A stretch of DNA of 64,000 nucleotides from Agelas oroides. Its lineage: Eukaryota > Porifera > Demospongiae > Agelasida > Agelasidae. The stretch spans positions 9,029,127-9,093,126 of the forward strand of contig OX422185.1 in NCBI GenBank assembly GCA_949130485.1. Direction: 5' to 3'. Made by a program: the position numbers and the translations under genes. Below, in pieces: positions 1 through 64,000 of the stretch (positions within the stretch are counted from its first letter, which is position 1; every line of letters starts with the position of its first letter). The notes under the pieces are model-generated. The model was not told where the DNA came from, did no database searches, and saw only the letters and a list, made by a program, of their open reading frames with translations.

Positions 1-1337
1 TCTTCCATCATGGCATCGGATTGAACTGTGGACGAATCTGCCTTCAATGTGGCCGAGGCACCCTATGCTTCTTGAAATACGTTCACCAAAGTTTGTGCTC
101 ACAGGTATCAGGCGCCCTCGACATGCATTAAAGGACAATCACTCAGACAGATCTTAGACAATATTAGTTGGGTTCTTCATTATTCTGCTTTAATTTCCGC
201 CATTCCTCGCTATTCCGCAGTACACTACCTTCGTAAGTATGTATTATCAATGCATGGTTGTATCGTTTTTGCGCTGTTTATTTCGCTCGGATTATGCTAC
301 GTTTTTTTGTGTGTTTTTTTTTTTGACTCGGGAATCATGGCCTGAATCAAGTGTTGTTGTCTAAGGTGAGTTCTCCTTTATACTAGGGAGTATTTCCTCC
401 ATGATAAGAAACTTTAATATGGACACTGTATACATCCATTCTCGTACTATCGACTGCACTATACTGGACTGTGCCAAACATCATCTCTAAGTCTAATGCA
501 GTGACTCAATTTTCATTACTGGACTGACATTATTTTCCTGCATATATATTAATTTTGTACAGTATTACCGAGGGGATTTCCGCGAGAGGATTATTGGTTC
601 TACTGCAGGCTATTGCTGAGGCCCAGGAGTTTCTTTTGCTGAGAGAATAATAAGGTAACATGCCTGCACTGAGAGATATAGCATTAACTTTGCCAACCAG
701 GCTGCAATCATTATTGGCCTCTAAACTCTTGTATTTGACCATGGTACATGTCTAGTAACAGCGGGACTGCATCAGTTACGTTTGTGGACTACAACCCATG
801 TGTATAGAATGGTTGGTTCAGTTTTAGTGAGTTCTCACTAAGTATTAATTGTGTGGATGGGTGTCTGGTTACTGGTCAGTACAAAGCACAGTGAAGTTTA
901 GATAATAATTATGTAACCATTGGCTGCCATGGTTACATCAGCTACAGCGGATAGGTGCTATGTTACTACATTTTATCATTCCATAACACTTAGGACGCGA
1001 AGCGCCAATATATTGGCGCACGGGCTGTACACGCGTAGCGCGATGCGCAAATATATATGCGCAGGAGAGCTTACGCTGAAAATGGCGAAGCCAAGCGAGC
1101 TTTTAGGGTAAATCCCTGCCTGTTGGGTAGTAATAAGTGTAGACAACACCTTTTCAAATAACATCAGTCGCGGGGAAGGCAGGAAGGGGCGGGCATACAT
1201 TTTTTGGGACACACTTATGACTTAGTCTGTGGACGGCAATGCCTCTGCGCATGTGCAGTGCCACACCCTCTGCGTACTTCAACCTTTGAGAAGGGTGCGA
1301 TGGAGCAACACGACTGCCAAGAAAACTACACAGTTAA
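1..1337. other. Non-coding flank, no gene recognised
   Basis: No reading frame here resembles a protein I know, and the frames are short with low-complexity composition. The stretch 1105-1195 (core GGTAAATCCCTGCCT, then GTAGTAATAAGT) recurs, diverged, at 58041-58125, so at least this part is a dispersed repeat. Around 980-1065 lie small palindromic pieces of the kind AATATATTGGCGC and GCGCAAATATATATGCGC. Promoter elements for gene A could be here but I cannot point to one. Confidence 0.4.
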
Positions 1338-2124
1338 GGTGGCAGGGAACTCTGTGTTTTCAAGGTCAACAAACCTGGAATCCAAGCTGATAGACTTCTT
1401 TATCTTCTTAAACTAGTGGCACACAATCAGTTTTGGAGTCTTCATCCGTTCACTGTCCGTAAAATTGGGGATTTTCTATCGGCATTGGCATCCAATAATC
1501 AGTTTATAATTAAGTTAGTTAAGATGTGGCCTGGCAGAACCCTTCATGTGGTGGTCGGAACTTTGAAGATAAGCTTAGATCGACTTAAAAAAAAACGAAA
1601 AAAACAAAACAAGGAGTTTAGTAGAGTGCTGTAGTGTCAGTAGCTGTGAGTAGTGCGTATTGCCTGCTTGTGAAAGCAAGCTCATGTCTAGAAGCAGCAG
1701 AAAGGCTACAGTGGCCAAGACTGAACTCACTGGGTAGGCCCTAGGTCTTGCGATCGTATGCCAAGCCTAATAGGTGACTGTGGCCCGGTGCTTCGAGTGC
1801 TGGGCTGGGCTTTAACTAGAATGCGCAATATATCATTGGTAGTACGCTGCAGTAGACAAGAAAGCTGAAGAGTGGTTGTATGTGGAACAGAGCCGTGAGT
1901 TGTTTAGCGACATAAGGGGGAGAGGTGAGCATGTAGATGATCCATCAAGTGGCAATTTTGGGTTCATGAATATATTAATATGCTACCAAAACCCTTTTTA
2001 AAATTAGGAAAAGCAAGATTGCCCTAAAGCAAACCCTAACCTTGAAACTAGGAGTAACCCTGGTCCCGACTGTAACCCAGGTTTATGTTTTCATTAACCT
2101 CCGCCGAGTGACTGACGTGCCACC
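1338..2124. mobile_element. Non-autonomous TTAA-type DNA transposon, copy 1
   Basis: The left end reads TTAA then GGTGGCAG and the right end reads GTGCCACC then TGAA, so the termini are short inverted repeats next to a TTAA target duplication with one mismatch. The interior matches the copy at 45817-46785: both contain AAACCTGGAATCCAAGCTGA near the left end and GCAAGATTGCCCTAAA near the right end. There is no coding sequence. TTAA target choice is known for piggyBac, Kolobok and Sola3 elements, and I cannot choose between them from the ends alone. This copy lacks the internal 112-bp tandem duplication seen in copy 2. Confidence 0.65.
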
Positions 2125-3760
2125 TGAAGCATGCTTGTTTTCATCCAAGTATCTGATGAATGAAAGGAGCTTTCGCCAAGTTATAGGAATCAGTTTCTGT
2201 TCTCACTCTCTTTACCAGGTGGTTAGGGGTAGAACCATCTTCTTGCTGGTCCACGTAGAATAGCTATCTTCCCCACGATGCAGCAACTTCTTACATGCAC
2301 CTATAGCTACTTCTGGCTCCTGTTGTATCCTTGGATCTTCATACTCTGCTGCCTTACCTATAATGAAATACGTACTATCTATCTCACACTTTTTACCATT
2401 ATATATATAAGTAGAAAATCCTAAATTTTAAAGGGTGACAAGGTTATTACTGTCACTCAATGCATGATATGATATACTGTCTTGAACTTTCTTACCTTTA
2501 TCATTGGAGAGCAGTTAACCGGGGGAAACATATATCACTGATGCTAATGTCGCCAGAGATGCCAGTGATATCTGTTTGGGGAAACAGATATCTCTAGGGA
2601 AAATGTGTTCGGGGCACATGTTCTCTGGGGAAACACCACTGTACCAATGGCTCATGGTTGGTGTCAATGAGTCTGAATGCTCTAAGCTTGATTTTGACTA
2701 AAGGAGGCCTAAGTTTGCTACTAGCAGACAGACGGTTAGTGCAATACTTGGTGATCACTTTTTGTGTCGGTGATCAAGTAAACTCTTAGCTATCTTGTAG
2801 GCTGTAGTTATGTAGCTAGTACTTTTGTCGGCAAACTACTTCTCTCTCGCTAAGACTCTTTTACCAAACTACAGAGAGGGATGCTTAGGTCAGTCCTGTA
2901 GGCTGTATCAACTGATATTTATCATTATGTAGCAAGTGCTTTCGTCAGTTCCCATACTCTTGGAGAAATGGTCAGCCATACAGGGGATTCCCACATTCCT
3001 GTGATTATGGTCTGCCATACAGACGGTCTCCATATCCTGGAAAAACGGTCAGCCATACAGTAGGTCCCCATTTTCACAAAGGGGATACCCATATTTCAGG
3101 GAATACAAAATATCCTTATGATATATATTGATGCAGCTACCATGCACGTTTGCAACCATATTTGGTCTACAATTTTTCCTGTGAAGAAGAGCCAACTTGC
3201 AGATACATAATAATCTGGCTGTGCCGCTGCTGCTGACTTTTTTTACAGAGTAGCCCTTCAGCATAGATTAGTGAGATCTGCCAGGAGGCTCTGAGTACAT
3301 ACAAGATAATATGGAGATATACAGAAAAGGAGGTAACTACATAATTGAAGCTATGTCACAGCACTTCAGAAGAGATGAGATGACTATAATCATGAAGGAA
3401 AATCTGATCATTAGAGAACCTTCCTTTTCCTTTTATGTAGGAGCCAACTGAGAAGCCACTGAAATAACTCTTTGCTGCTCTGAATCAACATGAGCTTGGC
3501 TTTAGAAATGCTGTTTGATTTCCTGGGAGGTACCTGTGCGTAGCATGATTAGCATAGTCTATCCAGCCTCAGTTGGAGCTTCTAGGTATTTGTGGTGTAT
3601 TGCCTACTAGAGGCCACCAGTGCTTTGCACGTGATTATTCTAATCTTGTACGCATGCACACATGCAGTCTCTTTCTCAGACCAAAGACCACGGTCATTGC
3701 TCTGGGAACGAAACTAGTGCTCACACGAAATCGCGCGCGTTGACCATGTACCTGTATGCA
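2125..3760. repeat. Non-coding stretch with degenerate tandem repeats
   Basis: No gene is seen. Between about 2970 and 3070 the phrase GGTCAGCCATACAG (once with T for A) recurs three times at roughly 38-40 base spacing. Between 2790 and 2950 two diverged copies of a unit with TGTAGGCTGTA and TATGTAGC(T/A)AGT lie in tandem. Around 3669-3717 there is a short imperfect hairpin beginning TCTCAGACC and ending CTCTGGGAACGA, related to the TAGCCTCGTTCCCAGG hairpin family found elsewhere in the window. Confidence 0.4.
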
Positions 3761-4392
3761 TAGCCTCGTACCCAGGCCGTTAATTAGGAAAAACGGCCTG
3801 GCAACTTACCCGGGTTCAAACTGTATACGGATGTGACGTGAAAAAGTGCACCCATACAAGCCATGAATATTGGATAATGCATGTGATATTTAATCGTAGC
3901 CACGTGACTGTTCGTAATGTGCAAGTGGATTGTTGTTGCCAGTAGAAGCATTAAAGTCTTATATTGGATGGTCGCTGTCTTACTTGTCATCTGTAGATGC
4001 ACCGCTTGCAGTAGACTCGCTCTCGCTCACCGATGTCGATGTGCCCGACTGACAGTAAGTACTAAACTAGTACCTGACACTGCTACTCTCGAACAGGTCT
4101 TTTTTTATAAAGAATCCGTTTTGTCCGCAGGCACTGTAGTTGTTGCACACAAGTCAGCGGAAGGAGTTCGAACAAAAGCGCCATTCCAAGCGCTATATAG
4201 CGGTACCACGGGACGGGTATAATACTGTGATGCATTTATGACGCAATTAAAATTCTCTACAACTGTCACGTGAAGCGTTCTGAAATCTGATTGGTAGACT
4301 ACTGACAACTCCAGTGCAGCGGAAGTCAACAGTTTGAACTTGGATAAGTTGCCAGGGCGTTTTTCCTAATTAACGGCCTGGGTACGAGGCTA
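3761..4392. mobile_element. Foldback/MITE with TAGCCTCG...CGAGGCTA ends
   Basis: The termini are inverted copies of about 65 bases: TAGCCTCGTACCCAGGCCGT followed by TAATTAGGAAAAACG on the left, and its complement at 4325-4392. The flanks TGTATGCA (3753-3760) and, after one spacer base, AGTATGCA (4394-4401) agree at seven of eight positions, which suggests an 8-bp target duplication as made by hAT-like transposases. The short frames inside carry no recognisable domain. The same terminal motif appears in several much shorter hairpins in this window. Confidence 0.65.
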
Positions 4393-4672
4393 CAGTATGC
4401 ACGGCTGGCACGGTCTATTCCCATGGTTGTGGGAAAGGCTTATGGACACCACGTAGGTAAGGAGCTGTATTCAGTTGCTTACTTGTAGCTACACTATAAA
4501 ATACAGCTTTAGGTAACGCCTGGATGGTCAGATTTTATGCTCTGTTGGTACAGTTTTCTGTGCTGGTCAGTTTGTCATGTGATCGTAAATCAGGAAATCG
4601 GCTTCACAAAGAAGGGCTCAAAATCTGGTACAGAGTTATTAGCCCTTCATCGGATTCCAGCCGGCATATTAC

Positions 4673-4945
4673 ATGCTTGGAACCACTGCTAAGCTGCATG
4701 TCAAATTGATGCTGTTTCGAGCTCTAGGGTTGTGGCTACACTTGAACGAAATCTTCTTAGGCTTAGGTCTAACTGTAACTGAGATTAACATCAAAAAAGT
4801 ACAGAAGCAAGAAATAAGAAACATTAAAAATGTAAAAATATGTAGGGATGGCATGCCAAAAGGTATACAAACAAGGTATAAAAGCAAAGGTCAACATAAA
4901 GGCAATGCCCCATCCCTACATCTTTTTCACACTGCAGTTAGACAG
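4673..4945. repeat. GTAGGGATG foldback-family fragment
   Basis: This stretch is an inverted, diverged copy of about 40195-40470: both contain CTTAGGTCTAACTGTAACTG, then AACATTAAAAATGTAAAA, then TGTAGGGATGGCATGCC. A CATCCCTACATCTTTTTCAC segment near 4909 is the opposite arm. It has no coding potential. It belongs to the dispersed family with the GTAGGGATG core described at 12980-13770 and 40081-40358. Confidence 0.6.
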
Positions 4946-6484
4946 CAGGCTTGAAACCTAAACCTGCACCCATCCATGAAGTTAATAATGCTGTAAATGA
5001 GCACCAACTACTTGAGGTTTTTTTAAAAATACTACAGCACTTACTATATGACCAGTCCTGCAGCTCACTGCAGGACTCAGTGTCTAGGTTGTATAAGCGG
5101 TCCTGTATACAATATTATATGCAAACAAGGGTTCCACTGTTACTACAAATAGCATGTCAGCACCAAAAGCTACCTGGTCGCTACATGCATAAAGCTTCCA
5201 ACAAGGCATAGGCGTAGGAAGCAAATTTGAAGTGAAGAGGCCATGCTGTGCCACGCGAAGCTCTACTAAAAAATGGAAAGTAATTTCGCCGCGCGTAGCA
5301 CGGCGGTGAATTTTTTCAAAGTGTACACCTTTAGACTGCAAAATAAAGACTTTTTTCAACGGTGTATAATATTGTAGCCTCGTTCTCAGACCTTACCAAC
5401 CCTCCAGTACAATATTCAATTTATGTGGGAAAAAAAACTGACTTCGTTGTCGTTCCCAGGGCAAGAGACCGCCCGGCTAGCTTTCGTCACTTGTAGTCTC
5501 TTTGAAATCTGCATTAGCTTTGTACCGAGCCATCTCACTGCCAAGATCACCTTATAGTGTACTTTAATCGGAAATGTGCGCATTTAATTGCATAATTATG
5601 AGACTGATGCAACGAAGACGCTGCTTGACCTTAGCCTCACTCCCAGAGAACGAGGCTTGCTTGAGCTAATTTATAGCATGCAGGTTATAAATATTAATTT
5701 ACGGCCGCTAAGGTTCCTACGCCACTGCAAGGCACACATACACCACATATACCCCATGCTGCTGAACTACACTGCAATCTGGACTCAAGACCCTTCTTGC
5801 CCTTTGTACATGTAAAGTCAATTCACTACTTAACAGCAAACTCACATACATTGAGATGATGGGAGCATACGAGACCTCATTATTCTGAAGATACAGATAG
5901 CTATACTGCGCAGCTTGATTTCAACACCTTGATGTATTTTTAGTGCCCTATTCACGATTTACATGCAACAGTGCACTTCTATAAATAGGCAACTGTTTGT
6001 GTGCTAGCGGTTCAGACATCAAGAACATCGCAGTGGTTACAATGTTCGTTCAGTGTGACATCAGCATCCGTGCAGGTGCCACCAAATTAGCTAATTTGAA
6101 CTCTGCCGTAAGTTCGCGAACATATGTAACTCCGTGTATGGCATAGTGCAACAGACTTTCATAAATAATGTTTGAGTCTCAGCTTGAGTCCTGGCGACAG
6201 GAAGCGAGTCGGAATGTTGTGATATAATCTTTTTGTGGTGCCATTCAGATGGTGCAAAGCTGCACTTAACTCGGACTGTGCTAGTGAAGTGGTAGGGAAC
6301 TATATAGGTATGCATGTGTAACAACGACTGTGAGGCTTGTTCTTTGTAGCTACCTCTCCAATCTGCACAGCTAAGAAAAGAATGACTCAAGTGAAAGCAG
6401 AATGCCATTAATATTGCTGGGTGATGTGACATTGTGTAGTGAAAAGCGTATTAACTTTGTTTAATATGTTCCACAACTATTTCA
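4946..6484. other. Non-coding, no gene recognised
   Basis: I see no domain-bearing frame. A lone TAGCCTCGTTCTCAGACC end at about 5375 marks a fragment of the hairpin family, with a possible partner near 5450 (CGTTCCCAGGGC). The stretch just upstream of the CARD exon may hold promoter or 5' untranslated exons of gene A but shows no clear TATA box or exon. Confidence 0.35.
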
Positions 6485-7700
6485 ACCATGGACTGTGCCA
6501 GTGAAGTAGAAGTATATCCAGGGAGCCACGTGCATGATACCTAGTTATGTGTAAATGTACAGGCTTGTGTGTTTTAATGCCTTTGCATGAGGCACATAAG
6601 TGTGCAGGTGCAGAAGGTCTCAGTCTGAGGTTGCACGTGCATGTATCTGTCCATCTATAACTGAAAAATAACCCATTTTCACATGCTATACAAGAGGCAC
6701 ATTTAGCATGATTGTGTATAACTGTGTGTATAAATTGTGCCACTTTGCAAATCTCCAATCTGCACAGGAAAAGAATGGATATTTCTCCTCAAGTGAAAGC
6801 TATTAAAGAGAATGCCAATAACATGGCAAACCTGATCAAGGGAGACCTCATCACTATTGCTAATGACCTGAATCTTGCAAAACTGCTCAGTGAAGAGGGC
6901 TATGATGTAATTGTGAACACCCCAGGAATCTCTCCACTTCAAAGAGCTAATATCCTAATCCAGCGTGTCATCCCTCAAGTCGAGGTAGACCCAGCACAGT
7001 ATGAAGTCTTCTGTGGTGTTTTGGAAAAGCATCTCAACCCAGAAGTTGTGAGAAAGATACTACCAAAACTAGATGGTGAGTCAGTGCTATACTGCAAGGT
7101 CCCTCATTATGGTACGTGAAGATGGAATTTTGTGAATAACTCCACTTCAATGTCCCAGATGGGTTATGTGACCTCCATATTATTTAAATCTCCCGGTCCT
7201 AATATGGCCCTGCCCACTTTTGGGATCACATGATCTGGAATTGGATCGCTAGACACATTTGCTGAAAGACAGTTATTGTACAGACAAGTGATGGCTTTCA
7301 TGCAGAAGGGATCCCATGGTGACCTAATCTGTCATAGCTGTGGAAGTGATTTCATACTACTGCCTCTGAGAAAAAAATGAATGTGTAATTTTAATTAGCA
7401 TACCATGCACGATGAACAGCATTTCTGCTCATAGCTCAAAAGCAGTGGTACAAAATGACTTCCACAGCTAATACATGTCACCTAGGCTTACCTAGTTTTG
7501 AAAAAAAAAGTGGTACAGTTGAAGCAATATATAACCGCCTTTCGCGTTTTTCTGCTATCTCTGGTCCCAGTCCTTAATTCACCTGAGTAGCTATATAGGC
7601 TAAGTGCACTAACCATTATTACCAGCAGATGTACTGATTTTTAGCTACACCGGTGATAGGATTTGAGCGAAGGAGACCATTTTATGCGTAATGTGAATTG
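6485..7700. repeat. Duplicated gene-start segment, copy 1 (partner 56538-57646)
   Basis: This segment is collinear with 56538-57646. Similarity begins at CATGGACTG, covers the splice acceptor, the CARD exon and the donor GTGAGTCAGTGCTATACTGC, and continues through about 600 bases of intron (for example TATTATTTAAAT, GGGATCACATGATCT, CTGCTATCTCTGGTCCCAGT). It stops near 7700 at GCGTAATGTGAATTGT, shortly before the GGGGCGAGC element. Intron similarity this strong implies a fairly recent segmental gene duplication rather than selection on the exon alone. Confidence 0.8.
6768..7075 (+). CDS. Gene A exon 1: CARD-like death-fold domain
   Basis: This is probably the first coding exon of a multi-death-fold protein. 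The acceptor CTGCACAG precedes 6768, the likely start ATG is at 6775, and the donor follows 7075 (GATG then GTGAGT, phase 1). About 100 residues are encoded. The run KLLSEEGYDVIV, then LQRANILIQRV and YEVFCGVLEKH, fits the helix pattern of a CARD, a fold used for homotypic binding in apoptosis and innate-immune signalling; the family call is by pattern, not search. The protein should be cytosolic, with no signal peptide. The acceptor implies at least one upstream exon that may be untranslated. A paralogous exon lies at 56666-56970. The phase-1 end joins cleanly to the exon at 21297. Confidence 0.75.
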
Positions 7701-7739
7701 TCGGTAGCAGAACGTGCGTACGACGTTACGTGTGTAATT
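7076..7739 (+). other. Gene A intron 1, proximal part
   Basis: Intronic DNA shared with gene B up to about 7700. It contains no recognisable exon. The intron as a whole would span 7076-21296 and is filled by the mobile elements listed below. Confidence 0.6.
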
Positions 7740-8699
7740 GGGGCGAGTGCAGCGAGCCTCACACTTGTGGTGAAAATGAAAAATTGTCTATAATATATGT
7801 ATGTTTGTTGGGTACATGCGTATTCCGTATATATACATCCTGCCGCATTTGTGCGCGATGCAATATTTTCATATGCATGTTGGTTCATGTATTACTGTTG
7901 CTCAAGAGACAAGACTAGCAGGACAAAAAGGCTGAACAGTGGGAACCAACGTAAAAGGGACTTGAAAACGGTGAGGAAAGGGAGGCACGACTAGCAAGAC
8001 GGAGACTGATTATTAACGTGCTGTGTGACACTGCCGCCAACGCGGAGTGCTCAGTCAGAGCTTTGTGAGGACCCGAACCACAGAGGTCTACGTGACTCGA
8101 CCAAATAACCCTCGTGAGCAACAGCTACAGAAGAGCTTCTAAAACCCCATACCACATGTACAACTCCAGTAATTGTGCTCTGAAAAGGGCTGACAATATA
8201 GTCTACACCACCCCGACTTCATACCCCATAGCTGATTCCACAGCTCAGCAAATACCCATGCACTATAGACCCTGACTTGAGGAGACAGTGCCAAGATGTG
8301 AATAAGTTGGAGACACAGGAAACCAAGATGTTGAACCCTCATCCTCAACTTGCAACCGTTCAAGCCGCCTCCAAACGCTTTGAGACCTTGTTGCCTGCAG
8401 CAGTAGCTACCATTTCACAGTAATGACACAGAGTGTGTACAATAAACCCAAGATTAGCACATACTCAAGTTATATTGCTCCACAAACACTGGCATACATT
8501 TGATATCCTACATAGTCTCTTCCCCAGGTGTTCTCTGCCTGTAGTTTTTACAGGCTATAGTTGGAGGTGGGGAAGACTTGGGAATGAGACTATTGTTACG
8601 TGAGATGTATGCAAGTGGGAAAAGGTAGTGTATATGGAACGCTAATGCACCATACAACTCCCTCACGCTCGCCCCACAATGCACTGCATTCCCCTAGTA
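7740..8699. mobile_element. GGGGCGAGC-ended element, copy 1
   Basis: The left end GGGGCGAGTGCAGCGAGCC and a right end containing CACGCTCGCCCC (8663-8675) are short inverted repeats, and the shared sequence runs on to CCCCTAGTA. The interior (GAGCAACAGCTACAGAAGAG, GTCTCTTCCCCAGGTGTTCT) repeats in the next copy at 8881-9939. No coding frame is present. Other family members occur at 9951, 49379 and 50828. Superfamily unknown. Confidence 0.65.
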
Positions 8700-8880
8700 T
8701 TGAACGTGTGACGTCACGTACACGAAAAAATCGCTTTGGGAGACGCTGTGAGGGGTGACGGTGGTGTACCTGAGAGCTGTTGGTGTACCAAAGTTTCATT
8801 CAGGGGATGAATACACCATGCCATCAACGAATTTCAACTCAGATTGCGTGTCCAATGCTTCCTCTGGCCTGTGAATTATT
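8700..8880. repeat. Dispersed repeat shared with 25930-26130
   Basis: The stretch beginning TTGAACGTGTGACGTCACGT and running through GGTGTACCAAAGTTTCATTC to GGCCTGTG(A/T)ATTA is repeated in the same orientation at about 25930-26130. It holds no gene. The copy here abuts a GGGGCGAGC element on both sides. Confidence 0.7.
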
Positions 8881-9939
8881 GGGGTGAGTGCAGCGAGCCC
8901 CACACTTGAACGGAAAATTGTCTATAATATATCAGAGAGTCGGTAGACTTTCTATATAGGGATGGCGCGGACATGCAATATATACAATACTTAAGCAAAA
9001 GCCATGAAACTCAACCAGAGAGGTCTGTGTGACTCGACGAAATAATCATCCCTCATGAGCAACAGCTACAGAAGAGCTTCTAAAACCCCATACCACAACT
9101 CCAATAATTGTGCTCTGGAAAAGGGCTGACTGTGTGACAGGGACTTGAAAATGGTGAGGAAAGGGAGGTGCAACAAGCAAGACGGAGACTGATTACTAAG
9201 GTGCTGCGTAACATTGCCGCCAACGGGGAGTGCTCAGTGTATTAAAGACAGAGCGATTAGCTTGTGAGGACCTGAACCAGAGAGGTCTGTGTGACTCGAC
9301 GAAATAATTATCCCTCGTGAGCAACAGCTACAGAAGAGCTTCTAAAACCCCATACCACAACTCCAATAATTGTGCTCTGGAAAAGGGCTGACAGTGTAGT
9401 CTGCACCACCCTGACTCCATACCCCATAGCCGAGAGAATCCTGTTTCCACAGCTGTATGTGCTCAGCAAATATCAATGCACTATAGACCGTGGCTGAGGA
9501 GACAGTGCCAAGATGTGCATAAGTTGGAGACACAGAAAACCGACGGAATATATTTGTTCGTACAAAGATGTTGAACCCTCATCCTCAACTTGCAACCGTT
9601 CAAGCCACCTCCAAATGCTTTGAGACCTTGTTGCCTGCAGCAGTAGCTACCATTTCACAGTAATGACACAGAGTGTGTACAATGAACCCAGGATTAGCAC
9701 ACATACCCAAGCTATATTGCTCCACAAACACCGGCATACATTTGATGTCCTACATAGTCTCTTCCCCAGGTGTTCTCCGCCTGTAGTTTTACAGGCTACA
9801 GTTGGAGGTAGGGAAGACCTGGGAATGAGACTATTGTTATGTGACATGTATGCAAGTGGGTAAAGGTAGTGCTATGGAACGCTAATGCACCATACAACTC
9901 CCTCACGCTCGCCCCACAATGCACTGCATTCCCCTAGTA
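8881..9939. mobile_element. GGGGCGAGC-ended element, copy 2, with internal duplication
   Basis: Starts GGGGTGAGTGCAGCGAGCCC and ends with CACGCTCGCCCC followed by CCCCTAGTA at 9939. Within it the block AGAGGTCTGTGTGACTCGAC through TTGTGCTCTGGAAAAGGGCT occurs twice (about 9017-9129 and 9278-9390), so the copy carries an internal duplication. It is non-coding. Confidence 0.65.
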
Positions 9940-9950
9940 ATATACTTATT

Positions 9951-10345
9951 GGGGCGAGCGCAGTGAGCCCCACACTTGTGGTGAAATTGGAAAATTGTCT
10001 ATATCTATCTATCTGTATATATATATATATATATATATATGGTACGTGCGTATTCCGTATAATTATACATTCTGCCCTATTTGTGTGTGATGCAATATTT
10101 CCACATTGCACATTGTATGCGCTCAGCAAATATCCACTATTGATACTTGAGAAGACAGTGCCAAAATGTGAATAAGTTGGAGTCACAGGAAAATATACTT
10201 GTTCGTACTAAGATATTGAAGCCTCATCCTTATAACTTGCAACCCTTCAGGCTACCAGCCAACCCAATATGAGCACACACCCAGCTACATTGCTCAATGA
10301 ACACTGGCATACATTTGATACCCTAGTGTCTTCCCTAGGCATTTC
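9951..10345. mobile_element. GGGGCGAGC-ended element, copy 3, truncated
   Basis: Starts GGGGCGAGCGCAGTGAGCCC and shares interior blocks with copies 1 and 2 (AGACAGTGCCAA, GAATAAGTTGGAG, CTGGCATACATTTGATA), but similarity fades near 10345 and no CTCGCCCC end is present. A pure TA/AT microsatellite lies at 10017-10040. Confidence 0.55.
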
Positions 10346-11037
10346 CCGCCTCCAGTTGGGTCAGCCAATATATGCATGCAGCAAGAGAGTGGCTGTAAAT
10401 GTGGATCAGCATTGCAAGGTCCAAGACCCACGTTGGTACTTCTACTTTGGCCAAGGCACATTTGATAATTAGTGTATATTCGTGCAACAACAGAGTGGCT
10501 ATGGGTGTGGCTCAGGCCCAAGACATTTGCTCAAGAGCATTGTAGGTTATGGTATTGTTGTTGTAAACAGACAACAGCATTCTTACACCTATCTTGAAGG
10601 TGGTCATGATTGATCCATGAGTGGTATAGTTCATTTGGCATTTGCTGCACAGTTCAGCCTCACCACCACTGGCATCAGCCCATAGAAACCAACCCAGGTC
10701 CTCAGAAATTGTGACAAATGTTTTCACAACCTCTGCTCTCGTGAAATACCAAGAGATACTCATGCATGCCCTTTTTAATTGTTCTTGGGACAGAACCCAA
10801 GTCTCAGGTAACCGGGGGGCTCTTTCAGTCTCGGTCAAAGTTCTGTTGTACGCGAGTCTACGGAAGGAGAGCTGAACGCACGCCCCCGAACGTGTATGTG
10901 TATACTTAATCACATGTGCCTACAACCTGAATTCTTGTGGTAATGTCACTAAATGCCATAATGACATTAATGATGTAACCATAGATAATATACCTATGAT
11001 GTAACCCACCTGCCTCTTGACTGGGGGATCACCCTGA
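10346..11037. other. Unassigned stretch with one unexplained minus-strand frame
   Basis: The minus strand is open for 133 codons over 10512-10913. It includes a tryptophan- and cysteine-containing part (SISWYFTRAEVVKTFV, then ELCSKCQMNYTT) that looks more protein-like than neighbouring frames, but I recognise no domain. It could be a decayed exon or transposon piece. The rest shows no gene. The right part may be the 5' region of the Gypsy remnant that resumes at 14479. Confidence 0.3.
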
Positions 11038-11046
11038 CCAGAAACC
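11038..11046. repeat. Target duplication CCAGAAACC, left
   Basis: CCAGAAACC here is repeated exactly at 14470-14478 and flanks the inverted ends of the element 11047-14469. Nine-base duplications are characteristic of Mutator-like transposons. Confidence 0.8.
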
Positions 11047-11291
11047 GGGTCACTCTAAAAGTAGGAATGAGGAAATGAGAAATGGGAAATGGGAAACGAG
11101 GAAATGAGGAAATGGGAAGAAAGCACATTGCATTTTACTCAGCAAACTGCTGACATTTTGTTACTGCAGTCATCAAATATTATGTGCGACAAAAAAGTCA
11201 ATGTCCATCCAGCATTTATTGAGATCATCTATACCTTACAGTTTGCACCAAAGGGGTATATACGTATCATGGCGTACGGTAGTACGCCATA

Positions 11292-12955
11292 TGTAGGGAT
11301 GACCCCGAAAAAAAAATGGCGGCCACAATAAAAGTGCACAAATGACACGCTCGAAATATCTGCGTTAGATTAGTCAAAGGCCTCTATGAGCCATATCAGG
11401 CATTATCGAGTGCTTCCATGAGCAACGGGACCGTTAACTTTGCTGGAGGGCATCGCTGAAGTACCAGATCGGCGAGTCGCTAAAGCGGGCAAATCGTCTA
11501 TCTTCTGACTTTCTTCTTTCTTTCTTTCTTTCTTTCTCTTCTGTCAGTGTAACTGTCAGCCAGGCAAGCACGATAACGGCTGAAGCTATTACAACAATTC
11601 AAACGCGAAAAAATAGCATAAATGACCGAGTATTGCACTCACTACTTATCGTTGTCGTAGAGGTCGAACTATTCTTCAGTGATTCTCAAGCATTCCGGTG
11701 TTCATGCTTAGTGCTTATACGCCATTTTGTTGCAATAAAATTATTCATAGCAAGTGGAACACGTGTTTAGATCTATAACTTACGTGCCCCGCCCGCGCGC
11801 GCCTCCCGGTTAGAGGGTGGGGTCTGTGGACGAGACTAAACTTACCTAGCCTCATACCCCGGCCGTTCTTGGTATGAGGCTATAACTTACCGAAGACGAC
11901 AACAGCCGAAGTCGGGTGGTATAACGCAAAACATCAAGGGGATGTGCATGTTTCCAGGAGAAGTATTATAAGGTATGTATTGCTAGAGATACTGTAAATG
12001 AAAGTGTATGTGAGGACTCCCACACTGAGGACATGTAGCTAGTTTGCAAGTGCAGCAGTTTCTACTTCCATTTAGACCATAGCTGAAGTCATTTTGCATG
12101 TAATCTAGTTAGTTGCTGGTCATATAACCCACCTAGATACAAAGTATACTTGATAGTTAAAACACTAGCTGGTATTTGCCAGCTAGTGTTCTAAATTTGC
12201 CAGCTAGTGTTAAGTTGCCAGCTAGTGTTTTAACCACCAAGTACTTCATATGACTTAGAACACTAGCCACTGATATTCAATTTTTTATTGTCAACTTTCA
12301 CATTTCAAATTTGCTTGTTATAGTCATCTACATGCATATAGTACACATACAATGTTTACTGCGAGTTGATGGTAGCACTTTGGCTGGTGTCTTAACATCC
12401 TCCTTTTGTGTTGTGCCTGAGTCTTCATATCCCTCCAACGAAGCAAGTGGCAGCCTATTGGTAGCTTGGTATACTCAAACTCTAGTAGCAGTGCATGGCT
12501 TCATTCCAAAACTTCTGCGCTAGAGGTGGCCAAAGAACTGGCGGTTGTTCAGCTCCACAGATCCCTATGCGTTGGTTTCAAACTGATTTAGACTATAGCT
12601 ACTCACCATCAAACAGTTCTGTAATGGGGTCTTACGACTCAATACTCTGGTGACAGTCTATGGAGAGTTTTTCGGTGAACCCATTAGTCCACGTGAAATG
12701 AGCATGGGATTTATAAGCTTGCATGCAAAGCCTTATTAAACTCATGTGCTTTGCACTTGGTTTTTATGAGGCCTTGCTTGGACTTCTAAACCCCCCAGAT
12801 GAAGAAGTTTGATGTTTGGATTGACAATTTCACTTCAAAGCATTTGAATTTATGACAATTCTTAGTTCTTTCTACTATCATACTGTACACACCATGCATC
12901 TTCCCCTCGGCCTACCCTCCCATGTCACTTCTCTCTTACCATTCCTAAAAAGCAA
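11292..12955 (-). mobile_element. Repeat family R1, copy 1 (inverse of 38664-40075)
   Basis: Read as reverse complement this stretch matches 38664-40075 almost end to end, from TGTAGGGATGACCCCGA at 11292 to CTTACCATTCCTAAAA near 12950. Shared landmarks include CTCATGGAGGCC, CGTTAACT, the CCAGCTAGTGTT repeats (12168-12230) and GTTTGATGTT. A segment of about 145 bases (12561-12705) is in the opposite orientation to that expected, so a local inversion has occurred in one copy. A (TTTC)n microsatellite sits at 11513-11540. No complete gene is present. Confidence 0.65.
11847..11883. mobile_element. 37-bp palindromic hairpin insertion with 8-bp duplication
   Basis: TAGCCTCATACC and GGTATGAGGCTA face each other across a short loop. 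AACTTACC immediately left (11839-11846) is repeated exactly at 11884-11891. It lies inside R1 copy 1. It is among the smallest insertions in the window that still has a perfect target duplication. Confidence 0.7.
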
Positions 12956-12979
12956 TACAAAAAACAAAAAACACCAGGA

Positions 12980-13770
12980 ACAAGTAACAAAAAAGTTTTC
13001 TGAATGAAAACAAGTTCATGTAGGGATGGAACCCTCAAAAACCAACCAAACTAGATGGGAATGACACCACAACAATTTCACACCATCCCTACATCTTGTG
13101 CCATTTTGCCAACTATGCACACCAAAAAATTCTCTAGTCTATTCACACCCACTAAATGAATACTAGCTGTACTCAGCGCTGCTCACTCCACAGCCATTTA
13201 TATAAAGACAATCCATATCTGCCATGTTCAGCAGCAATAAAATTTCACAACATAACTTACTCCAACATACCATACAGACCCAGCTCATGCACTCGACAGT
13301 TACTGCATTCAAACTAGTCTCACAAGCCAGACCCTTTCCGTTCCACAGTGCAGATCGCTTTCAGTATCGGCACGCGGAATTGTAAATCCAAAACATCAAA
13401 CTTCTTCCCTCTGTGTGCCGCATACTGAAAGCAATCGGTGCTGCGCAGAAAGGGTCTGGCTTGCAAGACTAATTCAAGACAGACAATACCTCCCATTCTC
13501 AGCATAGCAACTACATCGCAGCCACCCACAACATAACTTACCCCCCATGCACATCAACATGCACTCCACACCCAGCACTACCCATCCCACTACCTTCCAC
13601 AACCCTCCTATGAACACAACTAACAAACACAAAGCATAGTTGGCAAAATGGCACAAGATGTAGGGATGGTGTGAAATTGTTGTGGTGTCATTCCCATCTA
13701 GTTTGGTTGGTTTTTGAGGGTTCCATCCCTACATGCACTTGTTTTCATTCAGAAAACTTTTTGTGACTTG
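12980..13770. mobile_element. Foldback element of the GTAGGGATG family
   Basis: Arms of about 140 bases are near-perfect inverted copies: 12980-13120 (AAAAAGTTTTCTGAATGAAA, then TGTAGGGATGGAACCC and CATCCCTACATCTTGTGCC) and 13628-13770. It lies inside the Mutator-like element. A smaller hairpin element at 13315-13471 is nested in its centre. No coding sequence is present. Confidence 0.75.
13315..13471. mobile_element. 157-bp hairpin MITE nested in foldback element
   Basis: The arms TAGTCTCACAAGCCAGACCC and GGGTCTGGCTTGCAAGACTA are inverted, and the similarity continues inward (GCTTTCAGTATCGGCACGCG versus GTGCCGCATACTGAAAGC). The CCAGACCC/GGGTCTGG part recurs in the hairpins at 62331-62363 and 62654-62685. 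Confidence 0.6.
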
Positions 13771-13771
13771 T

Positions 13772-14389
13772 ACCATATGCAACAGCATTGCATATTGCAT
13801 CATGGTCGGCAAGCTAGCACTTCACTTTTGGCAGCTTGTTAGCTTTCTTTAAGTTTGTTAAATTCTTGAATTAACGCAGCATTTTGAGTCCTCTTCGGTT
13901 TCTTGCTTCATTAGGGAACCACATACATGTATTTGTTTCATATACATGCAGCACTGTTATTTACGAAAGCATGTATTATTCTATAATATATGAGAAATGC
14001 ATGTTTGCAGTCATTCTTCACCGGAATATATACACACACCAGCTCTGTGGAGATCAGACATAATTTGAGTATAATAACTGTGCATGTGTGATTTATAATT
14101 GCATGCACTGGGTAGAGGAGGTAACGTTCAACAGCTTTATAGCTAAGTGAAGCAATTCCACAAGAATAATCAGCACTAGCAGTAGCATGGATCAAAATAA
14201 CTGGAGTGTGTGCATAGTACTTAGTCAGTATACATAACATGGTATACAGTTGCTTTCCTCATCAGAGAAGGGTAATGCGAACAAAGGTATAGGGCTACCC
14301 CCACTAGCAACTACTTGAGCTACTTTGCATAACATGTACACTCACTACTGTCCTGTTTTACAACTCATCACTTGTGTCGTAGTACAGTG
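13772..14389. other. Right interior of the Mutator-like element, nothing recognised
   Basis: AT-rich non-coding sequence between the foldback element and the terminal GGAAATG array. No domain-bearing frame is seen. Confidence 0.4.
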
Positions 14390-14469
14390 CGTTGCTGTCT
14401 CCATTTCCCCATTTCTTCATTTCCCCATTTCCCATTTCCCATTTCCCGTTCCTACTTTTAGAGTGACCC

Positions 14470-14478
14470 CCAGAAACC
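14470..14478. repeat. Target duplication CCAGAAACC, right
   Basis: Exact copy of 11038-11046; marks the right border of the Mutator-like insertion. Confidence 0.8.
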
Positions 14479-14913
14479 AGGCTACAACTTGGAGTGGCCA
14501 AACGTTCGCTCCACCCGCAGCCAAAAATAGTATTGCTAGCCACGTGCAAAGTTGGTCGTTCCAATCCATTTTGCAGTTTATCACGATCCGTTTTTCGATC
14601 CGTTTCCTAATCCGTTCCGTGTTTTAGTCTTGTCCGCAGTCCATGCAGCAGCGACCACAAGACGTACACCACAGCGCTGTACCTCAAAAGACCCCCAAGC
14701 AGCCGTCAGCTACCTGAGGCGTCCCGCAAATGCCGTGTTACAGGTGTAGAGGACAGCACCCACCGACGAAATGCGGAAGCAGTGTGTCATGCCTGCAAGA
14801 AAAGGGGGCACATAGTGCGAGTGTGTAGGTCCAAAGGTGTTCAAAGAAGACCGCCAAGGAAAACCTATGTGGAAGATCGGGATGACCAAGAGACTCCAGG
14901 AGATGGTAAGGTA
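14479..14913 (+). pseudogene. Gypsy-like retrotransposon gag end with two zinc knuckles (decayed)
   Basis: In one frame 14730-14775 encodes a C-x2-C-x3-H-x4-C knuckle (CYRCRGQHPPTKC). In the next frame 14785-14835 encodes a second, C-x2-C-x4-H-x4-C (CHACKKRGHIVRVC). Paired CCHC knuckles at the gag C-terminus bind genomic RNA in Gypsy elements. A frameshift lies between the two and a stop lies upstream, so the copy is dead. The frame runs up to the TA at 14912 where a Tigger transposon has inserted; protease and reverse transcriptase resume at 18504. Confidence 0.7.
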
Positions 14914-15468
14914 AAACGGGGTAATTCCAGTCACTCTTTGACTCTTACAAGTTTACTCGAACACAGTGCCAAAAGTACACAATGAAGATCTAGCTAAACA
15001 GTGGTCGCTGACACTACTAAGTATGCACTACTTACTGCTAACAACTTGCTTCAATTGGTGGTTCACGTACATGAGAAAATTATTTTTTAAAAGTTGTGTT
15101 CTAAATATGAGAAAATACAATTAATGGGGTATTTCCGGTCACCTTTGATAGTCCTGGTGAACATGGTCAAAAGTACAATGCTGGTGCTCGTTCGTCATTT
15201 TTACGATGTTTGCAAGTATAAGGCATCCCTGGGGACAGCTAAGCGATCAAGTCGGATTAACGGCACTGCGAAATTACCGGTGTATATGCACGCGAGGTTT
15301 AGGGCTAACTTAGGTTATCAGTGTAATGGTGGCAATAGACAAATGATATCAGCTAATAAGTAAGAGGAGTATTATGTGATGGTAATATTCTGGTTGAAGG
15401 ATGCGGAAATATTAACGGAGATGAAAACTTAGTGTGAGAGACAGTATTCACAAAACCATTCATCCTCC

Positions 15469-17967
15469 TCAGATAACATTGCCTGAAGACCTGCGCACCA
15501 ATAATGCCACCATGCATGTTTCACATGTGTCACACCCAATCCAGCTGTCCGACTCAGCATCCGTGTAGACCTGTCTCACAACAAACTTCATCATCCTGTC
15601 TCTGTGTGGCTGTTTTGGTAGCCAACTCTCCTTGCTTTCGTGACTTGCTAGCTTGTGCATTCTTTCCTTTCTTTCCACAGGTCTTCTTTTTGCAGCTCTC
15701 TCTGCATCTGTACGTTCAATTCTCTCCACCACTTCATCACTCGTCAATACTCCCCCAACGCAGCTCAGCTGAACTCTGCGATGCCTCTTGGTTTTCCGCT
15801 GCCCCTCAGCTGGCTTCAATACTTCACAAAAATAGCCGCGGAGCTCAGCACGTATTGGTGTTTCAAAATGGTGCAGTGTCAGTGTGGCAGTGAACTTGCC
15901 CTCAGTGATTTGGTCTGCCGATAGTCCTTCTGCAACCACGGATGGGGCAAGCTGAGAGTGTTTCACTGCTTTTGGATTAAATGGCACAAGTCCTGCTGCT
16001 CTGAAACCGCCTTGCAGATGCTCGGCTGTGATACATCTTTCCCACAGTTGCTTAATGAGGCTAGGGAAGACCTCCTTGGTTATGTTAGTCGCCTTAGTCT
16101 TGGGTGCGCCATCGCTGCTTCACGGGTCCAAATACACCCACATCAAGAGGATGCAACACATGAGTTGTGTTGGGGGTTAAACAGAATAGATGAATCCCCA
16201 AGGTGCATGCCTTTTTAATGAGGCTAATGCTCATATGTGAAAAGTGGCCGTCAAAGAACAGGACTACTGGGCCTGTTGCAAGGAGGTGTTTGACGGCAGG
16301 GTAAAATTGTAGCTCAAGCCATTTCAGATAGTTGAACTCTTCCATCCACCCTGATTGACTTACACCATAGCATGCCGCAGCTGGACCCCCTTTTGTCCAT
16401 GTGTCATACAGATGCTTACCCTTGTATAGAATAAAGGGTGGAAGTTTGACCCCAGCTGCACTACCACACACACTGACTGTAATAAATTCATGATCCAACA
16501 CTCCTCCCACCTCATGCACAGAGCGACAACCACGTCTTGCAAGGATTTTCTTGCTTGCTGAACCCAAGCAAAATCCTGTTTCATTGCTATTCCATATCCG
16601 AGACGAGTAATCAGCAACCGGGCCACTGCGCTTCATCAATCCAACCTTTTTAAGAAAGGAAGTCTTGACAGTGATGAACCAGCTGTTGAGCATCTCGGGA
16701 CATGCATCCATTGCTCGCTTGGTGGAGAGGTGCTGAGGTTTTTTCTCTGAGAGGGAAGGCCATCTTCCTAAGAAGCCTTGCCACCAATCCGGATCAGGAA
16801 CACCATCCTTGAAAGGAGATGACCTCTTCTTGTCTTTCAAGAAGGTAGACACCACATCAGTGACAATCTTCCTTGTGAGACCATAGCCAAGCTCCTGCAG
16901 CACCTGACAGGTCACAACTATTTCCAGTGGCGGATTTAGGGGGGTAAGGGGGGAGCAAATGCACCCCCTTTGGCGGCTAGTAATGTATTTTGCGTACATA
17001 ACTGCACGAGTCCATCAAATGATTATGCAGCAGTGGCATGCAGCAACAACAACCAGGCACAGTTACACATTCACGTATCAGTTCCTTACTGATCTCCAGA
17101 TGTTTGACTAGGCCTAGAGTTGCTTCGAGATATTCAGTTCGGCCCGAGGGGTCCGCCACAGCACGCCTCGGCGTACGAGATTTCGAAATCCACTGGATTT
17201 CACGTGGATTTCGGATTTCAGAGTGGATTTCTGGATTTCAGAGTGGATTTCTGGATTTCAGTTTGGATTTCTGCCAACAGGTTTCTTCTTGTATGTTCTC
17301 GGATATTTTAGTTATAGTTCCCAGCTTAGCAAAAAATTTTACTTAGCTGTAGTTTTGGTTAACTAAGCAAAAAAGGCCATACTAAAATGTATTTAGTTAT
17401 ATAGTTAACTAAAACAACACTGTCGGACAGTGTACGAGATTTCTTTTGTGACAGACCCCTCGGTTCGGCCTTCCAGCTATATTATTGTATGAATGCGTTC
17501 ACGTGACCGAAAGTGGGCGTGGCAATCCAAAAACTTCCGGCGTGCTTTGTGCGCCGGTGAATGGACCCCCCTTTCTAAATTTCTAGATCCGCCACTTCTC
17601 CTCTACTGGGGTCAAGACGGTGGGTCTTCCAGCACCAACCTTGCCCACTTTCCCTGCAATTACAATTGTTATACATTTACTGATGTTTTGACCTGACTCT
17701 TAATTCAGTACTGTAAGCAATTTCTATTTGATTCAGAATGTAGTATGTAATGTAGACTACTAGTTTAATCCTTGTAACAGTGGATGCATGCACTACTTAC
17801 CTGAGCAGTGATCATGCAGAGTGCTATAAGGTACTCCAAATGCTTTGGCAGCATTTCAAATGCTTTGGCAGCATTTCGAATGCTATGCCCCTCACTAACA
17901 GCTTTGGTTGCAGCCTGGATTGCTTCCTCCCGCTCTTCAGAGGCCCTTTTTTCTTGGCTCGGGGCAT
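15469..17967 (-). pseudogene. Pogo/Tigger-like transposase (psq HTH + CENP-B + DDE), inactivated
   Basis: Exon 1 (17967-17801) encodes a Pipsqueak-type helix-turn-helix (EEAIQAATKAVSEGHSIR). A 20-base duplication (ATTTCAAATGCTTTGGCAGC repeated near 17845-17880) shifts its frame. An intron follows, with donor CAG/GTAAGT and acceptor GCAG at 17654. Exon 2 begins GKVGAGRPTVLTPVEE and is interrupted by a MITE (16926-17596). It resumes with a CENP-B-like DNA-binding stretch and the DDE_1 catalytic core (16094-16920). The first catalytic site reads IWNSNETGF, with N where the family has D; the second (FFDGHFSH) and third (LHPLDVGVFGP) aspartates are present. A frameshift near 16100 moves the C-terminal part to 15469-15987. 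It cannot act as a transposase. Confidence 0.8.
16926..17596. mobile_element. hAT-like MITE (AGTGGCGGATYTAG ends) inside the transposase gene
   Basis: The left end AGTGGCGGATTTAGGGGG and the right end TAGATCCGCCACT are inverted repeats. The insertion splits the transposase exon between the codons for PVEE and IVVTCQ. A 20-base tandem repeat (GATTTCTGGATTTCAGAGTG type) occupies 17198-17275. No clean target duplication is visible and the edges look eroded. Ends of the AGTGGCGGAT type are common in animal hAT-like MITEs, hence a tentative label. Confidence 0.65.
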
Positions 17968-18290
17968 TGCGTTGCAGTTAGCTTTTCAAAACTCCCACCG
18001 GAAATTTGCTTTGGCAATGTTTTGAATCACCTACGCGTTTTTCATCCGCCACCCACGCAAGTAGGCCATGCAGGAGTTAGCGCCTCACGGCATAGTGCAA
18101 GTGCTGAGCTGCTAGTAGTGTACTGTCGCTTTTGATAATAGTTGATGTTTATGTCTGCACAGTTTTGACTGGGCGCCCTCCCTTTGCTTAAGAGTAAGGA
18201 AAGGAGTTCTGAAATTTTGACAGGTCAAGCTGGCGCCGTTTCACTTACAGCAACTACAAGTGACGCCAGTTCTACGCAAAGGAAGTAAGG

Positions 18291-18344
18291 GGCATACCTA
18301 ATTTCCGGGACGGGACGTCCCATCCCGGAAATTAGATATGCCCA
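18291..18344. mobile_element. 54-bp near-perfect hairpin insertion with 8-bp duplication
   Basis: GGCATACCTAATTTCCGGGA faces TCCCGGAAATTAGATATGCC around a short centre. AAGTAAGG at 18283-18290 is repeated exactly at 18345-18352. It is nested in the Tigger element. Confidence 0.7.
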
Positions 18345-18503
18345 AAGTAAGGTCTCGACTTTGCTGACAGGTATGTTGTAGCTAAGTGTTGCCACTGTAT
18401 GTACAGCACCGTAGTTTTGGCTGAGAGCGTAGCTGTTAGAATAGAGAAGTCTTTCTCGACTAAGTGACCGGAAATACCCCATTACCGAAATTACCCCGAC
18501 TTA

Positions 18504-19665
18504 CCTCATTGTTCGCTGTGAGAAACCAGAGGTGTGACCCAATCCTCAGATATGTATGCATTAATCAGGTGCCATTGAAGATGGAGTTGGACACAGGTGC
18601 AGCTGTCTCCGTAATTACTCAAGGAACTTATCAGAAAATTGCCCAGCAAAACCACATCCAGCCTCTCCAACACTCTGACCTCAAGCTGAAGGGGCCTGAC
18701 CTCATGGGCAGAGACTGGTTAAGGGACTTAAAAGTAACCCTTGGAGAACTTCATGCCCTAGGAGACTCCAGTGCACTGCAGGAAGTGCTAGAAAAAGCAT
18801 TCTAAACTTTTTTGCAACGAGCTGGGTTGCCTGCAAGGAATGAAGGTGAAGCTAAATGTGGACTGTGATGCAACACCTAAATTTATCAAGGCACGTACAG
18901 TGCCGTTGGCACTAAAAGAGAAAGTGGAAACCGAGTTAGAAAATCTGGAAAGCATGGGTCCCCAGTAGAATCTTCAAGGTGGGCAGCACCTATTGTCCCC
19001 GTACTCAAACAGAATGGTGCAGTCACAATTTGTGGTGACTATAAGGTCACAGTCAACCAAGCCTGCCTCATAGACTCCTACCCACTGCCACGAGTGGAAG
19101 AATTACTCGCTAGCCTCTCCAGTGGAAATCTTTTTTTCAAAACTAGACATGTCCCAGGCGTACTTGCAACTCCCCTTGGACGAAGAGTCCAAAGAGTATG
19201 TTACAGTGAACACTCACAAGGGGCTATACAGATATAACAGGCTACCTTTCGGAATTTCATCTGCTCCCTCCATCTTTCAGAGAACAATGGAAACCCTGTT
19301 GCAAGGAATCAAGGGAGTATTGGTCTACATCGATGATATTCTCATTACAGGACCAACTATCAAAGAGCACCTGTCTACACTCAACAAGGTTCTTGAGAAA
19401 CTGAGTGTGGCTGGTCTGAGGCTGAACAAGCCCAAATGTTTTTTCTTGCAACCCAGCATTGAGTACTTAGGCCACATTATTGATAAGGATGGATTGCACC
19501 CAACCGAAGAGAAAGTACGAGCGATTAAAGAAGCACCGAAACCACGGAATATTAGTGAACTACGGTCGTTCTTCGGAATCATCAACTATTATAGTCGTTT
19601 CCTACAAACCTGTCAATGAAACTGGCTCCCCTCTACCAACTGCTTGTCGTTTCTTGCTGTGTTGT
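18504..19665 (+). pseudogene. Gypsy-like protease and reverse transcriptase, truncated
   Basis: Continues the Gypsy element cut by the Tigger insertion. The aspartic protease active site is visible as LDTGAAVSVI near 18588. A deletion then joins its middle to the GPDLMGRDWL linker, and a stop follows at 18805. Reverse transcriptase spans about 18835-19650: FSKLDMSQAYLQL, LPFGISSAPSIFQR and the catalytic YIDD at 19326-19337, then FGIINYYSRFL. There are frameshifts near 18960, 19130 and 19610. Similarity ends about 19665; RNase H, integrase and the 3' LTR are missing. This is a different lineage from the minus-strand Gypsy at 36240-38664. Confidence 0.8.
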
Positions 19666-20340
19666 CTCCAAACAAGTTGAAGTCTCCATAATATTAGCAT
19701 CAGTAGAATCTACAGGCTCTTGGCTACATGCTGGCACTTGTCCAGTGTTGTGCGTTGAGTAGTTCTCGAGATATTGCATGATATTGTTCGAACTCACCTA
19801 TTTATACTGCACATATTGAAGTATAAATCAACCAGTGTACTTTATGGAAAGAAACATGGAATATACTTAAGAAGAAATGTTGCTTTGTATATCTCCTTTC
19901 AGTGTTCAATTGCCTTTGATGTCGTGAGCATAACCTCTACCATGTTAGCATGCTGCCATTCTCAGTATTGAATACCACTAGGACTTGAGCTTTGGAGAAT
20001 GGCTGCTCCATTATTTGCCTTGTCTGTATGCGGAAGATTGTACTAACCAAGAGTATAGAGCTTTCTTTGAAAGAATCCAGCGGCAATTTAACTTACAGAA
20101 TCAGCACACATACCATGCATGTTAATAGCTTTTAGCAGCAGGGTTCCTGCTAGAATACTACATTTTTCCAAAGCTTACAGTCTAACAGAAAGGTAACTAA
20201 TCGATAACATGTTCATATGGGAAATAAGGTTGCCCTAAACTCTACCTGTCATGGCTTACAGACAATTTGTTTTGGGACTGTATGTGTAGCTTTCTGTCTG
20301 AGTTTGGAGTGCAGCAAATTTCAATTTAGCTAGCAAAGAC
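19666..20340. repeat. Non-coding, includes repeat 19888-20068 shared with 28512-28805
   Basis: The stretch 19888-20068 (CTCCTTTCAGTGTTCAATTG through GCGGAAGATTGTACTAACCA) recurs at 28512-28805 in the same orientation. The copy here is uninterrupted; the other carries an extra insertion of roughly 115 bases, so this copy acts as the empty-site reference. No gene is seen. Confidence 0.65.
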
Positions 20341-20427
20341 TAGCCTCATTCCCAGGCTCTCCCCTCGCCCTGACGAAAAATAAAATTATTTTTCGTCAGG
20401 GCGAGGGGAGAGCCTGAGGATGAGGCT
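20341..20427. mobile_element. 87-bp perfect hairpin of the TAGCCTCATTCCCAGG family
   Basis: TAGCCTCATTCCCAGGCTCT and CCCTCGCCCTGACGAAAAAT are mirrored by their complements across a small AT loop. A near-identical hairpin is at 47888-47981, sharing the GGGCGAGGGGAGAGCCTG arm. No target duplication is clear here. Confidence 0.7.
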
Positions 20428-21296
20428 GCACTGCAACAGCTATAAGACTGAGCAGCACCAGTTACTGTAGCTGTGTACTTTTCACTGTTCCATTCCACAT
20501 TTCAGTCCAGTGAATAGGCGCACCCTAAAGATGGTTTGGAGGGGTTTGTGCCTAGTTTTGGTGTAGGTGTTAAAAGGAGCAAAGTGACACATGGCTGGAA
20601 GATTTTGATTTCCCATAGTGATGGAGAAGCACATATCAAAACAATTGTCAATGAACCTGTGAACATGCATACAGATAACATCATCTTGTAAACAATCTTG
20701 ATGACTAGTATTAGAAAGGCTTCAGGATACGGTTTGTTAGCTAGGATTAACTCGTGCCTTCTTTCTAGTTGTGGGTAATTGTGCTGTGAGGAATAGTTTT
20801 TGACTAGCATTTTTGAAAATGATTTCTGCAAAAGGGTGTTCACATTAGTACAATACTGTGCCTTATGAAGCATCGAAGGGTGATGTGTCAGGACTGGTAC
20901 GGTGCACTAAAGCTTGTGCGGTGCAAGATAAAGTAGCTAGTGGTGCCTTTGATCTACCCACACATCATGCTACAGGTTCATAGCTGTTGAACTGCATCAA
21001 ACTGAGAAGTGAATCTGCACAGAATGGTTATAAGTAACTTTTGTTCATGTTTCGAGTGCTCCTACTTTCCATTAGAAGTTGAAATACAGGAACATGTTTG
21101 CTCAAAATGACTTCAGAAAATAGGATTTAGTGGTTACTCGGTTTAGAGCTGCTAAGTACCTAATCACACCTATAAGTGCAGCATCTTTACTGATGTATCA
21201 AGTTGTTGACCGTGTATGATATCTGTATCATACCTTTGATTGTTGATATAGTGCATGATACTTGCATATGATAGTTGATCATTGATTTCTGATTAG
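20428..21296. other. Gene A intron 1, distal part, nothing recognised
   Basis: No domain-bearing frame. The sequence just before the Death exon is AT-rich with repeated ATGATA-type words and ends in the acceptor TTTCTGATTAG. Confidence 0.45.
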
Positions 21297-21611
21297 GTTC
21301 AGACCGTGCTGCCATTCTCCAGTTTGTGAGGAATGCCTGCCGTCCTCACTTTGATCATGGCAGAATGGTTGCATTTGGTCACTACCTTGGGATTGAACCT
21401 TCCTATGTGACGCAGATGGTGGATATACATCGTGATGATCACCAGCAGTTTCTGGTGGAGGTCATACATCACTGGCTTCAGAAACACCCAGAGCCTAACT
21501 GGCGGGAACTGGAGATCGCTATGTATCGTGTACTGAGAGCTCATCCATTGGACTATCCACCACATCAAGCAGTCCATCATGCACTGGAGACTCTGAGGAA
21601 AGAATATGAAG
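21297..21611 (+). CDS. Gene A exon 2: Death-like domain
   Basis: The acceptor is TGATTAG before 21297 and the donor is GAAG then GTTAGT after 21611; both borders are phase 1, so it joins to the CARD exon without disturbing frame. It encodes about 105 residues. The pattern FGHYLGIEPSYVTQMVDIHRD, then FLVEVIHHWLQK and NWRELEIAMYRVL, fits a six-helix Death domain (LG-x-E-x(3)-V followed by W-L and W-x-x-L). Such domains mediate homotypic assembly of signalling complexes in the cytosol. It could alternatively be a DED-type death fold. No paralogue is seen elsewhere in the window. Confidence 0.75.
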
Positions 21612-22249
21612 GTTAGTCAAGTTGTGGTAGGTGGGAGCACAAACTGCAAGTATAACCAAACTAAAACTTGTATCTAGCTTGGATGTTTCACAAACTGAAA
21701 TTTTCATATGGATATCTATCTATCCATATATATACCAAGTTAGTGTGCCATATCGAGTGTTATTGCATTTCACGAAGTGCAAATGCAGCCCACGAGTGCA
21801 ATAAATATTGCATGCTAACTCGTGTAATAAAATATTTATGATTACCACAACACCGTTGTGTCTTCTCATGCAAGTACCGAGTAACTCACTGTTCGAATGC
21901 ACTGGTTCTAATTAAAGCAGATTGTAGTTGCTAGGATACCACTTAGCCCCAGGGCCCATGCAAGATCGTGTGATATTGCATGGCACGGGAGTAGGAAAAT
22001 TGATAATATTCTTTCCTCAGAGTCTACATTGCACGATGGACTTCAGAATGTGTCATATATAGAAAGTTTCAGTCCCAGATCATTATCACGATAGTGCAAG
22101 CCTTTATTGGAAAAATCACAGTTACCTAAATTTGTTGCTAGTGGGATTGTAATTTGTGGGACTGCCACACATCGCCGGAATCTACCTTAGTCCTGAATTC
22201 CTGCCTAGCGGTGGTGTCGCACAGGTGGAACTGACAAGGAGACGGTCGT
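21612..22249. other. Gene A intron 2, proximal part
   Basis: No exon recognised. Around 21755-21835 there are repeated CACGAGTGCAATA-like words in both directions, related to a stretch near 34515-34560. Confidence 0.4.
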
Positions 22250-22320
22250 GCGTTGGATTCTCAATTCACCGGGCCAAGTTCCGTCGTGGAAAACCCTGAT
22301 GGTTTGTCCTGTGGCTGTTA

Positions 22321-23730
22321 CTTGCTTCGTGTAACATTGAACGATGCCCTGGCCCAAAGTATAGTGAGTCCTCTTGTGTTGTTTGCTGCAAGCCAGTCAT
22401 CAGCGAAGGCATCTGGTGCACTGCTTGCCATAAATGGTGTCATCCCAATTGTGCCTGGGTCAGTGATGAGGAATATCAAAAACTAGGTAATTCTCCAGAT
22501 GACTGGTTTTGTCCAGGTTGTTGCCTCCCCAGTTTCACAAGTTCCTTGTTTGAATCTCCGATAGATGTGCCTGGGTGTAGCCCATCTAAATCCTTCCCTG
22601 CCATTGACCATAGACTGAAAATCCTCTACACTAATTGCAGAAGCCTTTTCCCCAAGCTTGATTCCCTGTGTGCAGCTGCAGTCACAGACTCTCCAGCTGT
22701 AATAGCCCTAACTGAATCGTGGCTAGACAAGGATATTGGAAATGCAGAAATAGCAATTCCACGTTATCAGTCTGTTCGTCGAGACCGGAACAGACATGGC
22801 GGGGGGATTATCCTTTATGTTAAGGACAACATTTCTATTTCTATGCCTCAATACCATGATACTCTCGAGCTACTCTCAGTTGAAATCAGTCTTCACCATC
22901 ATAAACTCCTACTAATTCTATACTATCGTCCACCCTCCACTACAGCCGAAGACCTGTCCCTTCTCGAGTCGTATCTTGAGACCATCCCTCCAACTTTACT
23001 CTGTTCAGCTATCCTTCTAGGTGACTTCAACATCAACCTCCTCTCACCTAATCATACCTCACACCAACTTTCCTGTCTCACCTCCAAGATGAACTTCACT
23101 CAGGTTGTTCAGCAACCCACCAGAACCTTCAACACTTCCAGCTCTCTCATTGATCATGTCTACCTAAATGACCCTGAATCTCTTGATTATTGTGAAGTTA
23201 CCCCTCCGCTTGGCTCTTCAGATCACAACTGTATCCTTGTATGCATAAAACGTCCTCCTCGTTCCGTGAACTCCAAACGACGTACCATCTGGAGATACAA
23301 TCTTGCAGACTTTGATACAGCCAACAGTCTCCTCTCCCAAATTCCATCTGAACCTCTACAGCCCAGTGACATTGACTCTTCCTGGACCCAATGGAAGGAC
23401 ACATTCTTATCCATAATGTCTCAGTGCATTCCAAACAAAGTTGCTTCAATCAAGAATGAGCCACGCTGGCTCACCAGAAAAATAAAACTTCTCATCAAAA
23501 AGAGGTCCAGGTTGTTTCAACAAGCGAAAAGAGGTCACAATCCTCGTGTGTGGAAGAAATATCAATCCACCAGGAATAAGATTGTCTCTGCGGTCAGATC
23601 AGCTAAAGCCACATACCTGAGAAATTTAACTAATCAGTTGAATGCTCCTAAAGACTTTTGGTCCCACTATCACTCAGTCAAATGCTTACCATCTCGCATA
23701 CCAGGTATCTTGCATAATGGCTCGAGCTGT
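22321..23730 (+). pseudogene. LINE PHD finger and endonuclease (EEP family)
   Basis: The frame opens at 22321 with a cysteine-rich PHD-like finger (CVVCCKPVISEGIWCTACHK, then WCHPNC and WFCPGCC). Endonuclease follows from about 22615: YTNCRSLFPK, ALTESWL, GGGIILYVK, YYRPPS, GDFNINLL, LIDHVYLN and SDHNCI, which are the usual Mg-dependent nuclease motifs used to nick target DNA. No stop interrupts it from 22321 to about 23730, where a frameshift moves the continuation to the next frame. A clean start codon is not evident and an in-frame stop lies just upstream near 22297. Confidence 0.85.
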
Positions 23731-25422
23731 TTCATCCACAACCACTCCCTCCAAAGCCAACATGTTAAACGAATATTTCTGTTCTTTTCTACACCCAAAA
23801 CTTGGTTTTAAACCAGGTACCCCATCAATATCAGCTCCTTCACTTTCCTCTATTACCTGCTCTCAGGAGTGCATACAGAAGTTTCTGTCAACCATGAAAA
23901 CCAAAACTGCATCTGGTCCTGATAACATATCCACTCACATACTAAGGAACACTGCCAGATCCATATCACCATTTCTACACAAACTGTTCAACTTGTCCTT
24001 ATCCACTGGTCGGCTTCCTTCTGAGTGGAAAGTTGGAATATTACTCCAATTCCCAAAGGTGGAGATGCATCACAATGCCCCAACTATCGACCTATCTCCC
24101 TCTTATCCCTTGTATCCAAAATTCTTGAACGCATCATCCACAATCAACTACTAAATTTTCTACTAAAGTACTCCTTTATTTCTCGCTTTCAGTTTGGCTT
24201 CCGTCAAAACAGCTCCACACAGGAAGCCCTCCTTCATCTGACCAATGAATGGCACCAGCAACTCGACTCTGGAAATCATGTTGCTGCCATCTTTTTTGAC
24301 CTATCAAAGGCTTTTGATACAGTTCCACATCATCTCCTCTTGGAGAGCTTGCAGCGTGTCGGAGTCAGTGGTTCCCTCCTTACCTGGTTTGAAGATTACC
24401 TATCTGGCCGGTTTCAATGTGTGGTCCTGGATGGTCACACCTCAGCTGCTCTCCAAGTCACATCAGGAGTTCCTCAGGGGTCTATTCTCGGGCCACTCCT
24501 CTTCATCATTTTCATGAATTCCATCTTTGATGTAGTTCTGAGTAGTGGCTCAAAAATCATTCTCTATGCTGATGACATGGTTCTGTATAAGCCCATCAAG
24601 AACAATCAAGACTTGCTTGATCTCCAGATTGATATCGACACAATTTGTTCATGGACCTCTACCAATTGCTTGCACCTGAATGCCACAAAGACAAAGAGTA
24701 TCCTCATAACACGCAAGAAGCACAGACCCATCCTGAACTTTTTTGTCGGGAGATATCCCATTCCTTCAGTAACATCTCTGAAGTTCTTGGGAGTCGTGAT
24801 TACAGACAACCTGTGCTGGTCATCCCATATTTAAAGTACTTGTCTAAAAGCAAAGAAACAGCTTGGGCTTATCCACCGACACTTTCATCAAGCTCCTAGG
24901 GTTGCCCATGAGAGACTATACAAGTTCACGGTTCTCCCACACCTTGACTACTGTGGATGTGTTTGGGATCCCCACCAAGCAAAGTACAAGGAGAAATTGA
25001 ACTCTGTACAGGCTTTTGCCTCAAAAGTTATTCTGCAGAACTGGACAGCTCCTCGGCAACAAAGACTCTCGATTCTGAAATGGCCATGCCTTGAAGACTG
25101 ACGCAAAGTACAAAAATTAATCATGTGCTCCAAGATCATTAATGGTCGATCTTGCATTCCACCAAGTACTTTTTCTCAGCACCCTTACCCGTCACTACGG
25201 CATTCTCATAGTTTTCCTTGGTTTGCACCACAGACTCATTCAGTTTCTCATAGATCTTCCTTTTTTGTATCTGTTGTTCCTTTGTGGAACTCTCTGCCCT
25301 CAACTATTCTGTTTGCATCTTCAGCTGTTACCTTTAAGTCCCATGTTGTTATTAATTCTGTCTCTTTACTTATTCTTGTGTATTGTTCTTTTCTTTTGTT
25401 ATTGGGGAAGCCCTTGAATTAG
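23731..25422 (+). pseudogene. LINE reverse transcriptase
   Basis: The frame first continues as SKANMLNEYFCSFLHPKLGF and MKTKTASGPDNISTHIL, then shifts again near 24040 to the main domain. Motifs: CPNYRPISLLS, FGFRQNSSTQEA, FFDLSKAFDTVPHHLL (motif A), GVPQGSILGPLLF (motif B) and the catalytic YADD at 24565-24576. Stops lie at 24832-24834 and about 25099-25101; similarity continues past them (PHLDYCGCVWDPH, VPLWNSLPS), showing the stops are mutations and not the natural end. This enzyme would copy LINE RNA at a nicked chromosomal site. Confidence 0.85.
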
Positions 25423-25590
25423 CATATATCTGCTATTTGGCATACCCATATGCCTGACTTTGTCTTGCATTAAAATTTGGATAAAGAAAAAAAGAAAAAA
25501 AAAATCACCACTGTGCAATTAAAACTCTGCTGAAAATCATCACCCATTTATATTGCTATTTACAATCAAATGCTACAATTAATTGTTGCC
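25376..25590. repeat. LINE 3' end plus flank, duplicated at 26698-26912
   Basis: The block from TTGTGTATTGTTCTTTTCTT across the A-rich LINE tail and on through CACCACTGTGCAATTAAAAC to TGCTACAATTA is repeated, nearly identical, at 26698-26912. Because the shared sequence passes beyond the LINE tail, the likely cause is local DNA duplication and not two retrotranspositions. Confidence 0.75.
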
Positions 25591-26534
25591 CATGTGTATT
25601 TATTCTGTCTCTTTACCGAGCAAAGTAACTGCATCCCAAGATGCTTAATGCTTATAAGAGGTAATGTTTGCTGGTAGGCCACTGCTACTTAGCTACAAGA
25701 CCTGAAGTAGGTTTTAGAGATCAGGATTTTGTGCTGCAAATTTACCTGAAGTAGAAAGCCTTAGAGTTCAGAGTTTTGTGGTTTCTTAAAAAAGCTTTAC
25801 CCTCAAGGGAGGAGCCAGACATCAGTTTATCAATTGTGAATAGCAAGGCACGCCTTCACCTCCTTTATACTCGCGCATTACGCACGTAATATCAGCCCGA
25901 AGCGGTAGCGCGCTCAATACACGCAATGATTTTATACGTAGATATTGAACGTGTGACGTCACGTAAGCGGAAAAATCGCTTCGAGAGTCGCTGTGAGGGG
26001 TGACAGTGGTGTAGCTGGTGAAGGGAGAGTTGTTGGTGTACCAAAGTTTCATTCATGGGGTAAGTGCACCATGCCATTAACGAATATCAACTCAGATTGG
26101 ATGTTAAACGCTTCCTCCGGCCTGTGTATTATATTAATTAGAATTATTCTACCTTAGAAATTGGATCGTTGGGCCATTACCTCCCAGCAGACGCTCATCA
26201 CAGCATGGAACTCCCCTTCCCAGAACAGCATTCTAAATGGCACAGGAATTTCTTGGACCTTTTAAGCAAAATAGCTATCAACTGCTCATACCACATTTTC
26301 AACTGCAGAAGACTTCCAACATGGACTTGCCCAGACCTACATTTCACCCCTTTTGTTTGTGTATAGGTAACTAATTGCAGTTTGTCCTGTTTTGTATTGT
26401 ATATTGATCTTGCGAAGCCCCATCTGTATCCTTTTACATGTATGGTTCGCTTCTGTCCTAGATCCCTCAAGTCTCACCCTCTTGTATTTGTATCATTGTC
26501 ATTTCCGCCTCTATACTATATAATTACATTTTTC
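25591..26534. repeat. Non-coding, contains dispersed repeat 25930-26130
   Basis: 25930-26130 is the second copy of the repeat seen at 8700-8880 (GAACGTGTGACGTCACGTAA, GGTGTACCAAAGTTTCATTC). The remainder shows no gene. Confidence 0.6.
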
Positions 26535-26697
26535 CCTCTTTACGCGGGTCCTTTAAGTTGCATCTTGGGGTGTAATTATTTATATTACGCGGGTCCTTTA
26601 AGTTGCATCTTCGGGTTGCATCTTGGGGTGTAATTATTTATATTATATTATTTATATTACGCGGGTCCTTTAAGTTGCATCTTGGGGTGTAATTATT
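26535..26697. repeat. Minisatellite with ACGCGGGTCCTTTAAGTTGC unit
   Basis: Three copies of a unit of about 45-50 bases, each with ACGCGGGTCCTTTAAGTTGC, ATCTTGGGGTGTAATTATT and TATATTA. The middle copy has an internal repeat of GTTGCATCTT. The array ends exactly where the duplicated LINE tail begins. Confidence 0.75.
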
Positions 26698-26912
26698 CTT
26701 GTGTATTGTTCTTTTCTTTTGTTATTGGGGAAGCCCTTGAATTAGCATATATCTGCTATTTGGCATACCCATATGCCTGACTTTGTCTTGCATTAAAATT
26801 TGGATAAAGAAAGAAAAATTAATCACCACTGTGCAATTAAAACTCTGCTGAAAATTTTCACCCATTTTTATTGCTATTTACAATCAAATGCTACAATTAC
26901 TTGTTGCCCCAA
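26698..26912. repeat. Second copy of LINE 3' end plus flank
   Basis: Direct copy of 25376-25590. The A-rich tail differs (AAAGAAAGAAAAATTAATC). Confidence 0.75.
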
Positions 26913-27258
26913 TAGCAGCAATGTAATGTCCTCCTGTTTGACCTAACTAGAAGTACGTATGTGTGTAGTCTTGGATAGAAAACATGTACTTTAAGTGTAT
27001 CATCAGATTGGAAGTGCTGTTTATCTGCTGAGATGCATTATCTGATGCGTCTATGAAGCATGTATGAGCCCCACCGCCTCTTCCAGAGCTTTTGTCCACC
27101 AGAATTCCTGTCTAGGTACATGCAGTTCAAGTCCCTGTAGTTTGTTTGTGTATATATAGACAATCTTTAGTTGACTTGGCACATCCTTTCTCATCTCCAT
27201 CCAGACTTGCCCTCCAAGTCCCCGCCATTACCTGCTGAGCCCAAGATAGGTTGGTTGG

Positions 27259-27304
<46 letters not shown>

Positions 27305-27342
27305 ATGTGTGTGGGTGTGTGTGTGTGGGGGGGGGGGTGTAA
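27259..27342. repeat. (GT)n microsatellite with G-run
   Basis: About 20 uninterrupted GT units, then GGATGTGTGTGGGTGTGTGTG and a run of ten or so G. Apparent reading frames across it are repeat artefacts. Confidence 0.9.
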
Positions 27343-27469
27343 ACAATGAGATGCATCACAAAAAAAGCACTGTTGGTACCTGGTTGAGTCACTAAAAATC
27401 ATATAATCTGTGTGTGTACAAACAATGCCATGCTGAAGTTCAGCACCTACGTATACCACAAGACATTTG

Positions 27470-28450
27470 CATCGTACTCCACAGAAGAATGTCTACCCAT
27501 AACTTTTGGCTCAATAAGCCAGTTTCACGTAAGCTAAAATATGTAAGGAACGTGGGATGAGTATGTGACGTCACATCCGGCGACTTTCCAAGCGCCATTT
27601 TGTGGCCCTTAAGTATGGCCATATATGCGATTTTCCCGTTTCTTTGATCACGTCTAACGTCCGTATTCTACCAGGTAATCAGTTATAGCGTATATCGTAA
27701 GAAAATGGAGTCTTCGTAGTATTCAACGGTGTAAAAACCAAAGCGATCGGACAAAAGATGAGCGAGCTATCCTGTCGCGAACCCAGACGGTACAGGACAA
27801 GAAAACTAGCAACTTCTACTGCTCTCTTCGTTTCTCAGGCTAGGTAAGGCCGAGAAAGGCTTAAAAACCAGTTGTTGTGGATGTGCGTGTATGGCTAGGA
27901 GAGGAAAGTGGCGCGAGTAGTCACAAACGCCCGCACTGAGGTTTGTTGTCATTTTAGCGTTGGTCAAGTTAGCTTTTAAGCAATGTGACTCACCATGCCA
28001 CTTTCAACTTGAGCCCCACGCACAAAACGTTTAGCCAACTCTTTTGCTAGACCTTGCTCGGCTTACCTAGCTTGAGAAAATGAAGAATTCGCTAGTTTTC
28101 TTGTCAAATACCGTCCATATTCTTGACCGCGTAGCTCGATCATCTTTTGTCCGATTGCCTTGGTTTTTACACCGTTCAATAGCACAAAGACTCAGTTTTC
28201 TTACAATATGCGCTACAATGGATTACATGGTAGAATACGGAAGTTAGACGCGACAAAAAAACCGGGAAATCCCATATATGGCCATACTTAAGGGCACAAA
28301 ATGGCGCTGAGATTGGACTCCGGATGTATTATTGCAATTATTGCATACCTTAGTCCTTATGTGAAACTGGCTTATTTCCTGTATAGGGTCGAAGTTTACT
28401 TGAATAAGTGCTTACCCTCAGAGTGTGGCTAACGGAACACACATGACGGA
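27470..28450. repeat. Older dispersed repeat split by a long-TIR element
   Basis: The flanks of the element below (27480-27514 and 28375-28450) together match 54845-54965, where ACTTTTGGCCCAATTTCCTG and TATAGGGTCAAAGTTTG are contiguous. The 54.8-kb copy is therefore an empty site for the insertion here. Confidence 0.65.
27517..28372. mobile_element. Long-TIR DNA element (arms about 250 bp)
   Basis: Left end AGCCAGTTTCACGTAAG and right end CTTATGTGAAACTGGCT are inverted. Inversion continues for roughly 250 bases with landmarks GGCCATATATGCGATTTTCC, AAACCAAAGCGATCGGACAA, AAAGATGAGCGAGCTA and AAGAAAACTAGC. TA lies at both borders (27515-27516 and 28373-28374), allowing a TA duplication. The centre (about 27800-28080) shows no transposase. 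Confidence 0.7.
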
Positions 28451-28511
28451 GTTAGTAAAAGTGCTACACATATCTCAGAGAAGAAAGGTTTATATTTAAA
28501 CTACGACGTAG

Positions 28512-28805
28512 CTTTGTAATCTCCTTTCAGTGTTCAATTGCCTTTGATGCCGTGAACAGAACCTCTACCATGTTGGGATGCTGCCATTCCTAGTATTGAA
28601 TACCACTAGGACTTGAGCTTTGGAGATAGACTGCTCCATTATTTGCCTAGTATAAATCTACTAGCCTCATCCCCAGGCCCCTCCCACTCCAGGAGAGACC
28701 TGGTACTTACTGTTTGCGCATGCACAAAATATTCCGTTATAGTTTCTTTGTGCGCTTACCTTGTCTGTATGCGGAAGATTGTACTAACCAAGAGTACAGA
28801 GCTTT
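28512..28805. repeat. Second copy of repeat 19888-20068 with an insertion
   Basis: Matches 19888-20068 up to CTCCATTATTTGCC, then carries about 115 extra bases beginning TAGTATAAATCTACTAGCCT and ending TGCGCTTACC, then resumes at TTGTCTGTATGCGGAAG. The extra part contains the TAGCCTCATCCCCAGGCCCC hairpin-family end. Confidence 0.7.
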
Positions 28806-30512
28806 TTCCCCAAGGTGAGGAAAAAGGCCATAATGGTGGGGAAAAATGTAGTGAAGTTGACTGAAAAATATACATACCACTCAATACCAGTATATATCTC
28901 CTGATCGCAATGAAGCCCCAAAATAAAATTTGTACAGCTGTTAGTGAAGGGCCTAGAGAGTATCCTCACAAATTATGAGGAGAAAAAGAGTCAGCACTTT
29001 TTGAGAGGTCAATGGTCAAAGCTTAAAGAATGTGGTCTTTCTGTACCTTTATCGGATGAAGCCATAAAATATACCATGTGAAAGCCCATTCTTTAAGCTG
29101 CAAGACAATGTAATTTATTTTACAAAGCAACTTAAAATGGCAGCCAGCGCAGAAAAATTATTTAAAAGTTGTATTTTTCATTGGCCTTATTAAATAACCA
29201 GGAAGCCATACAATGAATGAGAGTGAAATTTTGTGTGGCAACACAAAACCAAAGGTACTACTTGCATACCAAGTTTCGTCCAATTCTGAGACGGTCATGT
29301 GAAAACTTTTGTTGAAATGACTTGGAATGTCCCGTATCTGAGTGTTTATGAAATGTTTGGATGAACGAAAAGATTAAAATTTAATGCACAGCAAAGTGTC
29401 AAGAAATTTTGGAGGGATGGATAAAGTTTGGATACATGACCTCTCAGCTATCACCTTATTCTGAAATGTTCTGTGTTGTGATTGAAATTGCTACTGTAAA
29501 ATCGGAATAATAGGCACCCGTTGAAATAAGTACCCATCAATATAGGCACATATTTTGGTTACAACAGCTACATCGCGTTTATAAGCATCCATACAAAAAC
29601 AGGCACCCCACATAAAATAGCACTTGTTGCTATACATCTGTGTAGTCTTGTTCTACAACTGCATGGGTCGGACTCAGGAGTGCACTGTGCCCTCTCACAA
29701 AAATTTCTGGAAACCAATTCTTGCTGGCCCAAATACCCTACTTCTTTTTCCAGAAGCAATGAAGTATTCTGCATTCCTCACTACTACACTGTGTACTCTG
29801 TATTCTTACACGTATACTACATAAAAGTTGCCCTCATACCAAACACTTTTATGAAGAAGCAATAAATGGGTTGAGGTATTCTACATTGCTCAATACTTGT
29901 GCGCTCTGTATTCTCATTGCACCAACCCTGTGATGTGTGCATGCATTTGAAATATACTGTGGATGAAGAAAACGATTTTCGGAATAATTTAGCCAATCAC
30001 CAAATTTTCTTAGATTCACATTATTGTAGAGCTTGCTCAGGCTCATCCCAAGCAAGCTCTACAATAAACTAAAATCAGGGCCTGCATGATAGCAACCCTG
30101 ATTTAGTTTGCAGCCCAAAACAAAAGATAGCAAGAGAATACCCTGGTGTGTATACCAGATCACAAACTCTACAGGAGCAGAGGCAGGGTGCAATCATTGC
30201 CTCCAATGACTTCAGAATGTACCACAATGTTTGTGGGCAAGACTGGCACAAGCACTGGATAAAATGAGTAGACACACAGTTTAACTGCACAAGAAGGAAA
30301 GTGCCCCATGCTTAGTTGATTTCTTTATACTATGTACCATCTGGTTAGGTATGTAAAGGTTTGAAAGAGCATGGTGTATAATGGGAGCAAACTTAACTAG
30401 AATTAAATCATTGGGATGAGCCTCTGCTCTGCTGTGGATCTCAAGACTGAACTAAAAGTTGAATGGCATATTGGCTCAAAGCATGTTAGATGTTATGAGG
30501 CAAAATAGAAAA
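28806..30512. other. Gene A intron 2, distal part, no exon recognised
   Basis: AT-rich sequence without domain-bearing frames. 29750-29815 and 29862-29925 are two diverged copies of a unit with GAAGTATTCTGCATTCCTCA and CTCTGTATTCTCA. A short AATAGGCACC / ATAAGTACCC stretch near 29508-29550 resembles a decayed element. Confidence 0.4.
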
Positions 30513-30585
30513 GCTGGGAATCAAACCCAGGGCCCCCGGGCTTGAGCTGCCAATCCTCTACCACTGAGCTGTGACCAGGACACAA
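30513..30585 (-). tRNA. tRNA-like sequence, probably pseudogene or SINE head
   Basis: On the minus strand CAGCTCAGTGGTAGAG matches a tRNA D-arm/A box and GGGTTTGATTCCC matches a T-arm/B box at normal spacing. The 5' part GTCCTGGTCA and the anticodon arm do not pair convincingly, so a functional tRNA is doubtful. A tRNA-derived SINE or a pseudogene is more likely. Confidence 0.4.
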
Positions 30586-30949
30586 CGATATCAGCCCTGA
30601 AAATCCTCCGTATGTACTTACCTATAAGTTAGAGGCATACCATAATCTTGATGGTGATGTGGGCCAATGTCTCCCCAGACCCTCCCTGAAATTGTCACTG
30701 TGTGTACGGCAACACCATTGTTTCTGTCATGTCTTATTGCTGGGGGGGGGGGGGGGGGCTACACGTTAATTTCTGAACAAAGAAAAAGTTTAGTGCCCTC
30801 ATCTCCTCAACTAATTTGAAAGTTTGAAGGTATTAATTCTATCCCTTGCTACTTGGTTTAGTGGCAAAATATCTGTAAGTGATGGAAAGAGCAATGTTTA
30901 TCACTAACATTGGTTACAAACTCATCTGTCACTGCTGTCACTGTCACAG
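30586..30949. other. Gene A intron 2, end
   Basis: Non-coding, with a run of about 18 G at 30741-30758. Ends in the pyrimidine-rich acceptor CTGTCACTGTCACAG. Confidence 0.5.
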
Positions 30950-31500
30950 GTTCTCTTGAAGGAGTGAAGGTGATTGCAGTCTCAGAGTTCACAGTTTCCG
31001 CCCAAGTTACTGACTTTGAATGGGAGGGATATGGATTGAGACTCCATGTTCCAGAAGGAAGCCTGCCAGGTGGCATGGAAAAGTGCATGGTTAACATCAA
31101 AGCAAGTCTCTCTGGGAAGTTTCAACTGCCTGAAGACACAATCCTTCTGAGCCCTGTCTTCTGGATCTCAGTACCATGCAAATCTACAAAGCCAGTGACG
31201 CTGGAAATCCAACACTGTGCTCTCAGGGAAGATGAGAAAGTCCTGTCAGGTCTCAGCTTTGTCTCTGCCGAAGACTCTCACAAGAACCTTCCCTACAGGT
31301 TTAAGCAGTTGGATGGAGGAGTGTTCACCATGCGGAGTGCCTATGGTACTATTCAGCTGAGGCATTTCTGTGGAATTGGTATCATTGGGCGTATGTGCAC
31401 CCCCCGGTCATACTGTGTACATGTGTATCATGCTATGGAACGGCTTAATAAATGGATATACTACCTTGCCATAACACAAGATCATCCGATACAAAACAAT
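30950..31500 (+). CDS. Gene A exon 3: ZU5 domain and start of UPA
   Basis: Acceptor CTGTCACAG precedes 30950 (phase 1) and donor AACAAT then GTAAGT follows 31500 (phase 0). It encodes about 184 residues. The ZU5 signature is visible as YGLRLHVPEGSLP near the start, then ILLSPVFWISVP and KPVTLEIQHCALRED, ending about residue 150 at FCGIGIIG. The last part (YCVHVYHAMERLNKWIYYLA) is the first strand set of a UPA domain, completed by the next two exons. ZU5-UPA-Death modules occur in UNC5 receptors, PIDD and ankyrins, where ZU5 can cover and silence the Death domain; that the same holds here is inference. Confidence 0.87.
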
Positions 31501-32244
31501 GTAAGTTGATTGTCCACCCTGCATTAAAATTAATGAAGAGCATAACCTGAGAACCCTGTGCCTAGATGAAGCTGCTGCATGCTCATTGTTTGAAGGAAAC
31601 AGATGTGGTTATGTGTCCTACTTACTTGAAATTAGCAGGAAAACTAAGTCCTTTTAATGTAGACAAGTATTTGAGCAATAGTTTAGAGGAAGCCCAACAC
31701 GGACACATCTGTCATGTGTTAACGAAGATTTCAAGGACTAGAAACCGTCAATACAAAAATCGGAAACAGCCGAAATCATGACAGGTTTGTGGGGGTTTCA
31801 CAGTACTAAAGGCATGTCACTAGTAAAAAAACAACAACAACAACAACAACAACAAAAGAATTCCACGCTTCTGTGGCCTCTAAACGGCATTTATGTGGCC
31901 GTTGAGAATTAGATGAACAACAGTGATTGATCTCAACCAAATGGGCAGCTTAAATGTTAGCATCGTCAAAAATACCCACGAACCCAAATGACCCTAGCAA
32001 GGTAGAAGTTTCTGATGCCCAGAAATCACTGTTAAGATGGTGGAATGCAGCAGGTTAGCAATTAACTTAGCAATCACTCATGTGGGACCTCCTCTGCTGT
32101 TACTTTCTGTATGTAGCAGCACATATATAGGTGAGATGGTTGTACATAAAGACTCTGACAGTGCACTATGACTCTACCATTCAAACTGTCTGTGCCAGAC
32201 ACATGCTATGTGATTGCAGCATATTAATATGAATATACAGACTA
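31501..32244. other. Gene A intron 3, proximal part
   Basis: No exon recognised. A (CAA)n microsatellite lies at 31831-31856. Confidence 0.5.
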
Positions 32245-32758
32245 CCGTAGATCTGTAAATTTTCGTTGTAAGAAGATTTTCGTGATTTGCGTAAACCACA
32301 AAAATAAAAAACACGAAATATATTTTACAATGAATAATCATTACTGTCAGCAAATTTCGCATACATGGTTTCACAACGCAGCTAGCTGGTTGTTTTGCGC
32401 GAGATGGCTGTTTTTCGTTTCATAGCACAGCAAGCTATTGATAGTTATTTTGCGCTAGATGGCCTCTTAGTCTTCGATACCCGCAGGTGACTCATGCAAC
32501 ACGTGACAAGTTTCAACTTTCTCGATGTCCAATAATTGTCTGTCTTTACTGTACGTGTCTATACCATTCCTTCATACCCTTGAATGCAACAAACTGTTTG
32601 TTTCTTGATATGCGTAGTCTCGTTGTAGATCACTAAACCTGGGAATGTAGAATTAATACTGTTAAAAAATTTTCATGGGTGTCCTAGACAACAAAAATAT
32701 TTTTACACAAAATAATAAAACACGAAAATTTTACAACACGAAATTTCCAGATCTACGG
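32245..32758. mobile_element. TA-type MITE with CCGTAGATCTG ends
   Basis: Left end CCGTAGATCTGTAAATTTTC and right end GAAATTTCCAGATCTACGG are inverted, and the CGAAAATTTTAC-like subterminal words repeat. TA at 32243-32244 and 32759-32760 gives a TA duplication, as for mariner-type elements. The 514-bp element has no coding sequence. Confidence 0.75.
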
Positions 32759-32927
32759 TATTTGCTGCAATGCTTAACAGGAATCAATGAACGTGCAGTC
32801 CCAGTGTAATTGTGAAATGGACAAAACAATTCACGTATGATAACAGACCTACGTAATTTCTTTGCAAATGCATGCCTGGGTACTTGCATATGCTGTAAGT
32901 ATGGATCTTTTCATTACTGCATTGCAG

Positions 32928-33077
32928 GCTGTGAAGAAAGAATTTTCTTCTACTGCAAAGTTTCAAACATCATCGCTAGTTGAGTTTCAGGAGAATGAGA
33001 TTACTCTTGGTATTCCTGATCGTGAGAAGCTCAACCAAGAGGGTTGGAAAATAACTGAAGTGTCCTCACCTGCGATT
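32928..33077 (+). CDS. Gene A exon 4: UPA domain, middle
   Basis: Acceptor GCATTGCAG and donor ATT then GTAAGT; both borders phase 0. Fifty residues: AVKKEFSSTAKFQTSSLVEF, then ENEITLGIPD and EGWKITEVSSPAI. The order 'VK-x-F ... I-x-L-x-IP ... GW-x-I' is the usual core of UPA, a beta-rich domain that follows ZU5 and packs against it. The spliced product continues into the exon at 34821 as SSPAI-IARTDADKFHY, which keeps the UPA pattern intact. Confidence 0.75.
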
Positions 33078-34820
33078 GTAAGTTTATATTGCATACAAGT
33101 TTGGTGGTTATGAGCATGATGCATTACATATTTCTTATTACACAAGTTCCCATCTATGATCAATCAACCAATCACATCTTCCCAAAAATTACACCCCAAG
33201 TGGAAAGGAAAAAAATATGTAGTAATGAATAAATAAATGAATGAATGCATTAAAATTAATTAGATAAGAGCCATACGAGTGCTTGCACATTCCTACTTTC
33301 TCTCCCAGGCTAACAAGGCCTACTCAACTTTGACCAGGCAGCTGAAAGCAGCTATCATTGAAGTGTCTATGGTCCAAGAGCTAAGGCTGAGAACTAATCC
33401 ATGGCGAGTGCATGAGGCGAAATATTTGCCACCCACAAAAGTGCCCTACAATCACACACAATTTCATGATTTCACATTGGCCAAGCTAGCTATTCATTTG
33501 CAGAACCTGCATGGGCATATGCATTTTTTTAAACCACTGCTAACCTGAGTTATGATCAAAGTATTGTCCCTTCAGTGACCACACCAACGTTACCCACAAC
33601 TGTCAGCTCTTGAGCCTTGTACACCAATCACAAGCTACATCTATTAGCTACACATTTCTGGTAGCAGATTCTCAATCCAGCACAGCTACACTCAGCTACA
33701 AGTCACTTTGACAGTTCAGTGAAGTGCGCACTTAGCTACTGGCTTGCTATACTTCAGCACATTCTGTGCATCAACACCACTTTTGATGGCAACAACGCTT
33801 CTTTAGAACACCAACCAATGTCTCTCAAAGGCTTTGCGTGGTGTTCTTAACTCCTACAGAACTCAGATGGAGGCAGCAGTTGCACATCAGTCTTCTGCCC
33901 AGCAGGTCAAATCACACTATAGCGATATATAGAAGTTGGCTGGCCATCTCGCCTCTGTGTGGCTTCAATTATCGCCAATTAGCATCCCCAAAAGCATCCT
34001 ACATTCTACATGCAATGGCTATGGTAAGAGCTGGATTTTGCACCTAGATATGATTCTGTGCAGTTACAGCCACACACGTACACACCAGCTGGTCAACTGG
34101 ATTTGAATCTCTGTTCTACAATTGCCCTATTGTAGCTAGGCTTCCACACTAGGTACCTTAACAATTTTGTAAATAGACAAAACAAGCTGGTTTGTCCACC
34201 TGCATTCAAATAACTGTTATCTTTCCACTTGGGGTGCGGTTAGCCTCAAAAGAAAAAAAAAAGCACATATGTTAAGCAAATTAACCCACTTCGCAGGACG
34301 TGTTTCAGCCAATACTAGGCGTTATCAGCTGTGCCGGGGTGACCGGGAGATGGGGACTGCTATCTCATGTAGGCGGCTGGCCTTATCCAAAGGTTGGTAG
34401 AAGCTCCTCAAAAGCACCATCTCTTCGTGCAGCTTTATGAAACACAGAAGAAAAGTTCATGAGTGTAGGGATGCATTTTTAAGAGTTTGAAGGACAACCG
34501 AAATTAATACTCCCTGCACGAGTGCAATACCCTGTATTGCACAGAAAGCGTGTGCTTTATTCACTATTATAAACATTGATCTATATAATCACATCTTTCA
34601 AATAATAAATCGTATAGAATTGTCTTGCAAACACCTAAGCAGTGTTTACAGTACACAATGCACAACAACCAATAGCATATTACTGTAGGCAATGTCTAAC
34701 AACTACACATGCAGACTCTATTATACATTATTTTAACACTATGAATGATCAAAGATTTATACTATGCAAACATAGAGTATAGAATAAAGATGTTAGTTTG
34801 TAATTGTCTTGATTGTTTAG
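33078..34820. other. Gene A intron 4 with an inverted-arm repeat
   Basis: CACCCCAAGTGGAAAG near 33192 is inverted at 34226-34241 (CTTTCCACTTGGGGTG), outlining a possible element of about 1.05 kb. A frame at 33309-33548 that happens to be in phase with the gene lies inside it and would disrupt the UPA domain, so I treat it as intronic. Another GTAGGGATG core occurs at 34467. Confidence 0.45.
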
Positions 34821-34992
34821 ATTGCTAGAACAGATGCAGATAAATTTCATTATGAAGGACAGTGTATCCCTCGATGTGAGCTGATGGTGGAGTGGAAGAG
34901 AGAGGGAAAGGCACAAGCTCCACTGCAACTTAATATCATCTTGAATGGAGCCAGAAGACCCAGGAATTTGAATCTTGTCTTGGACCCAGAAG
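34821..34992 (+). CDS. Gene A exon 5: UPA domain, end
   Basis: Acceptor GATTGTTTAG (phase 0) and donor GAAG then GTAGCT (phase 1). Fifty-seven residues: IARTDADKFHYEGQCIPRCE, then LMVEWKREGK and LNIILNGARRPRNLNLVLDP. This fits the last strands of UPA (D-x-F ... IP ... V ... L-x-L). The phase-1 end joins to the terminal Death exon at 42510 across a 7.5-kb, transposon-filled intron. Confidence 0.75.
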
Positions 34993-36239
34993 GTAGCTTA
35001 ACATTGTGAACTGTACTGTGTAGCTAGCAGGGTATCACCAGAAGCTTATGAACTGCTATGTGAGAAGGTGCGTTTTGGAGGTGCCAAATTCGACAGAGGA
35101 TGGGGGCAACTAATGTATGGTAGTTTGACGCTCCACACCACTTTGCGGTGCTCATACATAAGCTACTCACATATCACTGATACAACAACTGCAAACAGAT
35201 ATTCATATTCCATTAGATGTTACCCCAGCTGGTTTTGTGCTGTTGTTTCCAAGGGGAACTTTAGTGGGCCCTTCGCCAGACATGGCAGAATTTATTTGCC
35301 CCACACTTAAACCAAAGAGCAGACCTTTTAGTGGCTCCACTATAATGATCAAGAATCAAAGTTTTTAGTGGAGGGGGTCACTGACTTCCCCTTCTAGTAT
35401 GCATACTAATAGACTTATATTTTATATTTATTGCCTTGAGTTTGGGACTTAATGTCTTCTGCAGTGGAGCTCATTGATAGTGGCTGTGACCTGAGAATTT
35501 GGTCATAATAGTGGCCATAAACTTCATGCCGTCATTATTCGAATAGAGCGGTAGATCCAATTTAGCGGAAGAAACTCACTTTTTGCAATTTTTGTTGATC
35601 CAATTATGCGGACGGTAGCTGCACTAATTATTTTCGAGTGAGTCCAATTTAGCGGAAGAGCCGGCTAGTAAACACCATGAAGCGTTCTTCAAAACAGCGC
35701 CGTCACGGGCAGAATTAGTCTGTTTAGTGCACCAGGAAGCGTTGTTATCAAAACAACACTTCTGAATTCACTGCAGAGGCGTTGTAGTCAGCTCCCAGAC
35801 CTTGCTCTTATCAAAACAAGTACAGACAATTGTCGCTGGCAGACAGCGCGATGCTCAGACGATCGAATTTCCTGGAGCCTATATACTTAAGCTTATGGTA
35901 ATTTAGTACTGCAAGCAACACTCCCTGGGGCGAAGAAGCTGCGTGGCTAGTGCTTTTCTTGGAAAATGTGCTTCCATTACAGTGGTAGATCTAATCCAGC
36001 GGAAGAGATTAGGTTCCTGGAAGTTTTTTGAATCTGATCTAGCGGAAGCCAGATTTGAAATTATTTAATTTCCTACCAAATAATGACGGTAGGTGCCATT
36101 GAGAGGCTAGATTCGACTGGATAGCAACAGCCATGCTCGCACAACAAATGCTCTGGCATGAGACAGATCACATGATACACGCATTACATAATATTACATA
36201 ATCACAAAGGTAAGAACATTACACTGCTTCCTTCCTCAG
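34993..36239. repeat. Gene A intron 5, start; degenerate ATCCAATTTAGCGGAAG repeats
   Basis: The phrase (G/A)ATCCAATTTAGCGGAAG or a variant occurs near 35554, 35594, 35643, 35989 and 36043, amid otherwise unique AT-rich DNA. Probably parts of a decayed element. No gene is seen. Confidence 0.4.
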
Positions 36240-36245
36240 ATAAAT

Positions 36246-36663
36246 ATTCAAACACATACATATAAGAAAAAAAAGAGTTCATGAAATGTTCAGCAAGTAG
36301 TTCATATCACTCAGTTAATGAGACTTACTGTTCATAAACATTCTGTCCATATCGTCTGGTTGGTCTCCGGTCACGTCTGAGATATCGGTGTGGATCAGGT
36401 GACTCATTTCGTGGAACAGTTTCAGCATTATCCTCAGGCAATATGTCAATATATATTCAAACACATACATATAAGAAAAAAAAGAGTTCATGAAATGTTC
36501 AGCAAGTAGTTCATATCACTCAGTTAATGAGACTTACTGTTCATAAACATTCTGTCCATATCGTCTGGTTGGTCTCCGGTCACGTCTGAGATATCGGTGT
36601 GGATCAGGTGACTCATTTCGTGGAACAGTTTCAGCATTATCCTCAGGCAATATGTCCAGAATC
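36246..36663. repeat. 209-bp tandem duplication at the Gypsy pol 3' end
   Basis: ATTCAAACACATACATATAA at 36246 recurs at 36455, and the following 200 bases (GAGTTCATGAAATGTTCAGC, CGTCTGGTTGGTCTCCGGTC, TCATTTCGTGGAACAGTTTC) are nearly identical. The unit covers the C-terminal codons of the minus-strand integrase frame. Confidence 0.9.
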
Positions 36664-37713
36664 ATCAGATTGCGGACTAGGGTATCGAGAATTAATCTTC
36701 TTGAAATAGGAGACATTATGAGAAAATACTTTCCGTTTGAGGATGCCATTATCATTGTTCCCTTACGTCTCACCACAACAACCGGGAATGGATCAAACTT
36801 AGTTGACCACTTGTTTTGCTTTCTTTGACGGATCAACAGTGTCTCCAACTCGAATATTAGAGACTCTTGCTCTGGATCTCTTATCTGCATTCTCTCCTTT
36901 GCTCTTTCATCATTCTTTTGGACAGTCTGATCAATGTCAGAATTTCTCTTCGTCGAGATCTGGGGACGTTTCGTCTTGATCTTGCGATTGAACAACAGTT
37001 CAGATGGAGCAAAACCAGTTGTACTGTGAGGGGTAGCTCGATAGGTTAACAAAAATTGATAGAGATCCTTTTGCCAATCTCTACCATCAGCATGTGGTGC
37101 TTCGATCGCTTTAGTGACTGGCTTCAGGAAGTTCTCTGCTTCGGAATTTGCCTGGGGCCGTAGAGAAGTAATTCGTGAGTGCTTTATTCCTTTCTCCTCC
37201 ATGTACACCTTGATTTCTTCACTTGCAAATGGTGGACCGTTGTCACTTTTTCCAACTCTCGGAATTCCATGTGTGGCAAAGATTCTTTAGTATCGTTGAG
37301 TGGGCTGCTGTGGAGTGTACAATTTCAACTTCAGGATATCGAGAATAGGCATCGATGACTACAAACAAATATTCTCCTGTCGGGAATGGACCACAAAAGT
37401 CCATGTGGACAGTGCACCATGGTTCTGGAGGTAGGGGAGACATCTGAAGAGGGTCTGGACGATTTTCAGGATCACTTGCTTGACACAAGACACACTGATT
37501 TATCATCTCCTTCACGTCATGATCAATTTTTGGGAACCATATTTTCTCACGCAACAACTTCTTGGTCTTTACGAGGCCTTGATGACCTTCGTGGGCTATG
37601 GATATGGCTCTCTGACGAAGTGAGTTTGGCATCACTATGCGATTACCACGCAGAATGACATCTGCGTCTTGGCTCACCGTCAATTTGTCTCTGATTCTGC
37701 CAAATAACTGCAA
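36534..37713 (-). pseudogene. Gypsy-like integrase, frameshifted
   Basis: Reading leftwards from 37713, the HHCC zinc domain appears (IAHEGHQGLVKTKKLL, then INQCVLCQ). The catalytic core follows: HMDFCGPFPTGEYLFVVIDA with the first D, and after a frameshift near 37230-37290 the third acidic site in RPQANSEAENFLKP. The C-terminal part (YRATPHSTTGFAPSELLFNR) ends at 36534. Integrase would insert retrotransposon cDNA into the chromosome; this copy is broken. Part of a Gypsy element lying antisense in intron 5 of gene A. Confidence 0.85.
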
Positions 37714-38664
37714 CTCTGTTAGATCGACTCCTTCAGGTGTGTGGTCGGCATTTGTTTCCCACTGATCATCTGTATGAGATGTTGTAATGTTCTGTCATCT
37801 TTGGTGTATTACTGAGAAATCGTACCCTTGAAGTCGTAGGTTCCACCGTTCAATACATGCAGGTGGTTTCGACTTCAGATAGTCAAAGATCAACTGAACT
37901 GGGTGGCAATCTGTGAAGAGGGTGAAGTGTCCGCCGTACAGGTATATGTGTAGCCTTTCTATGGCCCAGACTAATTGCCAAGCTAGGCTTCTCTCTTGGT
38001 TTGTGAGTACTGGCGTTCCACTGGAGACAGCGATCTGCTTGCATATGCAACAACTCTTCGATCCTCTTGTCCGGAAGTTTTCTGAGTTAGGATCGCTGAT
38101 AGACCCCAAGGTGATGCATCAGTGAACAATTCCGTTTCCTTGATTTGGTCAAAGTAAGCCACAACTGTGTCACTGGTCAGCAATTGCTTAATTATTTTGA
38201 AAGACATCTTGTGCTCCTCTGTCCACCGAAATGGAGTGCCTTTTCTTGTTAGCTCGCGAAGGGGCTGAGAGACATCACTACATTTTCGGAATAAACCTAG
38301 CACAATATGTTGCCATTCCCAGAAAACTTCTGACACCACTGGCGGGGGTTGGTGGACTGGCATTGTGGATTGCTTGGACCTTCTTTGGATTGGGAGAGAT
38401 TCCTTCGGCTGAAAACACAAATCCGAAGAATGCCAGTGAGTGCTTATTGAACTCACACTTTGACTTGTTCAGCATCTGACTTGTTCAGCATCAGCCTGAC
38501 ATCTGAAAACTTCTGGAACATCGCTTGCAGGGCTTTGTCATGGGCATCTTGGGTTTTTGTGAACACAATGACATAATCGCTGATGTTCAATACTCCTTGA
38601 ATGTCACGAATTTGCTCATTGATGGTGTTCTGAAATATCTCACTTGCTGAATTGGTACCAAAAT
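37714..38664 (-). pseudogene. Gypsy-like reverse transcriptase end and RNase H, truncated and frameshifted
   Basis: From the right: reverse transcriptase remnant (NSASEIFQNTINEQIRDIQG, then ISDYVIVFT where the family has two adjacent aspartates, so the catalytic pair is lost). Next come KSKCEFNKHSLAFFGFVFSA and GVRSFLGMATYCARF. The RNase H region follows: ELFTDASPWGLSAIL, YASRSLSPVERQYSQTKREA and, in a further frame, WAIERLHIYLYGGHFTLFTD. Frameshifts lie near 38000 and 38330-38460. The element is cut off abruptly at 38664, where the R1 repeat begins. Confidence 0.8.
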
Positions 38665-40075
38665 TTTAGGAATAGTAAGAGAAAAGAGAGATGGGATGGA
38701 GGCCAAGGGGAAAATGCATGGTTTGTAAAGTAAAAAAGTATAGAACTTTGTTGTTCAAAGGAACCACGAAAGAGTTGTCGTAAACATCGGAACATTAAAC
38801 TTCTTTATTTAGGTTAGACACCAAACCATAGAAATCTATGGGATTTAGAAGCCCAAGAAATACCTTGTATAATACCTAAGTGCAAAGCGTGCATTTCATG
38901 AGGCTTTATGCAGGCATTATAAATCCCTTAGATCTCTACACTGCGATGTCAAACCGATTTAGACCATGGCTACTTACCGTCAAACTGTTACTGCAATGGT
39001 GTCTTACAACTTGGTATTACGTGACCTCTGTTGGGATGAAGTCTACAGAGAGTTTTTCTGTGAACCCAATAGTAGTCCACGTGAATTGGGAGCAGCTGAG
39101 CAACTGCCCGTTTCAGCAGCTGCCTCCTCGAGTGCAGGAGTTTTGAATGAAGCCAATGTTAACTCACTGCTACTAGCTGCACTAAAGCAGTTCGAGGACC
39201 AAGCTACCGTTCGGCTGCTACGGAGGGATATGAAGACTTAGGCACAAGGATACTTTTGATGTAAATGACCAAAACAAGCAAATTTGAAATTTGAAAATGA
39301 AATAGTTAGTGTTCTAAGTTGCCAGCTGGTGTTCTAAGTATCAGGTACCTAGTGTCTAGGTGAGTTACAGGCCTATATAGCCATTGACCAATCAGGTTCC
39401 AGAATGACTTCCAGCTTTAGTCTGAATGGAAGTAGAAACTGCTGCCCTTGCTATTAAGTACATGTGCTCATTGTGTGGAGTCCTAACATACATTTTATTT
39501 ACAGCAGCCCCAACAATACATACTTCTCCTGGAAGCATGCACAGATCCTCTCTCTACATTTTGCGTTGTGCCACCTGACCTTGGCTGTTGCAGTCTTCAC
39601 ATAGGTCAGCTGCTGCTTCTTATCGATGATATTATCTAAACACGTGCTCAGTTGAGCTTCCGGGGCGTACCTGCTATGAATAATATTATAATCTAACAAA
39701 ATGGTGTAGGTTACCTGAAAATCGCCGACTAGTTCGAGTTCTTTCTTTGAGAACGATAGGTGGTGAGTACAATACCTGATGATTTATGCTGTTCTTTTTG
39801 TGTGTGAATCATTGTAATAGCTTCAGCCGTTGTCGTGCTATCGTGATGGAGAAAAGAAAGAAGAAAGTAGACAATTTGCCCGTTTTAGCAACTTGCCGGT
39901 CTGGCACTTTAGCGATGCTTTCCAGCACAGTTAACGATCCTGTTGCCCATGGAAGCACTCGATAATGCCTGATATGGCTCATGGAGGCCGTTGACTGATC
40001 TAACGCAGACATTTCAAGTGGGTCATTTGTGCACTTTTAATGTGGCCGCCATTTTTATCGGGGTCATCCCTACAT
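38664..40075 (+). mobile_element. Repeat family R1, copy 2
   Basis: Inverse of 11292-12955. One end is CTATTCCTAA/TTTTAGGAATAG against the Gypsy pol remnant, the other is GGGGTCATCCCTACATA at 40061. A 91-codon frame at 38966-39238 is open here but stopped or inverted in copy 1, so I do not call it a gene. No terminal inverted repeat or target duplication is clear; the class is unknown. Confidence 0.6.
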
Positions 40076-40080
40076 ATTAC

Positions 40081-40358
40081 ACAAGACTTGAAAAAACATT
40101 AAAAATGTAAAAGGATGTAGGGATGGCATGCCAAAAAGCATGCAAACAAGGTAGGGATGATATAATAGTGAAGGTAAATTAACAAAGCCTCATCCCTGCA
40201 TCTTTTTCACATTAGTTTGCAACTGTAATGTAAAAAGATGTAGGGATAGGGCTTTGTAAATTTACCTTCACTATTATATCATCCCTACCTTGTTTGCATG
40301 CTTTTTGGCATGCCATCCCTACATCCTTTTACATTTTTAATGTTTTTTCAAGTCTTGT
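40081..40358. mobile_element. 278-bp near-perfect palindrome, GTAGGGATG family
   Basis: ACAAGACTTGAAAAAACATT at the left is mirrored exactly at the right. Arms of about 125 bases contain GGATGTAGGGATGGCATGCC and AAGCATGCAAACAAGGTAGG. It directly abuts R1 copy 2. It is non-coding; single strands would form a long hairpin. Confidence 0.85.
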
Positions 40359-41327
40359 TTCTGTACTTTTTTGATGTTAATCTCAGTTACAGTTAGACCT
40401 AAGCCTATGAAGAAATTTTTCTTTCAAAACTTGAAACGGGATTGACAATTTAGTAGTGGTTCCAAGCATATGATAACTTTGCCAGCTAGAATCTGATGAG
40501 GGCCAACCACTCTCCGGAGCTTCGCACGATAAACCGATCTCCTGAATGTGTGGCCTGACGACTGACCAGCTGCAGCACAGTTTACTAAAGCTGTGAGTAG
40601 CTACTTTATTTAGTGTAGCTATAAGTTAGCAGCTGAATGCAGCGCCTTACCTGTGTGGCGTTCGTAAACCTTGCCCACTACGGGAAGAGACCGTGCCGGC
40701 CGTGCGCGTGGTCCACTCGCGATTTCGCTCGTGCACTAGCCTCGTTCCCAAACAATGTGATCGTGGTATTTGGCCTGGGAACGAGACTACATGTGCGCAT
40801 GCGTACAACATTAGAAAATGGCGTCCTTCGCAACGGACAGCAACCACAGAGTGTTGTGAATGGCTTTTATCGACCAGGGTGAATTTGAGACTATGAAGAC
40901 GCTGAGTGGTTGGGAAGCTGCGCACTGTGATGAGCATCCGTTTCGTGCTAAAATCAAGGTGAGTGCTTGAACCGTTTTTGAGTTATCGTTGTTTGAACAA
41001 AAGTCGTAACAAGAAAGAAAGAAAGAAGAATACGAAAAATGGCACTTTTGCTATCGCACACTTTTGTGTTTAGCTGTCTTCCGCGTGGCTTTTGGCCACT
41101 TATATGAGTCTTGCTGATCACAAAGGCACTCAAAGAGGAAGCCTGGATGCTTAAATAAACTTTTTGCGTGTTTGTGGTGAAGTTATACGGCTTTTGCTTA
41201 AGTATTGCATATATTGCGCGTCGGCGCCATCCCTACATAGAGAGTCTACCGACTCTCTGATATGGCGTACTACCGTACACCATGATAACAAAAAAGGACC
41301 AATCACGTGGGATATTTTACAGATATA
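40359..41327. other. Gene A intron 5, mid part
   Basis: 40359-40470 is related (inverted) to 4673-4790. A 53-bp hairpin, TAGCCTCGTTCCCAAA to GGCCTGGGAACGAGACTA, sits at 40737-40789. CATCCCTACATAGAGAGTCT with the palindrome AGAGTC(T)ACCGACTCTC at 41231-41262 echoes 8936-8960. No exon is recognised. Confidence 0.45.
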
Positions 41328-41453
41328 CCACAGGCTAACGTGGTTACAGGATATACACAAGGCAGTTATTCCATAATTTAGAAGCCAAGGCGTAGCCGAG
41401 CCTTCTAATTGGATAACTGCTGATTGCTATCCTGTGACTACGCTAGCCTGTGG
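41328..41453. mobile_element. 126-bp foldback repeat
   Basis: CCACAGGCTAACGTGGTTAC and ACAGGATATACACAAGGCAG at the left are mirrored by TATCCTGTGACTACGCTAGC and CTGTGG at the right, around the centre GAAGCCAAGGC / GCCGAGCCTTC. No target duplication found. Confidence 0.6.
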
Positions 41454-42509
41454 TTTAACTAGCGTGTACTACACAATACACATGGTTTCACTGTGTGGCC
41501 GGCGGCCCGGCGCTATCAAATTTATATAAATAGTACTATACTACATACGGCTTCACTGTGCGCTCAGCGCTGTCGAGTTTAAACTTGCTGCAACTCAGTT
41601 GTGCTCTTTGCCGAGGCGATGGCTCGTTTGGCTAGGAAAGACGTGGTTTCTCCATCTCTGTTGGCATGCATCGACCCTAATTGGAACTTACACGATGGCG
41701 TTTAACTACTCTAATTGGTACTTGTAAGTACTCCTTTTGGTTTACAGTATATAAACTCAGCGCGGTGACTTTAATCCACCCACGCAGTGTAGTACAAATA
41801 ATAGTTATGAATACACTGCTTTTTGACAAGTACATTTCTGTTTAGCTTTGCGTGCACTCTTAAGCCACTGAAACATAGGTTGTGATATAAATTGGGACCT
41901 CACATTGACAAACACTGCAGAGTACTGGGAGCACATATAAAGTATCAATAGCTAATGTCTCATTGGCGAACACCTGTTAGAACTCGTGTAGTACAACAAT
42001 AAAACCACAGTGGGATTGTGCAGACAAAAGATAAACAGATCCATCTAGTATTTCTTACATGGCAGTGACAGTCTTGTGCAGATAATAATTGGATTGTAAT
42101 TGACAATGAATTTGGTATTTCTAGCATGAGAAATTTGGCAGTGGCAGTCTCTGTTATTTGTTTCCACTCTGCAGGCGTAGTAGCATCTCCACCAACAGAT
42201 GCTTATGCATTACATACCATCTAATGCACCTCCCTCATACCTCGTATTTTGCAGCACTTATATTTGAGGGAATCGTTTGTGTGTTCTGTTCTGCAGGAGC
42301 ACTTGCAGCATCAGCTTGCTCCACCACAGCCAATATATTTTGTGAGTCTATATTGAACTACACAATTGTGTACATACAAAACATCATGTGAATGAACGCA
42401 TATAGAATTTTGCAATGTTTTATAATTAGTATTCATTACAAGTACACTGTGTTTGTTATAGCACATGTGCTGATGTGTGCTATAGGTTATCTTCTCTCCT
42501 TCCTCACAG
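41454..42509. other. Gene A intron 5, end
   Basis: AT-rich, no exon recognised. The acceptor before the last exon is strong: TTCTCTCCTTCCTCACAG. Confidence 0.5.
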
Positions 42510-42820
42510 CAATGAAGCCAACACTGACACAGCTGACAATAATGAAGACAATAAGAGGAGAGAAGATCAAGATCATTGAGTCGGTGGCACCACAATGGAA
42601 AAAACTAGGAGATCTCCTTGATTTTGACCCTGAAGGCCGAACTCTTGAGCTCATTGCAGCAAACAACCAGCTGAACGATGTTGTTGCATGCTGCCGAGAG
42701 ATGTTTGTAACCTGGTTGAAAGGCAATGGAAGGGAGGCCACCTGGGAGGTGCTTATTGAACTGCTTGATGATAATGACCAATCAGAACTTGCCAAGAAAA
42801 TCAAAACTGCCCTTCAGTAG
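42510..42820 (+). CDS. Gene A exon 6: C-terminal Death domain and stop
   Basis: Acceptor CTTCCTCACAG (phase 1) leads into about 103 residues ending with TAG at 42818-42820. VAPQWKKLGDLLDFDPEGRT (helices 1-2), then VVACCREMFVTWLKGNGREA and TWEVLIELLDDNDQSELAKK (helices 4-6), are a clear Death-domain pattern. A Death domain directly after ZU5-UPA and at the very C-terminus is the arrangement of UNC5 and PIDD, where it binds partners such as RAIDD or DAP kinase; the partner here is unknown. Adding this exon makes the total coding length 1800 bases, exactly 600 codons with the stop, which supports the chain of exons. Confidence 0.87.
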
Positions 42821-43998
42821 TACTTTTGACTCCCTGATCATGAATAGTGCATCTAGTGTTTTCTTTACTCGTGCTGTTGTATGTGCATCAATACCAACAC
42901 CTTATCTGTGTGTTATGTACATTTTTATAGTATTTTCCACAGCTTTTTAATCTGAGATATTGCACTAGTGGTCATGCTAAGTTTTCAGGTGGGCAGTGCT
43001 GCATGTTAATGATTGGAGTTAATACAAAGGACAAGCATAAATGCTTGATGATCACTAGTCCACTGAGAGAGATATATGAAGCTTGAGGTTTGATGTTCAC
43101 CAGTCCACTGTGATAGAACTATACAGCTTGAGGCTTGATGTTCACTACAATCATGCAACTATGTACAACAACTAGCCAGGCTATTTTATGTATGTTGCAC
43201 GGCCACCATTCTCCAATCTAGTGGAAAATTCCTAGAGAAATTTTTGTGATCCTATTATGAGGTAGGCTACAAATTGCCTCATAGCCAGCTAGGACATGTG
43301 GGAGGAGTCTAGGTATATATGTAGCTTCTATTCCTCAATTTGCCATACGTGTAGTGCTGAAGCTATAGCTACAGCAAGGAACAGTAGTTTGCAGGAGACT
43401 TTGTTCTGTGTGAGTCACATTGATTTAGGAGACACTATACAAAACATGTCTAATACACGTGTTTCCGCAATATAATAGGAATAAGATAACACTAATTCCT
43501 CAGATCTAGAATAATCCAGAAATGAAGGCCACATCTTACACAAGAAGTTCCTGGAAGTAAAGTTTACCATGACCACCTATTACCAGGTAACATACAGCCT
43601 GCAGAAGCAGTGGTGGTAAAGCTAGGGGTTGGGGATGAGGGTGGGGAGTGACTGTATATTCAAAGTCACAAGCAATGTTATTAGAAGTGATACTAATACC
43701 AAAAGCAGTCTATACCAGAATTTTATCAGTAACAACAACAGCATACTTATCAGAAATGCGCATATTACCTGTATAGTAGCACATACACATGAGTGGGCAA
43801 TGTTTGGATACTAGCTTGAAAGCTTGAACACAAGCAAATGTGAAGGAGATGCAAGTGTGCAAAGTGGAAAGTTGCAGTTGATGCCATCATTGTTTCACAA
43901 ATATACAGTACTCCACACTTGAAGAACATGAATTGGTAGGAATTTGCCAAATCCCATATTTAATCCGCCCACCAAATTTTCCCGCTATATGGTACATG
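42821..43998. other. Region downstream of gene A
   Basis: Probably starts with the 3' untranslated region. I see no canonical AATAAA close to the stop. Two diverged tandem blocks with CTTGATG(A)T and TCA(C)TAGTCCACTG occur at 43045-43150. Otherwise unremarkable. Confidence 0.4.
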
Positions 43999-44545
43999 AT
44001 GTGTATGCCCTCCCCTCATTTACCTACCACATGTACACCCTGCCTTCCCCCTCACTCACCCACGTGTACACCCTCCTCCCCCTCATTCGCCCATACATGT
44101 ACACCCTCCTCCCCCTCATTCACCCACGTGTATATCCTGCCTCCCCCTCACTCACCCACGTGTACACACTCCTCCCCCTAATTCACCCATACATGTACAC
44201 CCTCCTCCCCCTCATTCACCCACGTGTACACCCTCCTCCCCCTCATTCACCCACGTGTACACCCTGCCTCCCCCTCATTCACCCATACATGTACACCCTC
44301 CTCCCCCTCATTCACCCACGTGTACACCCTGCCTCCTCCTCATTCACCCACGTGTACACCATGCCTTCCCCTCACTCACCCACGTGTACACCCTGCCTCT
44401 CCCTCATTCACCCATACATGTACATCCTCCTCCCCATCATTTACCCATACATGTACACCCTCCTCCCCCTCATTCACCCACGTGTACACCATGCCTCCCC
44501 CTCATTCACCCACGTGTACACCCTCCTCCCTCTCATTCACCCACA
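43999..44545. repeat. Minisatellite, 31-34-bp unit (CACCCACGTGTACACCCT...)
   Basis: About 16-17 units of CACCCACGTGTACACCCT followed by CCTCCCCCTCATT. Variants have CATACATGTACA in place of CACGTGTACA. Because 31 is not a multiple of three and no unit contains a stop in any frame, all three plus-strand frames stay open for over 200 codons. These Pro/His/Thr-rich frames are repeat artefacts. Confidence 0.9.
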
Positions 44546-45816
44546 TTCGTGTATATCTCTCTCTTTCTCTTCTCATTGTGCATACCCTCCCAATGTCATG
44601 CATGTACACCCTCCCTCCCTCTCATATACACACCTTCATCCTCACTCACCCACATAAATTTGTGTACACCACACACATGCTTTACCCACAAGTGTGTACG
44701 CCCTCCCTTCTTCAAACTCATACCCTTGCTCACTTCCTGCCTTCACTTAAAACCCTCCCCTTACTCATGCACCTTTTCTCTCCCCCTTCCTCCTCTCCCG
44801 CATTTTCTCATTCTCTTCCCCTCTACCCGTCCACACACACTTCCTCGGACCCCCCTTGCTACCAGTTCAAAAGGTAATTGAGCTGTATACAGCTGACTAT
44901 GACAGGAGCTCATTTTCAACCATGCAAGTTGACCACGAACTCAACCAGGTCAGTGTACTGCAGCGTAAATGATTTCTTCTCCGCTTTGTGTAGTTGTATA
45001 TGTACATTCATGTATGCATGCACACATTGCACAGGATGAAATTATCTTGACAATTTTTACACACCTCACACACCCTCCTCACAGTCGATCCCTGCTCACA
45101 ACCTCACACACCCTCCTCACTCTCAATCCCTACTCATGCATGTACATGTTTATTTTTAGCCTGATTCATAGACCCTCCTACTATCCACATTTATACGTAA
45201 TATATAAGCACACCACCCTCGGACAGTGTGCTTATATATCTACTAAAGTGAGTGGTCACTTCTTTCCTCCCTGCATACTGTACGTTAACAAAAAGTTGAT
45301 TGACATTGGGTTGCTCATAGAATGAAATCTGCACATCCAGATAAAGTGAAGCCCTCCATATACTGAACGATTTGTTGTTGAAGGGAAGCATAGAAGACCA
45401 AGCTGTTAACTGCTCAGAAGGTGATGGAGGAGGCAGAGACAGGGAGAAAGAGGGCTGTGATCGTTGGGTCTCTCCTCATGCAAAAAAAAAGAGAGAAAAA
45501 TAGGCGCTGGGTTTCGACTGTAGCAATACCCTGAAGAACAACGGTACTTGTAAATGCTTTTACTTGTTAGTACTGCTACTTATAACAACTTTGAGCATGC
45601 ATGATGGAATCTATAACCACATGTAGCGTGCATTAATAGGAGTGTTATCAGTTATGTTACAATATAACAACCGTGCATTTTCTCCCACCGTTTGAGACTC
45701 TGTTGCTTGGAGATCATGCATGCACTTTATTGTGAAATTGTTCTTGTGAAGTTAATATTCTGTGTTTCCCTTGTGGTTTAATTTTTATAAGTGCTCCATA
45801 AGTTTGTATATATTAA
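44546..45816. other. Pyrimidine-rich tail of the minisatellite and flank
   Basis: 44546-44870 stays C/T-rich. A possible short exon between TTGCTACCAG (44861) and CTCAACCAG/GTCAGT (44950) encodes IELYTADYDRSSFSTMQVD in one frame, but it needs a non-standard reading across a GTAA and I do not call it. The palindrome ATATATAAGCACAC / GTGTGCTTATATAT is at 45200-45239. Confidence 0.35.
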
Positions 45817-46785
45817 GGTGGCAGAGAACCCTGTTACTTTCAAGGTCGACAAACCTGGAATCCAAGCTGATAGACTTCTTTGTCTTGGTAAAATTGTAGC
45901 AAATAGTCAGTTTTGGGAGTCTTCATCCGTTCACTGTCTGTAAAATTGGGGATTTTCCCCATTTCCTGTCGGCATTGGCATCCAGTAATCAGTTTATAAT
46001 TAAGTTAGTTAAGATGTGGCCTGGCGGAACCCCTCATGTGGTGGTCGGAACTTTGAAGATTGGGGATTTTCCCCATTTCCTGTCGGCATTGGCATCCAGT
46101 AATCAGTTTATAATTAAGTTAGTTAAGATGTGGCCTGGCGGAACCCCTCATGTGGTGGTCGGAACTTTGACTTGTGGTGCAGTCAAAGTTGTCCATTCCA
46201 AGATCGACTTTGAAAAAAAAAGGAGTTTAGTAGATCGAGTGCTGGGCTGGGCTTTTATAACTAGAATGCGCAATATATCGTTGGTACTACGTTGCCGTTG
46301 ACAGGAAAGCTGAAGAGTGGTTGTGTGTGGAACAGAGCCGTGAGTTGTTTCGCGACATAAGGGGGAGAGGTGGGGCTAGTAATGCTTGCTTACACTTGTG
46401 AATGAGCCCCTCCCGTAGACATGCAAGCTGTGAAATGTGCATTCATTTTGGTGCAGTCAAAGTTGTCCATTCCAAGAGTAGTGACAAACATGAGTCTAGC
46501 CTGACTTTGAGAGTAGCTCTGAACAAAAGCTGGCACAGACTGATTTGAGATACTTTGGTGGTTAGGACGCTACCTACAGTGTCATGAGCATGTAGATGCG
46601 TCCATCGAGTGGCAATTTTGGCTCATGAATATATTAATAAGCTACTAAAACCCTTTTTTAAGATTAGGCAAAGCAAGATTGCCCTAAACCAAACCCTAAC
46701 CCTGAAACTAGGAGTAACCCTGGTCCTGACTGTAACCCAGGTTTATGTTTACGTTAACCTCCGCCGAGTGACTTCCGCCGCCACC
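45817..46785. mobile_element. Non-autonomous TTAA-type DNA transposon, copy 2
   Basis: TTAA at 45813-45816 and 46786-46789 flanks ends GGTGGCAG and CGCCACC. The interior matches copy 1 (1338-2124). A unit of 112 bases (GGGGATTTTCCCCATTTCCT to GGTGGTCGGAACTTTGAAGA) is present twice in tandem at about 45947-46170. No transposase is present. Confidence 0.75.
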
Positions 46786-47434
46786 TTAAATTTATCAATT
46801 TTGTGTATGGTTGTGAAATTGTGCCCAGGCCCCTCTTGGCTCCACTGTTTGATCACTTAGAGCATGCATAGGTGTATGGCCTCATTCCCAGGCTCTCCCC
46901 ACTAGGAGGTGGAGATGAGAATGAGGTTATTGTACATCAGTTATCAGAATGTGGTGCCGTGGGAGGCTTGGAAATAAGGATACATAGGCCACTATTTGCA
47001 TGGAGCTCATGTGAATGACTCCTCACTGGATGGTGTGTGCTTACTGTCTGCTTGCACTGCTTGTCTAGGTCACATTCCAATTCAAATCCTTACAACTGGG
47101 ATTCAAATCCCAAGCAGCATGCCAATTAGTAATCCCATACCATTCCACTGAATTTCTTGAGTCAAATCCCTGATTCCTCCATATGGAAGTGTAAGTGCAT
47201 ACTGGTAGTTGCATTGTCTTATGAGTCATAATGATTATAAACTTGTTATATAATTATATATATTCCCTGGCTCCAGTTGAGCCATTGTCATAATTATGAG
47301 TCATAATAAGACAATGCAATGGCTCCAGTTGATTGCTTGCAGTCTGAAGGCAAAACCTGGGGCCAGGAAAAGTCTAAGAACGAGGTAATTGCACACTATG
47401 TATTCATATATACATAGGAGAAGCAGGGGAGGAG
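46786..47434. other. Non-coding with small inverted words
   Basis: A hairpin-family end TGGCCTCATTCCCAGGCTCT lies at 46877, with GAGATGAGAATGAGGTTA as its partner. GACTCATAAT/ATTATGAGTC words face each other around 47217-47310. A B-box-like GGGATTCAAATCCC at 47098 has no convincing A box. No gene. Confidence 0.4.
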
Positions 47435-47512
47435 CTAGTCTATCAAGCTAGACCCTCTCTCACCCTCCAGAAAATTTCTGTAGGGTGAGAGATGGTCTAG
47501 CTTGATAGACTA
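47435..47512. mobile_element. 78-bp hairpin insertion with 8-bp duplication
   Basis: CTAGTCTATCAAGCTAGACC at the left is mirrored at the right; the centre is CTCTCACCCT / AGGGTGAGAG around GAAAATTTC. GGGAGGAG at 47427-47434 is repeated exactly at 47513-47520. Confidence 0.75.
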
Positions 47513-47725
47513 GGGAGGAGCTTGCTTGGAATACAGTGTTGTTTTAGTTCAAGGATCTCCTGATGTCTTAGTTCAAGTAAAACTCACATATTTTGCAGCA
47601 TTATAATTATGATTATAGTTTGTAGTTAATTGGAAGTAAACAGCTAGCAATTAGTTTTTGGTAATTTGGTAATTAGGTGGTGTTACCAGCATTCTTATAG
47701 TTTTGAGGAATTATTATATCCAAGG

Positions 47726-47813
47726 AGAAGAGGAAGAAGAAAAGGAGGGAGGAGGAAGAAGAAAGGGGAGTGAAGGAGAAGAGGGAGATGGGAGGAAGGG
47801 GAGGGAGAAGGGA
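47726..47813. repeat. Purine-only tract (GA-rich)
   Basis: Almost uninterrupted run of A and G (GAGGAAGAAGAAAAGGAGGG type) for about 85 bases. Such tracts can form triplex DNA. Frames across it are low-complexity Glu/Gly artefacts. Confidence 0.85.
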
Positions 47814-47887
47814 GAACATATAAAAATGACAGGTGTGATGATTACTGCATGTAAACACAACTGCTTTCCTCCTCCACCAATGCAGCA

Positions 47888-47981
47888 TAGCCTCATTCCC
47901 AGGCTCTCCCCTCGCCCCGACGAAAAATATGAACGTTTTTATTTTTCATCGGGGTGAGGGGAGAGCCTGGGAACAAGAGTA
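47888..47981. mobile_element. 94-bp hairpin of the TAGCCTCATTCCCAGG family
   Basis: TAGCCTCATTCCCAGGCTCT and CCCTCGCCCCGACGAAAAAT mirror the right half. Flanks ATGCAGCA and, after one spacer base, ATGCAGCC agree at seven of eight positions. Closest relative is 20341-20427. Confidence 0.7.
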
Positions 47982-49378
47982 CATGCAGCCCCTTCCCCCC
48001 ATAATTATATGATCCAGCCTCAGGGTGTGTGTAGGGCTGTAATAGTGTTATGAATGAACGTAAGTAGTCTGTGGTGTGGTTGTATGCCCATGCAGCCTGA
48101 TATAACCAGGGTTGATATAATATACGTACAAGAATAGGAAGAAATCAAAAACAGATCGCTAGATCGATGTAGGTGTTAGCCCCGAACCCAGGCTTTCTGT
48201 TCCAGATCTATCTCGCAGCTTAGGATTTTTCCGCGAGAAATCTGGAACGGAATCCTGAAGGCGTGGGTTCGCATGGTGCATCAGCCAATCCGATTTTGCC
48301 ACCAACACTGATAATCCTCTCGGACAAGAAAGGTACCAGCTATATAGCTCGAACTGTTTAATATCTGACGGAGAACGAAGTGTCGATGCAAATTAAGTGA
48401 CGGAGAGGAAGAGGTAAGGGTACGAAAGTAAATAATTGTATCTCATCCTGGTTTATTTGTTAAAATCCTCCATAAGATATTGTGTGTCCTAGGCTAGGGG
48501 TGTAAAGGCAAAATTTTATCCTACGGTAGGCAAAATAAGTACCACCGATATATCATTGGATTGGGGACTTGTCGAGTCACCAAAGGCTGTGTAACTCTTA
48601 CCAGCAATGTATGAACACCAAAATTTAAGTCATCTGCTAAGGCATTCAGTTATGTCATCAAAACTGTACACATCCTTATACTAAAACTTGCGCTGCGATC
48701 TTGGAGTACAGCTTTACATGTGGCAGTATATGCGGTATTGAGCGAAAACGAACTGGCCTCATGGATATAAAATGTTGTACTGTATGTCATGCTGCACGAA
48801 CCGGAGAGAAAGACAGAGATAGCGGAACAGTAGCTTGTACAATAATACCAGTGCATAGACTTTTCTAGGATGTCATAGGCGTAGAGGCGGTCCGGCAGGT
48901 CCGGCAGTCGCCGAACCAATCGTTAATTACAGCAGAAGAAGCAACTCAGTTCTATTATGTTTTGGCTATGTCGCTTTGCATGGGCATGGTCACCCTAACT
49001 GCTTATGGCTATTCCCAACCAACACTCTCCACAACATGTTTGTGTGCAGCTGTGACATGCATACCGATGCCAGTTGTTTACATAAGCAGTTATAGTTGAC
49101 GTAGTGCACAATAATTATTTATTGTGGAAGCTGCACGAACGTGCGTCCCCAAACTCACCGGGCAATGCTTGAGACCTTGCCCTATTTTGAAGGCAGATCG
49201 CTTATCCTTGCACCACATATAACGCAAGGAAAGCATTTCTTCTGTGTTCTTTTGTGTTGTATAGGTAGTGCAGTGTACTTAGGAGGGGGCTTGTAAATAA
49301 ATTGGAGAAGATTCTATGCTCCGAAGCGCATTTCTTGTGCCTAAAGCAGTCAAATACTAGGGGAATGTTGAACATTGT
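47982..49378. other. Non-coding, no gene recognised
   Basis: 48186-48275 is an imperfect hairpin (CGAACCCAGGCTTTCTGTTC, AGATCT versus AAATCTGGAACGG, GCGTGGGTTCG). No protein-like frame. Confidence 0.4.
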
Positions 49379-49862
49379 GGGGCGAGCATGAGCAAGCAGC
49401 GTTGAACTGTTATATAGCTAAGGCTTTACCAGTAAAGTATAAGATCACAGCCCACAGGCTGTGGCATGTAGCTAAACAAGGTTTGTCACTCTATAGTCTG
49501 CAGAAGTGCTTAACAGCTTAGAGGAAACTGTCACGATTACAGAGGATAGCTTGTAGGTACTCATGCTCCAGCTGCCTATTCCGATGTTGCTGCCAACACA
49601 ACTGCTGTCCCTTGTACAGTAAGTGTGCATGTTCCGACTGTCCTTCCTGGCTGTCTTCTATAAGCATCATCTTTCAAGCTCACCTTACAGCTAGCTACCT
49701 AAGACTATGCTGGCTGCCAAGTTGTACGAAAATCTTACTTATGATCGTGTTAAATTACAGTGTTCAAAACATACGGAATGACGTACGGCAGATAGATATA
49801 TCTATTATATATATAAATATGAAAAATCGCAATTCAATTCACTATAGTATGAGGCTCGCCCC
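49379..49862. mobile_element. GGGGCGAGC-ended element, complete short copy
   Basis: Left end GGGGCGAGCATGAGCAAGCA, right end GAGGCTCGCCCC; 484 bases. The left half (AGCAAGCAGC, GTTTGTCACT, CTTAACAGC-like words) matches the left half of the element that starts at 50828. No coding sequence. Confidence 0.65.
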
Positions 49863-50827
49863 AATAAACTAAAAGTATACATAAGGCGCCAGATATCTTT
49901 ACATGCTGACCTAGCAAATATTGTGTAGTAGTGCAAGAAAAAAAATCAGGATCAAACTCTTTACAGTTGCTGAGTAAAAAGTGTTCAAGCGGTGCGGCTA
50001 ATTGCTGGTTGAATGTGTTGGTTTGTTTTCATTTTCAGCTTAACTGATGGAACAGTTTCGTCACATTATTTTACTGAATGGAACAGGTTCACGTGACATG
50101 TGCTACCGCACACACGACTGCCAAACGTCACATTGTGCATTGAAATGCTCTAGTTGCTGGCCATGATACTGTTTGAACAGTTAGCAAAGGTTTTTTAAGT
50201 GTCACGTTGACATCTTATACACACATTTTTAAGCCAATTGTCGAGCCTTTTGTAAGTGATGGTTAGATGGTTAGTGATGGTTAGTACAGTTGCTGCCACT
50301 CTGTCAAGAACCCTGGTAACAAAAGACAAGTAGCGTGCATGATGCGACTACTGACTACTTACCTACGTACGTACACATAACCTGTTACTGTATTGTCAGC
50401 GCTTACGTTTAATCTTCAACTAGTATATTAACCTTTACTTACAATCAAAAACAAGTACCACACCCGGCAGTTTGAGTAATTCAACTCATGAGGCGGTATT
50501 GGATGCCTGCCAGTCATGCAAGTAATATGGTAGGAACCGCCTCTGTTCCATGAAATAATGTGACGGAACTGTTCTGTTCCGGTCCGTTCTGTGAAATAAT
50601 GACTGCCTTTACACTGCGACCCCCATGTTCATCCAACAGCCTACAGATATGCCAACAGCCCTATTTAGTTCACACCCTGCAATAAACACTACACAAACCT
50701 TTCAACACTTAACACTTCTTCTTAACACCCTTTTTCTTTTTCGCTTGGGATCCGGTTAGTCTCAAAAAAAAGTATAGACTTGGAGATTTGTGAACACTGA
50801 ATTACTAGTGAGATGATTCCTCATCAT
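49863..50827. other. Non-coding spacer
   Basis: Repeated words GATGGTTAGT at 50260-50285 and two diverged blocks GATGGAACAGTTTCGTCACA (50046) and complement-like ATAATGTGACGGAACTGTTC (50557), which are inverted and may be ends of another element of about 0.55 kb (50035-50600). TTTTCGCTTGGGATCCGGTT at 50740 resembles 34222-34245. No gene. Confidence 0.4.
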
Positions 50828-51344
50828 GGGGCGAGCCTGAGCAAGCAGCAAACTGCTGATTTACTACTTTGTCATGGCACACAGCAGGATTTGTCACTGT
50901 CGACTGTTAAGCAACGCATATAAGTAGCTAAGTTCTCACCAGAGATAAATATAAGCATATGCCAGCTATTTCTCCAGCAAGGGCAGCTAACGTGGCTACA
51001 CATGCATGGACTAAGCTTTACACCAAATTTCTGGTGTTTGTGACTGCCGTTTATGCATTGGCCCGCTACTTGAAGCGACCCAGTCAACCACCGTCCATAT
51101 TAAATTTGTACCGCCTGTGAGCGGCCTGCCGTCGTCGGTAGAAGCACAAACCAGTGCCACGCATGCTTCAACTTCAGTCGTCTTCGCTCTTGGGTCCCCG
51201 ACGCTGCACTCCGACAGTAGCCCTTCACTGGCCTTCACAAGCTTCACGATATCCCATATAGAAAAAACTAGGTTGTAACAACCTTGTAACAACCTTGTAA
51301 CAACCATGGCACAACCTTACATGCATGTTACAACCTTGTTGTGA

Positions 51345-51550
51345 GATTGTGTATAGGTTGTGAGCAGACTGTTGAATAATTACAAGTTAGACACAACCTT
51401 GTGGAGAGGTTGTGTATAGGTTGTGAGCAGACTGTTGAATAATTACAAGTTAGACACAACCTTGTGGAGAGGTTGTTGGTAACTGTGTATAGGTTGTGAG
51501 CAGACTGTTGAATAATTACAAGTTAGACACAACCTTGTGGAGAGATTGTA
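51345..51550. repeat. Tandem repeat, about 62-75 bp unit x3
   Basis: Three copies of TGTGTATAGGTTGTGAGCAG, ACTGTTGAATAATTACAAGT and TAGACACAACCTTGTGGAGA. Lies in the left subterminal part of the 5.1-kb element. Confidence 0.85.
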
Positions 51551-52299
51551 GTCTACATGCACATGTTCATTACAAGGTTGTAAATGGATTGTGGTTATGT
51601 GCACAACTTTGTGAATAGATTGTTCTATAGTTTGAAATAATCACATGACATTGTGTATCATCACAACATTGCACCATACCGTAAAATATCAATACAGGAC
51701 AATACTGTTATAGTCATTTGTAGGCAGACGCCAGTTGTTTCTTATGCTAGCAGCAGCACTACTTGTTTCCATTGCAGTCTTCACAATCTTGCCAGTTGTG
51801 GTTGCAAATGCAAGTTTGATAAAGGACATGATATGATTAATCTGTTCTCGATGTTTAAAAGCTGTTAGCTTTTTCTAAACAAGCTCACATTGATAAGCAT
51901 CTAACATGAGCCTTTTCCTAAACTCAAGCAAAGAGTTAGCTATATGCACTGTCAGGATTGGCAAAAGTCATCTCAACAACATCCAAATCAACCTCAAGTT
52001 CTTCATCAGTGTTCTTTGCCATTTCATTTCTGCATCAGGTGATGATGGGACACTTCCTACATATGTGATTGCAGGTTTAGCATTTAGTGTAAATTTCAGC
52101 TTGTGTTTAGCTTTCTGATGCTTCCTCTGTTCTATTTTCATCTGCTTTCCCAACTTGATGCAGACAACAGCTCTGTAATAGGGGAATTTAGAGGAAATAA
52201 TAATAACTACAGCAACAATTATATTCTCTCCTCCCAATTTCAGGTGTACTTCATCTTAAGTTGCACCTTCTAAGCCACTTCAAGTACTGTAAGGTGAAG
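51551..52299. other. Interior of the 5.1-kb element, nothing recognised
   Basis: Short frames only, none with known motifs. Confidence 0.4.
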
Positions 52300-52575
52300 C
52301 ACAAAGCATGAGTGCAACGCATCAGACTGACAGTTGTACCACCACAAAGTCTAACACATCAGTCACAAGACCACAAAGTTCGACCCATCAGACTGATGGT
52401 CACATGACCACAAAGTCTGACACATCAGACGGACGGTCACATGACCACAAAGTCCAACACAGCAGATCGACTGACAGTCACATGACCACACAAAGTCCAA
52501 CACATCAGACTGACAGTCACAAGACCAAGAAGTTCAACACATCGGACTGACAGTCACAAGACCAAAAAGTCCAAT
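52300..52575. repeat. Tandem repeat, about 35-40-bp unit (CACATCAGACTGACAGTCAC)
   Basis: Seven or so diverged units of (A)CACATCAGACTGACAGTCAC followed by ATGACCACAAAGTCCA. The 80-codon frame across it is a Ser/Thr/His-rich artefact. Confidence 0.85.
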
Positions 52576-54837
52576 GCATCAGGGGGACTGACCAAATTTT
52601 AATGCCACCCGAATGTATGCTGAAACCCCACTAGCCAACCAACCTCAACATGGATGGCTTTTAGTATCAGAGACAGTATCACGAAGCATTTCCCGTACGT
52701 ATTCAAATTATCAAATGCAATCCCATACTACTGTTGGTTGCATCTAGCTTGTCACACAAGGTAGCTAGCTACATATACTAAACCAGTGTAAAGTTTATTA
52801 AACAAGAATGTAACCTACAGTGCACATTAATCCGCCTTACAACAAAATAGGTGGCAGATGATAACCCACTGGGATATCTTACCTTCAAGCCGGTTCCGTT
52901 CTTTCCAGAAAGTTTGCCTATGAACATGACAGGCTAAGGCTGTAGCCTGCTGCGCGGCGCCGGTGCGCTTAGACCACACCCACTCCGGGCTGTTAAAGGC
53001 AGCACGCATGCGCAAATTTGGCAGCACGCGCTTGCGACAGCTGCTTGCAGTGAAGCTGACAGCTGCGGCTGCCTTCAGTAAGAGCCACACGTCGGACACG
53101 ATCGACGTGCTGCCATATCATCGAAGGCTAAGCGATCGTGAATACAGCGCAGAAGACGCCTACTAAGTTTGTTCTTATCCGTTGATTGTCCGAGTAGGTG
53201 TGATTCCCCTCTCCGCCACAAAAGGCGCTGCGCATATTAGGAACAGGACGTTGTACAAGGCTGTACTCCGAAGGATCCAGGAGTAAAGGTAATAGAATGT
53301 ATCTATAATTACATAAGGGGAAGATAAAATTTGCTTCTCCATGGCCGACTTGCACGATAGGATCACGTTGGCACGCCCCTAGCCCTCTGGGGGTCAGGTT
53401 CTTCTCGTTCTCCATACAAAATGTATGGAAAATGACCGCCGTGGTTGATAAAATAGCTTGCTGCTCATACACAGCGTGTCCTTCAGCCATCATTTTGAGA
53501 TTATCGTGGAGACTAAAAGCTTTGCCACAGTATATAGCTAATGTGTTAAAGCGCTTCGTACGTGGCACAAATATGGCAAATTCTGTTGACAGGATGCTGG
53601 AACATCAGCTAAATCGGCAAAAAACTAACTTAAACAGCTTCTGCTTTGACAGAAAATGTTCCCTTTATTGCATAGCAGAACACTCAGAGATGAAAATACT
53701 GTCACGGAGCCATGGCCACCATAGACCTACCCTCAAATTTTAATGACTCACACATATGAAATACACATGCCCACACAACTATAAGCACTGTGCCTACAAG
53801 TACTTTTTCTTGCAGTGGTCCACAGAAGCTAGAACGTTCAATCATAACTCAGGTCTGTGATCTTTGTCAACCTGCTCATGGTCAGTTGCTGCACTCTGTC
53901 CACTGTGATGATAACTCTGTTTCATCAGGAAATGAGTATACCTACATAGACACAATGACATCTTTAAAGTAGCATGCATGCAGTGGGTATTATCATTTTT
54001 ATTGCGGATGACTCCACACAGAAACTTTAATGCTAGCAGTAACTAGCTAGATTTAAGTGCTGTTTGTACAGCAGCTGGAACTAGCTTTATCCCCCTACGC
54101 CCGTCCATTAATAATGTGCACACAAAGCTAGTAGCCAAGTTTCTCATGGCTTTTGGCTCACCTGAGTTGGCTGGCATTCCATGATTGGCTCAAATAGTGT
54201 TCATGGTCACAGAAAATCCCCAACAGAACGGCCACAAATAGTCTATAGGTTCCATCCATCGTCTTTGTACCGTGCTGTTCGCACTCTCCATTCATTTTCT
54301 ATGGCAATTTCACAGACCCTGATCCCCAGCTGTATCACGTGATTTTCTATCATGCAAGTCGGCCATTCCTCTATACGTTTGGTTGTATACTTTACTTAAT
54401 TAACTACCGTATTTCCTTGATTACTTCCCGTGGGTACTAGACTGTACTTACCCGCGGGTACAATACCAGGGCAGGAACAAAACGAGGGCGGGTTCAATTA
54501 ACTTCAGCCAAGTCCGGCGTGCACTCCAGTCGCGCACGTGCGCCATCAAAATGCACACGACTTGACATCTTTGTACAGCACAAATACTAGGTACGTACAG
54601 TGCAGTAAAGTACGTGAGTACAGACCGGCTAGACAAGTGATCTGAGTCATCCAAGTTGTCCTCGTTGCCAGCAATGAGTGTGGCTGCGTAACCGTGTGGG
54701 AACTAATCAAGGGCTTTCTTCAGCTCAAGCGTGCTCTCGGGTGCGCGGGGTTAATTCAAGGGAGGGAAAGAAATCCGGTAACTCTGATCTGTTTACAGCT
54801 TCATCAAAATCAGCCAATTTACAATCTATTACCGTAG
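52576..54837. other. Interior of the 5.1-kb element, no recognised gene
   Basis: The longest frame is 146 codons on the minus strand (53128-53568), without motifs I know. 52925-53110 is locally GC-rich and could be a small exon or CpG-like spot, but no splice-consistent model emerged. 54405-54760 has GGGTACTAGACTGTACTTAC and CGGGTACAATACCAG, resembling a decayed element end (TTCAATTAACTTCAGCC and GGGTTAATTCAAGGGAGG). Confidence 0.35.
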
Positions 54838-54970
54838 TTTCGTGAAAGAGCGTCCACCCCCTACTTTTGGCCCAATTTCCTGTATAGGGTCAAAGTTTGT
54901 TCGAATGAGCGCCCACCCTGGAGCGAGTATCGTGTGGCTAATGAGTGCACATGTGGAGTTTGAGAAGCAC
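54838..54970. repeat. Dispersed repeat, uninterrupted relative of 27470-28450
   Basis: Contains TACTTTTGGCCCAATTTCCT and GTATAGGGTCAAAGTTTG, then AGCGCCCACCCTGGAG. At 27.5-28.4 kb the same sequence is split after CAAT by an 856-bp element. Confidence 0.65.
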
Positions 54971-56059
54971 ATCCCCAAGCGCTATGCATATCTGAGGTAA
55001 GAAACTTCGTGTGTCATACTTCACTGAAGGTTACTACAAAGCAGCTTTGCGTAGACGAACATAGCTAACGCGGTGCGCACCGCGAGGTAAACTATGCTTA
55101 CATCAGTGGTGCCGTTCAGAGTGTTATGTGCTGTCAGGACGTAACTTCAAAGCCGCTGGTGGTTCCGATGTATGTTACTGCTTGTCCAATTATTTGCTTC
55201 AAGCCGAATTCAAGGGCATCGAGTCACTGTAAACACGAAAGGGCGCTCTTTTGTGATTAAATGCGAAAGCATTCGAAAGAGCACACACCCCCTCTCTGGC
55301 GGACTTGTAAGGTGCTTCACCCATGGGTGCTCTTTCATGAGACTACGGTACTTTTAGCTACCTGAAATGCTGTTTACTCCCTGCATGCGTTTAAGGAAAA
55401 GCTTCATGTTTGGCAAGCTACCTCTTAATTGGCCCATTGACAATCCATGCAGGGAGGCTTTAAGTAGGACTTATACACTGCATGGCAGCATTTTAAAATT
55501 CTAATTTTGCTTGTTCTAAACAGGGCATGTGTGCAGTCATCCCACCCTGTTGCCAAGAGCTTCCTTGTCAACACTATCAATGACAAGTGTGCCAACTGTT
55601 GCAGAAAGTAGCTTTAAGCTATAATGTGTATAAGTACAGACAGTGATGCTTTTAAATAATATCCCTTTACCCTTTGATGTGCCCACATGCGCCCAAAGTT
55701 TTAAAGTATACATGTACAGCTACAGTGGTAGTAAAGAGCCAGAAGCTAATTAACTTGGAAGTGCATGCAGGCACTCTCTTTAAACGTTTGTGATAGATAC
55801 ACTTAAGCAGGTTTGTTTTCAACCAAGTTAATACGAATGTCTGAACTCAGCTAGTTTATAAGTTTCTCTCGTGAGCATGTGATTGATTTCTGATCATGCA
55901 TGTGCATAAGAGGTAAAGGGTAAAGGGTATGTCATGTGCTATATCCATACATTGTAGATATACATGTATATTTATGTACATACTATGTAATTATTTTACC
56001 ATCTGGTTGTTTTGCATGTGAAGTATACTGATCGATACCCCTATGTTTACAAGCATGTA
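54971..56059. other. Interior of the 5.1-kb element, right part
   Basis: No domain-bearing frame; AT-rich. Confidence 0.4.
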
Positions 56060-56537
56060 GCAAGGTTGTACCAACCCTGCAGGAATCACCTGCTTATTTA
56101 CAACCTTGTGACTACCTTGTTACAACCTTGTTACAACCTTGAAACCAGCTAGCGGGCGTGACAAATCCAGGGTTTGGACAACCTTCTGGCAAGGTTGTCA
56201 CAACCTTGTCACAACCTTGTCACAACCTTGTCACAACCTTGTACCAACCATGCGACAACCTTGTTCCAACCTTGCCACTACCTTGTAGCCAGGTTGTTAC
56301 AAGGTTGGTACAAGCTGGCTGTACTACCTTGTGACAAGGTTGTCACAACCTAGTTTTTTCTATATGGGATCGATCTTTGTAAAATATTTGAATGCGCTCA
56401 TTTAAAATTTAAGGTAAGTGGTCGGTCCATAGATAGCTAGATATATAGACACACGCGTGCGCAATGCAGTCATGCTAGTGTGGAGCTCGCTCAGGCTCGC
56501 CCCAATAAGGCTTTTTACATTCCACAATTATAGTTGA

Positions 56538-57646
56538 AGCATGGACTGCACCACCATGCTATATATCCAGGAAGTCACATGCATATGCATGTATTGTCTA
56601 TACTGTATGCATAAACTTGTATGTTGTGCACATTATGTGACTGTGCACCTGTCCAATCTGCACAGGAAAAGAATGGGTGATTCACAAGTAAAAGTTGTTA
56701 AAGAGAATGCCAATAAGATTGCAAAGCTGATCAAGGGAAACCTCACCATTATTGCTAATGACTTGCAACATGTAAAACTGCTCACTGACCAGGACTATGA
56801 TGAAATTGTGAATGCCCCAGCAATCCCTCCACTTCAAAGAGCTAATACCCTAATTCAACGTGTCATCGCTCAAGTTGAGGTAGACCCAGCACAGTATGAA
56901 ATCTTCCGTGGTGTTTTGGAAAAGCATCTCAACCCAGAAGTCTTGAGAAAGATACTACCAAAACTAGACGGTGAGTCAGTGCTATACTGCACAGTCTGTA
57001 GCTACTCAGGTGTGTTAAGGACTGGGTCAAGAATGGTCCCTCATGGTACGCAAAGATGGAGTTTTGTGAATAACTCCACTTCAATGCCCCTGATTGGTTA
57101 TGTGACCTCCATATTATTTAAATTTCCCGGTCCTAATATGCCCCCCCACTTTTGGGATCACATGATCTATTGTCTTTGGAATTGGGTCGCTATAGACGCG
57201 TTTGCTGAAAGGCAGTTATTGTACAGACAAGCGATGGCTTTCGTGCTTCCATGCAGAAGAGATCTCATGGTGACATAATCTGTCATAGCTGTGGAAGTGA
57301 CTTCACACTACCGCCTCTGAGAAAAAAGTGTAATTCTAATTTGCATACCACGATGAACAGCATTTCTGCTCATAGCTCAAAAGCAGTGGTGCAAAATGAC
57401 TTCCACAGCTAATACATGTCACTTAGGCTTACCTAGTTTTAAAAAAAACGTGGTACAGTTGAAGCAGTTTAAATAAACGCCTTTTGTGTTTTTCTGCTAT
57501 CTCTGGTCCCAGTCCTTAATTCACCTGAGTAGCTATGTAAGCTAAGTGCACTTAACCACTATTTACCAGATGTGCTAATTATTATTAGCTATACCGGTGA
57601 TAGGATTTGAGAAAGGAGACCACTTTATACGCAATGTGAATTGTTA
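56538..57646. repeat. Duplicated gene-start segment, copy 2
   Basis: Collinear with 6485-7700, including intron sequence downstream of the donor (AGTCAGTGCTATACTGCA; GCTATCTCTGGTCCCAGTCC). Differences are mostly substitutions and small indels, for example an extra CTACTCAGGTGTGTTAAGGA at about 57001-57022 here. Confidence 0.8.
56666..56970 (+). CDS. Gene B exon 1: CARD-like domain (paralogue of gene A exon 1)
   Basis: Acceptor CTGCACAG, probable start ATG at 56673, donor GACG then GTGAGT after 56970 (phase 1). About 99 residues, roughly 70 percent identical to the gene A exon by eye: KENANKIAKLIKGNL, LQRANTLIQRVIAQVEVDPA and YEIFRGVLEKHLNPEV. Substitutions cluster in the first helices and in the loop before LQRAN, which could alter partner choice. 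The reading frame continues past the donor into intron for another 100 codons, but the conserved GT and the paralogue argue for splicing. The rest of gene B lies mostly outside the window. Confidence 0.75.
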
Positions 57647-58636
57647 GTACAAGCTTTCCGCTACCTTCTGGCTAACATTGAACTCCAGTGACCATTTACT
57701 TTGCACTGAATGAGACCAGTATGAAAGAGATAAAATCTAATCATCCATGCAGTTGATTACACATGAATTTGTAGTTGGGCACCGCCACCCCTACGTCCAC
57801 CTCGCGTCCACCAGACATCATTCACGTGATAGGTGTTCCCAGGCCTTCCCCATTTTTTGCGCTCTTCCGCTTCCGTGTATTATACTGAACACAAACCGAA
57901 GAACAAAAAACGGGGGAGGCCTGGGAACGAGGCTAACATATATACACGCACGTGCCTGTCTCTCACCACGGGATGCATATATATATGCAAACAATACAAA
58001 CGAGCACCTAGTGCACTAAGTTACAAAGCTAAATAAGACTGCGGGGTAAATCCCTGCCTATTGCGTAGTAATAAGTCTAGGCCACACCTTTCCACTTACA
58101 TCACTACTCAGGAAGGACAGGAAGGGTCGGTACTAATGTGTGAGCAATCGTGAATTTGACAAGGGCTGCCACTTTTTCTTGAACGAAGGGAACAAACAGC
58201 CTCCAGTTTTCACTTAGGACGGAAGTAATACCTCCAAATAATTTTGAAAGCAGCCAAATGTATCAGGCCTGTAGGTAACAGGCGGGAAAATTGACACCGT
58301 TTCAAAGTGCTTGTAAGTATAGCTACGCGTGAATAGCTTCTAACGAGTGCAAATAGCTTACACTTAAATAAACTAGTCCAGCCTAGTTACACATTATCTA
58401 CACAAATCAGGCCATTGGCTACCCCAAGGCTTGCTAAGCAACACTTGACTCTTGACCTTTCAGAGTGCTAATGCTGATTACGCAACAGCTGTTGTGGTTA
58501 ATTAGAGGTGATGTCAGATTACCCGCCAAGAGGATTCGTGACCAAGAATGCCTGAGTAAGATGCATTCTTTCACTTGGGGACCCCTCCTTCCCTCTGTCT
58601 ACCTACGTAAGTAGACATTGACGTCATTCACGAAAT
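56971..58636. other. Gene B intron 1, first part
   Basis: Shared intron up to 57646. A 106-bp hairpin (GTGTTCCCAGGCCTTCCCC to GGGGGAGGCCTGGGAACGAG) lies at 57830-57935. 58041-58125 is the partner of 1105-1195. No exon recognised. Confidence 0.5.
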
Positions 58637-58650
58637 ATAAGCAATCAAAA
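58637..58650. repeat. Target duplication ATAAGCAATCAAAA, left
   Basis: Repeated exactly at 60678-60691; borders the Penelope-like insertion. Confidence 0.8.
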
Positions 58651-58656
58651 CGAGGT

Positions 58657-60373
58657 ACTACCGCAGGCTTGAATCGGACCCCACACCCCGACACTCAGAG
58701 CTAGATGCAGGACTACTTCAGGAGATGTTCGAGATGAACCATATCAACAAGGACACACTCAAGTACCTAACACCAACTGAACCCCAGACAGCCCGCTTCT
58801 ACCATCTCCCAAAAATCCACAAGGCGGGAAATCCCGGCAGACACATCGTGTCCTCATGTGGAGCCCCAATCAAACGAATATCCGAGTATGTTGACCACCA
58901 CCTGCGCCCCCTCGTGGTACAGATCCCATCATACCTAAGGGATTCGACAGACTTCTTGAGGAAGCTGTCGACCCTGGAGACGCTGCCACCAGGATCAATC
59001 CTGGTCACTCTCGATGTCAGCTCCCTCTACACAAACATCCCACACAACGGGGGAGTGGCAGCATGTAGGGAAGCCCTTGAGACATGCCCTCCCCAGCCCC
59101 ACCCACCAACTACCTAGTTGGCCTAATACAACAAATTCTCACCCTAAACAACTTTACTTTCAACGGTGAGCACTATCTCCAAACGCAAGGCACAGCCATG
59201 GGCACCAGGATGGCCCCATCCTACGCAAACTTGTTCATGGCAAAGCTAGAAGAGACTTACTGACCCAGACCACAATCAGTCCACGAATTTGGTGGAGATA
59301 CATTGATGATGTGTTTGCTGTCTGGGACAAAGGACAGGACGAATTGGAAAATTTCCTCCAACAGATCAACACCTTTCACAACACCATCAAGTTCACGGCA
59401 GAATGGTCCACTGACCGAGTGTCCTTCCTAGACACAACTGTCATCCTAGATGCAGGTACCATCCACACTGACCTCTACACCAAACCGACTGACACCCACC
59501 AATACCTCTCTCCTGAGAGCTGCCACCCTAAAAATTGCACCACTTCCATCCCCTATAGCCAAAGCCTTAGAACACGAAGAATATGCTCTCGCGATGAAGA
59601 CTACACAAAAAGAACCGAAGAGCTGAAGGAGCACCTGAAAGGCCAAGGCTACAGGGACATCATAGTAGACACCCAGATCCAACTAGCCACTCAGACATCC
59701 CGGGAAGAAGCTCTACTACCACGTCCCCGGAGACCAGCACTGGAAAGGATACCCCTAGTGGTCACCTACCGTCCCAGCCTCACCAAACTGAGCAGCATTG
59801 TCAGGAAACACCTACCAACACTACACATCTCTGATAAGCTCAGAAAAGCCATACCAAACCCACCCCTGGTAGCCTACAGGAGACCACCCAACCTGCGAGA
59901 TCTCCTAGTTCGAGCAGAGGTAAAAACACCAACCCCACCCACCCTTGGAGACAATGCCCCCTGCAGCAGCAGACGATGCAAAACCTGCCAGCTAATAAAA
60001 CGCACCAACACTTTTACCAGTAATGCCACGGGCAGGAGATATACCATCAGGAACCAATTTACATGTAAAACAAAAAAACATCGTGTACATGATCAGCTGT
60101 AACAAGTGTAACAAGCAATATGTGGGAGAGACAGAAAATGCCCTGCACATCAGGATGAATGGCCACCGGTCTGACATCACAACAAAGAAGCTGGACAAAC
60201 TGGTGGCCGCACACTTCAACCAGCCAGACCACTCCTATGAAGATCTGAGGGTGATGGGGATAGAGAAGATAGAAGATCATAACTACAGCAGGAAACGGAG
60301 GAAGCTGAGGGAACGATATTGGATCTTCGAGCTCAGAACACTGATGCCCGAGGGACTCAACATCGATGACTAA
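58657..60373 (+). pseudogene. Penelope-like reverse transcriptase and GIY-YIG endonuclease, frameshifted
   Basis: Reverse transcriptase begins in one frame (YLTPTEPQTARFYHLPKIHK, then TLDVSSLYTNIPHNGG, to 59103). It shifts frame at 59104 ([18 protein letters not shown]), stops at 59261, and shifts again to WRYIDDVFAVW with the catalytic YIDD at 59299-59310. That third frame runs to 60102 through SFLDTTVIL and the linker SSRRCKTCQLI. The GIY-YIG domain is in a further frame (60070-60373): NIVYMISCNKCNKQYVGETE, then LHIRMNGHRSDI with the conserved arginine, ending GLNIDD and a stop. At least three frameshifts make it inactive. Such enzymes nick DNA and prime reverse transcription at the break. 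Confidence 0.88.
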
Positions 60374-60509
60374 CAGACGCTAACACCATTGCGTCCGGAT
60401 GCTAACAACATTGTGTCGGAACGCCAGACTCTTAGAGATTTAGTATAAAAAGAACTTCACTTGTGTTATTTGTACCTTGTATTTGACCAGTGTCCCAGTT
60501 GTTGTATGC

Positions 60510-60541
60510 CTGAAGAAGGTCTGGATCGGACCGAAACGTAG
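60510..60541 (+). ncRNA. Hammerhead-like ribozyme core in the Penelope 3' region
   Basis: CTGAAGA matches the CUGANGA box; GGTC and GACC can pair as stem II, followed by GAAAC. One extra A between the box and stem II departs from the consensus, and stems I and III are not clearly formed. Hammerhead motifs are known in Penelope-like elements, so a decayed ribozyme is a fair reading, but activity is doubtful. Confidence 0.4.
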
Positions 60542-60677
60542 CAAGAAAAGTTTGACCAATGTAATAGCGAAGCACTGTTCCGGAATCCGCGAAAGCGACC
60601 TTTCCACGATTTATAGTATCTGCATCACAGTCTTCAGCCCGAGATACCGGCTGTTAAGGGTTTCGGATATCAAAAAA

Positions 60678-60691
60678 ATAAGCAATCAAAA
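60678..60691. repeat. Target duplication ATAAGCAATCAAAA, right
   Basis: Exact copy of 58637-58650. Confidence 0.8.
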
Positions 60692-60977
60692 AGTAGACAG
60701 TGGGAAGGCCTGGGAACATGGCTAAAGTTTTCACATATGGAAGCTTTATGCAAAAAGCTGCACCATGTGAAACTTTCCCACTATATTACACTATAATTAC
60801 ACCTTCTTGCAGTTTATGATTGCGCCCTACAAGCCTAATTATGCTGCAGCACTATAATGTACTCTATTACTGATCAATTCCTGTATATAAGCTTGCATTT
60901 TGTAGTCATTCTGCATTTCTCAGTGTATGCATATTCTGCATGACATAAGTTAATTCTGTATCAATCTGTTGCTGCAG

Positions 60978-61034
60978 ATGATTCAATTCCAGAGCCTGTA
61001 CCATCTAAGCCACCTTCAAAGCAACCACCACAAG
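60978..61034 (+). CDS. Gene B exon 2: proline-rich linker
   Basis: Acceptor CTGTTGCTGCAG and donor CAAG then GTAAGG enclose 57 bases with phase 1 on both sides, matching the phase-1 donor of the gene B CARD exon. The spliced frame reads DDSIPEPVPSKPPSKQPPQ, a flexible Pro/Ser/Lys linker of the kind that separates death-fold domains. No equivalent exon was found in gene A. A short exon called from splice signals and phase alone is uncertain. Confidence 0.45.
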
Positions 61035-63549
61035 GTAAGGACCAGTGACAATAGTAGTGGATTCCGTGTATTGTAAGCAGTACCACCTGGAGGATATGCC
61101 TACACATCATTATTAGGATCAAAGTATAGACACATTCTTTAGAACATCTTGCCTCCGCTGGAAAATGAAGTCAACAGGTTTGTTGTTTTGAGGCCTCAGT
61201 CTCAACACCCGGCAGTCAGTCATTTTCTGAGGCTAAATGTTCTAAACACTTAGCATGAGTTCTTTCCTGATGGAGAGAATTTTCTGGTTGACCCCTAATG
61301 GAGTTCTGACGGCATGTACTGAGTGGGCGACGGATGTTGAGACTGTGCAGTATATGGAGACGATTGTGAGGGCTGAAACCAGGGATCCTGGGTTCAATTT
61401 CCAGTGGTTGCCGGCTTTTCACTTTAATTCTTCTCCTTCACCTCAAAACAACAAACCTAGCTGTCATCTTATAGGTACACTGTTCAAAGCTATGGGTACT
61501 CAGCAAGTATCTTGAGTTTTACCATGGTTGTAGTTTGGATTGTAACTTACAGTCATTAGTTGCTGCATGTGCGACGTTTTCACGATCTGGAGCTTACTTC
61601 TGCCACATTTCTATAATATAGTACAAACTGTGCATGATGAAGTGCGCATAGAGCTGCTTTTATACTGTGGCACTATGTAACGTGTTGCTAGGCCCCACAG
61701 TACAAGTCAGTTATACAACTTGGTTTGGTATATACAACTTCAGTACAGGCCCCAGGTCTCTATAATATATGTGTAGATCCGATAGAGACCTCCACCTCAT
61801 TGTCTAACCACAGCTTCTCTCAAGTCTCGTTGTTGTACCCGGAATTACACTGATTGAAACCGAACCCACATTCTAATAGTAGGTTACTACACTAAGCAAA
61901 TCCTTAACTTTTACACCACCAGATATACGAAGAGACTCCCATATCATCTTGGATCTCTGTGAAAGTTAGCTAGCGATATAATGAACAGGACAAATCTTGT
62001 TCAGCAACTGAGAAACTAGAGAAAGACTACAGAGAGACTGATAAAACTGTACAAACTCAGACTTAAATACTCATTAATCATGTACATACATAACTAAGTA
62101 TAGAACAGTAGCAATGGAACAGTGACATCACTACACCGAGTATCCTATTTCCGATTATATTAAATCTAGCCTATTGTTTCATAATTATAGCATACTGTAT
62201 CCTCATAACAGGTTAAAAGTGATAGATCTCTCTCATAAATTCCTCTTCTTGAAGTTTTATGTGGCAAACTGTAGAATCAGTAGTTTAGTACAGCCATTTT
62301 ATACGCACATATATAATTTAATCTCACTCCCAGACCCTCCCTAAAATCTGAAAGGAGGGTCTGGTAAACGGGCTGGGGCAGAACTGCGCACTGCAGAACA
62401 TTAGGGATTTGAATAATTGCTGAACCTTCTGTCACAAGTAGAGCTATCTACTGAACCAGACACTCATGGAAGGGTTCTAATCTTTCATCTTAGCATTCAC
62501 ATCTTTCTACAGCGAAACAAAACACGGCTGCTAGTGTATAAAGATGGCTCTCATGCAGTTGGTATTTCCAATAAATGCACATCAGAATCAAGAGCCAATT
62601 AGAAGTGCCCCTACATATCCAGGTGCGTGTACACTTCCACACAGCCCATTTACCGACCCTCCTTAGGTTTTGGAGGGTCTGGTTCGGAGATTTCCACAAG
62701 TATATTTATAGCTGGAAATGTTGGTGGTAATACTTGAATTTGGCATATTGCTACAAAAACTAAATTTTGTTTAGTTCAGCAGTTTGGGGCATCTGCAGAA
62801 TGAATTAAATGCCACCCGCTGGACTAGTTCTCTGGTGACTGTGCATCCATTTTGGTTATTGAGTCATGGCAAGAAACTGTTGTATCAACAGCAGAATGGC
62901 AATAGTGAAATCAGAGACAGACAGACTCCCATGAAGTCACCATTGATACCCTTGTCTGTGTGTGTACAATGCTTTTGCATGTGCTTTTTGAAGGAGAATG
63001 CCAAAGACTCCAAAGTGGGCAAGAGAAACACTTTTTTGTCTGCCTACTTGGTCATAATTCTGTCGTGAGCAGTCCATGAAACTTAAAATCAATATGGTCT
63101 GTCCTAATAAAGTAACAACAGCAGATTTGGCGTGATGAAGGATGGAGTTTCTCCTGGTAAACGCTGAGCATATGCCATCAATTTGGTTGGCTAGCTACAC
63201 AAACCTTATGCTTTCAAGCTTTGTTGCTTTTGCTTTTTGGCAGCCAGGAAGCATCATGAGCAACTACGTACATCTCTGAAAGTTTTTCTTTAATGAACCA
63301 GTGACCACAAGAAGTGTCCAATTGGTGCAACCGTCTGTTGCTGAATAGTACTCCGGAAAACTCCATACATATAATTTTTTAAACTTGTTAACATAGAACC
63401 TTAAATTTGTGTCGCTCTAATGTTGCATGTGTCACCAACGAAACCTTTTCTTCGAACTGTTGTGTCACAATAAGTCTTGCTAGTACCAGCGTGGTGTAAT
63501 GGTGGTGAAGTTATTCATTGTAGAGTTGTAGAGAGCCGCCATTGGCTAA
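61035..63549. other. Gene B intron or downstream flank, no exon recognised
   Basis: Two small hairpins, CAGACCCTCC / GGAGGGTCTG, at 62331-62363 and GACCCTCC / GGAGGGTC at 62654-62685 belong to the 13315-13471 family. 61380-61420 has a B-box-like GGGTTCAATTTCC but no clean tRNA. No domain-bearing frame. Confidence 0.4.
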
Positions 63550-63867
63550 ATGAAACTTCAAGTTGACTGTAATGTTCCATGTGAGGTCAGAGATACGGCT
63601 CTTGCTCTACTGGACGTACGCAACGCTTACACTGATGCCATTTTAGAAGAGGAGGTACTTATCTCAGAAACATCAAAGGAGTGCTACTTTGAATGGGGAG
63701 AACAATCAAGATCAAGCTGTAAAGATGAAGCATTCATTTCAGGGCATGCTCGAGGTACCCTGCATCATGACTTCACTCCACATGGACGTGCTGTTAACCT
63801 GATACCACATAATACTGTGTCAAAATCCATCAATCTCAGTCAAGGCACAAGGCAAATTTTTTGCTAA
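63550..63867 (+). other. Unassigned 105-codon frame
   Basis: A frame with balanced composition (ALALLDVRNAYTDAILEEEV, then ECYFEWGEQSRSS) and an ATG start, but no domain I recognise and no clear splice borders. It might be an exon of gene B or part of an unknown transposon gene. The window ends 133 bases downstream. Confidence 0.25.
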
Positions 63868-64000
63868 ACTTGCCTAAATTTATTGATGATGCAAATTTAG
63901 AGCGCTTACGATATGCAGGAGCCAGCTTTGAAAAATTGTGATAGTTTGATATGCTCCTTCACACAATCTACAGTAAGTAGGTTCACTGGTGTGCTTTCTC

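Follow-up and report, generated by a model that had tools for sequence, protein, structure and literature searches.

The window (the whole stretch of DNA that was analysed, 64,000 nucleotides) carries on its plus strand six exons with GT/AG borders and phases 1,1,0,0,1, which together hold 1800 bases including the stop and translate into 599 amino acids, as the original prediction had described. Exon 1 (6775..7075) holds the ATG and the CARD domain and ends in a phase-1 donor; exon 2 (21297..21611) encodes a Death domain and is entered and left in phase 1; exon 3 (30950..31500) encodes the ZU5 domain and the self-cleavage motif; exons 4 (32928..33077) and 5 (34821..34992) encode the first and second parts of a presumed UPA region, the latter with the phase-1 donor GAAG|GTAGCT; and exon 6 (42510..42820) encodes the C-terminal Death domain and the stop. 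An acceptor-like sequence, CTGCACAG, immediately 5′ of exon 1 suggests an upstream non-coding exon. A second CARD exon (56673..56970, plus strand), 74% identical to exon 1, starts a neighbouring CARD-Death gene, whose likely Death exon lies just beyond the end of the window (L063, C3:9093136-9093438), is in phase 1 and ends in a stop.

The Pfam scan of the 599-aa chain matched only ZU5 (3.3e-6, above the cut-off) and the last Death domain (2.3e-6). When exons 1 and 2 were checked as death folds, Pfam gave neither, but predicted structures and weaker profiles gave both: exon 1 is predicted to form a six-helix CARD fold, and exon 2 a Death fold. In one profile search, CARD11 came third (E 0.78), behind two unrelated matches. 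Pfam CARD stayed below the cut-off for exon 1 and, in the genome-wide search, throughout the window, and it matched weakly in four of eight members of the exon-1 family. Pfam UPA had no match in the six segments tested, and exons 4–5 are presumed to be UPA only from their position. Sequence searches of the PDB returned a single weak match for the full chain (THO complex subunit 1, E 0.046) and only ZO-1 (E 0.5) for the ZU5-UPA profile. From the order CARD-Death-ZU5-UPA-Death proposed originally, the CARD, the ZU5 and both Death domains were recovered, while the UPA kept its place in the chain with no sequence match; CARD-Death-ZU5-(UPA)-Death is the simplest reading.

A large ZU5 family in the same genome

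The genome contains 80 Pfam-ZU5 matches. Exons 3, 4 and 5 were all found, with the same entry phases, in 24 of the 29 exon-3 relatives read from this genome, which makes the ZU5 core a real gene, one of a large local expansion. In 28/29 relatives the exon-3 acceptor has the phase expected for it; exons 4 and 5 are each present in 26/29, with their acceptor phases kept in all testable cases (24/24 and 25/25, respectively); and exon 5 is followed by a phase-1 GT in all 26 relatives that carry it, in 19 of them as GAAG|GT.

Death exons are found within 1.5 kb of the ZU5 upstream in 15, downstream in 17 and on both sides in 12 of the 29 relatives. Pfam Death exons also precede two ZU5 exons on the same strand, at distances of 2.5 and 3.6 kb upstream in locus L018 and 1.8 kb upstream in L024. 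Two ZU5-like exons, which are not among the 80 Pfam-ZU5 matches, have a Pfam CARD exon upstream on the same strand: C8:3193610 (E 2.2e-11 to exon 3) at 1.3 kb and C2:896998 (E 8.4e-36 to exon 3) at 2.9 kb. Simple chance would give these two cases with P ~0.001, a value that allows neither for fragments nor for the clustering of immune genes.

This gene family looks very large and shuffled, and its human relatives are the self-cutting proteins PIDD, NLRP1 and CARD8. CARD-ZU5, Death-ZU5, ZU5-Death and CARD-Death-ZU5 were not found as named arrangements in the literature searched, which left subscription papers mostly outside. The original prediction knew the architecture from no named family; this has to be qualified, since the gene belongs, in shuffled form, to a large ZU5/Death expansion with the PIDD-type HF|S motif, and a CARD exon also precedes a ZU5-like exon at the two loci on C8 and C2.

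One gene or two

That the six exons form one gene, with the order CARD-Death-ZU5-(UPA)-Death, is the reading that we prefer and consider likely, although a CARD-Death gene adjoining a ZU5-Death gene also fits. We infer that exons 1–2 are spliced to exon 3, and exon 5 to exon 6, and the first of these joins is the weak point of the one-gene model. The exon-1 donor, GGTGA, is present in six of the seven other exon-1 copies read (the exception is L006). Measured against a reference set of mainly ZU5-family sites, the exon-2 acceptor (21297) is weak, scoring under all 82 family acceptors, with 31% of the AGs in the window equal or better, and the exon-3 acceptor is also weak, at the 9th percentile. 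An alternative AG six bases inside exon 2 would preserve the frame. Among 76 family donors, that of exon 2, AAG|GTTAGT, ranks at the 24th percentile; if it is unused, an in-frame TAG at 21614-21616, overlapping this possible donor, is reached.

In the two-gene reading, exons 1–2 would be a RAIDD-like CARD-Death gene (~206 aa, ending at that TAG), and exons 3–6 would belong to a ZU5-(UPA)-Death gene whose first exon is unseen. This is a serious rival because the tandem CARD copy at 56673 leads to a phase-1 Death exon with a stop, and for 100 kb downstream of that copy there is no ZU5 match (150 of 175 candidates scored). The position of the stop just past the exon-2 donor, the introns of 14 kb (exons 1–2) and 9 kb (exons 2–3), and locus L011, where the 5.5 kb upstream of the ZU5 contain neither a CARD nor a Death match below E 0.1, agree with two genes as well. 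Nevertheless, exon 3 requires an upstream phase-1 exon, and no other Death candidate was found between 21.6 and 31 kb by the local profile (frames of at least 30 aa); in the ZU5 family, a Death exon upstream is common; and on C23, a Death exon with 73% identity to that of the neighbouring gene has the phase-1 donor AAAAG|GTAAGT right after its domain, so Death exons in this genome can be internal and have the exit phase of exon 2. Taken together, two genes are a real possibility, but not one that we would expect.

For exon 2 no relative was found in the genome: it gave no useful BLAST match with the Death exon of the neighbouring gene, and no sequence relation beyond the fold with that of C23. 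In profile comparison it resembles the C-terminal Death type of the family, and its origin as a copy of the usual N-terminal Death exon is disfavoured (hhalign probability 0.3, different exit phase).

The one-gene chain may also be right but incomplete, if at least one short linker exon is missing from it between exons 2 and 3 or ahead of exon 6, an explanation that overlaps the preferred one. Relatives appear to carry some such exons between the N-terminal Death domain and the ZU5, but exons 2 and 3 are phase-compatible without any, and we consider the addition rather doubtful.

It is improbable that exon 6 comes from a different gene, the true last exon being lost or unseen. The Death exons most closely related to it stand at loci that have no ZU5, several of them near Roc/COR or kinase frames, and exons 3–5 were matched at E 0.05 in none of the 10 loci of exon-6 relatives (~9.4 kb upstream read). 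However, its acceptor and the donor of exon 5 fit each other, both being in phase 1; the C-terminal Death sequence differs among other family members too (L014, L021, L025); and from 35 to 42.5 kb, where the intervening frames are retroelement-like, no further Death exon was found by the local profile. The acceptor region of exon 6 is common to its near relatives, and a stand-alone gene starting from an internal ATG is disfavoured, as these relatives keep the acceptor and several are without the ATG.

A decaying locus, with exons still open by chance, is very improbable: the transposon-filled introns and the dN/dS of exon 1 (0.69-1.02) would suit a pseudogene, but all six exons are open, exon 3 (dN/dS 0.40 in both comparisons with a relative) and exon 6 (0.20-0.31 in three such comparisons) look constrained, and the CARD module of exon 1 occurs in 13 copies in the genome, all 13 free of stops.

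Self-cleavage motif, proposed mechanism and known systems

Self-cleavage is the usual regulatory step of the ZU5-UPA-type domain class. The motif in exon 3 reads HF|C (31363..31371, plus strand), with Cys346 encoded by TGT at 31369-31371. At this position all 29 relatives have Ser, encoded by TCT (25) or TCC (4), and the preceding His and Phe are each conserved in 28/29. According to PMC3210808, the self-cleavage sites are HF/S in PIDD and SF/S in CARD8/NLRP1, and the nucleophile in such reactions can be Ser, Thr or Cys. No counterpart of the FIIND catalytic His upstream of the site was identified in the sequence alignment of the motif from the 29 relatives. The PIDD-type HF|S motif in exon 3 and the Ser-to-Cys difference were both absent from the original prediction. 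This natural difference makes the cleavage chemistry directly testable, and the Cys346 change and the family expansion are the most interesting parts of this analysis.

We propose that one gene, with introns swollen by transposons, may have originated by exon shuffling within the large PIDD/FIIND-like ZU5 family of this genome and would encode a cytosolic CARD-Death-ZU5-(UPA)-Death adaptor. At rest, the C-terminal Death domain would be held by the ZU5 and the region that follows, and the idea of a ZU5-UPA autoinhibitory clamp is reasonable. Cleavage at His-Phe|Cys346 via an N-to-S acyl shift would then release the C-terminal part; unfolding would be the alternative if the Cys made the site slow or dead. 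The released part would nucleate Death-domain assemblies, and the N-terminal CARD-Death unit would recruit CARD partners such as caspases, with a putative output in cell death or immunity. Tentatively, the product may be a single-chain PIDDosome-like scaffold, uniting a RAIDD-like CARD-Death with a PIDD-like ZU5-(UPA)-Death, in which the Cys nucleophile would make it a thioester cutter or, without cutting, a regulator of the many relatives that presumably cut themselves.

The sponge NLRC/NLRD and TRADD-N expansions (PMC12909245, PMC8195603) are similar in that Death-superfamily domains have expanded and been shuffled within a lineage. PMC8195603 reports fusions of UPA-ZU5 and FIIND to TRADD-N; in the accessible text of both papers, the ZU5 family studied here and its HF|S status are not described. 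If our reading is true, a probably self-cutting ZU5 module was multiplied many times, with CARD and Death modules shuffled around it, in an animal lineage that lies outside the well-studied models, so that the sensor logic of the PIDD/NLRP1/CARD8 type would be an old, re-usable design.

UNC5, UNC5CL and the ankyrins have the order ZU5-UPA-Death and share with the studied chain a ZU5 ahead of a C-terminal Death domain, but the Pfam scan of the 599-aa chain found no ectodomain or ankyrin repeats. The FIIND of NLRP1 and CARD8 is a ZU5-UPA; death-fold partners are common to both, and so is a ZU5 whose cleavage motif lies close to the C-terminal end of the domain, whereas the studied gene ends in Death instead of CARD, reads HF|C instead of SF|S and, in the exons found, lacks a NACHT. 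RAIDD/CRADD is a CARD-Death adaptor, and its domain order is repeated in exons 1–2 and in the neighbouring gene at 56.7 kb, but the studied chain probably continues into ZU5-(UPA)-Death. PIDD1 is organized as LRR-ZU5-ZU5-UPA-Death and forms the PIDDosome with RAIDD and caspase-2. It is similar in its ZU5 followed by a C-terminal Death domain and in the HF|S of the relatives read; it differs from the studied gene, which is without leucine-rich repeats (none at E 1 in the Pfam scan of the 599-aa chain), has one ZU5 found, an N-terminal CARD and an extra Death domain, and carries Cys for Ser. If true, the joining of CARD-Death to ZU5-Death bears on the possible origin of the two-protein PIDDosome partnership.

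Exon structure and sequence constraint

Re-checking the sequence confirmed the six exons of the original prediction, encoding a CARD (exon 1, 6775-7075), a Death domain (exon 2, 21297-21611), a ZU5 domain (exon 3, 30950-31500), a presumed UPA region (exons 4 and 5, 32928-33077 and 34821-34992) and a C-terminal Death domain (exon 6, 42510-42820), together with their GT–AG borders, their phases (1,1,0,0,1) and the 1800-base frame from the ATG at 6775 to the stop at 42818-42820. Relatives were searched in the 259-Mb assembly of 141 contigs, where the window lies at C3 9029127-9093126, and 29 relatives of exon 3, each read with 1.5 kb on either side, served as the set for testing borders. Exons 3, 4 and 5 are real exons. 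All three are present in 24 of the 29 relatives; the expected phase was found at the exon-3 acceptor in 28/29, at exon 4 in 24/24 and at exon 5 in 25/25 testable relatives, and all 26 relatives in which exon 5 was found have a phase-1 GT after it. The exon-3 donor varies more than the other borders of these exons.

Exons 3 and 6 appear constrained, since their dN/dS values are low (0.40 against both L011 and L012 for exon 3; 0.20, 0.26 and 0.31 against three relatives for exon 6). Near relatives retain the exon-6 acceptor region, and an internal ATG is absent from several of them. Exon-1 copies share an acceptor-like sequence, CTGCACAG or similar, on their upstream side, and GGTGA occurs at the donor in six of the seven other copies read. 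Exon 2 has the weakest acceptor of the gene, and a genome search at E 0.001 gave no relative of it.

The ZU5–Death family and the limits of the gene

The genome holds many such modules: all 150 scored exon-3 candidates (of 175) are matches, some of them fragments, Pfam ZU5 gave 80 matches among 122 candidates, and Death outnumbers ZU5, with 870 first-look candidates and 150/150 scored exceeding the curated cut-off. A Death exon lies within 1.5 kb upstream of ZU5 in 15, downstream in 17 and on both sides in 12 of the 29 relatives. Pfam CARD matches also lie downstream of ZU5 on the same strand, at 4.4 kb (C23:573572 with C23:568904) and 8.9 kb (C14:3289919 with C14:3280814); these pairs may be ZU5–CARD genes with the domain order of CARD8/NLRP1.

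We consider that the six exons probably form one gene. Their phases fit. Family members often have a Death exon upstream of ZU5, and such exons are also found 1.8 to 3.6 kb upstream at L018 (two) and L024 (one). A Death exon on contig C23 has a clean phase-1 donor directly past the domain, in the same place as the donor of exon 2; it is akin to the Death exon of the neighbouring gene, to which exon 2 has no detectable sequence relation. Two other ZU5-like exons (C8:3193610 and C2:896998), both exon-3 matches absent from the Pfam-ZU5 match list, are preceded on the same strand by a Pfam CARD at 1.3 and 2.9 kb, against about 0.05 such pairs expected by a simple count.

It is less likely that exons 1 and 2 are instead a CARD–Death gene beside a separate ZU5–Death gene, an arrangement to which other observations point. 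The Death exon that follows the neighbouring CARD copy at 56673 stops with TAA, and a TAG is met just beyond the exon-2 donor. No other exon-1 copy has an exon-3 or Pfam-ZU5 match within 100 kb downstream, and L011 has no Death or CARD match with E <0.1 in 5.5 kb upstream. Relatives appear to use a linker exon after their N-terminal Death exons, whose ends are in phase 0; at L013 the frame after such an exon holds a series of short, almost identical repeats (VQNSPDCQE; ~1000-1379, in gene orientation), possibly a linker exon.

Origin of the terminal exons and their surroundings

The exon-1 module has 13 copies, all with open frames, and dN/dS values of 0.91, 1.02, 0.69 and 0.95 against four of them, which would fit either rapid or diversifying evolution of a recruiting domain, or relaxed constraint. 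A second tandem copy (56673-56970) and the L063 Death exon with its stop (C3:9093136-9093438) are probably a neighbouring RAIDD-like CARD–Death gene, and a third copy (L002, C3:9114279-9114575) lies ~21 kb past the window end. At L064 a NACHT–LRR frame begins ~2 kb downstream of a copy, and at L062 two facing copies enclose two frames, one of the phosphorylase superfamily (below cut-off) and one of STAND/AAA type.

The nearest relatives of exon 6 (87, 83 and 76% identity) are located away from ZU5 loci, and no exon 3–5 match was found in the ~9.4 kb read upstream at each of 10 loci. Since the C-terminal Death exons of L014, L021 and L025 are clearly unlike the common type, a swapped exon 6 would fit the family. 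A domain scan of one frame at each of seven of the 10 loci gave Roc or COR at L054, L055, L056 and L059, a weak Roc below cut-off at L061, a protein kinase at L052 and no domain at L053. Only at L055 (7352-9700) do ankyrin repeats, Roc and Death share a single open frame, a domain order similar to that of DAPK but without the kinase; at the other loci we infer that Roc, COR or kinase and Death belong to one gene.

Among 10 window frames scanned, six had Pfam matches that mark transposon remains: endonuclease and reverse transcriptase (22300-23808 and 24025-24831, +), presumably of LINE type; a further reverse transcriptase (19074-19616, +); a DDE transposase (16097-17014, -); integrase fragments (37246-37794, -); and a GIY-YIG frame (59999-60370, +), which we take to be Penelope-like.

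Cleavage motif and proposed mechanism

In the relatives His-Phe-Ser is found at the end of ZU5 (Ser in 29/29, His and Phe each in 28/29), whereas the window gene alone has Cys at the Ser position (Cys346), encoded by TGT against TCT (25) or TCC (4). According to one study, the self-cleavage site is HF/S in PIDD and SF/S in CARD8/NLRP1, the Ser is essential at these sites, and such reactions can be started by Ser, Thr or Cys (PMC3210808). As HF|S is kept in the relatives and matches this PIDD-type site, the ZU5 family of this genome is probably self-cutting, and from its sequence the window gene is a natural Ser-to-Cys variant of the motif, with cleavage active or not.

Each module of the gene is already known; within our limited literature coverage, neither the order CARD–Death–ZU5–Death, nor a Cys nucleophile, nor the HF|S expansion was found described. 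By analogy, the CARD–Death end would recruit CARD partners such as caspases, and the C-terminal part would be held by the ZU5 region until cut and released, or unfolded, after which the freed Death domain would seed assemblies with Death partners. If Cys346 were non-cutting, the protein could act as a standing clamp and block its relatives. The models for this scheme are PIDD, NLRP1 and CARD8, for which such a mechanism is established.
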